Assembly: GCA_001898625.1 (NCBI GenBank)
Contig: MKUP01000028.1
Span: 186,001 to 250,000, forward strand
Source: Burkholderiales bacterium 67-32
Lineage (GTDB): Bacteria; Pseudomonadota; Gammaproteobacteria; Burkholderiales; Burkholderiaceae_B
DNA length: 64,000 bases
Reading direction: 5' to 3'
Shown: positions 1-64,000 of the stretch, in pieces
Layout of the letters: the number at the start of each line of letters is the position of its first letter
How positions within the stretch are numbered: position 1 is the first letter of the stretch
Notes under the pieces: model-generated
Seen by the model: the letters and a program-made list of their open reading frames with translations, nothing else
The model's database searches: none
What the model was told of the DNA's origin: nothing
Program-made: the position numbers and the translations under genes

Positions 1-705
1 TTCCCGCGCGTCGTGCCGCGCTCCCAGCTCGGCCGCGACGGCCACCCGGCGCTGGGCGATTTCCTGCCGCCCGTGCCGCTGCCCAAGCGCATGTTCGCCG
101 GCAAGCGCATCGAGTTCGTCGCCCCCATCCGCATCGGCGACGAGCTGGAGCGGGTATCCACCATCGCCTCGATCACGCCCAAGCAGGGCAGTTCGGGGCC
201 GCTGGTGTTCGTGACCGTGCGCCACGTCGTCAGCAACGCCGCCGGCACCGTGGTGATCGAGGAGCAGGACGTCGTCTATCGCGACAGCACCCTGGCCAAG
301 GACGGCGGCGCGGCCAAGGCTGTCGCCGCGCCCGCCTTCGAGGCCCTGCACCGGTCCGGCACCATCGTGGCCGATGCCGTGATGATCTTCCGCTACAGCG
401 CCCTGTGCTTCAACGGCCACCGCATCCACTACGACCAGCCCTACGCCACGCAGGTGGAAGGCTATCCCGGCCTGGTGGTCAACGGCGGCCTGGGGGCGCT
501 GTGCGCCGCCGAGCATCTGCACGAGGCCTGGGGCGGCGCGCGCCTGTCGCGACTGACCACCCGCAATACCTCGCCGCTGTTCGAGGGCGTGCCCTTCCGC
601 ATCGAGAGCCGCGTGGGCGCGGAGCCCGGCGCGATCGAGTTCCGCGTCGTGACCGAGGCGGGCAAGACCACGCTGCAAGGCTCGGCCACGAAGGAGGCGG
701 CATGA
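1..705 (+). CDS. MaoC-like acyl-CoA hydratase (FAS1-like dehydratase/HTD2 type), 5' partial
   Basis: The reading frame is open from the first base, so the N-terminus lies outside the window; 234 codons are visible. The protein is a hot-dog-fold hydratase of the mesaconyl/itaconyl-CoA hydratase type. Its second half carries the hydratase segment GHRIHYDQPYA (about residues 138-148) followed by EGYPGLVVNGG, where most relatives have VVHGP. The stop overlaps the start of the CoA-transferase gene (ATGATG at 702), and a CitE-type lyase follows. A hydratase, a CoA-transferase and a citramalyl-CoA-lyase-like enzyme in one operon match the itaconate degradation set (ich-ict-ccl) known from pseudomonads. 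The exact substrate is inferred and could instead be mesaconate or a related C5 acid. Confidence 0.85.
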   Translation, partial: FPRVVPRSQLGRDGHPALGDFLPPVPLPKRMFAGKRIEFVAPIRIGDELERVSTIASITPKQGSSGPLVFVTVRHVVSNAAGTVVIEEQDVVYRDSTLAKDGGAAKAVAAPAFEALHRSGTIVADAVMIFRYSALCFNGHRIHYDQPYATQVEGYPGLVVNGGLGALCAAEHLHEAWGGARLSRLTTRNTSPLFEGVPFRIESRVGAEPGAIEFRVVTEAGKTTLQGSATKEAA

Positions 706-1949
706 TGGCCTCCGTTTCCCCGCAAGCGGGGCATGCGCCGCTGGAAGGCCTGCGCATCGTCGACCTGACGCAGGTGGTGGTGGGGCCCTATGCGACGCAG
801 TTCCTCGCGGACTTCGGCGCCGAGGTCATCAAGATCGAGCATCCCTCGGGCGATCTGGCGCGCTGGATAGGCGGGCGTTCTCCCACGCCCGGCATGGCGG
901 CGAAATACCTGCACCTGAACCGCAACAAGAAGAGCCTGGCGCTGGACCTGAAGAAGCCCGGCGCGCTCGATGCCCTGAAGAAGCTGATCGCGTCGGCCGA
1001 CGTGGTGGTGCACAACATGCGGCCGCCGGCGGCGGCGCGCCTGGGGCTGTCGGCCGAGGACCTGATCCGGATCAAGCCCGACCTGATCTATTGCAGCGTG
1101 GTGGGTTTCGGCCAGGAAGGGCGTTATCGCGACAAGCCGGCCTACGATTCCATCATCCAGGGCGCCTCGGGCCTGGCGGCGATCAACAACGGCGGCGACG
1201 GCCAGCCGCGCTTCGTGCCCATGGTCATCGCCGACCGCACCGTTGGCGTGATGGTGGCCAACAGCATCCTGATGGCGGTGGTGCAGCGGCTGCGGCACGG
1301 CGGCCCCCAGGTGGTGGAGGTGCCCATGTTCGAGAGCATGACCGCCTTCGTGCTGGCCGAGCACATGTTCCTGAAGACCTTCGATCCGCCGCTGGGCGCC
1401 ACCGGCGACTCGCGCCTGCTGGACCCCAACTCGCGGCCCGTGCGCACCGCCGACGGCTATCTGTGCGTGACCGCCAACACCGACGCGCAGGTGTTCGCGA
1501 TGTTCGACGCGATGGGCCGGCCCGAGTTGCGGACCGATCCGCGCTTCGCCGAGAAGCGCGCCCGCTTCGAGAACATCGGCGAGATGTTCCGCATCCGCAA
1601 CGAGGTGTTCGCGACGCGGACCACGGCCGAGTGGCTGGAGATCCTGGAAGCCGCCGACATCCCCGCGATGCCGCTGCACACGCTGGATTCGGTGCTGGAC
1701 GATCCGCACCTGGCCGACACCGGGCTGTTCCAGAAGATCGAGCACCCCACCGAAGGCACGATCACCAATCTGCGCAATCCGGTCCGCTTCTCGACCTACG
1801 AACCGGCGCTCAAGTGGCCCGCGCCGCATATCGGCGAGCACAGCATCGAACTGCTGCGCGACGCCGGACTGGGCGACGAGGACATCCAGGCCATGGTGGC
1901 GAGCGGCGCGACGGTCGACCATGCCGCCGCCCAGGAGGCAGCACGATGA
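702..1949 (+). CDS. CaiB/BaiF (class III) CoA-transferase
   Basis: A 415-residue family III CoA-transferase, which moves CoA between carboxylic acids in the cytoplasm through an aspartyl-CoA thioester. The N-terminal motif GLRIVDLTQVVVGPYATQ and the catalytic Asp149 in KPAYDSIIQG are visible, and the length is typical (about 400). The start is ATG 702 or the in-frame ATG 705; AAGGAGG at 691-697 fits 705 slightly better. The open frame continues upstream to 405, but that part is a shadow of the hydratase gene. It overlaps the upstream stop and its own stop overlaps the next start (ATGA), so the three genes are translationally coupled. By analogy with ict it may activate itaconate or a related dicarboxylate; this is inferred from neighbours. 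Confidence 0.92.
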   Translation: MMASVSPQAGHAPLEGLRIVDLTQVVVGPYATQFLADFGAEVIKIEHPSGDLARWIGGRSPTPGMAAKYLHLNRNKKSLALDLKKPGALDALKKLIASADVVVHNMRPPAAARLGLSAEDLIRIKPDLIYCSVVGFGQEGRYRDKPAYDSIIQGASGLAAINNGGDGQPRFVPMVIADRTVGVMVANSILMAVVQRLRHGGPQVVEVPMFESMTAFVLAEHMFLKTFDPPLGATGDSRLLDPNSRPVRTADGYLCVTANTDAQVFAMFDAMGRPELRTDPRFAEKRARFENIGEMFRIRNEVFATRTTAEWLEILEAADIPAMPLHTLDSVLDDPHLADTGLFQKIEHPTEGTITNLRNPVRFSTYEPALKWPAPHIGEHSIELLRDAGLGDEDIQAMVASGATVDHAAAQEAAR

Positions 1950-2863
1950 CGAGCATGGCCGAACAAGCCAGGCAGCGCGAGCTGCCAGTCTGGCGATCGC
2001 TGCTGTACGTGCCGGCGAACGTGCCGCGCTTCATCGAGAAGGCGCACACACGCGGCGCCGACGCCATCCTGCTGGACCTCGAGGACAGCGTGCCGGCTTC
2101 CGAGAAGGCCGCGGCGCGCGAGGCGGTCGCGGCCGCCGCCGCGCAGGTGCGGCGTGGCGGGGCCGACGTGCTGGTGCGCGTGAACCGTCCGCTCAGCCTG
2201 TGCGTGCGCGACGTCGAGGCCAGTGTGGGCGCGGACGTGGACGGGATCGCCATCACCAAGGTGGACGGCCCGTCGCACGTGCGGCTGCTGGATGAACTGG
2301 TGACCGAGCTGGAAGCGGACCGCGGCCTGGCCATGGGGCGCACACGGTTCCTGGTCATGATCGAGACGCCCGAGGCGTTCGAGCAGATGACCGACATCGC
2401 CCGCGCCTCGCCGCGGGTGGCGGCCATCAATATAGGCGGCGAGGACTTTGCCCTGAACGGCGGCTTCGAGCCCACCGACGAGGCGCTGCTGATGCCCAAG
2501 CAGCGGATGATCCTGGCGGCGCGCGCCGCCGGCGTCATGCCGCTGGGCTACATCGGCACCGTGGCCGATTTTTCCGACTGGGACCGGTTCCGGACCATGG
2601 TCAGGCGCTCGCGCCAGTTCGGTTTCGACGGCGCGAGCTGCGTGCATCCGGGGCAGGTCGCCATCGTCAACGAGGAGTACGGGCCGCGGCCCGAGGACAT
2701 CGCGCATGCCGTGCGAGTCATCGAGGCGGCGGAGCAGGCGCAGGCCGAAGGCCGCGCGTCGTTCCAGCTGGACGGCAGGATGATCGACATTCCGGTCATC
2801 GAACGGGCCCGAAGGCTGATCGCGCGCCAGCGGCGCATCGAGGCCCGGGGCGCCCGTCCCTGA
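1946..2863 (+). CDS. HpcH/HpaI aldolase/citrate lyase family (CitE-like), possible citramalyl-CoA lyase
   Basis: A 305-residue TIM-barrel enzyme of the CitE/malyl-CoA lyase family. LLYVPANVPRF near the N-terminus, GADAILLDLEDSVP (about residues 35-48), the metal-ligand segment MIETPEAFEQM and GGEDFALNGG are typical. These enzymes cleave a 3-hydroxy-acyl-CoA, here perhaps citramalyl-CoA to acetyl-CoA and pyruvate. GGAGG at 1933-1937 precedes ATG 1946, which overlaps the CoA-transferase stop. It is the third gene of the coupled operon and is followed 65 bp later by a Bug receptor that could capture the pathway substrate. Family is secure; substrate is inferred from context. Confidence 0.9.
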   Translation: MTSMAEQARQRELPVWRSLLYVPANVPRFIEKAHTRGADAILLDLEDSVPASEKAAAREAVAAAAAQVRRGGADVLVRVNRPLSLCVRDVEASVGADVDGIAITKVDGPSHVRLLDELVTELEADRGLAMGRTRFLVMIETPEAFEQMTDIARASPRVAAINIGGEDFALNGGFEPTDEALLMPKQRMILAARAAGVMPLGYIGTVADFSDWDRFRTMVRRSRQFGFDGASCVHPGQVAIVNEEYGPRPEDIAHAVRVIEAAEQAQAEGRASFQLDGRMIDIPVIERARRLIARQRRIEARGARP

Positions 2864-2928
2864 GCCACGGGGCGACGGGCTTCAGGGTCCGCCGCCCACA
2901 TATCAATATACATAGGAGACCCATCGTC

Positions 2929-3903
2929 ATGTTCAAGCAAGTCCTTACCTCGGCCATCGTCTGCGCCGCTTTCGCCGCTCCGCTGCACGCGGCCGACAAC
3001 TACCCGTCCCGGCCCATCACCCTGGTCGTTCCGTTCACGCCGGGCGGCAGCACCGACATCATCGCGCGCGTCATGAGCAAGCAACTGGGCGCGGCGCTGG
3101 GCCAGCCCATCGTCGTCGAGAACAAACCCGGCGCGGGCGGCATCGTGGGTACCCAATACGCCAAGTCGCAGCCGGCCGACGGCTACACGTTGATCATGGG
3201 CGCCATCGGCACCTTCGGCGCCAACGCTACGCTGTACCGCCGCCTGCCCTACGATCCGGTCAAGGATTTCGCCCCGATCTCGCTGGTGGCCGGCGTGCCC
3301 AACGTGCTGGCGGTCAATCCGTCCAAGCTGGACGTGCGTACGGTGGACGAGCTGATCAAGGCCGTGCGCGCCAAGCCCAATGGCTACGACTACGCCTCGG
3401 GCGGCAACGGCAGCGCGGCCCACCTGGCTACCGAATACTTCAAGCTCAAGGCCAATATCCAGATCCAGCACGTGCCCTACAAGGGAACGGCGCCGGCGCT
3501 GAACGATCTGGTCGGTGGCGTGACCTCGATGGTGCTGACCGGCTACCCGCCGCTCTCGCCGTTCTTCCAGGCCGGCCGACTGCGCCCCATCGCCGTGGCC
3601 ACCGCCAAGCGCCTGCCGCAACTGCCCGACGTGCCGACCATCAGCGAGACCAAGGGCCTCGAAGGCTTCGAGGCCAGCCAGTGGTATGGCCTCTTGACCA
3701 TCGCCGGCACGCCCAAGCCCATCGTGGATCGCCTGAACAAGGAAATCGTGGCGGCGCTGAATAATCCGGAGACCCTGGAGCAGTTCCGCAAGGAAGGGCT
3801 GGAGCCGATGTCCAACACGCCCGAGGAATTCGCCCAGTACATCAAGGACCAGATCCAGCTCTGGCGGCCGGTCATCCAGAAGGCCAACATCATCATCGAT
3901 TGA
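2929..3903 (+). CDS. Bug-family tripartite tricarboxylate transporter receptor
   Basis: A 324-residue periplasmic binding protein of the Bug/TctC family. It has a cleavable signal peptide (residues 1-22, ending LHAAD), then YPSRPITLVVPFTPGGSTD, the family's first ligand-loop signature. The usual Bug blocks follow (VENKPGAGG, HVPYKGTAPALNDL, AGTPKPIVDRLNKE). AGGAG at 2912-2916 precedes ATG 2929. It lies 65 bp after the CitE-like gene in the same direction and is probably cotranscribed, which suggests it binds the acid degraded by that operon. No membrane components of a tripartite carrier are nearby. Confidence 0.95.
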   Translation: MFKQVLTSAIVCAAFAAPLHAADNYPSRPITLVVPFTPGGSTDIIARVMSKQLGAALGQPIVVENKPGAGGIVGTQYAKSQPADGYTLIMGAIGTFGANATLYRRLPYDPVKDFAPISLVAGVPNVLAVNPSKLDVRTVDELIKAVRAKPNGYDYASGGNGSAAHLATEYFKLKANIQIQHVPYKGTAPALNDLVGGVTSMVLTGYPPLSPFFQAGRLRPIAVATAKRLPQLPDVPTISETKGLEGFEASQWYGLLTIAGTPKPIVDRLNKEIVAALNNPETLEQFRKEGLEPMSNTPEEFAQYIKDQIQLWRPVIQKANIIID

Positions 3904-3912
3904 TGGCCCGCG

Positions 3913-3938
3913 GCGGCCCGGACATTTCTCCGGGCCGC
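3913..3938. terminator. Hairpin between convergent Bug genes
   Basis: A perfect 9-bp GC-rich inverted repeat, GCGGCCCGG and CCGGGCCGC, with an 8-base loop lies between the two convergent receptor genes. There is no long T-run on either side, so bidirectional termination is inferred from position and stem stability only. Confidence 0.5.
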
Positions 3939-3948
3939 TGGCCCTGCG

Positions 3949-4902
3949 CTATTGCTTGAGGTTGAGCTTGGGCACCAGGGTCTTGAAGGCCTGGCCCTGC
4001 CTGGCCACGTCGGACGAGAACTCCGACAGGTCGGCGTAGGCCGGCGTCAGGTTCTGCTTGCGCATGGTGGTCTGGAACTCGGTCGACTGCGACAGGGTCC
4101 GGGCCGCCACGCGCCATTTCTCCACCGCCTCGGCGGGGGTGCCCTTGGGAACCCCCACGCCGCGCCAGACGCTGAACAGCAGGTCGTGGCCCAGTTCCTT
4201 GAACGTCGGGACCTGGCCCAGCGTCTCGATCCGTTTCTCCGACATCACCGCGAGCGTGCGCAGCTTGCCGGTCTCCACATGCTGGCGCAGTTCCGCGTAG
4301 GCCACCGTGGTGGCCTGCACGTCGCCCGACAACAGGCCCATGATGGCCGGCGCCGACCCCTGGTAGGGGACGTGCGTGAACGCGATGCCCGCCGATTCGC
4401 CCAGCGCCGCGGCGGCCATGTGGGGCACCGTGCCGTTGCCGGCGTTCGAGATCGCGACGCGGCCCGGATTGGCCTTGGCGTAGGCCAGGAATTCCTGGAT
4501 GGTCTGCCACGGCGCGTCGGCGCGGACCGTGATCGACGAAGGGTCGTCGGTGAAGCGGGCGATGGGCTGGAATTCATCCACGGTGGTCTTGCCTATGCCC
4601 ATCAGCGGTACGACCAGCATCTCCGGCGTCATGAGGACCAGCCGGTAGCCGTCGGCCGGGCCGGTGGCCACGTACGACCAGCCGATCGAGCCGCTGGCCC
4701 CGGGTTTGTTGACCACGTAGACGGTCTGCGGAAAGATGGGGCGTACCGCGTCGGCGATGGCGCGAGCGGTGTTGTCGCTGCCGCCGCCGGGCTGGTAGGC
4801 GACGACGAGTTCCACGGGCTTGGCCGGATAGCCGGCGGCCCAGGACGAAGCCAGCGCGGACAGGCTGGCGAGCGAGGCGCAAAGCAGGCGGGCGAGGTTC
4901 AT
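3949..4902 (-). CDS. Bug-family tripartite tricarboxylate transporter receptor
   Basis: A 317-residue Bug/TctC periplasmic receptor. A signal peptide covers about residues 1-23 (ending SSWAAGYP), followed by KPVELVVAYQPGGGSDNTAR, VNKPGASGSIGW and THVPYQGSAPAIMGLLSGD. It lies downstream of the DapA-like aldolase in the same direction, separated by about 60 bp that contain a GC-rich palindrome. It probably belongs to the GntR-controlled aldolase unit and may deliver a sugar acid or keto acid to that enzyme. The ligand cannot be read from the sequence. Confidence 0.94.
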   Translation of the reverse strand: MNLARLLCASLASLSALASSWAAGYPAKPVELVVAYQPGGGSDNTARAIADAVRPIFPQTVYVVNKPGASGSIGWSYVATGPADGYRLVLMTPEMLVVPLMGIGKTTVDEFQPIARFTDDPSSITVRADAPWQTIQEFLAYAKANPGRVAISNAGNGTVPHMAAAALGESAGIAFTHVPYQGSAPAIMGLLSGDVQATTVAYAELRQHVETGKLRTLAVMSEKRIETLGQVPTFKELGHDLLFSVWRGVGVPKGTPAEAVEKWRVAARTLSQSTEFQTTMRKQNLTPAYADLSEFSSDVARQGQAFKTLVPKLNLKQ

Positions 4903-4927
4903 GGTGCGGTCCTTCTGCTGTGGGTAA

Positions 4928-4957
4928 GCCCCCGGTGGCGCCTGGCGCCGAGGGGGC
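4928..4957. repeat. GC-rich palindrome between aldolase and Bug genes
   Basis: Between the aldolase stop and the Bug start, GCCCCCGGTGGCGCC faces GGCGCCGAGGGGGC across a single base. It is REP-like in character and sits just after a stop codon, but it lacks the conserved arms of the dispersed repeat found later in the window. It may be a processing or attenuation hairpin within the operon. Confidence 0.4.
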
Positions 4958-4963
4958 AGGGGG

Positions 4964-5872
4964 TCAGTAGTCGTATCCCAGCCGGCGCAGGCCGGCCTGG
5001 GTCTCGCGGACGATGGCGATGGTGCGTTCCCGTTCGGCGCCCGACAACAACAGCCGGGGCGGCTTGACGGTTTCCGCGGTGCCGTCGATCAGGTGTTCGG
5101 CCAGCTTGATGTGCTGCACCAGCTTGGCCACGGTATCCAGGTGATAGAGCGGCGTCAGCACGCGGTACAGTTCGCGCGCCTTGTCGAAGTCGCCGGCGGC
5201 GGCCAGCGCCAGCAGGTCCACGGATTCGCGCGGCACCGCGTTGGCCATGCCCGACACCCAGCACCGCACGCCCAGCGCGGCGCTCTCGACCACCAGGTCG
5301 TCGACGCCGCACACCACGGCCAGGCGGTCGCCGAAGCGGGTGAGGAGATCGGTGACGCGCGTGGTGTCGTAGGACTCTTCCTTGAGCGCGACGATGGTCG
5401 GCTCTTCCAGCAGGCGGGCCACCACGTCGGGCGTGAGGTCCACGCCGTAGCCGCGGGGATTGTTGTAGAGCAGGATGGGTAGCGGCGAGGCCTGCGCCAC
5501 CGTGCGGTAGAAGGCCACCGTTTCGTCGTCGTCCGACTTGTAGGTCAGGCCGGGGAACACCATCAGGCCGTCCACGCCCAGCGCATGCGCATCGCGGGCG
5601 AAGGCCGCGGCCCGCTCGGTGCTGGTCTCGGCCACGCCGGACAGCACCGGCACGCGGCCTTTCACGGTGTCCAGCGCGATGCGCAGCACTTCCTGTTTTT
5701 CCTGGGGCGACAACTGGGCATTCTCGCCCACCATGCCCATCATCAGTACGCCGTTCACGCCACGGGCGATCAGGCGTTCCAGGCCGGCGCGGATGGCGTC
5801 GGCATCCAATGAGTAGTCGGGTTTGAGCTTGGTCGTGACGGCGGGAAACACGCCTTGCCATCGGATCGTCAT
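4964..5872 (-). CDS. DapA/NanA-type class I aldolase (dihydrodipicolinate synthase family)
   Basis: A 302-residue TIM-barrel aldolase of the DHDPS/N-acetylneuraminate lyase family, which acts on pyruvate-derived substrates through a lysine Schiff base. The substrate tyrosine segment LLYNNPRGYGVD and the Schiff-base lysine in TIVALKEESYDT are visible. The usual GTTGE pyruvate-binding motif appears as GMVGENAQLS, a deviation that argues against genuine dihydrodipicolinate synthase. It is divergent from a GntR regulator with two matching operators between them, and a Bug receptor follows. It is therefore more likely catabolic (keto-deoxy sugar acid or hydroxy-keto acid) than lysine biosynthetic. 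Confidence 0.88.
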   Translation of the reverse strand: MTIRWQGVFPAVTTKLKPDYSLDADAIRAGLERLIARGVNGVLMMGMVGENAQLSPQEKQEVLRIALDTVKGRVPVLSGVAETSTERAAAFARDAHALGVDGLMVFPGLTYKSDDDETVAFYRTVAQASPLPILLYNNPRGYGVDLTPDVVARLLEEPTIVALKEESYDTTRVTDLLTRFGDRLAVVCGVDDLVVESAALGVRCWVSGMANAVPRESVDLLALAAAGDFDKARELYRVLTPLYHLDTVAKLVQHIKLAEHLIDGTAETVKPPRLLLSGAERERTIAIVRETQAGLRRLGYDY

Positions 5873-5917
5873 GCGGGCACTCCTTGGTATCTGCAGTAAG
5901 GATATTGACTACTTTAT

Positions 5918-5929
5918 ATTGGATCCAAT
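5918..5929. promoter_or_regulatory. Putative GntR operator 1, near the aldolase start
   Basis: A perfect 12-bp palindrome, ATTGGATCCAAT, lies 46 bp upstream of the aldolase start codon. A second site with the same 8-bp core lies upstream of the divergent GntR gene, so autoregulation and aldolase control by that regulator are likely. AT-rich flanks make it stand out from the GC-rich surroundings. Confidence 0.7.
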
Positions 5930-5945
5930 TTAAAAGTCCATGAAA

Positions 5946-5964
5946 AACGGCCAGGTAGGCCGTT
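5946..5964 (-). terminator. Small hairpin with T-run on the minus strand, possible attenuator
   Basis: AACGGCC and GGCCGTT are separated by five bases, and on the minus strand the stem is followed directly by a run of five T. It lies between the two GntR operator-like sites, upstream of the aldolase. A minus-strand transcript begun near operator 2 would meet it before the aldolase gene. Confidence 0.45.
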
Positions 5965-5998
5965 GTCAGCCCGGCTTGTCGCCGCCGGTAGCTGTTGG

Positions 5999-6014
5999 AT
6001 AGTGGATCCAATAT
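5999..6014. promoter_or_regulatory. Putative GntR operator 2, upstream of the GntR gene
   Basis: The core TGGATCCA (6003-6010) has near-symmetric flanks (ATAG on the left, ATAT on the right), matching the first operator at 5918-5929 in 11 of 12 positions. It lies 78 bp before the GntR start codon, where it could repress the regulator's own promoter. Confidence 0.65.
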
Positions 6015-6087
6015 ACTGCCATTAAAACCCCAAGTCCGCGGCGCGTCTGTCGGGGTTTACCTGGACCCCGCCATTCTTTCCTTCGCC

Positions 6088-6804
6088 ATGCCCAGAAACG
6101 ATCTTTCCCCGTCTTCCCCTGTCTCCACCGGCAACAATCGGCTGGTGCGCCGGACCACGTCCGAACTGGTGGCCGAGGCGCTGCGCGACCGCATCCTGTC
6201 GGGCGCGATCCCGCCCGGTTCGCCGCTGCGCCAGGAGTCGCTGGCCGACGAGCTGGGCGTGAGCCGGATCCCGGTCCGCGAGGCCATCCGGCAGCTCAGC
6301 GCCGAGGGGCTGGTGGATGCCATTCCCCATCGCGGGGCCTTCGCCTCCATGCTGTCGCGCGCCGAGGTCGAGGAATTGTTCGACATCCGCCTGCGCCTGG
6401 AGCCCTGGCTGATCCACGAGGCGGCCACGCGGATCTCGGAAGAGGAACTGGCGCTGGCCGAGCAATGCGTGGCGCGCATGGACACCGCGGGGCCCGACCA
6501 GTGGGGCCAGTTGAACTGGCAATTGCACGAAGGGCTGTACCGGGCGGCCCAGCGGCCCGCCGCCCTGGCCATCGTGCGCGGCCTGCACGAGAAGTCCGAA
6601 CGCTATTTCCGCTTCCAGGTGGTCAACGCCCCGATCCGGCAGCAGGCGCACCAGGAGCACCTGGCCCTGGTCGCGCTGTGCCGCGACCGGCGGGCCGACG
6701 AGGCCCAATCGGTGCTGGAGCGCCACATCGGCGACGCCGCGGGGCAGATCCTGGCCATCGTCGAACGCCTGCTGGACCAGGCGCCGGGCCGCGATACGGC
6801 GTAG
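6088..6804 (+). CDS. GntR-family transcriptional regulator (FCD domain)
   Basis: A 238-residue FadR/FCD-type GntR regulator. The N-terminal winged helix (about residues 15-80) contains ALRDRILSGAIPPGSPLRQ and SLADELGVSRIPVREAIRQL; the C-terminal all-helical FCD ligand domain follows (ELFDIRLRLEPWLIHEAA). ATG 6088 starts just ahead of the HTH domain; the frame is open back to 5995, but that segment runs through the operator and has no family similarity. It is divergent from the DapA-like aldolase, and two palindromes with core TGGATCCA lie between them. The ligand is unknown but is probably the aldolase substrate or product. Confidence 0.92.
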   Translation: MPRNDLSPSSPVSTGNNRLVRRTTSELVAEALRDRILSGAIPPGSPLRQESLADELGVSRIPVREAIRQLSAEGLVDAIPHRGAFASMLSRAEVEELFDIRLRLEPWLIHEAATRISEEELALAEQCVARMDTAGPDQWGQLNWQLHEGLYRAAQRPAALAIVRGLHEKSERYFRFQVVNAPIRQQAHQEHLALVALCRDRRADEAQSVLERHIGDAAGQILAIVERLLDQAPGRDTA

Positions 6805-6885
6805 CGGGAGCGGTGCGACTACAATGCGCAGGCCGTGGCCGGTCGCGCACGCACCGGCCCCGCGGTTTCCACCGTCCAGTCCTTC

Positions 6886-8091
6886 ATGCCGTCCCAGCCT
6901 CTTTCTTCATCGATCCCGTCGTCCCGCTCAGGAAACATCGTCGTCTGCGCGTCGCTCGTGCTGCTGTTCGCGATGGGCGTGCGCGCGACCTTCGGCCTGT
7001 TCATGCAGCCCATGGGGCTGGTCCACGGCTGGGGGCGCGACGTGTTTTCGCTCGCCTTCGCCATCCAGAACCTGGTGTGGGGCGTCTCGGCCATCCTGAT
7101 GGGATCGGTGGCCGACAAATGGGGCTCGGGCCGGACCATCGTCGCGTCGGCGCTGCTGTGCGCGATGGGCCTGATCGGCACGCGCTACGCCGGTTCCGAG
7201 GCCATGCTGTACCTGTGCGCCGGCGTGCTGGTCGGGCTGGGGCAGGCCGGCACGACGTTCGCCGTGCTGCTGCCGGTGGTGGCGCGCGCCGTACCGCCCG
7301 AGGGCCGCAGCACCGCGATGGGCATCGCCAGCGCGGGCGGGTCCATGGGGCAGTTCGTGGTCGTGCCCGCCGGACAATTGCTGATCGATCACGTCGACTG
7401 GACCGGTGCGCTGTGGGTGCTGTCGGCGCTGATGCTGCTGGCGCTGCCCCTGGCCACGCGCCTGACGGGCAAGCCGGCGCATGTGGCCGGCGCCCAGTCG
7501 CTGGGCGCGGCGGTGCGCCAGGCCATGGGGCACGGCTCCTACCACTTCCTGTTCTGGAGCTATGCGGTCTGCGGCTTCCACACGGCCTTCATCACGCTGC
7601 ATCTGCCCGCCTTCGTGGTGGACGGCGGCCTGAAAGCCTCGGACGGCGCGCTGGCCATCGCGCTCATCGGCCTGTTCAACGTGTTCGGCTCGTACTGGGC
7701 CGGCCGCATGGGCGGCCGCCACAGCAAGAAGCACCTGCTGGCGCTGCTGTACGCGACGCGCTCGGCGGCGATCATGCTGCTGATCCTCTTGCCGCTGACG
7801 CCGGCGGTGCTGTACGCCTTCTCGGCGCTGATCGGTCTGGTCTGGCTGGGAACGGTGCCGCTGACCACCGCGCTGGTGGGACATATCTACGGCATGCGCT
7901 ATGCCTCGACCCTGACGGGCATCGTATTCTTCGGCCACCAGATCGGCAGTTTCGTGGGGGTCTGGCTGGGCGGCAAGCTGTATGTCGCCACCGGCAGCTA
8001 CGATGTGGTCTGGTGGATCTCGGTCGCGCTGGGCCTGGTCGCCGCGGTGCTGTGCATGCCCGTGCGCGAGCGCGCATTGGTGCCGGCATGA
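6886..8091 (+). CDS. MFS transporter
   Basis: A 401-residue major facilitator superfamily permease with 12 predicted hydrophobic segments. The cytoplasmic loop motif between TM2 and TM3 appears as GSVADKWGSGRT, and the second half repeats it as AGRMGGRHSKKH. The overall type resembles monocarboxylate/oxalate-formate antiporter-like MFS proteins (FGLFMQPMG...GWGRDVFSLAFAIQN). ATG 6886 is chosen because an upstream GTG at 6835 would add a non-hydrophobic tail. It follows the GntR gene by 81 bp and may import or export a compound linked to that regulon; the substrate is unknown. Confidence 0.9.
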   Translation: MPSQPLSSSIPSSRSGNIVVCASLVLLFAMGVRATFGLFMQPMGLVHGWGRDVFSLAFAIQNLVWGVSAILMGSVADKWGSGRTIVASALLCAMGLIGTRYAGSEAMLYLCAGVLVGLGQAGTTFAVLLPVVARAVPPEGRSTAMGIASAGGSMGQFVVVPAGQLLIDHVDWTGALWVLSALMLLALPLATRLTGKPAHVAGAQSLGAAVRQAMGHGSYHFLFWSYAVCGFHTAFITLHLPAFVVDGGLKASDGALAIALIGLFNVFGSYWAGRMGGRHSKKHLLALLYATRSAAIMLLILLPLTPAVLYAFSALIGLVWLGTVPLTTALVGHIYGMRYASTLTGIVFFGHQIGSFVGVWLGGKLYVATGSYDVVWWISVALGLVAAVLCMPVRERALVPA

Positions 8092-8118
8092 GTCCCGCCG
8101 GAAATAGGAGCGACGTCC

Positions 8119-8286
8119 ATGGCCGATTCCAGCCAGCAGGAGCAAGCCAGGAGGTGCGGGCGCGCCTGGCGGACAGTCCTTGTCTACGCTTTGCTTGGCG
8201 CCGTGCTTGCGGTAGCCTTCGTGGGCTATTTGCGCCCGCAACTCGTCGTCGGATGGGAAGGGCTCATGGCCCTGTGCGGTTTTTGA
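8119..8286 (+). CDS. Small single-pass membrane protein (55 aa)
   Basis: A short open frame between the MFS gene and parE. The predicted protein has a polar, basic N-terminus (MADSSQQEQARRCGRAWR), one hydrophobic helix at about residues 19-37 (TVLVYALLGAVLAVAFVGY), and a short tail with RPQLVVGWEGLMALCGF. AGGAG at 8105-8109 is well placed for ATG 8119. The positive N-terminal side and the single helix suggest an inner-membrane protein with its N-terminus in the cytoplasm. No function is assigned; it is called from its ribosome site, topology and the otherwise empty gap. Confidence 0.6.
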   Translation: MADSSQQEQARRCGRAWRTVLVYALLGAVLAVAFVGYLRPQLVVGWEGLMALCGF

Positions 8287-8403
8287 ATGCCGCCCGCCGG
8301 GGAAGGGATGGGTGCCCAAAAAATGGGCGCCCCAGTCCGACCCGCATGGTTAGGCCCTCCATCCGTAAAATACCCTTCATTTTCCACAGTCGCTGGGGAT
8401 AAC

Positions 8404-12671
<4,268 letters not shown>

Positions 12672-12675
12672 CGCC

Positions 12676-13764
12676 ATGATGCGGCGGGGAGTGGCGGCGT
12701 TCCTGGCGGCCTGCTCGGTGGCGGGGTGCTCCCCCGTCAACCCGTATTACGATGCCACCCAGCCGCACCATACCCCGCAGGGGTTTCGCAACCTGTATTC
12801 ATTTGCCCATCCGGGCACGCTGGACTTCTGGCGCTGGCAGTTCGACCGATGGGCGCAGGGCCTGCCGCCGCCTCCGACGGAGTCCCTGGCTCCGGTCGTG
12901 GCGGACACCGCGTGGTTGAAGGAGCCCTCGTCCGACGTTCGGGTCAGCTGGGTCGGGCATTCCACCTTGCTGGTGCAACTGGGCAATTTCAACCTGTTGA
13001 CCGACCCGGTGTTCTCCGAGCGCGCCTCGCCCTTCGGATTCATGGGGCCCAGGCGCCACCAGCCTCCCGGCATCGCGCTGGCCGACCTGCCGCACATCGA
13101 TGCCGTGGTGATCTCGCACAACCACTACGACCATCTGGATTTCGAATCGGTCAAGGCGCTGGCTGCCCAGCCCGGCGGTCCGCCCGTTTTCATGGTGCCC
13201 CTGGGCGTGGACGTCTGGTTCCGCCAGAACGTGCCCGAGGTTACCGACTTGCGGCCGCTGGACTGGTGGGGCCAGACGGTGGTGGGCGACGCCATCCTGA
13301 CGCTGTTGCCGGTGCAGCACTGGAGCGCCCGTACGCCCTTCGACCGGAACGTCTCGCTATGGGGCGCCTGGGCGGTCCGGACGCGCGAGCCCGCGTTCAA
13401 TTTCCTGTTCGGCGGCGATTTCGGCTATTCCAAGGACATCGCCACCATAGGCGAGCGCATGGGGCCCTTCGATCTGGCCGCGCTGCCGATAGGCGCCTAT
13501 GCGCCGCGCTGGTTCATGCGCGGCCACCACATGAATCCCACCGAGGCCGTGCAGGCGCACCGGGAACTGGGCGCCAGGGCCTCCGTGGCCATCCACTGGG
13601 GCACGTTCGAGCTGACCGACGAGGCACTGGACCAGCCGCCCCGGGACCTGGCGCGGGCCCGCCGCTACGCGGGCGTCGCCACCGACGAGTTCTTCGTGAT
13701 GCGCCACGGCGAGAGCCGCATCTGGCGCGACGGCCGCTGGCTGATCCGCGCTCCGACTGATTGA
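12676..13764 (+). CDS. Lipoprotein metallo-beta-lactamase-fold hydrolase (NAPE-PLD-like)
   Basis: A 362-residue protein of the metallo-beta-lactamase superfamily, of the N-acyl-phosphatidylethanolamine phospholipase D/RomA-like group. The signal peptide ends in a lipobox (SVAGC, Cys18), so it is probably anchored to a membrane on the periplasmic side. The metal motif HNHYDHLD (H148, H150, D152, H153), GGDFGYSKD and AIHWGTF are visible. The start is ATG 12676 or 12679, five bases after parC. A phosphodiesterase or lactonase role is possible; the substrate is unknown. A copy of the dispersed palindromic repeat begins at the base after the stop. Confidence 0.88.
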   Translation: MMRRGVAAFLAACSVAGCSPVNPYYDATQPHHTPQGFRNLYSFAHPGTLDFWRWQFDRWAQGLPPPPTESLAPVVADTAWLKEPSSDVRVSWVGHSTLLVQLGNFNLLTDPVFSERASPFGFMGPRRHQPPGIALADLPHIDAVVISHNHYDHLDFESVKALAAQPGGPPVFMVPLGVDVWFRQNVPEVTDLRPLDWWGQTVVGDAILTLLPVQHWSARTPFDRNVSLWGAWAVRTREPAFNFLFGGDFGYSKDIATIGERMGPFDLAALPIGAYAPRWFMRGHHMNPTEAVQAHRELGARASVAIHWGTFELTDEALDQPPRDLARARRYAGVATDEFFVMRHGESRIWRDGRWLIRAPTD

Positions 13765-13846
13765 CCCCCCCTACGCGCTTACGCGCGCCCCCCAGGGGGC
13801 GATGCGGGTGGACCGGCGGAGCCGGATCCACCGCATCCTGGGTCTG
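13765..13846 (+). repeat. Dispersed palindromic repeat, copy A (stem type 1)
   Basis: An 82-bp element with three parts: a C-run followed by CTACGCGCTTACGCGCG, then CCCCCCAGGGGGC, then a long imperfect stem from GATGCGGGTGGACC to GGATCCACCGCATC, ending CTGGGTCTG. It starts directly after the stop codon of the MBL-fold gene and points the same way. Six more copies occur in the window. Confidence 0.9.
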
Positions 13847-13924
13847 CGGGGTTGTCTTTGTGCGGGGTGCCGGGTTCTTGCGCGATGTCGGTGGGGTGAA
13901 TGTTGTGCGGAATCGGCATTTGTC

Positions 13925-13953
13925 TTGATTTGGTCATTGATGCGCTGTATAAA
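13925..13953 (+). promoter_or_regulatory. Sigma-70-type promoter of the HNH gene
   Basis: TTGATT (13925-13930) and TATAAA (13948-13953) are separated by 17 bases, 46 bp before the GTG start of the HNH gene, within an AT-rich stretch. The match to the consensus is good for this GC-rich genome. Confidence 0.7.
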
Positions 13954-13998
13954 AAACCAGTGAAAGATAGCGATAGGCAATCCATTTAGGAGAAAACT

Positions 13999-14574
13999 GT
14001 GGCTCATCTGGTTCTCGCGCTCGATGTCGCCGGCACGCCGGTGCATTGGGTCGACATCGAAAAAGCCATCTGCCTGCACGTGGCGGGAAGGGTGGCGTGG
14101 GAACTGGGGGATACCACCGTCACCTATCGCGGGGGCACGAACCGGCTGACCGGGCTCGTCTCCACCGTCAGCACCGCCAGCATCATCGCCGTGCGCGGCC
14201 GCGAGTTCCGCGGCGACCGCTCCGCCTCCATCAGCATCAGCCGCGAGCGCCTGTTCTCGCGCGACATGCATGTCTGCGCCTACTGCGGCGGCTGTTTCCC
14301 CGAGTTCGAACTGACCATCGAGCACGTCCGCCCCGAGTCGCGCGGCGGCGCCAATACCTGGGAAAACGTGGTCACGGCCTGCCGCTCGTGCAATCAGCGC
14401 AAGGGCAACCGGACTCCCGAGCAGGCCGGCATGCCGCTGCTCTACCTGCCGTACCGGCCCAACCGCTGGGAAGGCATGATCCTGCGCAATCGCCGCATCC
14501 TGGCGGACCAGATGGAATTCCTGCTGGCCGGCGTACCCATTACAAGTAGGTTAGGACCCCCCCCTACGCGCTGA
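13999..14574 (+). CDS. HNH endonuclease domain protein
   Basis: A 191-residue protein with a zinc-supported HNH nuclease domain in its second half: CAYCGG (C93, C96), LTIEHVRPESRGG (H109), WENVV (N123) and CRSCNQRKGN (C128, C131). The N-terminal 85 residues are not a recognised domain. The start is GTG 13999 with TAGGAGAA just upstream. It has its own good promoter, and its upstream DNA is clearly richer in A and T than the surroundings. The stop codon and last residues (GPPPTR) lie inside copy B of the dispersed repeat, so the gene lies between two direct copies. Relatives occur as single genes in many betaproteobacteria; the role (repair, defence or remnant) is unknown. Confidence 0.88.
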   Translation: MAHLVLALDVAGTPVHWVDIEKAICLHVAGRVAWELGDTTVTYRGGTNRLTGLVSTVSTASIIAVRGREFRGDRSASISISRERLFSRDMHVCAYCGGCFPEFELTIEHVRPESRGGANTWENVVTACRSCNQRKGNRTPEQAGMPLLYLPYRPNRWEGMILRNRRILADQMEFLLAGVPITSRLGPPPTR

Positions 14575-14718
14575 CGCGCGCCCAGAATGGTGTGCCCCCA
14601 GCCGCTACGCGGCAGCCCCCCAAGGGGGCCGGGACCCGCCTTGGGGCGGCCCGGCGCCGGGTCCCGGGGGGCGATGCGGGTAGACCGGCAAAGCCGGATC
14701 CACCGCATCCTGGGTCTG
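14557..14718 (+). repeat. Dispersed palindromic repeat, copy B (interrupted, type 1)
   Basis: The 5' arm (C-run, CTACGCGCTGACGCGCGCCC) and the 3' stem (GATGCGGGTAGACC to GGATCCACCGCATC) match the other copies. About 80 bp of additional GC-rich palindromic DNA (near 14584-14665) separates them, including CAGCCGCTACGCGGCAG and CCCCCCAAGGGGGC. The first 18 bases are translated as the end of the HNH protein and supply its stop codon. Confidence 0.85.
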
Positions 14719-14734
14719 GGTGGGGGCTGTTATG

Positions 14735-14762
14735 CTTGAAAAAGGTGCACGCGGCCTTATCT
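14735..14762 (+). promoter_or_regulatory. Heat-shock (sigma-32) promoter of htpG
   Basis: CTTGAAA (14735-14741), a 13-base spacer and CCTTATCT (14755-14762) match the sigma-32 pattern CTTGAAA-N(11-16)-CCCCATNT in 13 of 14 defined positions at best reading of the -35 and 5-6 of 7 in the -10. It lies about 100 bp before the htpG start, where a heat-shock promoter is expected. Confidence 0.75.
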
Positions 14763-14781
14763 AGGCCGCGTGAGCTTTTTG
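14748..14781 (+). terminator. Hairpin overlapping the htpG promoter
   Basis: CACGCGGCC and GGCCGCGTG form a perfect 9-bp stem with a 7-base loop, followed by AGC and five T. It can end transcription arriving from the HNH gene. The left arm and loop also contain the -10 element of the heat-shock promoter, so it might instead bind a regulator or fold at the 5' end of the htpG mRNA. Confidence 0.6.
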
Positions 14782-14864
14782 CTCCAATCGAACAACTTCC
14801 TTTCGTCAACCGCCATGCTTGGCGCACCTGAACCATGCGCGCCGGGATGGGTTTTGTTATTGCC

Positions 14865-16769
14865 ATGAGTCAGACCAACACCTCCGAAACCCTGGGCTTC
14901 CAGACCGAAGTCAAGCAGTTGCTGCACCTGATGATCCACTCGCTGTACAGCAACAAGGAAATCTTCCTGCGCGAGCTGGTCTCCAATGCGTCCGATGCCT
15001 GCGACAAGCTGCGTTTCGAGGCCATCGACCGGCCGGAGCTGCTGGAGGGCGATGGCGAGACGGCCATCCGCGTGGGCTTCGACAAGGCCGCGCGGACCAT
15101 CACGATTTCCGACAACGGCATAGGCATGACGCGGGACGAGGCCATTGCCAACCTGGGCACCATCGCCCGCTCGGGCACGCGCGAGTTCTTCCAGCAACTG
15201 ACCGGCGACAAGCAGAAGGATGCGCAACTGATCGGCCAGTTCGGGGTGGGGTTCTATTCGTCGTTCATCGTCGCGCAGAAGGTCACCGTCATCAGCCGCC
15301 GCGCGGGCCTGCCGGCGGACCAGGCGATACGCTGGGAATCGGCCGGCGACGGCGAGTTCACCATCTCGGCGGCCGAGAAGGCCGGGCGCGGCACGGACAT
15401 CATCCTGACGCTGCGCGAGGACGAGGACGACTTCCTGTCGTCGTGGAAACTGCGCGATATCCTGCGGCGCTATTCGGACCACATCTCCGTTCCCATCCTG
15501 ATGAAGAAAGAGGAGTGGGACGCCGAGAAATCCGAGCAGGTCACGCGCGACGAGGACGAGACTGTCAACCAGGCCAGCGCCCTGTGGACGCGCAGCAAGT
15601 CCGAGATCACCGACGAGCAGTACGCCGAGTTCTACAAGCACGTGGCGCACGACTTCGAGGAACCGCTGGCCTGGAGCCACAACCGGGTCGAAGGCCGCAG
15701 CGAATACACGCAACTGCTGTACGTGCCCCGGCGCGCGCCGTTCGACATGTGGGACCGCAACAAGAAGCACGGAGTCAAGCTGTACGTGAAGCGCGTCTTC
15801 ATCATGGACGACGCCGAGCAACTGCTGCCCGGCTACCTGCGCTTCGTGCGCGGCGTCATCGACTCGGCCGACCTGCCGCTGAACGTGTCGCGCGAGATCC
15901 TGCAGGAAAGCCGCGACGTGCGCGCCATCCGCGAAGGCAGTGCCAAGCGCGTGCTGAGCCTGCTGGAAGACCTGGCGGAGAATCGCAAGGACGACTACGC
16001 GACGTTCTGGACCGAGTTCGGCCAGGTGTTGAAGGAAGGCGTGGGCGAGGACGCGGCCAACCTGGAACGCATCCTGAAGCTGCTGCGCTTCGCGTCCACG
16101 CAGGACGGAACCCCCGCGCAGACGGTGTCGCTGGCCGACTACGTGGCCCGCATGAAGGAAGGCCAGGACAAGATCTACTACGTCACGGCCGAGACCTTCG
16201 CCGCGGCCAGCAGCAGCCCGCACCTGGAAATCTTCCGCAAGAAGGGCATCGAGGTCCTGCTGCTGACCGACCGCGTCGATGAATGGATGCTGTCCTTCGT
16301 CAACGAGTTCGACGGCAAGCCGCTGATCTCCATCGCCAAGGGCGGCCTGGACCTGGGCGCGCTGGCCGACGAGGAAGAGAAGAAGCAGCAGGACGAGGTC
16401 TCGGAAGAACTGAAGCCGGTGGTCGAGCGGCTGAAGGCCGCGCTGGGCGAGGCGGTCAAGGACGTGCGCGTGACCTTCCGCCTGGTCGATTCCCCCGCCT
16501 GCGTGGTGGTGGACCAGCAGGACATGAGCCAGCACCTGCAACGCCTGCTCAAGGCGGCCGGACAGGCCGCGCCCGAGTCGCGCCCCATCCTGGAGATCAA
16601 CCCGGGCCATCCGCTGATCGCGCGCGTGCGGCAGGCCAGCGACGCCGACTTCGGACCCTGGGCCCGGCTGCTGTTGGACCAGGCCCTGCTGGCCGAGGGC
16701 GCGGCGCTGGAGGATCCGGCCGCGTTCGTGCGCAGCATGAACAACCTGTTGCTGAGCCAGGCCTCTTGA
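14865..16769 (+). CDS. htpG: Molecular chaperone HtpG (Hsp90)
   Basis: The 634-residue cytoplasmic Hsp90 chaperone. The GHKL ATPase domain shows [29 protein letters not shown] and [14 protein letters not shown]; the middle domain has [15 protein letters not shown] and the C-terminal dimerisation domain follows. The length equals that of other betaproteobacterial HtpG. ATG 14865 gives [16 protein letters not shown], preferred over the open-frame start at 14835. It is controlled by a sigma-32-like promoter at 14735-14762. The last bases overlap a possible TTG start of the next gene. Confidence 0.98.
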
Positions 16770-17581
16770 ACCGCCGGGCGCAACAGTCCGGGCCGGACCG
16801 GCGGCGGGCCGCCGGTCCCAGCGAGCTCGACGAGCCAACGTTCTCGGAAGAACAGGGCGTTCGCTACCTGCATTTCGGCAGCCCCTGGATCCAGGGCGCG
16901 ATGCGGATACGCAGCCCGTTCACGCTGGAGCTGGAGTACACGCGCCAGATGATGGCGTGGCTGCTGTTTCTCGATCCGCCCGAGGCCGGCGGCGAGCAGG
17001 CCATCGGCACCTTGGGGCTGGGCGCGGGATCCCTGACGCGCTTCTGCCTGAAGCACACCGACAGCCTGGTGCATGCGGTGGAATGGAATCCCAGCGTGAC
17101 CGCCGCCTGCCGCGCCTACTTCCGCCTGCCGGCCGACAACGAACGTTTCATGGTGACCCATGACGACGCGGGCGCGTGGGTGGAGGACATCGCCAACCGC
17201 GGCAGTTGCCGCGCCTTGATGGTGGACTTGTACGACCATGCCGCGCGCGGCCCGGTGCGCGATTCCGTGGAGTTCTATCGCGGTTGCCGGCGGGTGGTCA
17301 GCGCCAATGCCAGCCAGGCCGGCATTGTGGTCGTCAACCTGTTCGGCGCGCACGACAGCTACGAACACAACCACCGCAACCTGGACGAGGCGTTCGAGGG
17401 GCGCGTGGCGGTCCTGCCGGAAATCGAGGAAGGAAACCGGGTGGCGATCGCCCTGGCCGGCCCGGCCTTGCGCATCGACGCGCAGGCGCTGCTGGCCCGT
17501 GCCGACGAGGTCGAGCACCGCTACGGCCTGCCGGCGCGCAAATGGGCACGTTCGCTGGTACCGGAGCTGGCGCGGTTGTGA
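16766..17581 (+). CDS. Spermidine-synthase-like methyltransferase-fold protein
   Basis: A 271-residue protein resembling the spermidine synthase superfamily. The Rossmann-like core shows [13 protein letters not shown] (nucleotide loop) and [19 protein letters not shown], then [12 protein letters not shown]. The polyamine synthase active-site residues are not clearly conserved and no speD partner is adjacent, so true spermidine synthesis is doubtful. TTG 16766 overlaps the htpG stop (TTGA) and is proposed as a coupled start; no better start or ribosome site is seen before the conserved part. Its stop overlaps the GTG start of the glycosylase gene, so the two are coupled. Confidence 0.75.
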
Positions 17582-18087
17582 GCGCCGCGGCGCCGCCCCA
17601 GCTCAGCGGTTTTCCTCCGGTCCTGGCGCCCGACGCCAGGACACTGCTGCTGGGCAGTTTCCCGGGCGTGGCTTCGCTGGACATGGGCCAGTACTACGCC
17701 CATCCGCGCAACCAGTTCTGGCGCCTGCTGGGCGCCTGCCTGGAGATCGAGGCACTGCACCTGATGCCCTACGAGGAACGCCTGCGCGTCGCCGTGCGGC
17801 ACCGCGTGGGCATCTGGGACGTCGTCGCCCGTTGCAGGCGCCAGGGCAGTCTCGATGCCGCCGTGACCGAAGCCGAGGCCAATCCGCTCGCCGCCTACCT
17901 GAAGGAGCATGCGCCCCGGCTCGAATGCATAGGTTTCAACGGCGGCCTGTCCTGGAAGCTGGGCCATCACCTGGCCGACTACGGCTACCGCGTGTTCCGG
18001 CTGCCTTCTTCGTCGCCGGCTGCCGCGGCGCATAGCTTCGAGCAGAAGCTGGAGCAATGGCGGCCCCTGTTCGCATGTCGGTCGTGA
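17578..18087 (+). CDS. DNA-deoxyinosine glycosylase (UDG superfamily, family 6-like)
   Basis: A 169-residue uracil-DNA-glycosylase-fold enzyme of the hypoxanthine-DNA glycosylase group, which removes deaminated adenine from DNA. Motif 1 reads LLLGSFPGVASLDMGQYYAH, followed by PRNQFWRLLG, whose Asn is the proposed catalytic residue; the second motif is LPSSSPA. The GTG start at 17578 forms a GTGA overlap with the upstream stop. The last 152 bases are antisense to the end of the convergent LysR gene, an unusually long overlap; PSSSPA lies in the shared part, so the glycosylase end is real. Confidence 0.85.
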   Translation: MSAAAPPQLSGFPPVLAPDARTLLLGSFPGVASLDMGQYYAHPRNQFWRLLGACLEIEALHLMPYEERLRVAVRHRVGIWDVVARCRRQGSLDAAVTEAEANPLAAYLKEHAPRLECIGFNGGLSWKLGHHLADYGYRVFRLPSSSPAAAAHSFEQKLEQWRPLFACRS

Positions 18088-19015
18088 TCTCCTGCTGCAA
18101 CAGGTCGTCCGTCAGGTGGCGGATCTCCTGGATCAGGGCCTTGCTGGCGGTCGACAGCATGGTGTCGCGCCGGTAGGCGATGCCTATCATGTGCGTGCTC
18201 AGCAGCTTCCTGCCCACCGCCGGCTGGAGTGGCAGCTCCACGATGTTCCCGGTATGTTTCTCCAGGCGTGCGGAGTCGTAGCGGGCCAGGCCGATGCAAT
18301 CGCTGGCCACCAGCGTCGAGCGGAAGAAATAGAAGGAATCGGTGCGGATCACGCTGTTGGCGAAGGGCGTGCCCTGCGCGCGCATCATCTGCCTGAGCGT
18401 GACTTCCAACTGCGAGCATTCCGACAGCACCAGCCAGGGGTAGTCGGCCAGGTGGGTGCCGGTGCCGTCGAAGGTTTCCAGTACCGGATGGTCGGCCCGC
18501 ACGAACAGCGCGGTGCGGTCGGGGAAGAGGGGTTCGGACACCAGCTCGTCGGCGTATTCGTCGTCCTCGATGCCGACGATGACGAAGTCCAGGTCGCCGC
18601 GCAGCAGCGGGCCCAGCATGCTGCTGCGATGGCCGAACCGATAGTTCACCGTCAGCCGCCGCGCGCGCTGCGTCAGGTTCAAGGTGGCCTTGGGCAGGAT
18701 CTGGTTCTGCAGCAGGCCGGGCACCACGCCCACGTTGACCTCGCCCATCGAGACGTCGCGCAGCGCGCGTGCTTCGTTTTCCAGCTTGCGGAACTCGGCG
18801 TCGACCAGCTTGGCGCGGGTATAGATGGTTTCGCCGAAGGAGGTCAGGCTCACGCCGCGCGCGTTGCGGGTGAACAGCTCCACACCCAGGGCCTCTTCCA
18901 GGTCTTGCAGGTCCTTGGTCAGCGACGGTTGCGAGACGTTCAGGTGGGTGGCCGCCTTGTTGATGCTGCCGAGTTCGGCGATGGCCAGGAAGCGTTTGAG
19001 GGTGCGCAGGTTCAT
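17936..19015 (-). CDS. LysR-family transcriptional regulator
   Basis: A 359-residue LysR regulator. The N-terminal HTH (about residues 3-60) reads LKRFLAIAELGSINKAATHL and VSQPSLTKDLQDLEEALGV; the effector domain follows. It is about 50 residues longer than usual. The extra C-terminal tail, rich in Arg, Pro and Ala, lies opposite the end of the glycosylase gene and looks like read-through into non-family sequence. It is divergent from the M24/Bug/dioxygenase operon and very likely controls it. An ATATC-N9-GATAT dyad is located just before its start. Confidence 0.92.
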   Translation of the reverse strand: MNLRTLKRFLAIAELGSINKAATHLNVSQPSLTKDLQDLEEALGVELFTRNARGVSLTSFGETIYTRAKLVDAEFRKLENEARALRDVSMGEVNVGVVPGLLQNQILPKATLNLTQRARRLTVNYRFGHRSSMLGPLLRGDLDFVIVGIEDDEYADELVSEPLFPDRTALFVRADHPVLETFDGTGTHLADYPWLVLSECSQLEVTLRQMMRAQGTPFANSVIRTDSFYFFRSTLVASDCIGLARYDSARLEKHTGNIVELPLQPAVGRKLLSTHMIGIAYRRDTMLSTASKALIQEIRHLTDDLLQQEITTDMRTGAAIAPASARSYAPRQPATKKAAGTRGSRSRPGDGPASRTGRR

Positions 19016-19024
19016 GGTGCCAGC

Positions 19025-19043
19025 ATATCAATATTTCCGATAT
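19025..19043. promoter_or_regulatory. Candidate LysR binding site
   Basis: ATATC and GATAT form a dyad around nine bases, with a T-N11-A centre, in the AT-rich gap between the LysR gene and the divergent operon. It lies 10 bp before the LysR start codon, a common position for autoregulation. It was identified by pattern only. Confidence 0.45.
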
Positions 19044-19177
19044 CTGGTAGAGAAAATTGTATTTGTTGTCTATAGCTAGCCTACGTATTCTGTCGCCCAT
19101 GACGAGAGCCCGCCGCGCGCGGGCGCCAGAACACGAAAGGCCGGGCCGCCGCCGCCCGGCAGGAGGGAGAGACAGCA

Positions 19178-20287
19178 ATGAGCGCGCAACTCAGGGAAGA
19201 GCGGGGCGTCCGCCTGCGGACCGCCATGGAACAGGCAGGCCTGGATCTGCTGGTGGTGACGGGTAATGCCTGGCGCAGCGACTATCTGCGCTACGCGCTG
19301 GACGTGACGCCCATGGAGGGCCAGGCCGTGGCCTTCGTCACCGCCAACGATGCCTGGCTGATGGTCGAGACGCCGGCCGAGGCCGAGCGTATCGCGGCCG
19401 AGCAACCCGGCTTGAAGGTGGAGTGGCGCGCCGACCTGTTGGCCCGCGTACGGCAGGCGCTGGATGCCGCCCGGCCCGAACGCACCGGCCTCGCGCCCGC
19501 GCATTCGACGCCGGCGCTGTTGGCGCGCAGCGCCGCGGGCGCGGGCATGCAGGCGGCCACCGCCCTGCTCGACGGTCTGATGGTGCGCAAGACCGCCGCC
19601 GAGGCCGACCGGGTCGAGCAGGCGGTGCGCCTGGCCGACGAAGGCTACGAGGTCTTCCGCGCGGCCGCCCGGGTGGGCAGGCGCGAATTCGAGCTGGTGG
19701 GTGAACTCGAGGCCTGGCTGCGGACCCAGGGCTGTCCGGAGAATTTCATGATCATGGGATCGGGCGGCAAGGAAGTCCGCACCATGCGTCCGCCGGGCGA
19801 GCGCCAACTGGCCGCGGGCGACCTGGTCACGACCGAGCTCACGCCCTGCCTGGACGGGTACTACGCGCAGATCTGCCGCACCCTGGTACTGGGCACGCCC
19901 ACGCGCGAGCAGCTCGATTCCTACCAGGTGTTCATGGACGCGCTGGAGGCGGGCATCGCCGCGGTGAAGCCGGGCAATACCCATGGCGACGTGGCGCGCG
20001 CGCAGAACGACATCTTCCGCCGCCATGGCCTGGGCGAATACGTGACCTCCAAGTACACCCGCGTGCGCGGCCACGGCATGGGGCTCTACGTCGACGGCCC
20101 GCACGTGCTGGAAGACGTCGACCTGGTGCTGGAGCCCGACATGACCCTGGTCGTCCATCCCAACACCTACCACCCGGTGGCTGGCTACATCGTGCTGGGC
20201 GACACCGTGCGCGTGACCGCCGGCGGCTGCAAGGTGCTGACCCGCACGCCGCGCGAGCTGCGCAGCGCCCCGGCCGGCCTGGCCTGA
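19178..20287 (+). CDS. M24-family (creatinase/Xaa-Pro aminopeptidase fold) protein
   Basis: A 369-residue pita-bread-fold protein: creatinase N-terminal domain (about residues 1-130) then an M24 catalytic domain. Of the five metal ligands of M24 peptidases (D, D, H, E, E), only the histidine segment RGHGMGLYVDGPH is intact. The first Asp region reads TTELTPCLDG, the second AQICRT instead of a D-containing SDxTRT, the Glu in EPGxY is VVHPNTY, and the last Glu is VLGDTV. The protein therefore probably works without metal, as creatinase does, on an amidine- or amide-like small molecule. It begins the LysR-divergent operon and is followed by another degenerate M24 gene. Confidence 0.85.
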   Translation: MSAQLREERGVRLRTAMEQAGLDLLVVTGNAWRSDYLRYALDVTPMEGQAVAFVTANDAWLMVETPAEAERIAAEQPGLKVEWRADLLARVRQALDAARPERTGLAPAHSTPALLARSAAGAGMQAATALLDGLMVRKTAAEADRVEQAVRLADEGYEVFRAAARVGRREFELVGELEAWLRTQGCPENFMIMGSGGKEVRTMRPPGERQLAAGDLVTTELTPCLDGYYAQICRTLVLGTPTREQLDSYQVFMDALEAGIAAVKPGNTHGDVARAQNDIFRRHGLGEYVTSKYTRVRGHGMGLYVDGPHVLEDVDLVLEPDMTLVVHPNTYHPVAGYIVLGDTVRVTAGGCKVLTRTPRELRSAPAGLA

Positions 20288-20313
20288 TTCGGTATTCACA
20301 GAAGGATTCGTTT

Positions 20314-21387
20314 ATGCGTCGCGGACTCATGAGCTGGTCGCGGGAAGAATTGCCGGCCTCGGTGCTGGACGAGCGCGTGGCACGCCTGCGGGCGGGAATG
20401 AAGCACGAGGGCCTGGCGGCCGTGCTGGCCTACACCTCGTTCGCCGAGCCGGCCGCCGTGCACTGGCTGACCAATTTCACGCCGTACTGGAGCGAGGCCA
20501 TGCTGCTGGTGCTGCCTGACGAGGCGCCGATCCTGCTGGCGTCGCTCACGCCGCGCGTGCACGGCTGGATACGCGAAGTCTCGCATCTGGGCGAGGTCGT
20601 ATCCGCGCCCCGGCTCGCCCAGGGCGTGCTCGACATGCTGGCCGGCAAGGGCGTGCAGCCCGGCGCGCGCCTGGGCGTGGTCGGCCTGGACAGCCTGCCG
20701 GCTGCGGTGGCCCTGCCGCTGATGAAGACCTGGGGAGCCGCGGCCATCGTCGATGCCGCACCCATGTTCGCCGCGGTGCGCCAGCCTTGTGGCAAGGAAG
20801 AACTGGCGCTGGCCAGCCGCGCGCTGGCCATCGCCCGGCGCGCCGTGGCCGAGGTGCCGGACGATGTTCGGAACACCTCCGCGCTGGCGGCCGCCATCGA
20901 GGCCAGCGCCCGCGCCGCCGGCGCCGAGGAAGTGCTCTATCGCGTCGCGCCCGATCTGTCGCGCGGCGGCGCGCTGGGCCGGCTGGAAGGAGAGTTTCCG
21001 CTGGGCGCGGCCTATGCCCTGGAACTGTCGGTGGCCTACAAGGGCCATTGGATCCGCCTGGGCGGTAGCCAGGCCCGCGGCGCCGCGCCCGCGGGTTGGG
21101 ACGCGGCCGGGGCCTGGTTCGACGACAGCCTGTCGCGCCTGGCCGGACGCGGCGCCGACGGGCTGCCCGCCGCGCCGGCCGGCGCGTCGCGCTGGTCGCT
21201 GGAGTTGTGCACGGGCGTGCAGCCCCTGAGCCTGGCGCGCACCCATGAGCGGGAATTCGTGTCCCTGCCGCCCGGCAGCCTGGCGGTGTTTTCCGCCCAC
21301 GCCGAGCTGGAGGGCGGCCACTGGTACCGGAGCGCGCCACTGACGCTGGGCGGCGGCGGGCAGCGCGGACAAGTGCTGCGCGGCTGA
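20314..21387 (+). CDS. Divergent M24-fold protein without metal-site residues
   Basis: A 357-residue protein related to the preceding gene. The N-terminal creatinase-like domain is recognisable (RVARLRAGMKHEGLAAVLAY, VHWLTNFTPYWSEAMLLVLP). The C-terminal half keeps the fold pattern (YALELSVAYKGHWIRLGGS) but the Asp, His and Glu ligands are not seen, and HGxG is absent. It may be a structural partner that forms a heterodimer with the upstream M24 protein, a common arrangement where one subunit is inactive; this is inferred. The gap to the previous gene is 26 bp, with AGAAGGA just upstream of ATG 20314. Confidence 0.75.
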   Translation: MRRGLMSWSREELPASVLDERVARLRAGMKHEGLAAVLAYTSFAEPAAVHWLTNFTPYWSEAMLLVLPDEAPILLASLTPRVHGWIREVSHLGEVVSAPRLAQGVLDMLAGKGVQPGARLGVVGLDSLPAAVALPLMKTWGAAAIVDAAPMFAAVRQPCGKEELALASRALAIARRAVAEVPDDVRNTSALAAAIEASARAAGAEEVLYRVAPDLSRGGALGRLEGEFPLGAAYALELSVAYKGHWIRLGGSQARGAAPAGWDAAGAWFDDSLSRLAGRGADGLPAAPAGASRWSLELCTGVQPLSLARTHEREFVSLPPGSLAVFSAHAELEGGHWYRSAPLTLGGGGQRGQVLRG

Positions 21388-21446
21388 CGCGCGGCCCCGG
21401 ACAAACACGGCGCATGGACGCGCCGATACACAAGGAGACAACACTC

Positions 21447-22415
21447 ATGTCCAAGCACATCGTGCGGCGGCTGCTGGCGGCCGCATCGCTGGCCCTGCCC
21501 TGTGCCGCGATGGCGGCCGGCTATCCCGACCGGGTGATCAAGGTGGTCGTGCCGGTGCCGGCCGGCGGCGCGGCCGATACCCTGGCCCGCCTGGCCGGCG
21601 AGGGGATACAGAAGAAATGGGGCCAGCCTGTGGTGGTGGAGAACCGCGCCGGCGCCAACGGCAACATCGGCGGCGAGGCGGTCTATCGCGCGGAGCCCGA
21701 CGGCTACACCTTCCTGGTGTCGCCGCCCACGGCGATCGCGATCAACCAGAGCTTCTACAAGAAGCTCGCCTACGACCCGAACCGCTTCGTGCCGGTGTCC
21801 ATCATCGCCGCCAACCCCAACGTGCTGCTGGTCAATCCCAAGGTGCCGGCGAAGACGCTGAAGGAACTGATCGCCTATGCCAAGGCCCATCCGGGCAAGC
21901 TCAACTTCGCCTCGGGCGGCACCGGCTCCACGCCGCACCTGGCGGGCGAGCTGCTGAAGATGACGGCCGGCATCGACATGGTCCACATTCCCTACAAGGG
22001 GGGCCCGCCCGCCTATGCCGACCTGATCGCCGGACAGGTCGAAGTGATGTTCCAGGGCCTGGCCACCGCCTTGCCGCAGATCCGCGAAGGCAAGCTGCGC
22101 GTGCTGGCCATCGGCAGCGAAAAGCGCCATCCGGCCCTGCCGGACGTGCCCACGCTGAACGAGACCATGCCCGGCTTCATCTCGGTGTCGTGGACCGGCA
22201 TGGTGGCGCCGCCGGGCACGCCGGCCGACATCGTTGCCAAGGTCTCGGCGGCGATACGCGAGGAACTGATGGTCAATGGCGCAGGCAAGGACATCAAGGG
22301 CCTGGATGCGCGCGACCTGATCGCCAGCACCCCGGCCGAGGCCGACCGTTTCATCAAGGAAGAAGTGGCCCGCTGGGGCAAGGTGATTCATTCGACCGGC
22401 ATCAGCATCGACTGA
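21447..22415 (+). CDS. Bug-family tripartite tricarboxylate transporter receptor
   Basis: A 322-residue periplasmic receptor of the Bug/TctC family. A signal peptide (about residues 1-24, ending CAAMAAGYP) is followed by KVVVPVPAGGAADTLAR, VENRAGANGNIGGE and HIPYKGGPPAYADLIAGQ. ATG 21447 has AAGGAGA about 10 bases upstream and gives a standard signal peptide; the open frame starts 33 bases earlier. It is the third gene of the LysR-divergent operon and probably captures the operon's substrate, which may be a nitrogen compound given the creatinase-like and dioxygenase neighbours. Confidence 0.95.
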   Translation: MSKHIVRRLLAAASLALPCAAMAAGYPDRVIKVVVPVPAGGAADTLARLAGEGIQKKWGQPVVVENRAGANGNIGGEAVYRAEPDGYTFLVSPPTAIAINQSFYKKLAYDPNRFVPVSIIAANPNVLLVNPKVPAKTLKELIAYAKAHPGKLNFASGGTGSTPHLAGELLKMTAGIDMVHIPYKGGPPAYADLIAGQVEVMFQGLATALPQIREGKLRVLAIGSEKRHPALPDVPTLNETMPGFISVSWTGMVAPPGTPADIVAKVSAAIREELMVNGAGKDIKGLDARDLIASTPAEADRFIKEEVARWGKVIHSTGISID

Positions 22416-22440
22416 GCCCGGTTCTTACAGGAGATTGTTC

Positions 22441-23490
22441 ATGCGTGCAGCCATCACCGGACCGGCCACCTGGCGCGGCCCGGAAATCAAGGACAGCAAG
22501 GCCTGGGTCTACGAATTCACTCCGGCCGAGATCGACGAGATCGACGCCGCGCTGCGCAACGTACGCGCGCGGGGCAAGCTCATCTCGACCATGACGCGCG
22601 AGGATTTTCCGCTGCCGACGGTATCGAAGGTGGTAGCCCATACCCGCGAGCAGATCGAGAACGGCCTGGGCCTGCAACTGCTGCGCGGCATCCAGGCCGA
22701 GCGCTACGGCAAGGACGACCTGCGCATCATCTACTGGGGCATCGGCCAGCACATGGGCACGGCCGTCTCGCAAAGCGCCAAGGGCGACATCCTGGGCGAC
22801 GTGCGCAACCTGGGCATCGACATCAACAGCCCGCAGGGCCGCGGCTATACGTCGAACCAGAAGCTGACCTACCACACCGATTCCTGCGACGTGGTGGCGC
22901 TGTTCGTGCTGCGCACCGCGCGCAGCGGCGGACTGAGCATGATCGCCAGCTCGCAGGCCATCCACAACGAGATCCTGAAGCAGCGTCCCGACCTGCTCGA
23001 CGTGCTGTACCAGCCGTTCCACTGGAGCTGGCAGGGGCAGGAAGAACCCGGGCAACAGCCGTACTACCAGCAGCCCGTGTTCTCGATGCACGAAGGCAAG
23101 TTCTCGTGCCGCTACGTGCGCACGCACATCCGTTCGGCCCAGCGCTTTCCCGACGTGCCGCGCCTGACGCCCATCCAGGAGGAAGCGCTGGATTTCCTCG
23201 ACAGCCTGTCGGGCAGCACCGACTTCCATTTCTCGATGATGTTCCAGCCGGGCGACCTGCAATTCCTGAACAACCACATGATGCTGCATTCGCGCACCGC
23301 GTTCGAGGACTTCGACGAACCGGAGAAAAGGCGACACCTGCTGCGCATGTGGCTGTCGGTGCCCAACAGCCGCGCCCTGAGCCCGGCCCTGGACACCATC
23401 TACCGCGACCAGCGCGCGGGCGCGGTGCGGGGTGGTTTCCCGTCGCGCACGGGCAAGCTGATCTACGAAACCGTCGGCAGCATCGAGTAA
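22441..23490 (+). CDS. TauD/TfdA-type Fe(II)/2-oxoglutarate dioxygenase
   Basis: A 349-residue protein of the TauD/TfdA dioxygenase family, cytoplasmic. The iron-binding HxD is seen in LTYHTDSCDVV, the distal His in NNHMMLHSRTAFED, and the 2-oxoglutarate Arg in KRRHLLRMWLS. Such enzymes hydroxylate small organic compounds, often releasing sulfite, amine or an acid. AGGAGA at 22427-22432 fits ATG 22441. It lies 25 bp after the Bug receptor in the same operon. The substrate is unknown. Confidence 0.9.
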   Translation: MRAAITGPATWRGPEIKDSKAWVYEFTPAEIDEIDAALRNVRARGKLISTMTREDFPLPTVSKVVAHTREQIENGLGLQLLRGIQAERYGKDDLRIIYWGIGQHMGTAVSQSAKGDILGDVRNLGIDINSPQGRGYTSNQKLTYHTDSCDVVALFVLRTARSGGLSMIASSQAIHNEILKQRPDLLDVLYQPFHWSWQGQEEPGQQPYYQQPVFSMHEGKFSCRYVRTHIRSAQRFPDVPRLTPIQEEALDFLDSLSGSTDFHFSMMFQPGDLQFLNNHMMLHSRTAFEDFDEPEKRRHLLRMWLSVPNSRALSPALDTIYRDQRAGAVRGGFPSRTGKLIYETVGSIE

Positions 23491-23502
23491 GGCGGAGGGC
23501 CT

Positions 23503-24867
23503 ATGTTGTACGAAGCTGAACGGGGCCGTATCAAGCTGGCGTTGGTCGGCGACATGATGTTGTCCCGGGCCTTGAAGCCGTATGCCGAAGACGACTATCT
23601 GGCGCTGGTTGATCTGCTGCGGGACGCCGACGCCAGTTTCGGCAACCTGGAGACCACCGTGCGCGAGGCCGGCGAAGGCGTGCCCAACTTCACGCAGGGC
23701 ACGCCGATGAGCACCGCGCCGGCCTTGCTGGAAGACCTGAAGTGGATGGGGCTGGATATCGTGTCCATCGCCAACAACCATGCGACCGACTACGGCGTGT
23801 CGGGGGTGCTGGCCAGCCTGGCGCATCTGGATCGCGCCGGCATTCCGTACTCCGGCGCGGGCCGTACGCTGACCGAGGCGCGCCGGCCGGGCTACCTGGA
23901 AACGAACGCGGGCCGCGTCGGCCTGGTCTCGGCCACGTCGTTCTACCGGCCCTGGAACCGGGCGGCCGATGCGCGCTCAGACAGCGCCGGCCGTCCGGGC
24001 ATCAATCCCCTGGGGTTCACGACGTCTTATACGGTGGACGATGAATCGCTGGCGGCGCTCCAGCGCATCAGCGACGAGCTGGGCATGGCGCAGGAACAGG
24101 TGCGGCATCGCTCGCAGTTCTACGCGCCGCACGAGGTGCCCAGGAACGACGACGACAGCGTGGCCCTGCTGGGGGCGAAGTTCCGCCGGGGCAAGGGTTT
24201 CGCCGTGTCCACCAAGGTCGATGCCAAGGATGCCGAAGCCAATCTGCGCTTCATCCGCGAAGCGCGCAAGCAGTCGGACTGGGTGGTCTTTTCCTTCCAC
24301 TGCCACGAGTTCGGCAGCGCGGGCAAGCGCACCGCGCCCACCGACGTGGAACTGGAAGAGTCCGCGCAGTTCGCCATCGAATTCGCCCGCGCGGCCGTGG
24401 ACGCCGGCGCCCACGTGGTGGCGGGCCACGGCCCGCACCTCACCATGGGCGTCGAGGTCTACCAGGGCGCGCCCATTTTCCACAGCCTGGGCAACTTCAT
24501 TTTCCAGAACGAAACCATCAACGCCTTTCCCGCCGAGGCCTACGGCCGGTTCGGGCTGGATGCGGCCGCCACGCCTTCCGAGTTCCTGGACGCGCGCACC
24601 GGCAACGACAGCCGGGGTTTCCCGGCCACGCGCGAGTTCTGGGAAGGTTGCCTGGCCACCTGCCAGTTCGAGGCCGGCAAGCTGGCCTCGGTCAGCCTGT
24701 ATCCCATCGACATGGGGTTCGGACGGCCACGGGGCCAGCGCGGCCGCCCGGTGCTGGCCCGCGGCGAGGACGCGCATCGCATCCTGGCGCGCGTCGCCCG
24801 GCTGTCCCGCCCCTTCGGCACCCGCCTGGACATCGAGGGGGACGTCGGCGTCCTGCGCCTGCCATGA
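23503..24867 (+). CDS. CapA-family protein (poly-gamma-glutamate synthesis-like metallophosphatase fold)
   Basis: A 454-residue member of the CapA/PgsA family, which has a calcineurin-like metallophosphatase fold. Motifs are LALVGDMMLSR, ASFGNLETTV, IANNHATDYG, FSFHCHEFGS and VAGHGPHLTMGVEVYQGAPI with LGNFIFQNE. No signal peptide or membrane anchor is visible, unlike capsule-synthesis PgsA. Together with the catabolic neighbours this suggests a cytoplasmic hydrolase role instead of capsule synthesis. It lies 12 bp after the dioxygenase gene, and its stop overlaps the next start. Confidence 0.85.
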   Translation: MLYEAERGRIKLALVGDMMLSRALKPYAEDDYLALVDLLRDADASFGNLETTVREAGEGVPNFTQGTPMSTAPALLEDLKWMGLDIVSIANNHATDYGVSGVLASLAHLDRAGIPYSGAGRTLTEARRPGYLETNAGRVGLVSATSFYRPWNRAADARSDSAGRPGINPLGFTTSYTVDDESLAALQRISDELGMAQEQVRHRSQFYAPHEVPRNDDDSVALLGAKFRRGKGFAVSTKVDAKDAEANLRFIREARKQSDWVVFSFHCHEFGSAGKRTAPTDVELEESAQFAIEFARAAVDAGAHVVAGHGPHLTMGVEVYQGAPIFHSLGNFIFQNETINAFPAEAYGRFGLDAAATPSEFLDARTGNDSRGFPATREFWEGCLATCQFEAGKLASVSLYPIDMGFGRPRGQRGRPVLARGEDAHRILARVARLSRPFGTRLDIEGDVGVLRLP

Positions 24868-25826
24868 AGCGCCTGGCCATCCTGGACGACTATCTGCACC
24901 TGGCGCTGCGCTCGGCCGACTGGTCGGTGCTGGAAAGGCAGTGCCGCATCGACGTGATCGACCGCCAATTGGCGGTGCCGGACGAGGCGGCCGAGGTGCT
25001 CGCGCCCTATCACATCCTCTGCCACCTGCGTGAGCGCACGCCCATGCCGCGCGCGCTGCTGGAGCGGCTGCCCAACCTCGAATTCATGACCGTGACGGGC
25101 AAGGCCCATCGCACGCTGGACCTGCGGGCGGCGACCGAGCGCGGCATCGTCGTGTCTCACGTGTCCTCGGCCGTCCACGGATCCAACGCGACGCCCGAAT
25201 TGGCCTGGGGACTGATACTGGCCACCGCCCGCCACATCGCCTACGAGGACCGCGGCGTGCGCGAGGGGGCCTGGCAGCGCACCGCCGGCATGCTGCTGGA
25301 CGGCAAGACCCTGGGGCTGCTGGGGCTGGGGCGGGTGGGCCAGCGCATGGCCGCCATCGGCCAGGCTTTCGGCATGCGGGTCGTGGCCTGGAGCCCCAAC
25401 CTGACCGACGAAGCAGCCGCCGCGTTCAAGGTCCAGCGCGTGGACAAGGACGCGCTGTTCGCGCAGTCGGACGTGCTCAGCATCCACGTGGTCCTGAGCG
25501 AGCGGTCGCGCCATCTGGTCGGCCGGCGCGAACTGGCGCTGATGAAACCGGATGCGCTGCTGGTCAACACCGCCCGGGGACCGATCGTGGACGAGGCGGC
25601 GCTGGTCGAGGCGCTGGCGCAGGGCCGGCTGGGCGGCGCGGGGCTGGACGTTTTCGAGACCGAGCCGCTGCCGGCCGGCCATCCGCTGACCCGGCTGGAC
25701 AATGTGGTGCTGACGCCGCACCTGGGCTATGCCACGCGCGAGACGATCGCGGGCTTCTACCAGGCCAGCGTGGCGGGGGTGCAGGCCTACCTGGCGGGCG
25801 CGCCCGTCGGCGTGCGCGAGCCCTGA
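24864..25826 (+). CDS. D-2-hydroxyacid dehydrogenase (NAD-dependent)
   Basis: A 320-residue D-isomer-specific 2-hydroxyacid dehydrogenase. The NAD-binding motif is LGLLGLGRVGQRMA, the catalytic Arg lies in VNTARGPIVDE, the Glu in FETEPLP and the His in LTPHLGYATRE. It starts at ATG 24864, overlapping the CapA-like stop (ATGA), and closes the plus-strand operon. Its last 40 bases overlap the convergent citrate-synthase-like gene. It probably reduces a keto acid or oxidises a hydroxy acid produced by the operon. Confidence 0.93.
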   Translation: MKRLAILDDYLHLALRSADWSVLERQCRIDVIDRQLAVPDEAAEVLAPYHILCHLRERTPMPRALLERLPNLEFMTVTGKAHRTLDLRAATERGIVVSHVSSAVHGSNATPELAWGLILATARHIAYEDRGVREGAWQRTAGMLLDGKTLGLLGLGRVGQRMAAIGQAFGMRVVAWSPNLTDEAAAAFKVQRVDKDALFAQSDVLSIHVVLSERSRHLVGRRELALMKPDALLVNTARGPIVDEAALVEALAQGRLGGAGLDVFETEPLPAGHPLTRLDNVVLTPHLGYATRETIAGFYQASVAGVQAYLAGAPVGVREP

Positions 25827-26665
25827 CCGGCACGGTCCGGCGGCAGGTCGCGCGGCGGGTGGCCGTCGTACACCGGCAGGAACTGCCGGGGGATCGGCCC
25901 CTTGTTGCGCCCGCCCTGCTCGTGCTGTTCCCAGGCGTGGGCCAGGATGCCCACCGAGCGGGACAGGCAGAACAGGCCGCGCGCCAGCTCGGCCGGAAAG
26001 CCCAGCTCGGCGTAGACGACCGCGGTGGCGCCGTCGATGTTCATGGGCAGGCGGCGCCCCTTGCGCGCCTGAAGCTCCGCCTCCACCGCCCGCGCGATGG
26101 CGACGTGGCGGCCCGCGATCACCCCTTGCCCGACGGCTTCGTCCATCAGCGCCATCAGGCGGACGGCGCGCGGATCGATGGGATGGAAGCGATGGCCGAA
26201 TCCCGGTACGTACTTGCCGCGGCGGGCGATGCAGGCGTCCAGGCCGGTGCGCACGGCGCTGGCCAGGTCCATGCCGGCGTCGAGGTGCCGCGCGATGTCG
26301 CCGTACAGCTCGACCGCCTGTTCGCCCGCGCCGCCGTGCACGTCACCGAGCACGTTGACCGCCGAGCCCATGGCGTTGTTCAGCCCGACCCCGCAGGTCA
26401 TCGCCATGCGCGAGATGGCGATGCTGGGCGCCTGCGGACCATGGTCCACCGCCGCCATCAGCGCCGCGTCCAGCAGGGCGCCTTGCCCGGCCCCGGGCAG
26501 TTCGCCGCGCAGCATGAGCCAGATCATTTCCGCGAAGCCCAGGTTGCCGATCAGGTCCTGCACGGCATAGCCGCGATAGCGGATGCTGCCGGGCCGCATG
26601 TCGATGATGCCGGTGCGCCACCATTGGCCGCAGGCCTGTCCTTCGTCGTCGGTGTGGTCGTTCAT
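25787..26665 (-). CDS. Citrate synthase-fold protein (citryl-CoA lyase type)
   Basis: A 292-residue short member of the citrate synthase superfamily, well below true citrate synthase (about 430). Core segments are SIRYRGYAVQDLIGNLGFAE, GLNNAMGSAVNVLGDVHGGA, VPGFGHRFHPIDPRAVR (active-site His) and LPMNIDGATAVVYAELGFP. Short forms of this kind are annotated as citryl-CoA lyases, cleaving an acyl-CoA to acetyl-CoA and a keto acid. Its ATG overlaps the upstream CoA-transferase stop, so CoA activation followed by cleavage is a reasonable inference. It overlaps the convergent dehydrogenase gene by 40 bases. Confidence 0.85.
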   Translation of the reverse strand: MNDHTDDEGQACGQWWRTGIIDMRPGSIRYRGYAVQDLIGNLGFAEMIWLMLRGELPGAGQGALLDAALMAAVDHGPQAPSIAISRMAMTCGVGLNNAMGSAVNVLGDVHGGAGEQAVELYGDIARHLDAGMDLASAVRTGLDACIARRGKYVPGFGHRFHPIDPRAVRLMALMDEAVGQGVIAGRHVAIARAVEAELQARKGRRLPMNIDGATAVVYAELGFPAELARGLFCLSRSVGILAHAWEQHEQGGRNKGPIPRQFLPVYDGHPPRDLPPDRAGQGSRTPTGAPAR

Positions 26666-27861
26666 ATCGCCCCCTCGGTTTTCAGCACGGCGATCTCGTC
26701 GTCCGTATAGCCCAGTTGCGCCAGCAGCGCCACGGTGTCCTGTCCCAGTTCGGGCGGCGGCGCATCGACCGCCGGCGCCTGCCCGTCGATCTTGTATCCC
26801 CCGCGCACGACCGCGATGTCGCGCTCCGCGCCGGGCACCTGCGTGAAGCGGCCGATCAGGCCGCGGTCGCGTATCTGCGGATGCGCCAGGATCTCGTCCA
26901 CCTGGTAAACAGGCCCGGCGGGAATGCCCCGCTCGGCCAGCAGGGGCCACCAGTCGTCCGCGGGGCGGGCGGCCAGGGCCTGTTCCAACTCCGCCTTGAG
27001 CTGGTCGCGATGGGCGAGGCGCGCCTGCCGGCCGGCGTAGCGGCTGTCGCGCGCCAGCTCGGGCCGGCCCACGGCCTGGCACAGGGCTTCGAACTGTTCC
27101 TGCTTGTTGGCGGCGATGTTCAGCAGTCCACGGCCTGTCTTGAACGTGCCCGAGGGGCTGGCGGTGAAGTTCTCGTTGCCCAGCGGGCGGGGTTTGTGTC
27201 CGGCGTTCAGGTAGTTGGACACCACCCATCCCATGGTCGAGATGACCGATTCCAGCATGGAGACGTCGATGAAGCGCGCCTCGGTGCGGGCGCCGTCGGC
27301 CAGTTCGGCGGCGATCGCGAAGGCCGCCGTCATGCCGCCTATGGTGTCGCCGATGGGATAGCCGACGCGGTAGGGCGCGGTCCGCTCGTCGCCCGTAATG
27401 CTCATCGTGCCGGACATGCCCTGGATGATCTGGTCGTAGGCGGGCAGGGCGCTCAGGGGACCGTCCTGGCCAAAACCCGAGATGGCGCAATAGACCAGGC
27501 GCGGCCGGTGTTGGCGCAGCACGTCGAAGCCCAGCCCCAGGCGGTCCATGACGCCCGGGCGAAAGTTCTCCACCACGACGTCGGCGGTCGCCACCAGCCG
27601 CAGGAAGGCCTCCTTGCCCCGCCGGTGTTTCAGGTTGACGGTGATCGAGCGCTTGCCCGCGTTCTGAGCCAGGAAGGACAAGCCCATGCCGCGCCGGTTC
27701 AGCTCGGGGTCGGCCCCGAGCTGGCGGGCGAGGTCGCCGGAACCGGGCACTTCCACCTTGATGACGTCCGCGCCCATCAGCGCCAGTTGCTGGCAGCAGA
27801 ACGGTCCCGCCAGCACATTGGTCAGGTCGAGGACGCGCAGGGATTGCAGTGGCTTGCTCAT
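26662..27861 (-). CDS. CaiB/BaiF (class III) CoA-transferase
   Basis: A 399-residue family III CoA-transferase with LRVLDLTNVLAGPFCCQ at the N-terminus and the catalytic Asp143 in LPAYDQIIQG. It lies directly after a Bug receptor gene (7 bp) and overlaps the citryl-CoA-lyase-like gene by 4 bp. It probably loads the imported acid with CoA for cleavage by that lyase. Its plan parallels the CoA-transferase-lyase pair at 702-2863, but the lyase comes from a different fold. Confidence 0.93.
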   Translation of the reverse strand: MSKPLQSLRVLDLTNVLAGPFCCQQLALMGADVIKVEVPGSGDLARQLGADPELNRRGMGLSFLAQNAGKRSITVNLKHRRGKEAFLRLVATADVVVENFRPGVMDRLGLGFDVLRQHRPRLVYCAISGFGQDGPLSALPAYDQIIQGMSGTMSITGDERTAPYRVGYPIGDTIGGMTAAFAIAAELADGARTEARFIDVSMLESVISTMGWVVSNYLNAGHKPRPLGNENFTASPSGTFKTGRGLLNIAANKQEQFEALCQAVGRPELARDSRYAGRQARLAHRDQLKAELEQALAARPADDWWPLLAERGIPAGPVYQVDEILAHPQIRDRGLIGRFTQVPGAERDIAVVRGGYKIDGQAPAVDAPPPELGQDTVALLAQLGYTDDEIAVLKTEGAI

Positions 27862-27868
27862 GGGCGTG

Positions 27869-28849
27869 TCACTTGATCTGGATGTTGGCGTCCTTGATGA
27901 TTCCGGACCACTTGGCGGAATCGCCGGCGATGGTGTCGGTGAACTCCTGCACCGTTCCTCCCAGCACCACGTTGCCCTCGTCCATGATCTTGCGCTGCAG
28001 GTCCTGGCTTCTGAGCACCTCGTTCACCGCCTTGTTGACGGCGTCGATGGCCGCCTGCGGCGTGCCGGCCGGCATCAGCAGGCCGGTCTTGGAGGCGGCC
28101 TCGAAGCCCGGCAGCGTATCGGCCAGCGGCGGGACGGCGGGCAACTGCGGGATGGGCTTGAGCGTGGTGATGGCCAGCATCCGCACCTTGGGGTTGTCGA
28201 CCTGCGACATGGCCGCGGGGGTCGAGGCGAAGAAGATGTCCACCTGGCCGCCCAGCAGGTCGTTCATGGCGGGCGCCGCGCCCTTGTAGGGCACGTGAAG
28301 GACGTCGATGCCGGCTTCGTGGGCGAAGTAGCGGCCGGTGATGTCGCCCACCGTGCCGGTGCCCGCGTTGCCCACCGAGAGCTTGCCGGGATGTGCCTTG
28401 GCGAACTTCACCAGGTCGGCCACCGACTTGTACGGCTTGTCGGCGCTGACCACCAGGACCATGGGCTGCGACGCCACCGACACGACGGGGGCGAAGTCCT
28501 TGGCGACGTTGTAGGAAACGTTGGTGTACAGGTAGGGGTTGATGGACAGGTTGGAGGTCTGCCCCAGGGCCAGGTTGTAGCCGTTGGCGGGCGCGCGGGC
28601 CAGGGCGCCCAGGCCGACCATGCCGCCGGCGCCGGGCCGGTTCTCCACGATCACGTTCCACTTGTACTTTTCCGTCAGGGCCGCGGCGACGAAGCGGGCC
28701 ATGGTGTCGGTGCCGCCCCCCGGCGGGAAGGGCACGACCAGTTTCAGGAGCTGGTTGGGATAGGCGTCGGCGGCCCGCGCGGCGGACCCCGCCGCCAGCG
28801 CGCATACGGCCATGGCGGCTGCGGCGGCGTAGTGTCGATAGCGATTCAT
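27869..28849 (-). CDS. Bug-family tripartite tricarboxylate transporter receptor
   Basis: A 326-residue periplasmic receptor. The signal peptide covers about residues 1-26 (ending SAARAADAYP); QLLKLVVPFPPGGGTDTMAR, VENRPGAGGMVGLG and HVPYKGAAPAMNDLLGGQ follow. It lies in the minus-strand operon between the RraA-like gene and the CoA-transferase and likely supplies the hydroxy- or keto-dicarboxylic acid handled there. Confidence 0.95.
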   Translation of the reverse strand: MNRYRHYAAAAAMAVCALAAGSAARAADAYPNQLLKLVVPFPPGGGTDTMARFVAAALTEKYKWNVIVENRPGAGGMVGLGALARAPANGYNLALGQTSNLSINPYLYTNVSYNVAKDFAPVVSVASQPMVLVVSADKPYKSVADLVKFAKAHPGKLSVGNAGTGTVGDITGRYFAHEAGIDVLHVPYKGAAPAMNDLLGGQVDIFFASTPAAMSQVDNPKVRMLAITTLKPIPQLPAVPPLADTLPGFEAASKTGLLMPAGTPQAAIDAVNKAVNEVLRSQDLQRKIMDEGNVVLGGTVQEFTDTIAGDSAKWSGIIKDANIQIK

Positions 28850-28891
28850 GGTTGTCTCCTCGTATTGTTTATATCGGAAAAAAACGGGTTG

Positions 28892-29584
28892 CTACACGGG
28901 CAAGCCCTTGGCTCGCAGGACGGCGTCGAATCGCTCGGGATCCGACGTGCCATGCTCGTTGGAACGCCGGATGGCGTCTTCGCGCTGCAGGTGCGCCTGT
29001 ACGCGCGGCAGCAGCGCCTCCGCTTCGTGGGCGGGAATGCAGATGACGCCGTCGGCGTCGCCCATGACCAGGTCGCCGGGCAGGACCGCCAGCCCCGCGC
29101 AGGCGATGGGCGCGTTGACGCGGCCCGGGCCTTCCTTGCTGGGACCGCGATGGGTATGCCCCCGCGCGAACACCGGCATGCGTCCGTCCGCCCACTCGAC
29201 CAGATCGCGGATGGCGCCGTCGATGACGAAGCCGCCGATGCGGCGGGCCAGGGCCGTGGTGCGCATCAGGCCGCCGATCAAGGCCTGGGTCAGGTCGCCG
29301 CCGCCGTCGACCACGATGATGTCGCCGGACCGGGCCATCATCAGGGCCTTGTGGATCATCAGGTTGTCGCCGGGGCGTACCTGCACGGTCAACGCGGGAC
29401 CGCAAAGGCTCAGGCGCAAATTCTCGTGATAGGCCTTCAGGCCCATGGCGCCCAGCGATCGCCCCATGCAGTCGCCGGCCACCGCCACCGGGACGTCGGA
29501 AAACCGGGCAATCAGCCCGGGGTCCAGGTGGCGCGGCATTTCCTCGATGCTGTAGCCGGGCGGCCACGTCTTATTGCCGGACAT
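28892..29584 (-). CDS. RraA-like protein, probable 4-hydroxy-4-methyl-2-oxoglutarate aldolase family
   Basis: A 230-residue protein of the RraA/HMG aldolase family. DNLMIHKALMMARSGDIIVVDGGGD and GGFVIDGAIRDLVEW (substrate/metal loop with R-D) match the aldolase group, and the tail shows GDADGVICIP. In a catabolic operon with a CoA-transferase and dehydrogenase, a class II pyruvate aldolase is more likely than RNase E inhibition. Its start overlaps the end of the dehydrogenase gene by 14 bp. Confidence 0.88.
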   Translation of the reverse strand: MSGNKTWPPGYSIEEMPRHLDPGLIARFSDVPVAVAGDCMGRSLGAMGLKAYHENLRLSLCGPALTVQVRPGDNLMIHKALMMARSGDIIVVDGGGDLTQALIGGLMRTTALARRIGGFVIDGAIRDLVEWADGRMPVFARGHTHRGPSKEGPGRVNAPIACAGLAVLPGDLVMGDADGVICIPAHEAEALLPRVQAHLQREDAIRRSNEHGTSDPERFDAVLRAKGLPV

Positions 29585-30572
29585 GCTTGTCTCCTTGGTG
29601 GGTGTTCGACAGGTCGGTGAGGTTCACGACGCAGCCCTCGGGCAGGACGCCCCGGGCGAGATAGTCCAGGACGTTGCGGGCCGCGTCTCGCGCCATGGCG
29701 GCCAGCGCCGCCGGCGTCGAGGCGCCGACGTGGGGGGTCAGCACCACGTTGGGCAGGCGCCGCAGCGGGTTGTCCTGCGCCATGGGCTCGACGGCCAGGG
29801 TGTCCAGGCCCGCGGCATGCAGGCGGCCGTGGGCCAGGGCGTCGACCAGCGCCGCCTCGTCCACGACTTCGCCGCGTGCCGTGTTGATCAGGATCGCGCC
29901 CTCGGGTAGCCGGGCCAGTTGTTCGGCGCCGATGAAGGCGCGGGTCGCGGGGGTCAGGGGGACATGAAGGCTGAGCACGTCCGACGCCCGCAGGAGTTCA
30001 TCCAGGTCGGGCAGCATCGCCACGCCGTCGTCCGGCGCCGGCCGGACATGCGGGTCGTAGGCCAGCACGCGCATGCCCAGGGCCGAGCCGTAGGCGGCGA
30101 CCAGGCGGGCGACCTGTCCATAGCCGACCAGGCCCAGGGTCCGGCCGCGCAGTTCGACGCCGGTCTGCAACCGGGTCCAGCGTCCGGCGCGCATCTCGGC
30201 GTCCATGTGCGCGATGCCGCGCGCGGCCGCCAGCATCAGGCCCAGTGTCAATTCGGCCACCGAGCGGGCATTGGCGCCGGGCGTCACCATGACGGGGATG
30301 CCGCGGGACGTGCAGGCCCGCACGTCGATATTGCTCACGCCCACGCCGTGCTTGGACACGACCTTCAGCGTGGGGCAGGCCGCGATCGCACTGGCCGGCA
30401 GGTCGACGGTGCGGGAGATCACCGCGTCCACGGGCTCGCTGGCCAGCACTGCCTGGACCTCCTCGACACAGCCGGCGCGGTTCATGAACAGGACACGGCA
30501 CCCCGCCTGCTCGAGGAGCCGCCGGCCGGCGGGGCTCAGGGTGGTGGCGGTGACGAAAACGGTGTGGGACAT
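29571..30572 (-). CDS. D-2-hydroxyacid dehydrogenase (phosphoglycerate dehydrogenase-like)
   Basis: A 333-residue D-2-hydroxyacid dehydrogenase. The NAD motif is LGLVGYGQVARLVA, the catalytic Arg is in INTARGEVVDEAAL, Glu in AVEPMAQ and His in LTPHVGASTP. The start giving MSHTVFVTATTLSP at 30572 is preferred; the frame is open to 30614, but that lies within a dyad (ATTAC-N8-GTAAT) that looks regulatory. It is the first gene of the minus-strand operon and is divergent from a LysR gene that probably regulates it. Confidence 0.9.
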   Translation of the reverse strand: MSHTVFVTATTLSPAGRRLLEQAGCRVLFMNRAGCVEEVQAVLASEPVDAVISRTVDLPASAIAACPTLKVVSKHGVGVSNIDVRACTSRGIPVMVTPGANARSVAELTLGLMLAAARGIAHMDAEMRAGRWTRLQTGVELRGRTLGLVGYGQVARLVAAYGSALGMRVLAYDPHVRPAPDDGVAMLPDLDELLRASDVLSLHVPLTPATRAFIGAEQLARLPEGAILINTARGEVVDEAALVDALAHGRLHAAGLDTLAVEPMAQDNPLRRLPNVVLTPHVGASTPAALAAMARDAARNVLDYLARGVLPEGCVVNLTDLSNTHQGDKHVRQ

Positions 30573-30612
30573 GGGGCGCGTCTCGATGTGGCTCAGGCTG
30601 AGCTTTCGCGCC

Positions 30613-30630
30613 ATTACATCCGAGCGTAAT
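30613..30630. promoter_or_regulatory. Candidate LysR binding site between divergent genes
   Basis: ATTAC and GTAAT flank eight bases in the intergenic region between the dehydrogenase and LysR genes, in an AT-rich stretch. LysR regulators often bind such dyads in divergent promoters. It was identified by pattern only. Confidence 0.4.
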
Positions 30631-30680
30631 ATGAATATCTATTCGATAATTTTGATTGATCGATTCCCTTGGGGAATGAA

Positions 30681-31571
30681 TTGAACATCGAGATCCGGGA
30701 CCTGCGCTACTTCGAAGTCATCGCCGAACTGGGCCACCTGGGCCAGGCGTCCGAGGTCCTGCACCGCAGCCAGCCGGCGCTGACCAAGTGTGTGCAGCGC
30801 CTGGAGGAAGAACTGGGCGCGGACCTGTTCGAGCGCAAGGGGCGGGGCCTGGTGCTGACCGCGGTGGGCAAGGAGTTCTACCTGCGGGCGCGGAAAATCC
30901 GCGAGACCAACGACCGCACCCTGAGCGACATGAAGGATTTCGTGGCGGGCTCGGCGGGCAAGGTCCGCGTGGGCTGCGGCCCCATCACCGCCGACTACCT
31001 GCTGCCCAAGCTCTGCAATCTGGCGCTGCGCCACCTTCCCAAGGTGTCGCTGGAAATCATGATCGGGACCAGCTACTTCCTGAAGGAGCAGATACGCGAA
31101 GAGCGCCTGGACATGATCGTGGGCGTCATCGAGAACGACAGCGAATTCGCCTGCCGCGGCTTCATCGACGATACCGTGGTGGTTGCCGCGCGCGAGCACC
31201 ACCCCATCTTCGAATTGCGCGCGCCGCGCCTGCGCGACCTCGAGGGCTATCACTGGATCCTGCCCACGCCGCCGGTGTCCAGCCGGAAATGGCTGGACAG
31301 CGCCTTCGCGGCGCGCGGCCTGCCCAAGCCCACGCCGCACATCGAAACCAACTCCCTGCCGTCCATCCACGACCTGATCGGTTCGACCGACCTGCTGTGC
31401 TTCCTGTCCAGGCTGACGCTGGAGCATCCGAAGACGCGGGGCATGCTGCGGGAGGTCCCGATGAAGGAAACGACCATGACCCGGCAGCTCGGCATCACCT
31501 ACCCCCACGGGCCGCTCACGCCCGCCACGCAGCGGCTCATCGACCTGCTCGACCGGCTGGCCTCGGAGTGA
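30681..31571 (+). CDS. LysR-family transcriptional regulator
   Basis: A 296-residue LysR regulator with an HTH at about residues 4-62 (LRYFEVIAELGHLGQASEVL, SQPALTKCVQRLEEELGADL) and a typical effector domain. TTG 30681 with GGGGA five bases upstream is chosen; TTG 30669 is a longer option. No ATG is available at the domain start. It is divergent from the hydroxyacid dehydrogenase operon and is its likely regulator. Confidence 0.92.
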   Translation: MNIEIRDLRYFEVIAELGHLGQASEVLHRSQPALTKCVQRLEEELGADLFERKGRGLVLTAVGKEFYLRARKIRETNDRTLSDMKDFVAGSAGKVRVGCGPITADYLLPKLCNLALRHLPKVSLEIMIGTSYFLKEQIREERLDMIVGVIENDSEFACRGFIDDTVVVAAREHHPIFELRAPRLRDLEGYHWILPTPPVSSRKWLDSAFAARGLPKPTPHIETNSLPSIHDLIGSTDLLCFLSRLTLEHPKTRGMLREVPMKETTMTRQLGITYPHGPLTPATQRLIDLLDRLASE

Positions 31572-31635
31572 CCGCCGGGGCCGGCCACCTGTCTACAATG
31601 CGAGGTCGAAGGTTCACGCAAAGGCGGGCATCGCG

Positions 31636-32250
31636 ATGTCGCAGTACTCATTGATCGGCAACCTGGTCGTGCTGCGGCCCCTGGCGCGCGAGGATGCCGC
31701 GGCGCTGGTGGCGGCGGCGCGGGACCGGGACGCGTGGCGCACCCTCTACACGCAGATCCCCGCCGAGCCGGCCGCGGCCGAAGCCTATATCGAGGCCGCG
31801 CTGCGCGCCCGCGATGCAGGCGAGTCCATGCCCTTCGCCACCACCCTGCGCGAGGATGGCCGGGTGGTCGGCTCGACCCGCTATTGCCGCATCGAGCCCG
31901 CGCATCGCAAGCGGGAGATCGGCTACACCTGGATAGGCGGTTCATGGCAGCGGACCTTCGTCAACACCGAGGCCAAGTACCTGATGCTGCGCCATGCCTT
32001 CGAGGGGCTGGGCTGCCAGCGCGTGCAGTTGCAGACCGACGAACTGAACCAGCAGTCCCGCCGCGCCATCGAGCGGCTGGGCGCCCGGCTGGAAGGCATC
32101 CTGCGCAACGACCGTATCATGCCCGATGGGCGCAGGCGGCATTCGGCCATGTACAGCATCGTCGACGAGGAATGGCCGCGGGTGCGCGCCGGGCTCGAAG
32201 CCGCGATGCGCGAGCGGGGTCTCGAGCCCGCGATGGAAGTGGCGGGCTAG
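31636..32250 (+). CDS. GNAT-family N-acetyltransferase (RimJ/RimL-like)
   Basis: A 204-residue GNAT acetyltransferase of the RimJ/RimL type. It opens with LVVLRPLAREDAAAL, has the central strand RKREIGYTWIGGSWQRTFVNTE, and ends with the acetyl-CoA-associated segment QSRRAIERLGARLEGILRN. It may acetylate a protein N-terminus or a small molecule. It stands alone between the LysR gene and a convergent LON-domain gene only four bases away. Confidence 0.88.
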   Translation: MSQYSLIGNLVVLRPLAREDAAALVAAARDRDAWRTLYTQIPAEPAAAEAYIEAALRARDAGESMPFATTLREDGRVVGSTRYCRIEPAHRKREIGYTWIGGSWQRTFVNTEAKYLMLRHAFEGLGCQRVQLQTDELNQQSRRAIERLGARLEGILRNDRIMPDGRRRHSAMYSIVDEEWPRVRAGLEAAMRERGLEPAMEVAG

Positions 32251-32254
32251 GGGA

Positions 32255-32872
32255 CTATTCGACCAGCAGCTTGCGCCGCCTCAGGATGTCCTGGATCTGG
32301 CCCAGGCGGCTTGCCGGATCGTCGTCGGCCAGCAGGTGCCGCTGTTGCGGCGGCAGCAGCGGCAGCATTTCCGCCCAGCGGTTCGCCACCCACGCGCATT
32401 CGTCCAGCCGGAAGGGAGGCGCGATCGGCAGGTCGGCGCGGGGGCCGTGGTGCTGCTGGATGTCGGCGATCAGGCGGCCCAGCGTATTGGCCGCGGGTTG
32501 CAGGGCATCCGGTACGGGGACCACGGGATCGTCGGCCAGCGGCTCGGCCTGCCCGACCCAGAGACCGTACTTGCGCTGTTCGCTCGACACCAGGCGAAAG
32601 CGCGTCGTTCCCACGCAGCGCAGTTGCAGCAGGCCCGGCATGGGCGCGTCCCACTGTTCTATCTTCGCCATGGTGCCGAAGTCGGCCAGGACCTCCTGGC
32701 CTTCGGGCGTGCGGACCTCGTGGCCGGCCAGGAGCGGCACGACGCCGAACGGGGTCTGGTCGGCGATGCACTGCTTGATCATGTCGAGGTAGCGGATCTC
32801 GAAGATGCGCAAGTGCAGCACGCCCTCGGGATACAGCGCCCGGCTGAGCGGAAAGAGCGGGGTCGTGTTCAT
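32255..32872 (-). CDS. LON peptidase substrate-binding-domain protein
   Basis: A 205-residue protein consisting of the LON N-terminal domain only: TPLFPLSRALYPEGVLHLRI, EIRYLDMIKQCI and GTTRFRLVSSEQ are typical. There is no ATPase or protease domain. ATG 32872 is chosen; the frame is open to 32944 but that part has no family similarity. Stand-alone LON-domain proteins of this kind are common in betaproteobacteria; their role is not established. Confidence 0.88.
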   Translation of the reverse strand: MNTTPLFPLSRALYPEGVLHLRIFEIRYLDMIKQCIADQTPFGVVPLLAGHEVRTPEGQEVLADFGTMAKIEQWDAPMPGLLQLRCVGTTRFRLVSSEQRKYGLWVGQAEPLADDPVVPVPDALQPAANTLGRLIADIQQHHGPRADLPIAPPFRLDECAWVANRWAEMLPLLPPQQRHLLADDDPASRLGQIQDILRRRKLLVE

Positions 32873-33041
32873 GGCGGGTAGGCGGTTGGTTGCCTCAACC
32901 CGCAGGATAGCGCGAGGCGCCCGCCGCCGCGCGTAACAAGGCAATACGGGCTAGGTGATGCTCCCGGGGGCAGGCGCCCGATTGAGCAACTGGGCCTGCA
33001 TCACGGGCGCCGACCAGGAATGCAATGGGAGCACAAGTCGT

Positions 33042-35192
33042 TTATTTCGTGCCACGCAACCGCAGAGCATTGAAGATCACCGAAGCCGAGCTCAGACTCA
33101 TCGCCAATGCCGCGATCATTGGCGACAGGAGCCAGCCAGTGAACGGATACAGAATTCCGGCGGCAATCGGTACGCCAATACCGTTGTAGACGAAGGCAAA
33201 CATCAGGTTCTGCCGCATATTGCGCACCGTATCGATGGAGAGCTCGCGCGACGCTGCGATGCCGCGCAGGTCGCCCTTGATCAGCGTGATCTGACTGCTG
33301 TTCATCGCTACGTCAGTGCCCGTGCCCATGGCGACCCCGACGTCGGACTTTGCCAACGCGGGGGCGTCATTGATGCCGTCTCCCGCCATGGCAACTACAT
33401 GGCCTTCTTTCTGCAGCCGCGCTACCAGCGCCAGCTTGTCGGCGGGCTTGACCTCGCCATGAACTTCATCGATACCCAGCTTGGCCCCTACGGCCTTGGC
33501 GGTGGTGAGGCCGTCTCCAGTCGCCATCACGATGCGCAGGCCGCTGGCGTGCAGGGTTCGGATGGCGTCGGGCGTGCTGGCCTTGATGGGGTCGGTTACC
33601 GCCAGAATGCCCGCGAACTGTCCGTCGACAGCCAGGTGCATGATGCTGGCGCCTTCACCGCGCAGGCGTTCTCCGTCAGCCCGCAGGGACGAAACCGCCA
33701 CACCTTCCTGCTCCATCAAGGCCGTGTTGCCCAATGCCAGCCGCCGTCCCTCGACCGTGCCGCGCACGCCGATGCCGCTGCCCGACTCGAAATCGGCCGG
33801 CTTGGCCAGCGGCAGGCCCCTGGCCCGCGCTGCGCTGACAATCGCATTTGCCAGCGGGTGTTCGCTGCCCTGGTCCAGACTGGCTGCGAGCCTCAGAACC
33901 TCATCGGGCGTGAAGCCGGGCGCCGCAACGGCGGTGTCGAACGCGGGTCTGCCTTCCGTCAGGGTGCCGGTCTTGTCCACGATGAGGGTGTCCACCTCGC
34001 GCATCTTCTCGATGGCACCGGCATCGCGGAACAGCACCCCCTGCGTGGCGGCGCGGCCGGTGGCCACCATCACCGACATGGGGGTGGCCAGGCCCAGAGC
34101 ACAGGGACAGGCGATGATCAGCACCGCCACGGCATTGATCAGCCCGAACACCCAGCTCGGCTCCGGCCCGAACAGACCCCAGGCCAGAAAGGTAGCGATG
34201 GCGATCAGCACCACCACCACGACGAACTTGCCCGCCACCACGTCGGCCATGCGCTGCATGGGAGCCTTGGAGCGCTGGGCCGAGGCGACCATCTGCACGA
34301 TCTGCGACAGCATGGTGGCCGCGCCGATTTTCTCGGACCGCATGATCAGCGCGCCGCTGGTGTTCAGCGTGGCCCCAATCAACGGGGCACCGGCACCCTT
34401 GGTCACTGGCACTGGTTCGCCGGTCAGCATGGATTCATCGACCGCGCTGCTGCCTTCGGTAACGATGCCATCGACCGGAATTTTCTCGCCGGGGCGCACA
34501 CGCAGCAGGTCGCCGACATGAACATGATTGAGCGGCACATCCTCTTCGCTGCCGTCCGCGTTGATGCGCCGCGCAGTCTTTGGCGCCAGGCCCAGCAGGG
34601 ACTTGATGGCCGCCGAGGTCTGGGAGCGTGCCTTCAACTCAATAAGTTGGCCCATCATGGTCAGGGAAATGATGACCACCGCCGCCTCGAAGTACACGGC
34701 CACGCGGCCCATGGACATGAATGAGTCGGGGAAAGCGCCCGGCGCCACCGTGGCGACCACGCTGTAGACGAAGGCGGCGCCCGAGCCCAGGGCGATCAAG
34801 GTCCACATGTTCGGGCTGCGGTGGATGATCGATTGCCAGCCCCGCACGAAGAAGGGCCAGCCAGTCCATAACACCACGGGCAGCGACAGCACGAATTCGA
34901 CCCAGGTCTGGGTGGCCATGGCGAACCAGCCCAGACGATGGCCGAGCATGGCCAGGACGGTCACGATCAGAGTGAGGGGCAGCGTCCACCAAAAGCGGCG
35001 CTGAAAATCGATCAGCTCGCTGTTGTCTTCCTCGGCCAGCGGAATGATCGGCTCCAGCGTCATGCCGCACTTGGGACAATTGCCGGGGTGGTCCTGCCTC
35101 ACCTCGGGGTGCATGGGACAGGTGTAGATGGTACCGGCCGACGCATCACTCCGTTCTTCAGACAGATGATGGTCATGGCGATGCGAATTCAT
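33042..35192 (-). CDS. Copper-type heavy-metal P1B-ATPase
   Basis: A 716-residue heavy-metal-exporting ATPase of the inner membrane. The N-terminus is His-rich and carries a metal-binding module TCPMHPEV...CPKCGM (C25, C39, C42) instead of an MXCXXC domain. About eight membrane helices follow, with ACPCALG (C362-P-C364) in the transport helix, DKTGT (D406), SEHPLA and [10 protein letters not shown]. These point to Cu(I) export. It is a single gene between the LON gene and folK, a junction where relatives often have no such gene, and it has its own MerR-type operator; both suggest a later insertion. No regulator or periplasmic copper gene is adjacent. Confidence 0.94.
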
Positions 35193-35231
35193 GCTGTTCC
35201 CCTCACGCCAAATCAGGGCTTTATGCTCCGC

Positions 35232-35254
35232 CTTGACACTATGGGAATGTCAAG
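35232..35254 (-). promoter_or_regulatory. MerR/CueR-type operator-promoter of the metal ATPase
   Basis: CTTGACA and TGTCAAG form a perfect 7-bp dyad around nine bases, 40 bp upstream of the ATPase start. On the minus strand the left arm supplies a TTGACA -35 box and a weak AT-rich -10 follows after about 20 bases. A dyad inside a stretched spacer is the hallmark of MerR-family metal-responsive promoters. No merR/cueR gene lies in the window. Confidence 0.65.
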
Positions 35255-35351
35255 TATTTTGTGCGTGATCCGAGTACAGGATTGCATTGAGCACCTGCAA
35301 ATTGCTCAGCCGAAATGCATGCAATTTTTATTCGTTAGCGTCAACACGAAC

Positions 35352-35840
35352 CTAGTCCAGCGGAACAACCGCCTGGTCCGCACAGGCCCACAGCAATTCG
35401 TCCACCCGTCCCTGCGGCAGCCTCATGTCCGGATCGATGTCCGACAAGGGGCGCAGCACGAAGGCGCGCTGGTGCATGCGGGGGTGGGGCAGGGTCAGCC
35501 GTGGCGTGTCCAGGTGCTGGCCGTCGTATGCCAGCAGGTCCAGGTCCAGGGTGCGCGGGGCGTTGTGATAGGGGCGTTGGCGGCCGTGGCGCTGTTCGAT
35601 GTCCTGGAGCAGGTCCAGCAGCGCCAACGGGGACAGCGTGGTGCGCAGGCGCACGACGGCATTGACGTAGTCCGGGCCGCTGGAGTCGATCGGCCCGGTG
35701 CGATAGAAGCGCGAGAGCGCGTCCTGTCGTACCTGGGGATGGGCGGCCAGCGCGGCCAGCGCCTCGCGCAGGGTGGTGGCCGGGTCGCCCAGGTTGGCGC
35801 CCAATCCCACCCAGGCCATCCGCCAGGTGGGTGCGTTCAT
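35352..35840 (-). CDS. folK: 2-amino-4-hydroxy-6-hydroxymethyldihydropteridine pyrophosphokinase
   Basis: The 162-residue folate-pathway enzyme HPPK. Motifs are WVGLGANLGDP at the N-terminus, FYRTGPIDSSGPDYVNAV, and RTLDLDLLAYDG with LPHPRMHQRAFVLRPL. ATG 35840 overlaps the pcnB stop (ATGA), so it is coupled to pcnB, the arrangement usual for this family. The 160 bp downstream of it hold the promoter region of the metal ATPase and nothing else recognised. Confidence 0.96.
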   Translation of the reverse strand: MNAPTWRMAWVGLGANLGDPATTLREALAALAAHPQVRQDALSRFYRTGPIDSSGPDYVNAVVRLRTTLSPLALLDLLQDIEQRHGRQRPYHNAPRTLDLDLLAYDGQHLDTPRLTLPHPRMHQRAFVLRPLSDIDPDMRLPQGRVDELLWACADQAVVPLD

Positions 35841-37237
35841 CCGGCTACCGGGGTGCCGTCGTCCGGGCCGCCCTCGGCGGGGCCTCCGCGCGAACGGCCG
35901 CTGCGCCGGCGGCGCTTGCGGGGAGCCGTGGCTTCTCCGGCTGCGCGCGGCTGGCGGGCCAGGTCTTCCAGCATCTCGGCGCGTGCCGCGTCGCTGGCGT
36001 CGGCCAGGTCCATCCACCATTGCGCCAGGGCGCTATCGACCTCGCCGGCGGCGGCGCGCAATTGCAGGAAGTCGCAGGCGGCGCGAAAGCGCGGCTGTTC
36101 GAGCATGCGCCAGGCGCCCTTGCTCTGGCGCCGTTCGAAGCGCGGCTGCATGAACCAGATCTCGCGCATGTCGGACACGAAGCGGCGCTGGATGGCGAGC
36201 TTCTCGGTCTGGTCGTCCAGCACGGAATCCACGGCCATGCCCAGGGCGGGCATGGGCAGTTCGCCGTCGGCGCGGTATTGCTGCCAGCGGTGGTTCACCT
36301 GCTGCCACAGCAGCGCGGCGAACAGGAAGCTGGGGCTGACCGACTTGCCGCTGCGCACGCGCACGTCGGTGCGCTCCAGGGCCAGCTTGACGAAGCGTTC
36401 GCCCCCGGGCTGTTCCAGCACCACGTCCAGCAGCGGCAGCAGGCCCTTGTGCAGGCCTTCGGCGCGCAGCCGGCGCAGGCAGTCCAGCGCGTGGCCGCAG
36501 GTCAGCATCTTCAGCATCTCGTCGAACAGCCGCGAGGCGGGCACGTTCTCGATCAGGTGAGCCATCTCGCGGATGGGCGCGAGCGTGGACGGCGCGATGG
36601 TGAAGCCCAGCTTGGCGGCGAAGCGCATGCCGCGCAGCATGCGGACCGGGTCCTCGCGGTAGCGCTTGGAGGCGTCGCCGATGATGCTGACGGTTTTTTT
36701 CTTCAGGTCGGCCACGCCGTCGTGATAGTCGATGACGATCTCGGTGGCCGGGTCGTAGTACAGCGCGTTCAGCGTGAAGTCCCGGCGCGCGGCGTCTTCC
36801 TCCAGCGTGCCGAAGACGTTGTCGCGCAGGATGCGGCCATGTTCGTCGGTGGTTTGTTCGTCCGAGCCCGAGGCGCGGAAGGTGGAGGTCTCGATGATCT
36901 CCTGGCCGAACACCACGTGTACCAGGCGGAAGCGGCGGCCGATGATGCGGGCGCGGCGGAACAGCGGCTGTATCTGTTCCGGCGTGGCGTTGGTGGCCAC
37001 GTCGAAGTCCTTGGGCTGGGCACCCACGATCAGGTCGCGCACGGCGCCGCCGACGATGTAGGCCTCGAAGCCGTTCTCGTGCAGCACGTCGCAGACCTTG
37101 ATCGCATGGCGCGAGACCAGCCGGCGGTCGATGCCGTGCTTGGCCTGGGGCACGCGCAGGGGCGCATGCCGCTTGACGCTCAGGATGGGGCGCGCCGCGC
37201 GGGGAGTGAAGAGCTTGCTGATGAGCTTCTTGATCAT
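35837..37237 (-). CDS. pcnB: Poly(A) polymerase I
   Basis: A 466-residue class II nucleotidyltransferase that adds poly(A) tails to RNA 3' ends. The head motif VGGAVRDLIVGAQPKDFDVA gives the GG and DxD catalytic residues, followed by RRDFTLNALYYDP and the RNA-binding segment SKRYREDPVRMLRGMRFAA. A basic C-terminus (PRKRRRRSGRSRGG) is typical. The N-terminal basic stretch and length favour PcnB over tRNA CCA-adding enzyme. Its start overlaps the HAD gene stop and its stop overlaps folK. Confidence 0.95.
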   Translation of the reverse strand: MIKKLISKLFTPRAARPILSVKRHAPLRVPQAKHGIDRRLVSRHAIKVCDVLHENGFEAYIVGGAVRDLIVGAQPKDFDVATNATPEQIQPLFRRARIIGRRFRLVHVVFGQEIIETSTFRASGSDEQTTDEHGRILRDNVFGTLEEDAARRDFTLNALYYDPATEIVIDYHDGVADLKKKTVSIIGDASKRYREDPVRMLRGMRFAAKLGFTIAPSTLAPIREMAHLIENVPASRLFDEMLKMLTCGHALDCLRRLRAEGLHKGLLPLLDVVLEQPGGERFVKLALERTDVRVRSGKSVSPSFLFAALLWQQVNHRWQQYRADGELPMPALGMAVDSVLDDQTEKLAIQRRFVSDMREIWFMQPRFERRQSKGAWRMLEQPRFRAACDFLQLRAAAGEVDSALAQWWMDLADASDAARAEMLEDLARQPRAAGEATAPRKRRRRSGRSRGGPAEGGPDDGTPVAG

Positions 37238-37926
37238 GCGAACAGGTCCGTAATGCGCCAGCCTCGTTCGCGCGCCAGTTCGCGCAGCGCGGCGGATGGG
37301 TTGGCGGCGATCGGGTCGGTCACCGCTTCGAGCAGCGGGACGTCGTTCATCGAGTCGCTATAGAAGAAAGACTGCCGAAAATCCGACAACTGCCAGCCGT
37401 GGCTGGCCAGCCAGTGGTTGACGCGCACCACCTTGCCTTCGCGGAAGCACGGCGTGCCCTGGATGCGGCCGGTGTAGCGGCCGGCGGCGTATTCCGGCTC
37501 GGTGCCCAGCAGCACGGGAATGCCGAAGGCACGCGCGATGGGGGCGGTCACGAAGGTATTGGTCGAGGTGGCGATGGCGCACAGGTCGCCCGCTTCCAGG
37601 TGTTCGCGCACCAGCGCGATGGCTTGGGCGGAGATGGCCGGGCGGATCACCTCGGCCATGAAGTCCTCGTGCCAGCGGGCCAGGTCGTAGGGCGTGTTGC
37701 GGGCCAGCAGGCCCAGCATGAACTCGGCCGACTCCATCGCGGTCAGCTTGCCGGCGTCGTAGCGCTGCATCAGCTCTTCGTTCCGGGCGCAGGCGGCGGC
37801 GGGGTCGCCGACGTGGCCGGCGCGGGCGAGGAAATCGGCCCACCGGTAGTCGCTGTCGAGCGGCAGCAGGGTGTGGTCCAGGTCGAACAGGGCGAGGCGG
37901 GTGGGCGGCGCTTGGGTGGGGGTCAT
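37234..37926 (-). CDS. HAD-superfamily IB hydrolase (SerB-like phosphatase)
   Basis: A 230-residue HAD phosphatase. Motif I is LALFDLDHTLLPLDSD (nucleophile and acid Asp), motif II ATSTNTFVTAPIARAFG, and motifs III-IV are in GKVVRVNHWL and FYSDSMNDVPLLEAV. It belongs to the IB group that includes phosphoserine phosphatase-like enzymes; the substrate is not known. It is coupled by 4-bp overlaps to hda upstream and pcnB downstream, a conserved neighbourhood in Bordetella-type genomes. Confidence 0.93.
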   Translation of the reverse strand: MTPTQAPPTRLALFDLDHTLLPLDSDYRWADFLARAGHVGDPAAACARNEELMQRYDAGKLTAMESAEFMLGLLARNTPYDLARWHEDFMAEVIRPAISAQAIALVREHLEAGDLCAIATSTNTFVTAPIARAFGIPVLLGTEPEYAAGRYTGRIQGTPCFREGKVVRVNHWLASHGWQLSDFRQSFFYSDSMNDVPLLEAVTDPIAANPSAALRELARERGWRITDLFA

Positions 37927-38645
37927 GACAACGAAGAATACGACTGAATGGAGGACGGTTGGGGCTGTTCGGCCAGCATGGCGCGCAACAGCGGCAGCGT
38001 GATCGGGCGCTTGGCAGCCAGCGAATAGCGGTCCAGGGCGTCGAGCAGGGCGGCCAGTTGGCGCATGTCCCGCTCGTAATGGGTAAGAATCCAGTTCACC
38101 ACCTCGGGCGCGAGCTGCAGCCCGCGGCTGGCGGCCTGGCGGATCAGGGCGTCGGTCTTCTCGGCATCGGACAGCACCTCCAGCCGGAAGACCAGGTCCC
38201 AGCCCAGACGGGTGCGCAGGTCCTCGCGGATCTCGAGCTGGCCCGGGGCGCGTTCGCCGGCCACGATCAGCGACAGGGCGATGTCGGTGGCCGAGGTCTC
38301 GCGCCAGCGGTTGTACAGCGAGAACACGCACGCCAGCCGGGGTTCGTCCAGCAGGTGCAGGTCGTCGATGGCGATCAGCGCCGGGCGGACGTCGGATTCC
38401 TCGGGCTGGGCCAGGCGGCGGTAGGCCGAGACGGGGCTGTGGCTGTCCAGGTAGACCGCGCCGGGCCGGTCGGACAGCGCCCGCAACAGATGGGTGCGGC
38501 CGCAGCCGGCGGGGCCCCAGAGGTAGACGGCGCGGCCGGGCGCCAGCGCGCGCAGGCTCGCCAGGGCCTCGGTATTGGGGCCCGCGACATAGTTTTCCAG
38601 GGACGGAGCCGGCGCGGCAAGAACGTCGAGTAGCAACTGCTTCAT
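37923..38645 (-). CDS. hda: DnaA regulatory inactivator homologue Hda
   Basis: A 240-residue AAA+ protein related to domain III of DnaA, which inactivates DnaA-ATP after replication starts. The Walker A loop is GPAGCGRTHLL, with Arg instead of Lys as in E. coli Hda; the Walker B reads LIAIDDLHLL. The segment LRTRLGWDLVFRLEVLSDAE and a C-terminal helical lid follow. It is the first gene of the coupled hda-HAD-pcnB-folK run, divergent from purM across 247 bp in which no further gene was recognised. Confidence 0.92.
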   Translation of the reverse strand: MKQLLLDVLAAPAPSLENYVAGPNTEALASLRALAPGRAVYLWGPAGCGRTHLLRALSDRPGAVYLDSHSPVSAYRRLAQPEESDVRPALIAIDDLHLLDEPRLACVFSLYNRWRETSATDIALSLIVAGERAPGQLEIREDLRTRLGWDLVFRLEVLSDAEKTDALIRQAASRGLQLAPEVVNWILTHYERDMRQLAALLDALDRYSLAAKRPITLPLLRAMLAEQPQPSSIQSYSSLS

Positions 38646-38892
38646 GGGGTGCGGCTAAGAGACCCGCAGCGTCGGACGATCATGGCGTTGGGTGGCGACA
38701 GGTCGGGCCGGGCAAGGCTGCGCAGGCAGAAAAGGAACGCGGAGCGCGGCAGGTACCACCGGGAGTTGCCCCGATGTAAACCCCTGTCCGCTGCATGGGA
38801 ATACCAATCATCGTAAAATTATAGCTTTCAGGCGGTCCCGGCTGGTTTTTTTGCCGCGAAAGCCCGCGTCCATCCACTTTTCGGTCCATCCC

Positions 38893-39942
38893 ATGTCCGC
38901 ACAACAACCCAGCGCTTCCTCTCTAACCTACCGCGACGCGGGGGTCGACATCGACGCCGGCGATGCCCTGGTCGAGCGCATCAAGCCCCTTGCCAAGCGC
39001 ACCATGCGCGAAGGAGTGCTGGCCGGCATTGGCGGATTCGGGGCCTTGTTCGAGGTGCCCAAGAAGTACCGCGAGCCCGTGCTGGTGTCGGGCACCGACG
39101 GCGTGGGCACCAAGCTGCGCCTGGCGTTCTCGTGGAACAAGCACGACACCGTGGGCATCGACCTGGTGGCCATGAGCGTGAACGACATCCTGGTGCAGGG
39201 CGCCGAGCCGCTGTTCTTCCTGGACTACTTCGCCTGCGGCCGCCTGTCGGTGGACACCGCCGCCACGGTCGTCGGCGGCATCGCGCAGGGCTGCGAACTG
39301 GCCGGCTGCGCGCTGATCGGCGGCGAAACCGCCGAGATGCCCGGCATGTACCCCGACGGCGAATACGACCTGGCCGGCTTCGCCGTCGGCGCGGTCGAGA
39401 AGTCGCAGGCCATCGACGGTAGCTGCATCCAGCCCGGCGACGCCGTGCTGGGCCTGGCCTCCAGCGGCGCGCATTCCAACGGCTATTCGCTGGTGCGCAA
39501 GATCATCGAACGCGCCGGCGCCACGCCGGACCAGGACTTTCACGGCCAACCCCTGCGCGACGTCGTCATGGCGCCCACGCGCATCTACGTCAAACAGGTG
39601 CTGGCGGCCATCGCCAAGCACGAGATCAAGGGCCTGGCCCACATCACCGGCGGCGGCCTGCTGGACAACGTGCCGCGCATCCTGCGCCCCGGCCTGGCCG
39701 CGCGCCTGCACCGCGATGCGTGGAAGCTGCCCGAGCTGTTCACGTGGCTGCAACGCGAAGGCCAGGTGGCCGACACCGAAATGCACCGCGTCTTCAACTG
39801 CGGCATAGGCATGGTGATCGTGGTCTCCGCCGACCAGGCCGACGCCGTTGCCGCCACCCTGCGCGAACAGGGCGAAACCGTCTACCGCCTGGGAGAAATC
39901 GTCGAGCAACAACCCGGCGCCGCCCAAACAGAAGTGATCTGA
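38893..39942 (+). CDS. purM: Phosphoribosylformylglycinamidine cyclo-ligase
   Basis: The 349-residue purine biosynthesis enzyme AIR synthetase. Signature segments are [54 protein letters not shown] and [19 protein letters not shown] 38893 gives the expected N-terminus; the open frame extends upstream to 38692 without family similarity. It stands alone, divergent from hda, and a reverse-oriented palindromic repeat starts two bases after its stop. Confidence 0.97.
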
Positions 39943-39943
39943 T

Positions 39944-40050
39944 AGACCCGGGATGCGGTGGATCCGGCTCCGCCGGTCCACCCGCATCGCCCCCTTGAGG
40001 GGGCGCCCGAAGGGCGTAGGGGGTGGGCTTCCCTTCAGCGCGTAGGGGGG
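39944..40050 (-). repeat. Dispersed palindromic repeat, copy C (type 1, extended 5' arm)
   Basis: On the minus strand the element starts with a C-run and CTACGCGCTGA, repeats a second CCCCCTACGC after about 25 bases (AAGGGAAGCCCAC between), then continues with GCCCCCTCAAGGGGGC and the GATGCGG...CCGCATC stem. Its 5' end encodes the last residues and stop codon of hisC. The 3' end reaches almost to the purM stop. Confidence 0.9.
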
Positions 40051-41099
40051 AGATCTTTTAGTGCATTGAGCAGCGCATCGCATTCGGCATCGGTGCCGAC
40101 CGTGATGCGCAGGTACTGGTCGATGCGCGGCTGCTTGAAATGCCGTACCAGCACCTTGCGTTCGCGCAGCGCCTTCAGCAGGGCCGCGCCGTCGTGCCCG
40201 GGGTGGCGCGCGAAGACGAAGTTGGCGGCCGACGGCAGCACCTCGAAACCCAGTTCTTCGAGCTTGGCGGTCAAGCGCACGCGCGAAGCGATGACGGCCT
40301 GGCGGGTACGGTCGAAATAGGCGGTGTCTTCCATGGCCGCGGTCGCGCCGGCCATGGCCAGGCGGTCGAGCGGATAGGAGTTGAAGCTGCTCTTGACCCG
40401 TTCCAGCCCCTCGATCAGGTGCGGCTGGCCGATGGCGTAGCCGACCCGCAGGCCCGCCAGCGAGCGCGCCTTGGACAGCGTCTGCACCACCAGCAGGTTG
40501 GGGTGGGCCGCCACCAGCGAGACCGCCGACGTGCCGCCGAAATCGACGTAGGCTTCGTCCACCACGACGACCGAGTCCGGATTCGCCTTCAGCAGCGCCT
40601 CGATGTCCTCCAGGGGCAGCAGGCGACCGGTGGGGGCGTTCGGATTGGGGAAGATGATCCCGCCGTTCGGCTGGCCGTAGTCCTGCACGCGCAGGGACAG
40701 GTCGTCGGCCAGCGGCACGGTGCGGTAGTCGATACCGTACAGGCCGCAGTAGACCGGGTAGAAGCTGTAGGTCACGTCCGGGAACAGCAGCGGCAGGTCG
40801 TGCTTGAGCAGGCCGACGAACACGTGGGCCAGCACCTCGTCCGAACTGTTGCCGACGAAGACGTGGTCGGCCTGCACGCCATGGAAGCGTGCCACCGCCG
40901 CCTTGAACACACTGGCGTCGGGGTCGGGATAGCGCCGCAGCGTCTCGTTGGTGGCCTGGCGTATGGCTTCCAGGGCACGCGGCGAGGGCGGATACGGGTT
41001 CTCGTTCGTGTTGAGTTTGACGAGTCCGTCTATCTGCGGTTGTTCGCCGGGGACATAGGGCGTCAGTTGTTGAGTGACGCGGCTCCAGTACCTGTTCAT
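40035..41099 (-). CDS. hisC: Histidinol-phosphate aminotransferase
   Basis: A 354-residue PLP-dependent class I/II aminotransferase of histidine synthesis. [20 protein letters not shown] marks the HisC family; [34 protein letters not shown] and the PLP lysine in [15 protein letters not shown] follow. The last residues (LPPTR) and stop codon come from a palindromic repeat, so the C-terminus has been remodelled by that element. ATG 41099 is chosen from the family N-terminus. It lies outside a his operon, downstream of miaA in the same direction. Confidence 0.95.
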
Positions 41100-41212
41100 G
41101 AATCTGTCGTCGAAAGCGCAAAGCGCGGCAACGGGCCGCGCACGCATCCAGCATAGCAGGGCCGGCGCCCCGGCGCACGCCGCGGCAGGCGGGGCGTGGC
41201 GCGGATGCGCCG

Positions 41213-42187
41213 TCAGCGTGGATCGCCGGTTGCTTCCCGTGACGCATCCAGCGTGGCGGCCGCCGCGTCGACCACGCGCGCCGTGCTGTCCGGCGCCAGG
41301 CAGTCCACCACCAGCCGGTCGGGCAGCGCGCGCAGCCAGGTGATCTGGCGCTTGGCCAGTTGCCGGGTGGCGGCGATCGCCTGGCCCCGCATTTCGGCGC
41401 CGTGGACTTCTCCGGCCAGATAGCCCCAGACCTGGCGGTAACCCACGCACCGTATGGACGGCAGGTCGGGGCTCAGGTCGCCGCGCGCCCGCAGGCGGCG
41501 CACCTCGTCCAACAGGCCGGCTTCGAGCATGGCGTCGAAGCGCTGCTCGATGCGGACATGCAGGCCGGCGCGATCCGACGGCTCCAGGCTGAGGTTGACG
41601 TAGCGCAGCCCGGTGTCGGCCGGCGCGGCCTGGCCGGTCAGCAGGGCCGACATGGGGCGGCCGGTCAGCGCATGGATCTCCAGCGCGCGCTGGATGCGCT
41701 GGCTGTCGTTGGGCGAGAGCCGCGCGGCGGTGGCCGGGTCGACGCGCGCCAGTTCGGCATGCATGGCCGGCCAGCCGATGCCGGCGGCGCGGGCGTTCAA
41801 TTGCGCGCGCAGGACGGCGTCCGCCTGCGGCAGGTTGTCCAGGCCCTCGCGCAGCGCCTTGAAATACATCATGGTGCCGCCGGCCAGCAGCGGGATGCGG
41901 CCCCGGGCGCGAATGTCGGCGATCAGGCGCAGGGTCTCGGCGCGGAACTGGCCGGCGGAGAAACTTTCGGCGGGATCGCGGATGTCCAGCAGGTGCTGCG
42001 GTACGCGCAGGCGCTCCTCCTGGCTGGGCTTGGCCGTGCCGATGTCCATGCCGCGATAGATGGTGGCGGAGTCGACGTTGACGATCTCGAGCGGCCAGCG
42101 GTCGGCCAGCGCCAGCGTGGCCGCGCTCTTGCCGGCGGCGGTGGGGCCCATCAGGCACAGGATGGGAAGGGGGCTGCGGTCGGCCAT
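41213..42187 (-). CDS. miaA: tRNA dimethylallyltransferase
   Basis: The 324-residue enzyme that prenylates A37 of tRNAs reading codons that begin with U. The P-loop [48 protein letters not shown] and the [13 protein letters not shown] segment are typical. It lies 13 bp downstream of mutL, the conserved mutL-miaA order of Proteobacteria, and upstream of hisC. Confidence 0.97.
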
Positions 42188-42200
42188 CTTCGGTGCGGAC

Positions 42201-44120
42201 TCAGCGCCCGCGCAGGAACAGGCGGTCGAGATCGCCCACGCTGAGCTGCACCCAGGTCGGACGGCCGTGGTTGCACTGGTCGGCGCGTTCGGTCGCTTCC
42301 ATCTGCCGCAGCAGGCCGTTCATCTCGTCATGGTTGAGCCGGCGGTTGGCGCGCACCGCGCCATGGCAGGCCATGGTCGCCAGCAGTTCGTTGCGCTGCT
42401 CGGTCAGCAGGCGCGACGCGCCCACCTCGGCGAAGTCGCGCAGCACTTCGCGCGCCAGGGTCTCGATGTCGGCCTGGGCGAGCGGCGCGGGAACGGCGCG
42501 TACGGCGACCGAGGCCGGTCCGGCCGGCCGCAGTTCGAAGCCGAGGTCGGACAGGGCGTCCTGCTGTTCCTCGACCAGCGCGACGTCGCTTTCCGAGGCC
42601 CGGAACACGACCGGCACCAGCAGGTTCTGCCGCGGCATCTCGCGCGCGTCCAGCGCGTTCTTGAGCTGTTCGTACACGATGCGTTCATGGGCCGCGTGCA
42701 TGTCGATCACGACCAGCCCGTGGGCGTTCTGGGCCAGTACGTAGATCCCGTGCAACTGGGCGATCGCCATGCCGAGCGGCAGGTCGGTGCCGTCCGGCAG
42801 CGGGCGGGGGCGGGCGCCGGCCAGGGCCTGGGCCATGCCCGCGGCACTGGACGAGGCGGCGGGGGCGGGCGCCAGAGGCTCGTGCAGGGCCAGGATGCGC
42901 GCGCCCAGCTCAGGCCGATAGGCGGACGGGGCATCCTGCAGCCGGAACGGCAACTGCGAAGACGAGGCCAGCGCGGGAGCCACGGGGCGCGTGAAGCCCG
43001 GTTCGGACGAGGCGGTCATGGGTGGAGCGTTTGCGCCGTCGATACGACTCAGGGTGGCCGGCGCGGGCATGCCGTCGGCCAGGATCGCCTCGGACGGCAC
43101 CGCCTGGGCGGCGGCCGCGTCCACGCCGGTCGCCGCGCCCGCGGCATGGGCCAGGGTCTGGCCGATGATCTGCGTCACGAAGCGGTGTACCGCGCCGCTT
43201 TCGCGAAAGCGCACCTCGTGCTTGGCCGGATGCACGTTGACGTCGACCGCCGCCGGGTCCAGGTCCAGGAACAGCACGTAGGCCGGCTGCCGGTCGCCGT
43301 GCAGCACGTCGGCATAGGAGGCGCGCATGGCGTGGCTGACCGTGCGGTCGCGAACGAAGCGGCCGTTGACGTACAGGTACTGGCGGTCGGCGCGGGCGCG
43401 CGAGGCGGTGGGGCGCGAGACGACGCCATGCAGGCGGATCGCGCCGGCGTCGGCCTGCACCGGCAGGCCGCCCTGGCCGAATTCCGCGCCCAGCACGTCA
43501 TGGATGCGGCGCACCGGGTCGGCGGGCAGGTGCTGCTGGTAGGCCCGGTCGTGGTGGAACAGGCGGAAGGCGATATGGCAGTGCGCCAGCGCGATGCGCT
43601 GGAAGGCCTCCACGCAATGGCCGAATTCCGTGGCTTCCGATTTGAGGAACTTGCGCCGGGCCGGCACCAGGTCGAACAACTGGCGCACGTCCACCGTTGT
43701 GCCCGGGGGGCCGGAAGCCGGCGAGACCTGGCCGTCTTCCCATTGCCAGGCATGGTCGGCGCTGGCCGTGCGCGAAATCAAGGTGAGCCGGGCGACGGAC
43801 GCGATCGAGGCCAGGGCCTCGCCGCGGAACCCCATCGAGGCCACCGATTCGAGTTCGTTCAGCGACCGGATCTTGCTGGTGGCGTGGCGGGCGATGGCCA
43901 GCGGCAGCTCGTCGGGAGGAATGCCGCCGCCGTCGTCGCTGACGGCGATCCGCCGGATACCCCCACCCTCGAGCCGCACGTCGACCGCGCGCGCGCCGGC
44001 GTCGATGGCGTTCTCCATCAATTCCTTGAGGACCGAGGCAGGGCGCTCGATGACTTCACCCGCCGCGATCTGGCTGATCAGGAGGTCGGGGAGCTGGGCG
44101 ATGGGGCGACGTTCGGACAT
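42201..44120 (-). CDS. mutL: DNA mismatch repair protein MutL
   Basis: A 639-residue mismatch repair ATPase. The GHKL domain has [35 protein letters not shown] and [16 protein letters not shown]. The C-terminal domain contains [12 protein letters not shown] (near residue 470), which matches the metal-binding endonuclease motif DxHA(X)2E(X)4E, so this MutL probably nicks DNA itself, as in species without MutH. ATG 44120 is chosen, giving [12 protein letters not shown]; the open frame starts 54 bases earlier. A proline- and alanine-rich linker joins the domains. Confidence 0.96.
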
Positions 44121-44243
44121 GGCCGGATTATAGTGGCCCCTCTTGGGCGCGGGGATCCTGTCATGCTTTGACATGCGCGGAAACGCCTGCGTCGGCTATA
44201 GTGCCCGCTCGCCTTTTTCCTCGTCCCCTACCTCCGGCTTCCC

Positions 44244-44888
44244 ATGCTCGAATTCCTGCAGATGTTGATCCATATCGACCAGACCCTGGGCGTATGGGTC
44301 GCGCAATATGGCGCCTGGATCTACCTCATCCTGTTCCTGATCGTCTTCGCCGAGACCGGCCTGGTCGTCCTGCCCTTCCTGCCGGGCGATTCGCTGCTGT
44401 TCATCGCCGGCGCTTTCGCCGCCACCGGCAGCATGCACCCCGGGCTGCTGATCGCGCTGCTGCTCGTCGCGGCGGTCTCGGGCAACACCGTCAACTACTA
44501 CGTGGGCCGTTACATCGGCCCCCGCGTCTTCTCGCAGAACATCCGCTTCCTGGACCGCGCGGCCCTGATCAAGACCCACGCCTTCTACGAGAAACACGGC
44601 GGCAAGACTCTGATCATCGCCCGCTTCCTGCCGGTGGTCCGAACCTTCGCTCCCTTCGTCGCCGGCGTCGGCTACATGACCGTCGGCCGCTTCCAGTTCT
44701 TCAACATCATCGGCGCGCTGCTGTGGGTGCTGCTGCTCGTCCTGGCCGGCTACTTCTTCGGCAACCTGCCCCTGGTACGCGAACACCTGAACACCATCGT
44801 CCTGATAGGCCTCGCCGCCGCCATCGTCCCGGTAGTCCTGGGCGGCCTGTGGAAATTGATAGGCGGTCTGAGATCCAAACGCGCCTGA
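44244..44888 (+). CDS. DedA-family membrane protein
   Basis: A 214-residue inner-membrane protein of the DedA/VTT family, members of which flip undecaprenyl phosphate or phospholipids. ETGLVVLPFLPGDSLLFIAGA carries the conserved acidic and PGD residues, and ARFLPVVRTFAPFVAGVG the conserved arginines of the re-entrant region. About four to six hydrophobic segments are seen. It stands alone after mutL (divergent) with a strong terminator behind it. Confidence 0.93.
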   Translation: MLEFLQMLIHIDQTLGVWVAQYGAWIYLILFLIVFAETGLVVLPFLPGDSLLFIAGAFAATGSMHPGLLIALLLVAAVSGNTVNYYVGRYIGPRVFSQNIRFLDRAALIKTHAFYEKHGGKTLIIARFLPVVRTFAPFVAGVGYMTVGRFQFFNIIGALLWVLLLVLAGYFFGNLPLVREHLNTIVLIGLAAAIVPVVLGGLWKLIGGLRSKRA

Positions 44889-44901
44889 AAACGCAAAAAA
44901 G

Positions 44902-44929
44902 AAAACGGCCTCACACGAGGCCGTTTTTT
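44902..44929 (+). terminator. Rho-independent terminator after the dedA-type gene
   Basis: AAACGGCCTC and GAGGCCGTTT form a perfect 10-bp stem with a 4-base loop, followed by four more T (seven in a row). It ends 41 bp after the stop codon. The A-rich left flank makes it usable in the other direction too. Confidence 0.9.
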
Positions 44930-44985
44930 TGTAAAGAACCCACCCCTCCACCAGCCCAGTGCCTCGCACTGAGACGCCCCCCCAA

Positions 44986-45064
44986 AGACCCAGGGCACAG
45001 CGGATCCGGCTCCGCCGGTCCGCCAGTGCCGCCCCCTGGGGGGCGCGCGAAGCGCGTAGGGGGG
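44986..45064 (-). repeat. Dispersed palindromic repeat, copy D (stem type 2)
   Basis: On the minus strand it reads CCCCCCTACGCGCTTCGCGCG, CCCCCCAGGGGGC, then a stem from GGCACTGGCGGACC to GGATCCGCTGTGCC and CTGGGTCT. The stem arms differ from type 1 at paired positions, so base pairing is kept. It begins 5 bases after the amiC stop. Confidence 0.9.
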
Positions 45065-45069
45065 ATCCC

Positions 45070-46503
45070 CTACGTCAGTTTGTTCTTCGACAGTGGCGGG
45101 TTCTTCGCGAAATAGCGCTGGATGCCCTGCATGATGGCGGTCGCCATGCTGCTCTGGTAGGACACGTCCGACAGGCGCTTTTCCTCTTCCGGATTGCTGA
45201 TGAACGCGGTCTCGACCAGGATGGACGGGATGTCGGGAGCCTTCAGCACGGCGAAGCCGGCCTGTTCGACCCGCGGCTTGTGCAGGCGGTTGATGTTGGA
45301 CAGTTCGTCCAGCACCGCGCGGCCCAACTTGAGCGAATCGTTGATCTGGGCCGTGGTCGACAGGTCCAGCAGCACCCGGGCGATCTGCTTGTCGTGCGAG
45401 CCGATGTTGACGCCACCGATCAGGTCCGAAGCGTTTTCCTTGGCAGCCAGCCAGCGCGCCGCGCTGCTGCTGGCCCCGCGCTCGGACAGCGCGAATACCG
45501 ACGAACCGCGCGCATCCGGTTTGATCCAGGCGTCGGCGTGCACCGACACGAACAGGTCGGCCTGCACGCGCCGCGCCTTGGCGACGCGCACGTGCAGCGG
45601 CACGAAGTAGTCGCCGTCGCGGGTCAGCATGGCGCGCATGTTGGGCTGCTGGTCGATCATGGCCTTGAGCCCGCGCGCGATCCGCAGCACGACGTCCTTT
45701 TCCCGCGTGCCGCCGCGTCCGATGGCTCCCGGGTCCTCGCCGCCATGGCCGGGATCCAGGGCCACGGTGATCATGCGCGCGACCGCCGGCGCGGGATCGG
45801 AGCGGCGGCGGATGGCGGGCGCCTCGGGCGCCGCCTCCGGGATGGGCGCGCCGTTGGCGCTCGCGCCGGTGCCTGGCGCGGGGATGTTGTCACGCTCGGC
45901 CTGCAGGCTGTCCAGTATCTGCGCCATCGGGTCGCTGCTGCCCTTGTTCGCCAGCGCGACCAGGGGATCCTGGGCCACCTTGGGATACAGATCGAGCACG
46001 AGGCGGTGCCTGTATTCACCCACGGGCTTGAGGCTGAAGACCTGGGGGATGGTCTCCTGCTTCAGGTCCAGCACCAGCCGCACCACGTTGGGCCGGTTCT
46101 GCCCGACGCGCACGCTGGCGATGTAGGGATCGTCCGGCCGGACCTTGGACACCAGGTCGCGCAGCGCGGCGTTCATCTCCACGCCTTCGATATCCAGGAC
46201 CACGCGGTCCGGATTGTCGAGCACGAAGTGTTCGGTCTTGAGTTCGGCGTCCAGCTCCAGCGTGAGCCGGGTGTAGTCGGGGGCGGGCCACAGGCGTACC
46301 GCGACCAGCTCGGCGGCGCGGGTGGCCGTCGGGACCAGGGGCACCACCAGGGTGGCGGCCAGGCCGGCCACCAGCCGGCGGCGGGAGATGCCGCGCGGCG
46401 CGAGCACTCCCTGGGCCTGGGCATAGGACAGGGCCGGTGTGCCGGCCGGAAGGTCGGGATCGGGTTCTAGCTCGTCGCGTCGGGAAAAAGTGTGTTCAGC
46501 CAT
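45070..46503 (-). CDS. amiC: N-acetylmuramoyl-L-alanine amidase, Tat-exported
   Basis: A 477-residue cell-separation amidase of the AmiC type that trims peptidoglycan at the septum in the periplasm. A twin-arginine signal SRRRLVAGLAATLVVP (R41, R42) follows a 40-residue cytoplasmic leader. An AMIN domain (about residues 65-175), a Pro/Ala linker and an Amidase_3 catalytic domain come next. Zinc residues are H253 (LDPGHGGEDPGA), E268 (TREKD), H322 (VSVHADAW) and Glu in LVETAFISN. It overlaps the end of tsaE by 37 bp, the usual tsaE-amiC pairing. Confidence 0.95.
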   Translation of the reverse strand: MAEHTFSRRDELEPDPDLPAGTPALSYAQAQGVLAPRGISRRRLVAGLAATLVVPLVPTATRAAELVAVRLWPAPDYTRLTLELDAELKTEHFVLDNPDRVVLDIEGVEMNAALRDLVSKVRPDDPYIASVRVGQNRPNVVRLVLDLKQETIPQVFSLKPVGEYRHRLVLDLYPKVAQDPLVALANKGSSDPMAQILDSLQAERDNIPAPGTGASANGAPIPEAAPEAPAIRRRSDPAPAVARMITVALDPGHGGEDPGAIGRGGTREKDVVLRIARGLKAMIDQQPNMRAMLTRDGDYFVPLHVRVAKARRVQADLFVSVHADAWIKPDARGSSVFALSERGASSSAARWLAAKENASDLIGGVNIGSHDKQIARVLLDLSTTAQINDSLKLGRAVLDELSNINRLHKPRVEQAGFAVLKAPDIPSILVETAFISNPEEEKRLSDVSYQSSMATAIMQGIQRYFAKNPPLSKNKLT

Positions 46504-46973
46504 GCCTGCCCTTTTGCGGTGTGGGCATCGAGCGTCACCCCGCGTCCTGCGCCTTCATAAGACAGCGCGATGTCCAGGTCCGGGACCGGGAGCGCACCGC
46601 CTGCGCGTTCCGCCCATTCGATGAGCACGAGGGCGTCATCGCGCAGGGCGTCCCGGAATCCGGCGTCGAGCCACTCGCGTGGATCGGTAAAACGATAAAA
46701 ATCAAAGTGATAGCAGTATAAGTTCGAAACTTTGTAAGGTTCAACTAGCGTGAACGTCGGACTTTTGATTCGACCTGTAACGCCGACTCCGCGCAACAGT
46801 GCCCGGGCGAAGCTGGTTTTGCCGGCGCCGAGGTCGCCATGGAGGTGGATGCGGCCCCCGTTGGCGACCAGCGGAACCATCCGGGCGGCCAGGGCTTCGG
46901 TGGCGGATTCGTCGGGCAGATGGGCGTGGCGGGAGTCGGACATGGCGGGATGAAGGGCAGGGTTCATGGGCAT
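46467..46973 (-). CDS. tsaE: tRNA threonylcarbamoyladenosine biosynthesis protein TsaE
   Basis: The 168-residue P-loop ATPase that works with TsaB and TsaD in making t6A on tRNA. The Walker A is HGDLGAGKTSFARALL, then SPTFTLVEPY and HFDFYRFTDPREWLDAGF; VLIEWAERAG follows. The start is uncertain: 46973, 46967 and 46943 (MSDSRHAH) are possible and none has a clear ribosome site. It is coupled to amiC by overlap and divergent from queG, whose start is only 16 bp away. Confidence 0.94.
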   Translation of the reverse strand: MPMNPALHPAMSDSRHAHLPDESATEALAARMVPLVANGGRIHLHGDLGAGKTSFARALLRGVGVTGRIKSPTFTLVEPYKVSNLYCYHFDFYRFTDPREWLDAGFRDALRDDALVLIEWAERAGGALPVPDLDIALSYEGAGRGVTLDAHTAKGQAWLNTLFPDATS

Positions 46974-46989
46974 GGGCTACCATGACAGT

Positions 46990-48105
46990 ATGTCAGCGTC
47001 GCCCCCGTTTGCCCCCGTTTCCACCCAGGACGGACCCGACCTGGCCGCGCTGGCCGAGACCATACGCGGCTGGGGCCGGGAGCTGGGTTTTTCCGCGGTG
47101 GGATTCGCCGACCTCGACCTGGACGAGGCTGGCCAGCGGCTGGCCGCCTGGGTGGCCGAGGGCATGCATGGCGAGATGGATTATATGGAGCGCCACCTGC
47201 CGCTGCGGCAGGATCCCGCCCAATTGGTCTCGGGAGCCCGCTCGGCCATCATGGTGCGCATGGACTACGCCCCGCTGGACGGACCCGCGCTGGCGGCGCG
47301 CCAGCGCCAGGCCCTGGACGCGGGCGACCGGGCGGTCGTCGCCACCTACGCCCTCGGCCGGGACTACCACAAGGTCCTGCGGCAGCGCCTGCAGCGGCTG
47401 GCGGATCGCATCGCCGGGCATGTCGGCCCCTTCGGCTACCGCGTCTTCACCGATTCCGCGCCGGTCATGGAAGTGGAGCTGGCGCGCAAGGCCGGGCTGG
47501 GGTGGCGCGGCAAGCATACGCTGTTGCTGTCGCGCGACGGGAGCTGGTTCTTCCTGGGCGAAATCCTGACCGACCTGCCCCTGCCGGCCGACCGCCTGGA
47601 GACGCCGCATTGCGGGCAATGCCGCCGCTGCATCGACGCCTGTCCGACCGGCGCCATCGTGGCGCCTTACGTGGTGGACGCCCGGCGCTGCATCTCCTAC
47701 CTGACCATCGAGCTCAAGGGCAGCATCCCCGAGGCGCTGCGGCAGGCCATCGGCACGCGCGTATATGGCTGCGACGACTGCCAGACCGCCTGTCCCTGGA
47801 ACAAGTACGCGCGCGCCTGCGCCGAGGGGGATTTCGCGCCGCGCCACGGACTGGACACGGCATCGCTGCTCGACCTGTTTGCCTGGACCGAGCGGGATTT
47901 CGACGAACGCACCCAGGGCAGCGCGATCCGCCGCATCGGCTACGAGCGGTGGCTGCGGAACCTGGCGGTGGCACTGGGCAACGCGCCGGCCTCGGGCGAG
48001 GCGCGCGCCGCGCTGCGCGAGCGGGCCGATCACCCCAGCGAGCTGGTCCGGGAGCACGTGCGCTGGGCGCTGGCGTGCCAGAGTCGGGGAAAACGAGAGG
48101 TTTGA
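46990..48105 (+). CDS. queG: Epoxyqueuosine reductase
   Basis: The 371-residue cobalamin-dependent iron-sulfur enzyme that makes queuosine in tRNA. ALGRDYHKVLRQRL, DSAPVMEVELARKAGLGWRG and two Fe-S cluster motifs, CGQCRRCIDACPTG and CDDCQTACPWN, are visible, followed by a helical repeat C-terminus. ATG 46990 (MSASPPF) is preferred over 46966. It lies next to tsaE, another tRNA modification gene, and the stop codon falls inside a 29-bp inverted repeat. Confidence 0.95.
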   Translation: MSASPPFAPVSTQDGPDLAALAETIRGWGRELGFSAVGFADLDLDEAGQRLAAWVAEGMHGEMDYMERHLPLRQDPAQLVSGARSAIMVRMDYAPLDGPALAARQRQALDAGDRAVVATYALGRDYHKVLRQRLQRLADRIAGHVGPFGYRVFTDSAPVMEVELARKAGLGWRGKHTLLLSRDGSWFFLGEILTDLPLPADRLETPHCGQCRRCIDACPTGAIVAPYVVDARRCISYLTIELKGSIPEALRQAIGTRVYGCDDCQTACPWNKYARACAEGDFAPRHGLDTASLLDLFAWTERDFDERTQGSAIRRIGYERWLRNLAVALGNAPASGEARAALRERADHPSELVREHVRWALACQSRGKREV

Positions 48106-48126
48106 CATGCACAGCGTGTCAAACCT
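48098..48126. promoter_or_regulatory. Perfect inverted repeat across the queG stop
   Basis: AGGTTTGACA and TGTCAAACCT are exact complements around nine bases. The left arm includes the queG stop codon. A weak T-rich stretch follows, so it may terminate queG transcription, or it may be an operator for the Bug gene 148 bp downstream. The arms share TTGACA-N9-TGTCAA with the metal-ATPase operator at 35232. Confidence 0.55.
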
Positions 48127-48273
48127 GTTTGCTATTCTTTTGACCAAGCCCGCTTGAGCCATGAGGTCAAGACAGTACTAGAAGGGCGCAGCATCGAGAC
48201 CGGCGCACAGACGCCCGCGCATCGTTGCGGCGCGGGCCGATTCCGTGAAGGACCATCCACAAGAGGAGTACGC

Positions 48274-49263
48274 ATGAAAGCAGCAAGAATCGCCGCTTCG
48301 CTGGCGGGGCTGACCGTTTCCGCCACCATGCTAGCCGTGCCCGGCTTGGCCGCCGCCCAGTCGTCCTATCCCAACAAACCCGTACGTGTCATCGTGCCGT
48401 TCGCGCCGGGAGGCTCGACGGACATCATCGCCCGGCTCGTGGGCGAGCGCATGGGCCGCGAACTCGGCCAGCCCTTCGTGATCGAGAACCGCGGTGGCGG
48501 CGGCGGGGCCATCGGCGCCGGCGAAGCCGCGCGTGCCGCGCCGGACGGCTACACCCTGAGCATCGCCACGGTATCCACGATGGCGATCAACCCCGCGTGC
48601 AACCCCAAGCTGGGCTACGATCCGCTCAAGGATTTCCAGCCGGTCACGAACTTCGCCCACACGGCCAACGTGCTGGCCGTCAACCCCAAGGTTCCGGCCA
48701 ACGACTTCAAGTCCTTCCTGGAACTGGCCAAGAAGGAACCCGGCAAGTTCTCGTTCGCCACCTCGGGGACTTGCAGTATCAACCACTTCCTGGGTGAGCT
48801 CTTCCAACTGGGTACGGGCGCCAAGATCGTCCACATTCCCTACCGCGGTTCGGGACCGGCCATCGCCGACGTGGTCGGCGGCCAGGTGCAGATGCTGTTC
48901 GACAACCTGCCTTCGTCCATGCCCAACATCCAGGCCGGCAAGCTCAAGGCCCTGGCGGTCGCGTGGGACAAGCGGGTGGACGGCCTGCCCGACGTGCCCA
49001 CGTTCAAGGAGTTGGGCCTGCCGCTGATGAACGATCCGGCCTGGTACGGCCTGCTGGCTCCCGCCGGTACGCCCACCGACATCATCAACAAGCTGCGCGA
49101 CGCCGCGGTGAAGGTGCTGTCCGATCCGCAGGTGAAGGACACCTTGTCCAAGCAGGGCGCCGCCGCCGTCGGCAACACGCCCGCCGAATTCCGCACCGAG
49201 ATCGAGAAGGAGCTGAACAAGGCGAAGGACGTGGTGAAGAAGCAGAACATCAAATTGGAGTAG
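48274..49263 (+). CDS. Bug-family tripartite tricarboxylate transporter receptor
   Basis: A 329-residue periplasmic receptor with a signal peptide (about residues 1-29, ending PGLAAAQSS). PVRVIVPFAPGGSTDIIAR, VIENRGGGGGAIGAGEA and HIPYRGSGPAIADVVGGQ are family signatures. AGAGGAG is 9 bases before ATG 48274; the frame is open to 48154 without a signal-like sequence. It stands alone, with no enzyme gene next to it, as is common for the many Bug receptors of Bordetella-type genomes. Confidence 0.95.
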   Translation: MKAARIAASLAGLTVSATMLAVPGLAAAQSSYPNKPVRVIVPFAPGGSTDIIARLVGERMGRELGQPFVIENRGGGGGAIGAGEAARAAPDGYTLSIATVSTMAINPACNPKLGYDPLKDFQPVTNFAHTANVLAVNPKVPANDFKSFLELAKKEPGKFSFATSGTCSINHFLGELFQLGTGAKIVHIPYRGSGPAIADVVGGQVQMLFDNLPSSMPNIQAGKLKALAVAWDKRVDGLPDVPTFKELGLPLMNDPAWYGLLAPAGTPTDIINKLRDAAVKVLSDPQVKDTLSKQGAAAVGNTPAEFRTEIEKELNKAKDVVKKQNIKLE

Positions 49264-49273
49264 GTGGAGTAGG

Positions 49274-49352
49274 CCCCCCCCTACGCGCTTCGCGCGCCCC
49301 CCAGGGGGCGATGCGGGTGGACCGGCAGAGCCGGATCCACCGCATCCTGGGG
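49274..49352 (+). repeat. Dispersed palindromic repeat, copy E (type 1)
   Basis: C-run with CTACGCGCTTCGCGCG, CCCCCCAGGGGGC, then GATGCGGGTGGACC to GGATCCACCGCATC. It starts 10 bases after the stop of the Bug gene in the same direction. Confidence 0.9.
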
Positions 49353-49405
49353 TACAACCAGGCTGGCGGAGGACGGGTGTTCTTGCCTCTTGTCAGCACA
49401 AATGA

Positions 49406-49439
49406 GAACGGCCTTGCATCAGATGATGCAAGGCCGTTC
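49406..49439. terminator. Perfect 15-bp hairpin between convergent genes
   Basis: GAACGGCCTTGCATC and GATGCAAGGCCGTTC are exact complements with a 4-base loop. There is no T-run after the stem. The GGCC-containing arms resemble the terminator at 44902. A bidirectional terminator is likely from position. Confidence 0.6.
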
Positions 49440-49458
49440 CCGTATTCGCGGTCGTCCC

Positions 49459-49598
49459 AGACCCAGGGCACAGCGGATCCGGCTTTGCCGGTCCGCCAGT
49501 GCCGCCCCCTGGGGGGCGCCCGAAGGGCGTAGGGGGTGGGTTTCCCTTCCGGTCCGCCAGTGCCGCCCCCTGGGGGGCGCCCGAAGGGCGTAGGGGGG
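49459..49598 (-). repeat. Dispersed palindromic repeat, copy F (type 2, with 61-bp duplication)
   Basis: On the minus strand it starts one base after the DUF2214 stop. The 5' half (C-run, CTACGCCCTTCGGGCG, CCCCCCAGGGGGC, GGCACTGGCGGACCGG) occurs twice with a period of 61 bp (49549-49597 and 49488-49548); the 3' half of the stem is present once. Confidence 0.88.
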
Positions 49599-49599
49599 A

Positions 49600-50046
49600 T
49601 CAAATACCTCTGGCCATGGCGGCGGCCAGGATGGGGAGGGCTAGCCAGCCCAGGAATTGGAGGCGGATGGCCTTGCGGACTTTGCCGATGTCGGTGGGCG
49701 ATGGCTGGAAGGCGGGGTCGTTGCGGGCTTGTTGGCGCCAGCGCAGGTAGTTGATGGTGGGCAGGGCCGAGATGGCGCCCACGGCCAGGAAGACTGCGAT
49801 CTTGGCCCAGAAGACGGGGTTGTCCAGGTAGAAGGCCGCGCCCTTGGGGCCCCAGGCGACGCGGGCTGCGCCGATGGCCAGGATCAGCATGGCCAGGCTG
49901 CCGTACCAGGCGTCGGTCTTGCCGAGCAGAGCCAAGGGAATGGTCGAACGGGCCGGGTTGAGGAGCGTCCATTGCATGGCCAGTGCCGCGGCCATGCCCA
50001 GGAAACAGAGGTGGTGCATCCACGCGAGAATGAAGTCGGCGATCAT
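49600..50046 (-). CDS. DUF2214 family membrane protein
   Basis: A 148-residue inner-membrane protein with four hydrophobic segments. The N-terminus MIADFILAWMHHLCFLGM with paired histidines, and the later KTDAWYGSLAMLILAIGAARV and FWAKIAVFLAVGAISALPT, match the DUF2214 family. ATG 50046 gives the family start; a GTG at 50079 with GGAAG upstream is an alternative. The function is unknown; histidines in TM1 suggest heme or metal binding, which is inferred. It is divergent from a TetR-type regulator, which may control it. Confidence 0.8.
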   Translation of the reverse strand: MIADFILAWMHHLCFLGMAAALAMQWTLLNPARSTIPLALLGKTDAWYGSLAMLILAIGAARVAWGPKGAAFYLDNPVFWAKIAVFLAVGAISALPTINYLRWRQQARNDPAFQPSPTDIGKVRKAIRLQFLGWLALPILAAAMARGI

Positions 50047-50170
50047 GGTCTTGACGCTGTCTAGATAAAGAAACGCCACGATAGCTTCCGATGTTTACAC
50101 TGTCAAGAAAAAATCCGATCATGCCAGCTGCCAATTTGACGGCGTAAAGATTTCTTTGCGAAGATGGCGC

Positions 50171-50887
50171 ATGCGAGCTGATCTTCCCTCGGGCGGCAAG
50201 CGCCCCCGTCGCACCGTTGCCCGCCAGGCGGGTTCCTATCACCACGGCGATTTGCGCCAGGCGTTGCTCGATGCGGCGCGATCCCTGCTCGACGAGCGCG
50301 GCCTCGAAGGTTTCACGCTGCGCGAATGCGCGCGCCGCGCCGGGGTCTCCCATGCGGCGCCCGCGCATCATTTCGGCGATGCCGCCGGGCTGCTGACGGC
50401 CTTTGCCGCCGCGGGTTTCCGGCAGTTGTCAGCCATGATGCAGGCCTATCGCGCCAAGGCGACCGCCTCGCCGCAGGCCCAGTTGCGGGCCGTGGGGTTG
50501 GCCTATATCGATTTCGCCATCGGCCATCGCGCCCAGTTCCAGTTGATGTTCCGCTACGACCGCTTGTCGCCGGGCGATGCTGGATTGGAGCAGGCGGGCA
50601 GCGAGGCCGCCGGTCATTTGTCCACCACCTTGGCCGGCGCGCTGGCTGAACGGGGGTTGGACGGGCAGGGCCAGGATTTCGAGCGCCGGCTGCTGCTGGC
50701 CTGGTCGGCCGTCCACGGTTTCGCGACCCTGCTGCTCGAAGGCCGGCTCGACGGCTGGCGCGGCCGGCAGTCGGTGCCCGCGTTCGCGTCCCGGACCGGC
50801 GACGACGTGCTGGCTGTCCTGGAGGTGGCCCTGCTCGCCCCGCCCGGCGCCAGCGCGGGGCGGCGGCGCCGGGGGCGCGCGGCATGA
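50171..50887 (+). CDS. TetR-family transcriptional regulator
   Basis: A 238-residue TetR regulator. The HTH domain (about residues 16-65) has SYHHGDLRQALLDAARSLL and CARRAGVSHAAPAHHFGD; a ligand-binding domain of the C-terminal TetR_C type follows. ATG 50171 is chosen over TTG 50156. The stop overlaps the xerD start (ATGA), so xerD is translationally coupled to a regulator, an unusual association. It is divergent from the DUF2214 gene, the likely target. Confidence 0.9.
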   Translation: MRADLPSGGKRPRRTVARQAGSYHHGDLRQALLDAARSLLDERGLEGFTLRECARRAGVSHAAPAHHFGDAAGLLTAFAAAGFRQLSAMMQAYRAKATASPQAQLRAVGLAYIDFAIGHRAQFQLMFRYDRLSPGDAGLEQAGSEAAGHLSTTLAGALAERGLDGQGQDFERRLLLAWSAVHGFATLLLEGRLDGWRGRQSVPAFASRTGDDVLAVLEVALLAPPGASAGRRRRGRAA

Positions 50888-51828
50888 GCGCGGCGCGGGA
50901 TGGCCGGACCCGGTCCAGGCAGGGGGTGGTGCGCCCGGGCGACGATCCCGGCATCGCGGCCTTCCTCGAAGCGATGTGGCTGGAGGACGGGCTGTCCGAC
51001 AACACCCTGCGCGCCTATCGCCAGGACTTGTCGGCCTTCGACGCCTGGCTGAAAGAAAAGCGTGCCTCGGCCCTGGACCGCGCCCAGGCGCACGACATCG
51101 AGGCGTGGTTCGCGGCGGTCCATCACCAGAGCAAGGCCACTACCGCCAACCGGCGGCTGGCGACGCTGCGCCGCTATTTCCAATGGGCCCTGCGCCTGCA
51201 CCGCGTGCAGGCCGATCCCTGCCTGACGCTGCGTGCCGCCAAGCAGCCGCCCCGCCTACCCAAGACGCTGTCCGAGGCCCAGGTCGAGGCCCTGCTGGGC
51301 GCGCCGGACCTCGACACCGACCTGGGGCTGCGCGACCGCGCCATGCTGGAAACGCTGTACGCCACGGGCCTGCGCGTGTCCGAGCTGGTCGACCTGAAGT
51401 CCCTGGACGTCGGCTTGAACGAAGGCGTGGTGCGCGTGGTCATGGGCAAGGGCGGCAAGGACCGGCTCGTGCCGCTGGGCGCGGAGGCGGCGCACTGGAT
51501 CACGCGCTACCTGGAGGAGTCGCGTCCCGCGCTGCTGGGCGGCAAGGTCAGCGACGCGCTGTTCGTGACCGCCCGCGCCACCGCCATGACCCGGCAGAGC
51601 TTCTGGCTCATCGTCAAGAAATACGCGCTGCGGGCGGGCATACGCGCGGCCCTGTCGCCGCACGTGCTGCGGCACGCCTTCGCCACGCACCTGCTCAATC
51701 ATGGCGCCGACCTGAGAGTGGTGCAGATGCTGCTGGGGCATGCCGACATCTCCACCACGCAGATCTATACGCACATCGCGCGCGAGCGCCTTAAACTGCT
51801 GCACGCGCGGCATCACCCGCGAGGTTGA
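50884..51828 (+). CDS. xerD: Site-specific tyrosine recombinase XerD
   Basis: A 314-residue tyrosine recombinase that resolves chromosome dimers at dif with XerC. A SAM-like N-terminal domain (about residues 23-110) is followed by the catalytic domain with R164 (TGLRVSEL), K189 (MGKGGKDR), H260 and R263 (SPHVLRHAFATH), H286 (LGHADIS) and Y295 (IYTHIAR). All catalytic residues are present. The spacing and LLNHGADLRVVQMLLGH favour XerD over XerC or a phage integrase. It overlaps the TetR stop and is followed by ybaK. Confidence 0.95.
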   Translation: MSAARDGRTRSRQGVVRPGDDPGIAAFLEAMWLEDGLSDNTLRAYRQDLSAFDAWLKEKRASALDRAQAHDIEAWFAAVHHQSKATTANRRLATLRRYFQWALRLHRVQADPCLTLRAAKQPPRLPKTLSEAQVEALLGAPDLDTDLGLRDRAMLETLYATGLRVSELVDLKSLDVGLNEGVVRVVMGKGGKDRLVPLGAEAAHWITRYLEESRPALLGGKVSDALFVTARATAMTRQSFWLIVKKYALRAGIRAALSPHVLRHAFATHLLNHGADLRVVQMLLGHADISTTQIYTHIARERLKLLHARHHPRG

Positions 51829-51842
51829 GGCCGCCCTTCATC

Positions 51843-52328
51843 ATGAGCAAAGCCAGACACGTTTCAGAGACTCCCGCCACGCAATTCCTGCGCAAACACG
51901 GCGTTGCCTTCACCGAACACGCCTACGACTACGTCGAGCACGGCGGCACCTCGGAATCGGCGCGCCAACTGGGCGAGGACGAGCATGCTGTGGTCAAGAC
52001 CCTGATCATGGAGGACGAGGCCGCGCGGCCGCTGGTCATCCTGATGCATGGGGACAAGGAGGTATCGACCAAGAACCTGGCGCGGCAGATCGGCGTCAAG
52101 AAGGTGGTGCCCTGCAAACCGGAGGTGGCCCAGCGGCATTCGGGCTACCAAGTGGGCGGCACCTCGCCCTTCGGGACCCGCAAGGCCATGCCGGTGTACG
52201 TGGAAGGCAGTGTGCTCGACCTGCCGCGCATCCTCATCAACGGCGGCCGCCGAGGGTATCTCGTGGGCATGGCCCCTGGCGAACTGGTCCGACTGCTGAA
52301 GGCGGTTCCCGTCGCCGCCGCGCTGTGA
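51843..52328 (+). CDS. ybaK: YbaK/EbsC-type aminoacyl-tRNA deacylase
   Basis: A 161-residue YbaK-domain protein that hydrolyses mischarged tRNA, in this subgroup Cys-tRNA(Pro). TPATQFLRKHGVAFTEHAYDY, VKTLIMEDE, KEVSTKNLARQIGVKKV and VGGTSPFGTRKAMPVYVE are family signatures. ATG 51843 lies 14 bp after xerD; the open frame begins slightly upstream at a weak TTG. It is likely cotranscribed with xerD. Confidence 0.92.
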   Translation: MSKARHVSETPATQFLRKHGVAFTEHAYDYVEHGGTSESARQLGEDEHAVVKTLIMEDEAARPLVILMHGDKEVSTKNLARQIGVKKVVPCKPEVAQRHSGYQVGGTSPFGTRKAMPVYVEGSVLDLPRILINGGRRGYLVGMAPGELVRLLKAVPVAAAL

Positions 52329-52454
52329 CGGACGCGGGCGCGGCGGATTTCGTGCGTTTGCAGCGGGACAGTGTCTTGCCCAACCGGTAGAATCGCCGCC
52401 TGTCATGCCATCGTCACCGTGACGTGGCCACATAGGCCCAAGGGTTCCCCATTC

Positions 52455-53087
52455 ATGATCACCGTCGCCGCCGCCGTCATCGCCTATCTGATCGGTTCCA
52501 TCTCGTTCGCCGTGGTCGTGAGCCGGGTGATGGGGCTCGACGATCCGCGCACCTACGGCTCGGGCAATCCGGGCGCCACCAACGTGCTGCGTTCGGGCAG
52601 CAAGGCCGCCGCGATCCTGACGCTGGTCGGCGATGCCTTCAAGGGCTGGGTGGCGGTATGGCTGGCCCAGGTCTATGCGTATCGGCTCGGCTTGGGCGAA
52701 ACCACGATCGCGGTGGTGGCGCTGGCGGTATTCCTGGGCCACCTGTACCCGGTGTTTTTCCGGTTCAAGGGCGGCAAGGGCGTGGCAACCGCACTGGGCG
52801 TGCTGGTGGGCCTGCAGCCCTGGCTGGGCGTGGCCACGCTGGCGACCTGGCTGATCGTGGCGTTGTTCTTCCGCTATTCGTCGCTGGCCGCCATCGTCGC
52901 GGCCGTTTTCGCACCCGTCTACTACGTGTTCGGCCACGGCGTGGCCTGGACCGCCGACTCCCGGATCGGCACCGCCATCGGCCTGATGGCGCTGATGCTG
53001 CTCTACCGCCATCGGCAGAATATCTCCAAGCTGATGGCCGGCAAGGAAAGCAAGCTCGGGAAGAGGAGTCCCCCCCCTACGCGCTGA
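52455..53087 (+). CDS. plsY: Acyl-phosphate:glycerol-3-phosphate acyltransferase PlsY
   Basis: A 210-residue inner-membrane enzyme that makes lysophosphatidic acid from acyl-phosphate. Motif 1 is [11 protein letters not shown], motif 2 [15 protein letters not shown], and motif 3 [16 protein letters not shown]. About five membrane segments are seen. The last six residues (SPPPTR) and stop codon come from repeat copy G, so the C-terminal end is remodelled. ATG 52455 is the family start. It is convergent with tsaD. Confidence 0.95.
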
Positions 53088-53152
53088 CGCGCGCCCCCCA
53101 GGGGGCGATGCGGGTGGACCGGCGGAGCCGGATCCACCGCATCCTGGGTCTG
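53070..53152 (+). repeat. Dispersed palindromic repeat, copy G (type 1)
   Basis: C-run and CTACGCGCTGACGCGCG, CCCCCCAGGGGGC, stem GATGCGGGTGGACC to GGATCCACCGCATC, then CTGGGTCTGG. The first 18 bases are read as the end of plsY including its TGA stop (53085-53087). Confidence 0.92.
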
Positions 53153-53197
53153 GTACCGTTATCTTGGGTAGGGGGGGCGGTGCTTCGTGGCTGCTTG

Positions 53198-54217
53198 CTA
53201 GGCGGCGTCTAGTGGCCACCGGGGTTGGACCGTGAAGCCTGTGTGGCGCTCGCTGGGGTTGGCCAGGCCGGTTTGCAGGCGCAGGGCGCCGGCGAAGGCG
53301 ATCATGGCGCCGTTGTCGGTGCAGAGTTCCAGCGGCGGAAAGAAGGCTTGCGCGCGCAGGCGCGCGAGGTGGGTGGCCAGGCGTTCGCGCAGCAGCCGGT
53401 TGGCGCCCACGCCGCCGGCGACGACCAGGCGCTTCAGGCCGGTGGCCTCGAGGGCCTTGGCGGCCTTGGCGACCAGGACCGAGACGATGGCGTCCTGCGT
53501 GGCCGCGGCCAGGTCGGCGCGGGCTTGCGCGTCGTCGGGGTCCAGGGCCTTCATGCGGGTCAGCACGGCGGTCTTCAGGCCGCTGAAGCTGAAATCCAGG
53601 TCGGGGCTGTGCAGTTTGGGGCGGGGCAGGTCGAAGCGGTCGGCGCGGCCGGATTCGGCCAGCCGGGATAGCGCCGGTCCGCCGGGATATCCCAGGCCCA
53701 GCAGCTTCGCGGTCTTGTCGAACGCCTCGCCGGCGGCATCGTCCAGGGTTTCGCCCAGCAATTCATAGCGTCCCACGCCGTCCACCCGCATGAGTTGGGT
53801 GTGCCCGCCGGAGACCAGCAGCGCGACGAAGGGGAATTCGGGCCGGGGCGTCGCCAGCAGCGGCGACAGCAGGTGGCCTTCCAGGTGATGGATGGCGATG
53901 GAGGGCAGGTCGCGGGCCCAGGCGATGGCTTGCGCCACGCTGGCGCCCACCAGCAGCGCGCCGGCCAGGCCGGGCCCGGCGGTGTAGGCGACGGCGTCAA
54001 CGTCGTCCAGGGTCAGGCCGGCGTCGTTCAGGGCCTGCCGCGTCAGGGGCAGTACCCGCCGCACATGGTCGCGGGAGGCCAGCTCCGGCACCACGCCGCC
54101 GTAGGCCTGGTGCATCTCGACCTGCGAATACAGCGCGTGGGCGAGCAGGCCGCGTTCGGCGCTGACGACGGCGACGCCGGTTTCGTCGCAGGAGCTTTCG
54201 AAGCCGAGGACAATCAT
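53198..54217 (-). CDS. tsaD: tRNA N6-adenosine threonylcarbamoyltransferase
   Basis: The 339-residue catalytic subunit of t6A synthesis, partner of TsaE and TsaB. ASKHA-fold motifs are [48 protein letters not shown] (metal histidines) and [17 protein letters not shown] 54217 is chosen; the open frame continues to 54625 across the rpsU region in the antisense direction. It is divergent from rpsU, the common tsaD-rpsU-dnaG-rpoD neighbourhood. Confidence 0.97.
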
Positions 54218-54291
54218 TGAAAAATGCGCGCGGACGCGATTATGATCAGAGTTAACCCTAGCGGCAGTGTAGCACCGAGGCTGCGGAAGGG

Positions 54292-54321
54292 TTGGCAATA
54301 TGGAAAAGGATCTGCTATATT
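54292..54321 (+). promoter_or_regulatory. Sigma-70 promoter of rpsU
   Basis: TTGGCA (54292-54297) and TATATT (54316-54321) are 18 bases apart, 44 bp before the rpsU start, in an AT-rich stretch. It is the likely main promoter of the macromolecular synthesis operon. Confidence 0.75.
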
Positions 54322-54364
54322 GGCAGGCTTGATCAACCCCTTGCAACCCCGAGGCAATCGTTAC

Positions 54365-54577
54365 ATGCCGACAATTCGCGTTAAAGAAAATGAGCCGTTT
54401 GAGGTCGCCCTGCGTCGTTTCAAGCGCACCATTGAAAAGACTGGCTTGCTGACCGAACTGCGCTCGCGCGAGTTTTACGAAAAGCCCACGGCCGAGCGCA
54501 AGCGCAAGCATGCCGCCGCCGTCAAGCGCCACTACAAGCGCATCCGCAGCCAGCAGCTGCCCAAGCGCCTGTACTGA
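54365..54577 (+). CDS. rpsU: 30S ribosomal protein S21
   Basis: The 70-residue small-subunit protein S21. [20 protein letters not shown] and the basic tail [17 protein letters not shown] are typical. It starts the macromolecular synthesis operon (S21, yqeY-like, primase, sigma factor). ATG 54365 gives the exact family N-terminus. Confidence 0.98.
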
Positions 54578-54637
54578 TTGCTGCCGCGCCCTTGGCGCGA
54601 CGTAAGCTTTCCGGTAGTTTCGCAAAGTTGTTGTCAG

Positions 54638-54667
54638 AGCCGCTACGGCACCAGCCGGGCGGCTTTT
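54638..54667 (+). terminator. Partial terminator after rpsU
   Basis: AGCCGC and GCGGCT enclose 15 bases with an inner GGC/GCC pair, followed by TTT and, nine bases on, GTTTTTACC. It probably reduces read-through from rpsU into the yqeY-like and dnaG genes. Confidence 0.5.
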
Positions 54668-54745
54668 GGCGTTTTTACCGTTATCCTCTGTCCTGGCTCG
54701 CGTCCGTCGTGGCGCCCGGCTTCTCTCTTATCGCGGAATCCCTCC

Positions 54746-55207
54746 ATGAGCGCAGATACCCTCAAAGCCCGCCTGTCCGATGAAATCAAGAACGCGATGC
54801 GCGCCAAGGCGACCGAGCGCCTCGGGACCCTGCGGCTGCTGTCGGCCGCGGTCAAGCAAAAGGAAGTCGACGAGCGCCGCGAGCTGGCGGATGCCGACAT
54901 CGTCGCCATCGCCGAGAAGCAGGTGAAGCAGCGCCGCGAGTCGATCGCCTCGTTCGAGCAGGCCGGCCGGACCGAATCGGCCGAGCAGGAGCGCGCGGAA
55001 ATCGCGGTCCTGCAGGAGTTCCTGCCGCAGGCCGCGCCTCAGGAAGAGATCGATGCGGTGGTCGAGGCCGCCGTGGCCGAGGTCTCGGCGCAGGGTGTGA
55101 CCGGCGGCGCGGCCATGGGCAAGGTGATGGGACTGGTCAAGCCCAAGCTGGCCGGGCGCGCGGACATGGCCGAAGTGTCCAAGCTGATCAAGGCCCGCCT
55201 GGGTTGA
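54746..55207 (+). CDS. GatB/YqeY-domain protein
   Basis: A 153-residue YqeY-family protein, related to the tail domain of the tRNA-dependent amidotransferase GatB. LKARLSDEIKNAMRAKATERL, LRLLSAAVKQKEVDER, QRRESIASFEQAGR and a C-terminal tRNA-binding-like helical part (MGKVMGLVKPKLAGRADM) are visible. ATG 54746 is the family start. It lies between rpsU and dnaG in the same direction, its usual place in many bacteria. Its biochemical role is not established. Confidence 0.93.
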   Translation: MSADTLKARLSDEIKNAMRAKATERLGTLRLLSAAVKQKEVDERRELADADIVAIAEKQVKQRRESIASFEQAGRTESAEQERAEIAVLQEFLPQAAPQEEIDAVVEAAVAEVSAQGVTGGAAMGKVMGLVKPKLAGRADMAEVSKLIKARLG

Positions 55208-55244
55208 GCCGGCGGTCCGTGCGTTTTCCTTTCGCGCCGCGCGC

Positions 55245-57260
55245 ATGATCCCCGAGTCATTCATCCAGGATCTGCTGGCCCGGGTCGACATCGTCGATGT
55301 CGTGGGCCAGCACGTGCAGTTGCGCAAAGCGGGTGCCAACCTGCTGGGATTGTGCCCCTTCCACGGGGAAAAATCGCCATCCTTCACGGTCAGTCCCACC
55401 AAGCAGTTCTATCACTGCTTCGGTTGCGGCGCCCATGGCACGGCCATCCGCTTCCTGATGGAGCACACCGGCGCCGGCTTTCCCGAAGCGGTGCGGTCGC
55501 TGGCCGGCATGGTGGGCATGTCGGTGCCCGAGGAAGAGCGCAGCCCCCGCCAACGGGCCGCGCGCCAGCAGCGCGAGGCCGTGGTGTCGCGCCACAGCCA
55601 GGTGCTGGAAACCGCCAATACCTGGTACCGGCAGCAGTTGCGCGGTGCCGGCGCCGCCGTGGCCTACCTGAAAGGGCGCGGCGTGTCCGGCGAGATCGCG
55701 GCCCGTTTCGGGCTGGGCTGGGCCGGCGGCGAGCGCCAGGGCCTGTCCGCGGTCTTGCCCACCTACGACGATCCGCTGCTGGTCGAGGCAGGACTGGTCA
55801 TCCTGAGCGAAGATGGCCGACGTTACGACCGGTTCCGCGAGCGCGTCACGTTTCCCATCCGGAATGCCCGGGGCCACCTGATCGGCTTCGGGGGGCGCAT
55901 CATCGGCAAGGGCGAGCCCAAATACCTCAATTCGCCCGAAACCCCCATCTTCTCGAAGGGATCCGAGCTGTACGGGCTATGGGAAGCGCGCCAGGCCATC
56001 CGCAAGGAAGGCATGGTGGTGGTGGTCGAGGGCTACATGGATGTCGTGGCGCTGGCGCAGCTCGGCATCGAGTGCGGCGTGGCTACGCTGGGTACGGCGA
56101 CGACGCCCGTGCACGTGCAAAAGCTGCTGCGCGCCAGCGACAGCGTGATTTTCAGCTTCGATGGCGACAAGGCCGGGCGCAAGGCGGCCTGGCGTGCGCT
56201 GGAGGCTTGCCTGCCGTTGTTGCGCGACGACATCTCGATCCGCTTCCTTTTCCTGCCGGACGAGCACGATCCCGACTCGTACGTGCGCGAATTCGGCGCC
56301 GAGCGTTTCCGTAAGGCCCTGCGCGAGGCGATGCCCCTGTCCCAGTTCATGCTGGGCGAACTGGCCGAACGGCACCAGATGGACGAGGCCGAGGGCCGGG
56401 CGCGCTGCGTGCATGACGCCAAGCCGCTGCTCCAGGCCATGCCGGCCGGCGCGCTGCGCATGCAGGTGCAGCGGGAACTGGCGCAGCTGACCCGGCTGAC
56501 CACGGAGGAACTGGGCCAGTTGGTTCCGTTGCAGGACGTGCCCAGCGGGCCGCTGGTGCAGACGCCGGCCCAGATGCGGGGAACTTCCCCAGCGCCGGGG
56601 CGCTCAGAGTCTAATAATGGCGTGCAGGGTAGTGCCGAAGCCCCCGATTGGGTGCCCGACCACGAACCGCCTGACGACCATTTTTACGAACCTGCCCCGG
56701 ATTTTCACGGGCGGCCCGCCGGGCCGGCCGCGGGCGGCGGGTTCCGGCCGGGGCGCTTCAAGAGCGGGCGCTTCCGGGATCGCGACGGTCGCTACGGCGA
56801 CGAGCGGCCGCAGGGCTACACGGGCCCGCGGGCCAGGGTAACCCCGATAGCGGGGCGATTGCTTCAGCTGCTGCTGACGCATCCCGGCCTGGTCCGGCAC
56901 ATGGGCGAAGATGCCGAACATTTGCTGGAGGCCAACCAGGGATACGAATCGGTCAAGGCGCTGCTGGCGCTGGTGCGCGAAACGGGCGCCCAGCACGCGG
57001 GCGCGCTGTTGCAGGCTGCCGAAGGCAGCGCGTTGTCGCAGACTCTTGTGATGGCGTCGACGGCCACCATCTATGAAGAAGAGTTGCCGGATCCCGACGC
57101 GGAATTGCATGACGCGCTGCGTATGGTGGCCCTGCATGCCGCCATTGCCGAACAGCAGCAACTGGCCGCCTCGGGCCTGAAAGATGCGCAGGACAAGGAA
57201 CGCTACCTCGCCTTGACCGAAAGAATCCTAGGGTTGAAGAAGCCGAGAGTGGTAGAATAG
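55245..57260 (+). CDS. dnaG: DNA primase
   Basis: The 671-residue primase that makes RNA primers at the replication fork. The zinc module shows LCPFHGEKSPSF (C37, H40) and YHCFGCGAHG (C58, C61). The TOPRIM core has VVVEGYMDVVALAQ and FSFDGDKAGRKAAW. A Pro/Gly/Arg-rich linker (about residues 435-540) separates the C-terminal DnaB-binding helical domain. Third gene of the macromolecular synthesis operon; a terminator-like hairpin follows before rpoD. Confidence 0.97.
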   Translation: MIPESFIQDLLARVDIVDVVGQHVQLRKAGANLLGLCPFHGEKSPSFTVSPTKQFYHCFGCGAHGTAIRFLMEHTGAGFPEAVRSLAGMVGMSVPEEERSPRQRAARQQREAVVSRHSQVLETANTWYRQQLRGAGAAVAYLKGRGVSGEIAARFGLGWAGGERQGLSAVLPTYDDPLLVEAGLVILSEDGRRYDRFRERVTFPIRNARGHLIGFGGRIIGKGEPKYLNSPETPIFSKGSELYGLWEARQAIRKEGMVVVVEGYMDVVALAQLGIECGVATLGTATTPVHVQKLLRASDSVIFSFDGDKAGRKAAWRALEACLPLLRDDISIRFLFLPDEHDPDSYVREFGAERFRKALREAMPLSQFMLGELAERHQMDEAEGRARCVHDAKPLLQAMPAGALRMQVQRELAQLTRLTTEELGQLVPLQDVPSGPLVQTPAQMRGTSPAPGRSESNNGVQGSAEAPDWVPDHEPPDDHFYEPAPDFHGRPAGPAAGGGFRPGRFKSGRFRDRDGRYGDERPQGYTGPRARVTPIAGRLLQLLLTHPGLVRHMGEDAEHLLEANQGYESVKALLALVRETGAQHAGALLQAAEGSALSQTLVMASTATIYEEELPDPDAELHDALRMVALHAAIAEQQQLAASGLKDAQDKERYLALTERILGLKKPRVVE

Positions 57261-57281
57261 AGGGTTTACCGTAGGTTAGAT

Positions 57282-57303
57282 CGGGAGAATTTTTTCCCGT
57301 TTT
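57282..57303 (+). terminator. Rho-independent terminator between dnaG and rpoD
   Basis: CGGGAGA and TTTCCCG form a 7-bp stem (one G-U pair) with a 4-base loop, followed by four T. The stem lies 22 bp after the dnaG stop and would make rpoD partly independent of dnaG transcription. Confidence 0.65.
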
Positions 57304-57450
57304 CTGGTATGGATTTTGCTTGGCGCGATCTTTGCCAGGGGCCGTTACCGGATGCGCGAGAGCCGAGATCGGTGCACACGTGCCGACCCGCGGGTTGGGG
57401 GCTGGAGCAATCCAGCCACCGGATGAAATATTAGGAGTGGTTGACCGACC
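57304..57450 (+). other. rpoD leader region with two short palindromes
   Basis: The 147 bp before rpoD contain ACCCGCGGGT, a 10-bp perfect palindrome (57386-57395), and GGCTGG-N6-CCAGCC near 57400-57417. AGGAG lies about 13 bases before ATG 57451. These may form a structured leader; no clear -10 and -35 pair was recognised. Confidence 0.4.
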
Positions 57451-59814
<2,364 letters not shown>

Positions 59815-59842
59815 CAAGCCTTGTAGCAACGCCCGCCAAGGG

Positions 59843-59884
59843 AAATCCCTGCCTGCGCATGAGTGCCGGCAGGGATTTTTTTTC
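59843..59884 (+). terminator. Rho-independent terminator after rpoD
   Basis: AAATCCCTGCC and GGCAGGGATTT form an 11-bp stem with a 14-base loop, continuing into a T-run (eight T). It ends 70 bp after the rpoD stop. Confidence 0.9.
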
Positions 59885-59892
59885 TTCTGATA

Positions 59893-59912
59893 TCAACCAA
59901 CCGGATGGTTGA
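59893..59912. promoter_or_regulatory. Candidate operator upstream of the peptide ABC operon
   Basis: TCAACCA and TGGTTGA flank six bases (ACCGGA) right after the rpoD terminator, 72 bp before the substrate-binding-protein gene. The size and symmetry fit a repressor site. No regulator gene is next to it within the window. Confidence 0.5.
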
Positions 59913-59983
59913 CTCGGGGAAAATTGCGGGTATCATGAGCGCGTATCCAACGGGTGTTTCAAGCCAAAGCGGAGTGCGTTGCC

Positions 59984-61561
59984 ATGAAACTCGAAAGACT
60001 GTTTGCGATCGTGGTCTGCCTCTCGATGTTCGTTGTCGGGATGCGGGATGTGCCCGCCCAGGAAGGGCGGAAGGTATTGCGTGTCATCAGCGGCGACGTG
60101 ACCGAGCTGGATCCCACTCAGGGCAGCAACCGGGTGTCGCGCGTCTATTCGCAAATGGTTTTCGACACGCTGTTCGCGCTCGACGGCAAGCTGGTTGCCA
60201 AGCCAATGATGGTGGAGAAGTACACCGTCAGCGGTGACGGCCTGACGCGCGACTACACCTTGCGCGCGAACCTGAAATTCCACGACGGATCGCCGGTGAC
60301 CGCGCGCGACGTGGTGGCTTCGGTGAAGCGCTGGGCCGACAACACGGCCATCGGCGCGCAGCTCAAGTCGCGGCTGGCGTCGCTGACCGCCGTCAACGAC
60401 CGCGACTTCCGGCTGGTCCTGAAAGAGCCGTTCGGGTTCGTGGAGTTCCTGCTGGCCGGAGCGGGCTCGCCCATTCCGGGCATCATGCGGGAGAAGGACG
60501 CTGCGCGCCCCTACAACACGCCGATGCCGCTTCCCGTGGTCGGGTCGGGGCCGTTCACGTACGTCGATACCGAGAGGGTGGAAGGCAGCCGGGTGGTGTT
60601 CGCGCGCAACGCCGCCTACCTGTCCCGCAGCGAGCCGGCCGACGGCCTGGCGGGGGCCCGGGTCGTCAAGGTCGACCAGGTCCGCTGGATCATCATGCCG
60701 GATGCGACGACGGCGTCGAACGCGCTGGCGGCGGGCGAGGCCGATCTGTGGGCTGAGGCGGATCCGGACCAGATCGCGTTCCTGAAGCAGCGTGGGCTCA
60801 GGCTTAGTCCCAACGGGCTTCCCTTCGTCGAGTTCGTGCGTCCCAATTTCCAGCTCCCGCCGTTCAACGATGTCAGGGCGCGCCAGGCGCTCGCGCTGCT
60901 GGTCGATCAGGATGAAATCATGCCCGCCGTGGCGGGCGACGCGGACTGGAAGCCGTGCCATTCGTTCAGCGTGTGCGGCACCGCCTTCGGCACGGAGGCA
61001 GGATCCAAGCCGTTTCTTAAGCAGAACGTGCAGCGGGCCAGGAGCCTGCTGGCCGAGGCGGGATACAAGGGGGAAACGATCGTGCTGCTGAGTCTTCCCG
61101 CCGGTCCGAACATGGCCGTCGCGCAAGTGCTGGCCCAGCGCCTGAAGGAGGCCGGCGTCAAAGTCGATCTCCAGGTAACGGATCTTCCCACGCTTTTGCA
61201 GCGCGTCCGGGCCAAGGGCCAGCCGCCGGGCAAGGGCGGCTATCACCTGTTTCCGTACAACGCCACGGGCAGCATCTGGTTCCACCCGCTGACCAATGCC
61301 GCGCTCGACATGTCCTGCGGCGGACACAACTGGCCCGGTTTTCCCTGCGACGAGGCCGGCGAGCGCCTGCGCCAGCGTGTCCTGCGTGCCTTGACGCCGG
61401 CCGAGCAACAGGAAGCGTTCGAAGCCCTGCAGGAGCACATGTGGCAATTCCTGCCCTACGTGCCGGTGGGGCAGTGGGATGTCGTCAGCGCCTATCGGCC
61501 CAACATCACTGGCCTGCTGTCCGCGTACGTCCAGCCCTACTGGAACGTCGAGAAGCGCTGA
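59984..61561 (+). CDS. Peptide/opine-type ABC transporter substrate-binding protein (family 5)
   Basis: A 525-residue periplasmic binding protein of the DppA/OppA family (SBP family 5). Signal peptide about residues 1-26 (ending RDVPAQEG), then LRVISGDVTELDPTQGSN, LRANLKFHDGSPVTARDVV and VVGSGPFTYV. ATG 59984 gives MKLERLFAIVVC; the open frame starts 30 bases earlier. It leads an operon with a cupin, an amidase and a permease that runs off the window, so an amide or peptide-like substrate is likely imported and then hydrolysed. Confidence 0.93.
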   Translation: MKLERLFAIVVCLSMFVVGMRDVPAQEGRKVLRVISGDVTELDPTQGSNRVSRVYSQMVFDTLFALDGKLVAKPMMVEKYTVSGDGLTRDYTLRANLKFHDGSPVTARDVVASVKRWADNTAIGAQLKSRLASLTAVNDRDFRLVLKEPFGFVEFLLAGAGSPIPGIMREKDAARPYNTPMPLPVVGSGPFTYVDTERVEGSRVVFARNAAYLSRSEPADGLAGARVVKVDQVRWIIMPDATTASNALAAGEADLWAEADPDQIAFLKQRGLRLSPNGLPFVEFVRPNFQLPPFNDVRARQALALLVDQDEIMPAVAGDADWKPCHSFSVCGTAFGTEAGSKPFLKQNVQRARSLLAEAGYKGETIVLLSLPAGPNMAVAQVLAQRLKEAGVKVDLQVTDLPTLLQRVRAKGQPPGKGGYHLFPYNATGSIWFHPLTNAALDMSCGGHNWPGFPCDEAGERLRQRVLRALTPAEQQEAFEALQEHMWQFLPYVPVGQWDVVSAYRPNITGLLSAYVQPYWNVEKR

Positions 61562-61596
61562 GCGTGTCCGGAAGGCTCATTCCCTAGGAGAGGTCC

Positions 61597-62136
61597 ATGC
61601 AGAGTCGTCAGGTAAGTCCCGAGGAAATGCGAAAGCGGGTGGCTGTCTTCAGCGAGCTCCAGTCCAGCACCATGCCGCTGATCGATGCGGCCAGGCCCGA
61701 GTTCCAGCGCGAACTCCTGAGCATCATCGGCCAGGGCGTGGCCGAGGACGGCGCCATCGTTCCGCCCATCACGGATGTCGAGGGCTTCCATCTGTCCATC
61801 GTCCGGGTCGAAGCCGGGAAGGGCAGCGCGCTTCACAAGCACCGGACCGTGGAGGTGTTCATGCCCCTGAACGGCCGGTTCTCGGTGCAATGGGGGGGCC
61901 AGGGCGAGCACGAGATCTTTCTCGATCAGTATGACGTCATCTCGCTTCCGGTCGGGGTGCTGCGCGGATTCCGCAACGAGAGTCCCGGCCAGGCGCTGCT
62001 GCTGGTCATCATCGGCGGCGACGACCCGGGCAGCGTGGAGTGGATAGACGAGGTGATGGACGCGGCGCGCCGCAAGGGCTTCGGCCTGGACGAGCGGGGC
62101 AAGATCACCACCCGTTCCGCGGTCGAGGGAGGCTGA
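61597..62136 (+). CDS. Cupin-domain protein
   Basis: A 179-residue single-domain cupin. The first motif reads GKGSALHKHRTVEVFMPLNGR (H-x-H and E), the second LPVGVLRGFRNE; together they suggest a metal-binding beta-barrel with some ligands altered. GGAGAGG is located 10 bases before ATG 61597. It lies between the ABC binding protein and the amidase and may be an enzyme or binding protein for the same substrate. Its function is not known. Confidence 0.82.
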   Translation: MQSRQVSPEEMRKRVAVFSELQSSTMPLIDAARPEFQRELLSIIGQGVAEDGAIVPPITDVEGFHLSIVRVEAGKGSALHKHRTVEVFMPLNGRFSVQWGGQGEHEIFLDQYDVISLPVGVLRGFRNESPGQALLLVIIGGDDPGSVEWIDEVMDAARRKGFGLDERGKITTRSAVEGG

Positions 62137-62143
62137 GCCGGCC

Positions 62144-63547
62144 ATGCGACAGGACGAACTTTGCGGATTGTCCGCGACGCGTCTGGCGGCTCTTATTGCG
62201 TCGCGCCAGGTTTCGCCGGTCGAGGTGACCGGCGCGGTGCTCGATCGCATCGATCGGGTCAATCCACGGATCAATGCGTTCGCGCTGGTGTTGCGGGAAG
62301 AGGCGCAACGCGCGGCCCGCGAGGCCGAGCGGCGGGTGATGGCGGGCGAGGCGCTCGGCCCGCTGCACGGGGTGCCCGTGACGGTCAAGGACAACGTCGC
62401 GGTAGCCGGCGTGCCGTTGGGCAACGGATCCATCGCCGTGGCGCCAGCCATCCCGGTAAAGGATGCCATGGCGGTCGAGCGGGTGCGGGCCGCGGGCGCG
62501 ATCCTGATCGGCAAGACGACCCTGCCGGAGTTCGCGCACAAGATGGTGACCGAGAGCCCGGCGACCGGGGTGACGCGCAATCCCTGGAACCTGGACCACA
62601 CGCCGGGAGGATCGAGCGGCGGGGCCGGAGCGGCCCTGGCCGCGGGCATGGGGCCGCTGGCGATCGCCACCGATGGCGGGGGTTCGATCCGCTGTCCATC
62701 CGCATGGAATGGCGTGGTCGGCATGAAGCCGACCCTGGGGCGCGTGCCGATCGAGGCGGTGGCCGACGGCTTCGGGAATTTCGCCTACATCGGGCCCATG
62801 GCACGCACCACGCAGGACGCCGCGCTGCTGCTGTCGGTAATGCAGGGGCCGTCCGCCGCCGATCCGTTCTCGAGCCGGGGCGCGCCGCCTGCGTGGTCCG
62901 ACGGAATCCGTGGGCTGCGGGTAGGCTGGATCGAGCACTTCGGCGAATATCGAACCGATCCGGAGGTGCTGCGGATCACGTCGGCCGCCGTGTCCCGCCT
63001 TTCGGATCGCGGGGCGAGCGTCGAAAGCCTGCGCGAGGCCTGCTTCGATGGCCTTTATCCCTTGTATGCGACGCTTGCCAGCACGCATCGCGCCGGGCGG
63101 TATGGGGCTCTTTTCGATGCCGCGCCGGACAAGATGACGCCCACGCTGCGCGCGGGTATCGCGCAAGGCCGCGGCTGGTCGGCACTCGAATTCCTGGCCG
63201 CCTGCGATCGGCGCACCGCGCTTTTCCGGTCGGTGCAGGCCATCTTCGAACGCTTCGACGTATTGGCCATGCCGACGACGACCGTCGCGGCCCCCCATCT
63301 GGACACCATCGATCCGGGGTATCCGGGGGCGTATCCGCAGTGGGCGGCGGCGCTGCATCCGTTCAACCTGACAGGCCATCCCGCGCTTTCCTCGCCCGTG
63401 GGATTCACCGGGACGGGACTGCCCGTGGGGCTGCAACTCGTGGGGCCATGGGACGCCGAGCAGCGCCTGTTCATGCTGTCCCAGGCGCTGGAGCAGGACC
63501 TGGGCCTGTCGGGAGGCATCGCGAACCTGGAGGATGCGCCATGCTAG
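62144..63547 (+). CDS. Amidase (amidase signature family)
   Basis: A 467-residue amidase signature enzyme. The Ser-cisSer-Lys triad is visible as K82 (VTVKDNVAV), the GGSSGG serines at 157-158 and S181 (DGGGSIRCP). Such enzymes hydrolyse amides to acids and ammonia. It lies 7 bp after the cupin gene and overlaps the permease start by 7 bases. With the importer it probably degrades an imported amide. GatA function is unlikely: it is out of gatCAB context, and the binding pocket region differs. Confidence 0.92.
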   Translation: MRQDELCGLSATRLAALIASRQVSPVEVTGAVLDRIDRVNPRINAFALVLREEAQRAAREAERRVMAGEALGPLHGVPVTVKDNVAVAGVPLGNGSIAVAPAIPVKDAMAVERVRAAGAILIGKTTLPEFAHKMVTESPATGVTRNPWNLDHTPGGSSGGAGAALAAGMGPLAIATDGGGSIRCPSAWNGVVGMKPTLGRVPIEAVADGFGNFAYIGPMARTTQDAALLLSVMQGPSAADPFSSRGAPPAWSDGIRGLRVGWIEHFGEYRTDPEVLRITSAAVSRLSDRGASVESLREACFDGLYPLYATLASTHRAGRYGALFDAAPDKMTPTLRAGIAQGRGWSALEFLAACDRRTALFRSVQAIFERFDVLAMPTTTVAAPHLDTIDPGYPGAYPQWAAALHPFNLTGHPALSSPVGFTGTGLPVGLQLVGPWDAEQRLFMLSQALEQDLGLSGGIANLEDAPC

Positions 63548-64000
63548 GTTTCATCGTCCGCCGGACTCTGTCGACCCTGCCCGTCATGGGCGTGGTCGCG
63601 CTGCTGGTGTTCAGCCTGATGTACCTGGCGCCGGGGGATCCGGCATTGCTGATCGCCGGCGACCATGCCAGCCAGGAGGAACTGGACCGTATCCGCATCT
63701 CCCTGGGACTGGACGAGCCGTTTCCCATCCGCTTCGCCACCTGGGTCTGGCAGCTTCTGCACGGCGCGTTGGGGACGTCGATCTTCACCAACCTGCCGGT
63801 GGGCACACTGCTGCTGGAACGGATGGAACCGACCGTGTCCCTGATGGCCGTGACGCTGGTCATCGCCACCAGCGCGGGGGTGCCGCTGGGGATCGCCGCC
63901 GCGGCCAGGGCCGATTCCTGGGTCGACCGCCTGGTCATGACGGGAGCCGTGTTCGGATTCTCCGTGCCGGTGTTCGTCCTGGGTTATGTGCTGGCCTACG
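63541..64000 (+). CDS. ABC transporter permease, DppB/OppB type, 3' partial
   Basis: 153 codons are visible before the window ends. MLGFIVRRTLSTLPVMGVV is the classic N-terminus of DppB/GsiC-type permeases, followed by LVFSLMYLAPGDPA, ISLGLDEPFPIRF and LGTSIFTNLPVGTLLLERM. Several membrane segments are present. It starts at ATG 63541, overlapping the amidase stop. It forms the first membrane subunit of the importer whose binding protein starts at 59984. Confidence 0.93.
   Translation, partial: MLGFIVRRTLSTLPVMGVVALLVFSLMYLAPGDPALLIAGDHASQEELDRIRISLGLDEPFPIRFATWVWQLLHGALGTSIFTNLPVGTLLLERMEPTVSLMAVTLVIATSAGVPLGIAAAARADSWVDRLVMTGAVFGFSVPVFVLGYVLAY

Follow-up and report, generated by a model that had tools for sequence, protein, structure and literature searches.

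Related repeat families

Many bacteria carry REP-like repeats, and it is still debated whether these are selfish passengers or contribute to the function of mRNA ends. In the family described here, present in a 64-kb stretch of DNA (the window, that is, the whole stretch analysed) from a Pigmentiphaga genome, the placement and direction of copies with respect to the stop codon are defined sharply enough to be tested, species of a single genus allow filled and empty sites to be compared, and no enzyme of the type that usually mobilises such repeats was found. Insertion may alter the final codons of the host gene and its stop, and in this way the repeat would also edit protein C-termini.

Among the closest described families, BRE (Hot et al. 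2011, PMC3110155) is a GC-rich, usually intergenic repeat of 75-91 bp that is suspected to be mobile and is described from Bordetella, Polaromonas, Rhodoferax, Delftia and others. Our element resembles it in length, GC-richness, intergenic location, tandem arrays, neighbouring genes arranged as > > and > <, and overlaps of a few bases with gene ends (PMC3110155). Scored on the BRE traits, the element fits the length of ~90 bp, is GC-rich and intergenic, has tandem copies (G015) and occurs in Alcaligenaceae, and in Comamonadaceae by layout only; the matches to the element (R1) in Comamonadaceae are weak, with a best E of 1e-5 and most above 0.001. The two were compared by description, and the 1-29 copies per genome counted for BRE by its own criteria stand against at least 150 here. 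Section 14 of the BRE description does not mention stop-codon distance, polarity, composite units or conversion (PMC3110155). The element is probably a Pigmentiphaga branch of BRE, by description rather than by sequence. The Bordetella stem-loop family Bor-1 (Petrillo et al. 2008, PMC2267715), with 128-196 intergenic copies of 93-117 nt, is likewise similar by description in size, copy number, intergenic location, predicted stem-loop and bacterial family; the part of its description available to us holds no analysis of orientation or stop codons.

REP, BIME and REPIN sequences share with the element their nature as dispersed palindromes at gene 3' ends, at both co-directional and convergent neighbours, and the formation of inverted pairs (PMC3733652, PMC12306157). 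Like the element, REPs sometimes provide the stop codon and some lie ≤15 nt from it (PMC3733652, PMC12306157), a position at which E. coli REPs stall ribosomes (PMC12306157), although the reported fraction so placed in E. coli is lower (446/4,072 or 260/496; PMC3733652, PMC12306157). The element differs in having three hairpins in ~85 nt instead of one palindrome of 20-40 bp, and its outer end is a C-run without a GTAG tag. This C-run is followed by CTAC in Pigmentiphaga, and in most copies of the other genera another sequence, mostly CGAAG or CGAGG, takes the place of the CTAC. Unlike for REPs with a RAYT, no Y1 transposase was found alongside the element in the element-rich Pigmentiphaga genomes. 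MITEs (Correia/NEMIS, RUP, ERIC), like the element, are short and non-coding, with palindromic ends. Composites of ~250-270 nt with inverted arms are common to MITEs and the element, whereas in the element single arms predominate, placement is tied to stop codons, and neither a target duplication (by eye) nor a partner transposase (Y1 only) was recognised. A literature search with sequence strings of the element found no paper, and no description of its stop-codon polarity turned up in the literature searched.

The repeat unit and its copies in the window

In the window copies, the repeat unit spans ~85 nt and consists of a C-run, three hairpins and a closing CCC/GGG stem. All seven copies claimed in an earlier note on this DNA were found in place (7/7) and belong to one family (Table 1). 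Six of them align over 82-86 nt each with a mean column identity of 86%, and a model derived from these same six gives them 98.8-103.9 bits; the seventh, at 14557, scores 53.5 bits with this model and is a longer version, enlarged by a module of ~82 nt. With at most one mismatch allowed, the window contains the core pattern CCCCCTACGCG 9 times, versus 3.0 expected. At the gathering score, Rfam gave no matches in the window, and matches below threshold fell only at 49200-49620.

Table 1. Element copies and terminator-like hairpins in the 64-kb window
Feature	Position	Strand	Context
Full copy	13763..13847	+	C-run directly after TGA of metallo-hydrolase gene 12676-13764 (Pfam Lactamase_B_2)
Long-form copy	14557..14719	+	Extra module at about 14584-14666; hairpin 1 provides TGA (14572-14574) of HNH gene 13999-14574
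Full copy	39942..40027	-	Between convergent genes 38692-39942 (+) and 40035-41147 (-); behind partial outer copy
Partial outer copy (C-run plus half of hairpin 1)	40031..40050	-	Bears TGA of gene 40035-41147 (-)
Full copy, GGCAC-type stem 3	44984..45067	-	5 nt after TAG of amidase gene 45070-46503 (-)
Intrinsic-terminator-like hairpin	44902..44927	-	Downstream of 44984 copy; pattern match only
Composite, left arm	49273..49356	+	C-run 10 nt after TAG of TctC gene 48154-49263
Terminator-like hairpin, composite centre	49404..49441	-	Pattern match only
Composite, right arm	49457..49540	-	Sense with gene 49600-50079 (-); ~60 nt from stop
Partial outer copy	49546..49598	-	One base after stop of gene 49600-50079 (-)
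Full copy	53069..53153	+	Hairpin 1 provides TGA (53085-53087) of G3P acyltransferase gene 52371-53087

The earlier note had every copy beginning 0-10 bases after, or inside, a stop codon. This holds for the copies at 13765, 14557, 44986, 49274 and 53070. It fails for the copy at 49459, which starts some 60 nt away from the stop at 49600; there the partial copy in front is the one flush with the stop. At 39944, too, the stop is carried by a partial outer copy, and the full copy sits behind. The tail-to-tail composite beginning at 49273 measures 268 nt. As had been claimed, five copies lie between convergent genes, and the convergent pairs that have no copy overlap or are separated by short gaps (4 and 45 nt). 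An apparent element-free gap of 354 nt left by the gene caller is in fact occupied by an open frame encoding a UDG domain, and this frame overlaps the opposite LysR gene. The terminator-like hairpin downstream of the 44984 copy would place the element between a stop codon and a terminator; in the 8.6-kb region scanned, the pattern was found 5 times with 4.3 expected.

Copy number, placement and orientation

In the whole Pigmentiphaga genome that contains the window, the best 150 of 9,920 candidates were scored and all 150 matched the six-copy model, which gives at least 150 matches, the model's own six included. A total of 167 distinct copies were placed, a set that leans to the best-scoring copies; a tile set of 800 kb, chosen blind to the matches, has no such lean. 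Left out of the counts were the six weakest rows (25-39 bits) of a 169-row copy list, and 7 weak rows together with the 15 rows of L143-L146 of a 79-row list; nested copies were omitted from the counts of site sharing and stem type. Gene starts and ends were taken from a purpose-written gene caller trained on these genomes, by which at least one window gene was missed. For minus-strand copies in two other Pigmentiphaga genomes (G002 and G007), stop-codon letters were unreliable and were not used.

Among the 167 copies, 126 lie behind a gene and in sense with it, 35 are antisense, 3 lie inside a called gene and 3 at ends. In 97 of the 126 sense copies the C-run begins 0-12 nt after the stop, and in a further 10 the stop falls within hairpin 1. 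The genome-wide scoring of distance and orientation suggested in the earlier note gave a clearly non-random result: 111/160 copies were flush with a stop, compared with 25.2 (sd 3.6) expected under uniform placement, 106/153 versus 23.5 when the window was left out, and 15/20 versus 4.1 in the tile set, the 20 including one identical copy that comes from another place. The polarity relative to gene ends is genuine and greatly exceeds what chance would give. It was overstated in being called strict, since 35 of the 161 classifiable copies are antisense. The C-run end of the element usually faces a gene boundary; mainly, it lies ≤12 nt past a stop codon or the element itself contains the stop.

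The same orientation was observed in G002 and G007 (47/57 copies sense) and in three other genera (28/30 sense, 19 of these 28 being ≤9 nt from the stop), and loci in Comamonadaceae have a similar layout. Convergent spacers are enriched, with 10/20 tile copies compared with 101/769 gene pairs in tiles and window. The stop codon is TAG in 48/97 flush genes versus 181/776 in the background. TAG is also enriched before antisense copies (12/38 versus 2-6 in control windows) and could therefore belong to the element or to its target.

Site occupancy and proposed exchange between copies

Three observations support insertion after or near stop codons, as proposed in the earlier note: empty gene ends in P. 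litoralis, altered final codons or stops at filled sites, and one empty/filled pair. Of 112 copies offered for comparison, nine sat at gene ends that could be matched in the P. litoralis stretch, and all nine of these ends were empty there; this stretch has no element copy at all, so the nine are not independent of each other. At most of the nine filled sites the last codons or the stop are changed relative to P. litoralis. The one clean empty/filled site (L083 versus G007) has a flank identity of 98% and a junction right behind TAGG.

Between closer species, sites were filled in 21/21 cases in G002 (one was scored empty by pattern, yet is filled by a variant) and in 17/17 in G007, and the reverse comparison gave 45/46 filled matches, in which a locus in two pieces may count twice. 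The stem-3 type differs in 16/33 typed site pairs at ~96% coding identity. Element sites are fixed between close species, while their hairpin content is rewritten. Site sharing at 96% identity means that insertions have been rare in recent times, and this is about as compatible with selection for a function as with slow insertion. Fast hopping had been suggested by the first comparison and was dropped once the sites proved shared. Two apparent insertions in L144 were not used: near window position 57356 the inserted stretch is not the element, and the one near 59814 adjoins a synteny break.

The transposase search covered Y1 (RAYT) proteins, with PF01797 at E up to 0.001. No match was obtained in the genome of the window, and only one of 11 genomes of the genus had one, a 36-aa stretch in G009, which carries 2 copies of the element; 5/14 controls gave a match. 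The RAYT/REP mechanism was rejected for Pigmentiphaga, as its element-rich genomes gave no PF01797 match at this threshold. No target duplication was recognised by eye at composites and compared junctions, no right-hand junction was established, and no autonomous transposon-borne copy was noticed on reading the fetched regions.

Origin of the pattern

The explanation we favour, with a probability of roughly 0.48, is a dispersed palindromic repeat of REP-like character whose copies insert at or near stop codons with one end toward the gene, are retained, and undergo conversion among themselves. Copies would enter within a few bases of stop codons with a fixed end leading, and entry would sometimes replace the final codons of the host gene together with its stop. 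Gene-breaking insertions would be lost unless the element provides a stop, and ectopic conversion between copies would then switch hairpins at fixed sites. The element would be transcribed as a very stable 3' UTR, in part of the cases ahead of a terminator. Rather than acting as a terminator itself, it may behave there like a REP, as a block to 3' exonucleases or by interfering with translation termination. An influence on the mRNA end like that of REPs is plausible, and a role in mRNA stability or processing, also raised in the earlier note, is possible. It is more doubtful that a process without a Y1 transposase places the palindrome at stop codons, always in one orientation, and continually rewrites its copies from one another, propagating the family specifically through gene ends in several related genera.

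Selection could make the same pattern if the repeat inserts anywhere and is kept where three hairpins directly after a stop help, either through ribosome stalling like that of E. coli REPs or through hairpin protection from 3' exonucleases. The almost complete retention of sites at ~96% coding identity, the enrichment in convergent spacers and the layout in other genera and, in similar form, in Comamonadaceae are consistent with this, as is the 0-12 nt range, which resembles the 15-nt limit of E. coli REPs (PMC12306157). We nevertheless consider it unlikely: the antisense strand folds at least as well as the sense strand (-52.5 versus -50.2 kcal/mol), so that orientation needs another reason, wobble pairs give the sense strand no consistent favour, and 9/9 compared P. 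litoralis gene ends manage without the element. Covariation itself is real, with 290 cells changed on both sides versus 99 in shuffles, and is nearly all Watson-Crick and made of few hairpin types. In the genome of the window, G.U and A.C pairs number 40 and 39 overall, and 3 and 10 when two odd pairs are left out; other genera lean the opposite way (50 versus 13), largely from misaligned or odd columns. RNA-strand selection as read from covariation was dropped for want of a consistent strand bias, and no strand conclusion was drawn. With both strands folding equally well and covariation showing no consistent strand bias, RNA structure alone does not explain the polarity.

The polarity might also come from the G-run of a reversed element, which would form a Shine-Dalgarno-like tract after the stop and harm termination or re-initiation; reversed copies would then persist mostly right in front of a start codon, a place at which the G-run is usable as a ribosome binding site. 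The C-run is ≤25 nt from a start codon in 20/35 antisense copies (9.2 expected), and the G-run lies 5-13 nt before the start in 10/37, both in agreement with this explanation. Against it, the start codons come from the purpose-written gene caller, 14 of the 35 antisense copies form arms of tail-to-tail pairs, and the flush placement of sense copies at the stop is left unexplained, which makes the explanation improbable. Even less probable is a DNA-level site, a cruciform or a place for protein or gyrase binding where transcription ends and supercoils meet: the hairpins are nearly perfectly Watson-Crick and strand-symmetric, tail-to-tail composites recur in length and convergent spacers are enriched, but such a site needs neither a distance of ≤12 nt from the stop nor a single orientation.

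The 3'-end position, strong hairpins and convergent enrichment could suggest an intrinsic terminator, or a bidirectional one for convergent genes, the termination role listed in the earlier note, which we reject as highly improbable: the terminator pattern of a GC hairpin followed by a U-tract occurs in only 6/128 copies with a sense upstream gene (element plus 12 nt), the terminator-like hairpins of the window lie outside the element arms, and such hairpins persist farther downstream of the element in 30/112 cases versus 22/192 element-free gene ends.

Placement of the repeat relative to genes

The genome that contains the window (contig MKUP01000028.1, C28:186001-250000) comprises 6.66 Mb. 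Its XerC shares 98% identity with Pigmentiphaga kullae K24 and 97% with Pigmentiphaga sp. NML030171, and the source organism is thus a Pigmentiphaga, a genus of the family Alcaligenaceae. A covariance model built from six core copies of the window, for which RNA folding energies lie between -49 and -53 kcal/mol with z-scores of -2.5 to -4.2, yielded at least 150 matches in this genome: of 9,920 candidates 150 were scored, and all of these matched, among them the six copies used to build the model.

Placement was counted for 167 distinct copies (see the table). An earlier note had described the window copies as lying behind stop codons in a fixed orientation. Genome-wide, the distance and orientation of covariance-model copies relative to stop codons proved non-random, as 111 of 160 copies were flush with a stop codon (0-12 nt after it, or with the stop inside the element) against 25.2 expected for uniform placement and random orientation in the same spacers. 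With the window left out the figures were 106 of 153 against 23.5, and in 800 kb of tiles picked blind to matches 15 of 20 against 4.1. The orientation is a preference rather than a fixed property, since antisense copies occur beside the 126 sense copies; single non-nested copies alone gave 86 sense, 21 antisense and five inside genes or at ends. Among the sense copies, the C-run lies 0-12 nt past the stop in 97, and hairpin 1 supplies the stop in ten. In the latter case the C-run is translated and the proteins therefore end in a proline run, followed in most by Thr-Arg; the repeat here edits protein C-termini.

The C-run end of antisense copies lies within 25 nt of a start codon in 20 of 35 cases (9.2 expected), and their G-run is found 5-13 nt ahead of the start codon in 10 of 37. 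The bases directly upstream of the C-run are low in C in the sense and antisense groups alike, and TAG is enriched upstream of antisense copies too (12 of 38, vs 2-6 in control windows). Some of the pattern therefore stems from the element itself or from its target rather than from stop codons per se.

Architecture and forms of the element

The element begins with a C-run common to the copies, followed by a small hairpin (GCGC/GCGC or GCCC/GGGC), a second hairpin of the C5/G5 type (CCCCCCAGGGGG or CCCCCTCAAGGGGG), and a third, long hairpin terminating in CCGGC-RRA-GCCGG; a CCC/GGG stem closes the element. Copies stand alone, follow a partial copy in a nested arrangement, or form tail-to-tail pairs, of which there are 23. 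The ~81-nt centre of the ~250-nt composites has flanks suggestive of insertion at a CTAG site. In a long form, hairpins 1 and 2 are separated by an extra module of ~82 nt, the presence of which varies between species at the same point of copies (L097, L101, and L087 sites).

Placement, forms and positions of the element, and other genes of the window
Feature	Position	Number	Remark
Sense, co-directional gene pairs		77/167 copies	
Convergent gene pairs		49/167 copies	
Antisense, co-directional gene pairs		26/167 copies	
Divergent gene pairs		9/167 copies	
Inside called genes		3/167 copies	
At ends		3/167 copies	
Tail-to-tail pairs, 249-255 nt total		12/23	palindromic centre, mostly CTAG-flanked
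Tail-to-tail pairs, 267-274 nt total		6/23	centre carries terminator-like hairpin
Tail-to-tail pairs, 206-219 nt total		3/23	
Tail-to-tail pairs, longer than other classes		2/23	
Stop inside hairpin 1	window 53085-53087, 14572-14574; loci L016, L065, L071, L072, L077, L099, L110, L120, L124		
~81-nt centre of ~250-nt composites	L141:3218-3298, L087:10125-10205, others		separate palindrome, CTAG mostly on both sides
Long-form module	window 14584-14666		GC-rich, many hairpins
Direct tandem arrays behind one gene	L290, L299, L308 (G015, another genus)		copies 87-136 nt apart
TctC-type receptor genes (Pfam)	window 2929-3903, 21414-22415, 48154-49263	3	
UDG-domain open frame	window 17176-18087 (+)		3' end overlaps that of LysR-type gene by ~150 nt
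LysR-type gene	window 17936-19015 (-)		

Site sharing between species

Sites were compared with two other Pigmentiphaga genomes, G002 and G007, at a flanking coding identity near 96%. All 21 comparable sites were filled in G002 (one by a variant missed by the pattern) and all 17 in G007; in the reverse test, 45 of 46 matches were filled in the examined part of our genome, where overlapping pieces may count a locus twice. The type of stem 3 differs at 16 of 33 typed site pairs, with independent switching of hairpins 1 and 2. Of four additional site pairs lacking a model match, two are occupied by variants, and at site L111:1697 the copy is reversed in both relatives.

Applied to more distant species, this site test found three of three sites filled in stretch L144, none of two in P. 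humi and none of three in P. litoralis; site 44984 was filled in P. humi in a separate test. When 112 copies were offered to a 400-kb stretch of P. litoralis, all nine comparable gene ends were empty (two of them poorly aligned at the end). A model search of this stretch gave no match, and 42 matches were located elsewhere in that genome. The four of our genes that end in TAG, one of them poorly aligned, have P. litoralis counterparts ending in TGA or TAA; the other five stop pairs (ours/P. litoralis) are TGA/TGA (two), TAA/TGA, TGA/TAA, and a poorly aligned TGA/TAG.

Occurrence in other species and genera

In 800 kb from two other Pigmentiphaga genomes, 47 of 57 copies are sense. Elements of three other genera differ in sequence and keep the layout; 28 of 30 loci are sense, 19 of these 28 within 9 nt of a stop, and several of the remaining sense copies sit behind another copy. 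Family-wide, matches at E up to 1e-5 were obtained in 39 of 200 genomes, representing 7 of 43 genera, while none of 16 sampled genomes from other families of the order did at E up to 1e-6. Loci of Polaromonas, Rhodoferax, Ramlibacter, and Pseudorhodoferax matched the search model R1 weakly. A scan of the 60 of 76 such loci that were GC-rich enough revealed a hairpin of the same kind, sense in 10 of 12 cases, and one of the two exceptions resembles a different hairpin.

Possible mechanism and relation to known families

The earlier note had also listed termination among possible roles, a reading that we discard: terminator-like hairpins persist downstream of the element (30 of 112 sense copies, vs 22 of 192 element-free gene ends) and the pattern is rare within it (6 of 128 copies); the element thus does not look like the terminator itself. 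Folding stability is equal for the sense and antisense strands, and covariation is strong and Watson-Crick, with no consistent strand preference. The most economical reading is that the element would insert around stop codons with one end leading, and that inserted copies would be retained and converted from one another. Its position suggests that it may act on the transcript in the manner of a REP.

Among published families, BRE (PMC3110155) and Bor-1 (PMC2267715) come nearest; by their descriptions, both match the element in size, taxa, and location. The site preference is shared with REPs (PMC3733652), but the GTAG tag and RAYT of REPs are missing here, and searches of our genome and of every element-rich genome of the genus found no Y1 transposase. 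Ribosome stalling is reported for those E. coli REPs that lie no more than 15 nt from a stop (PMC12306157, citing another study).
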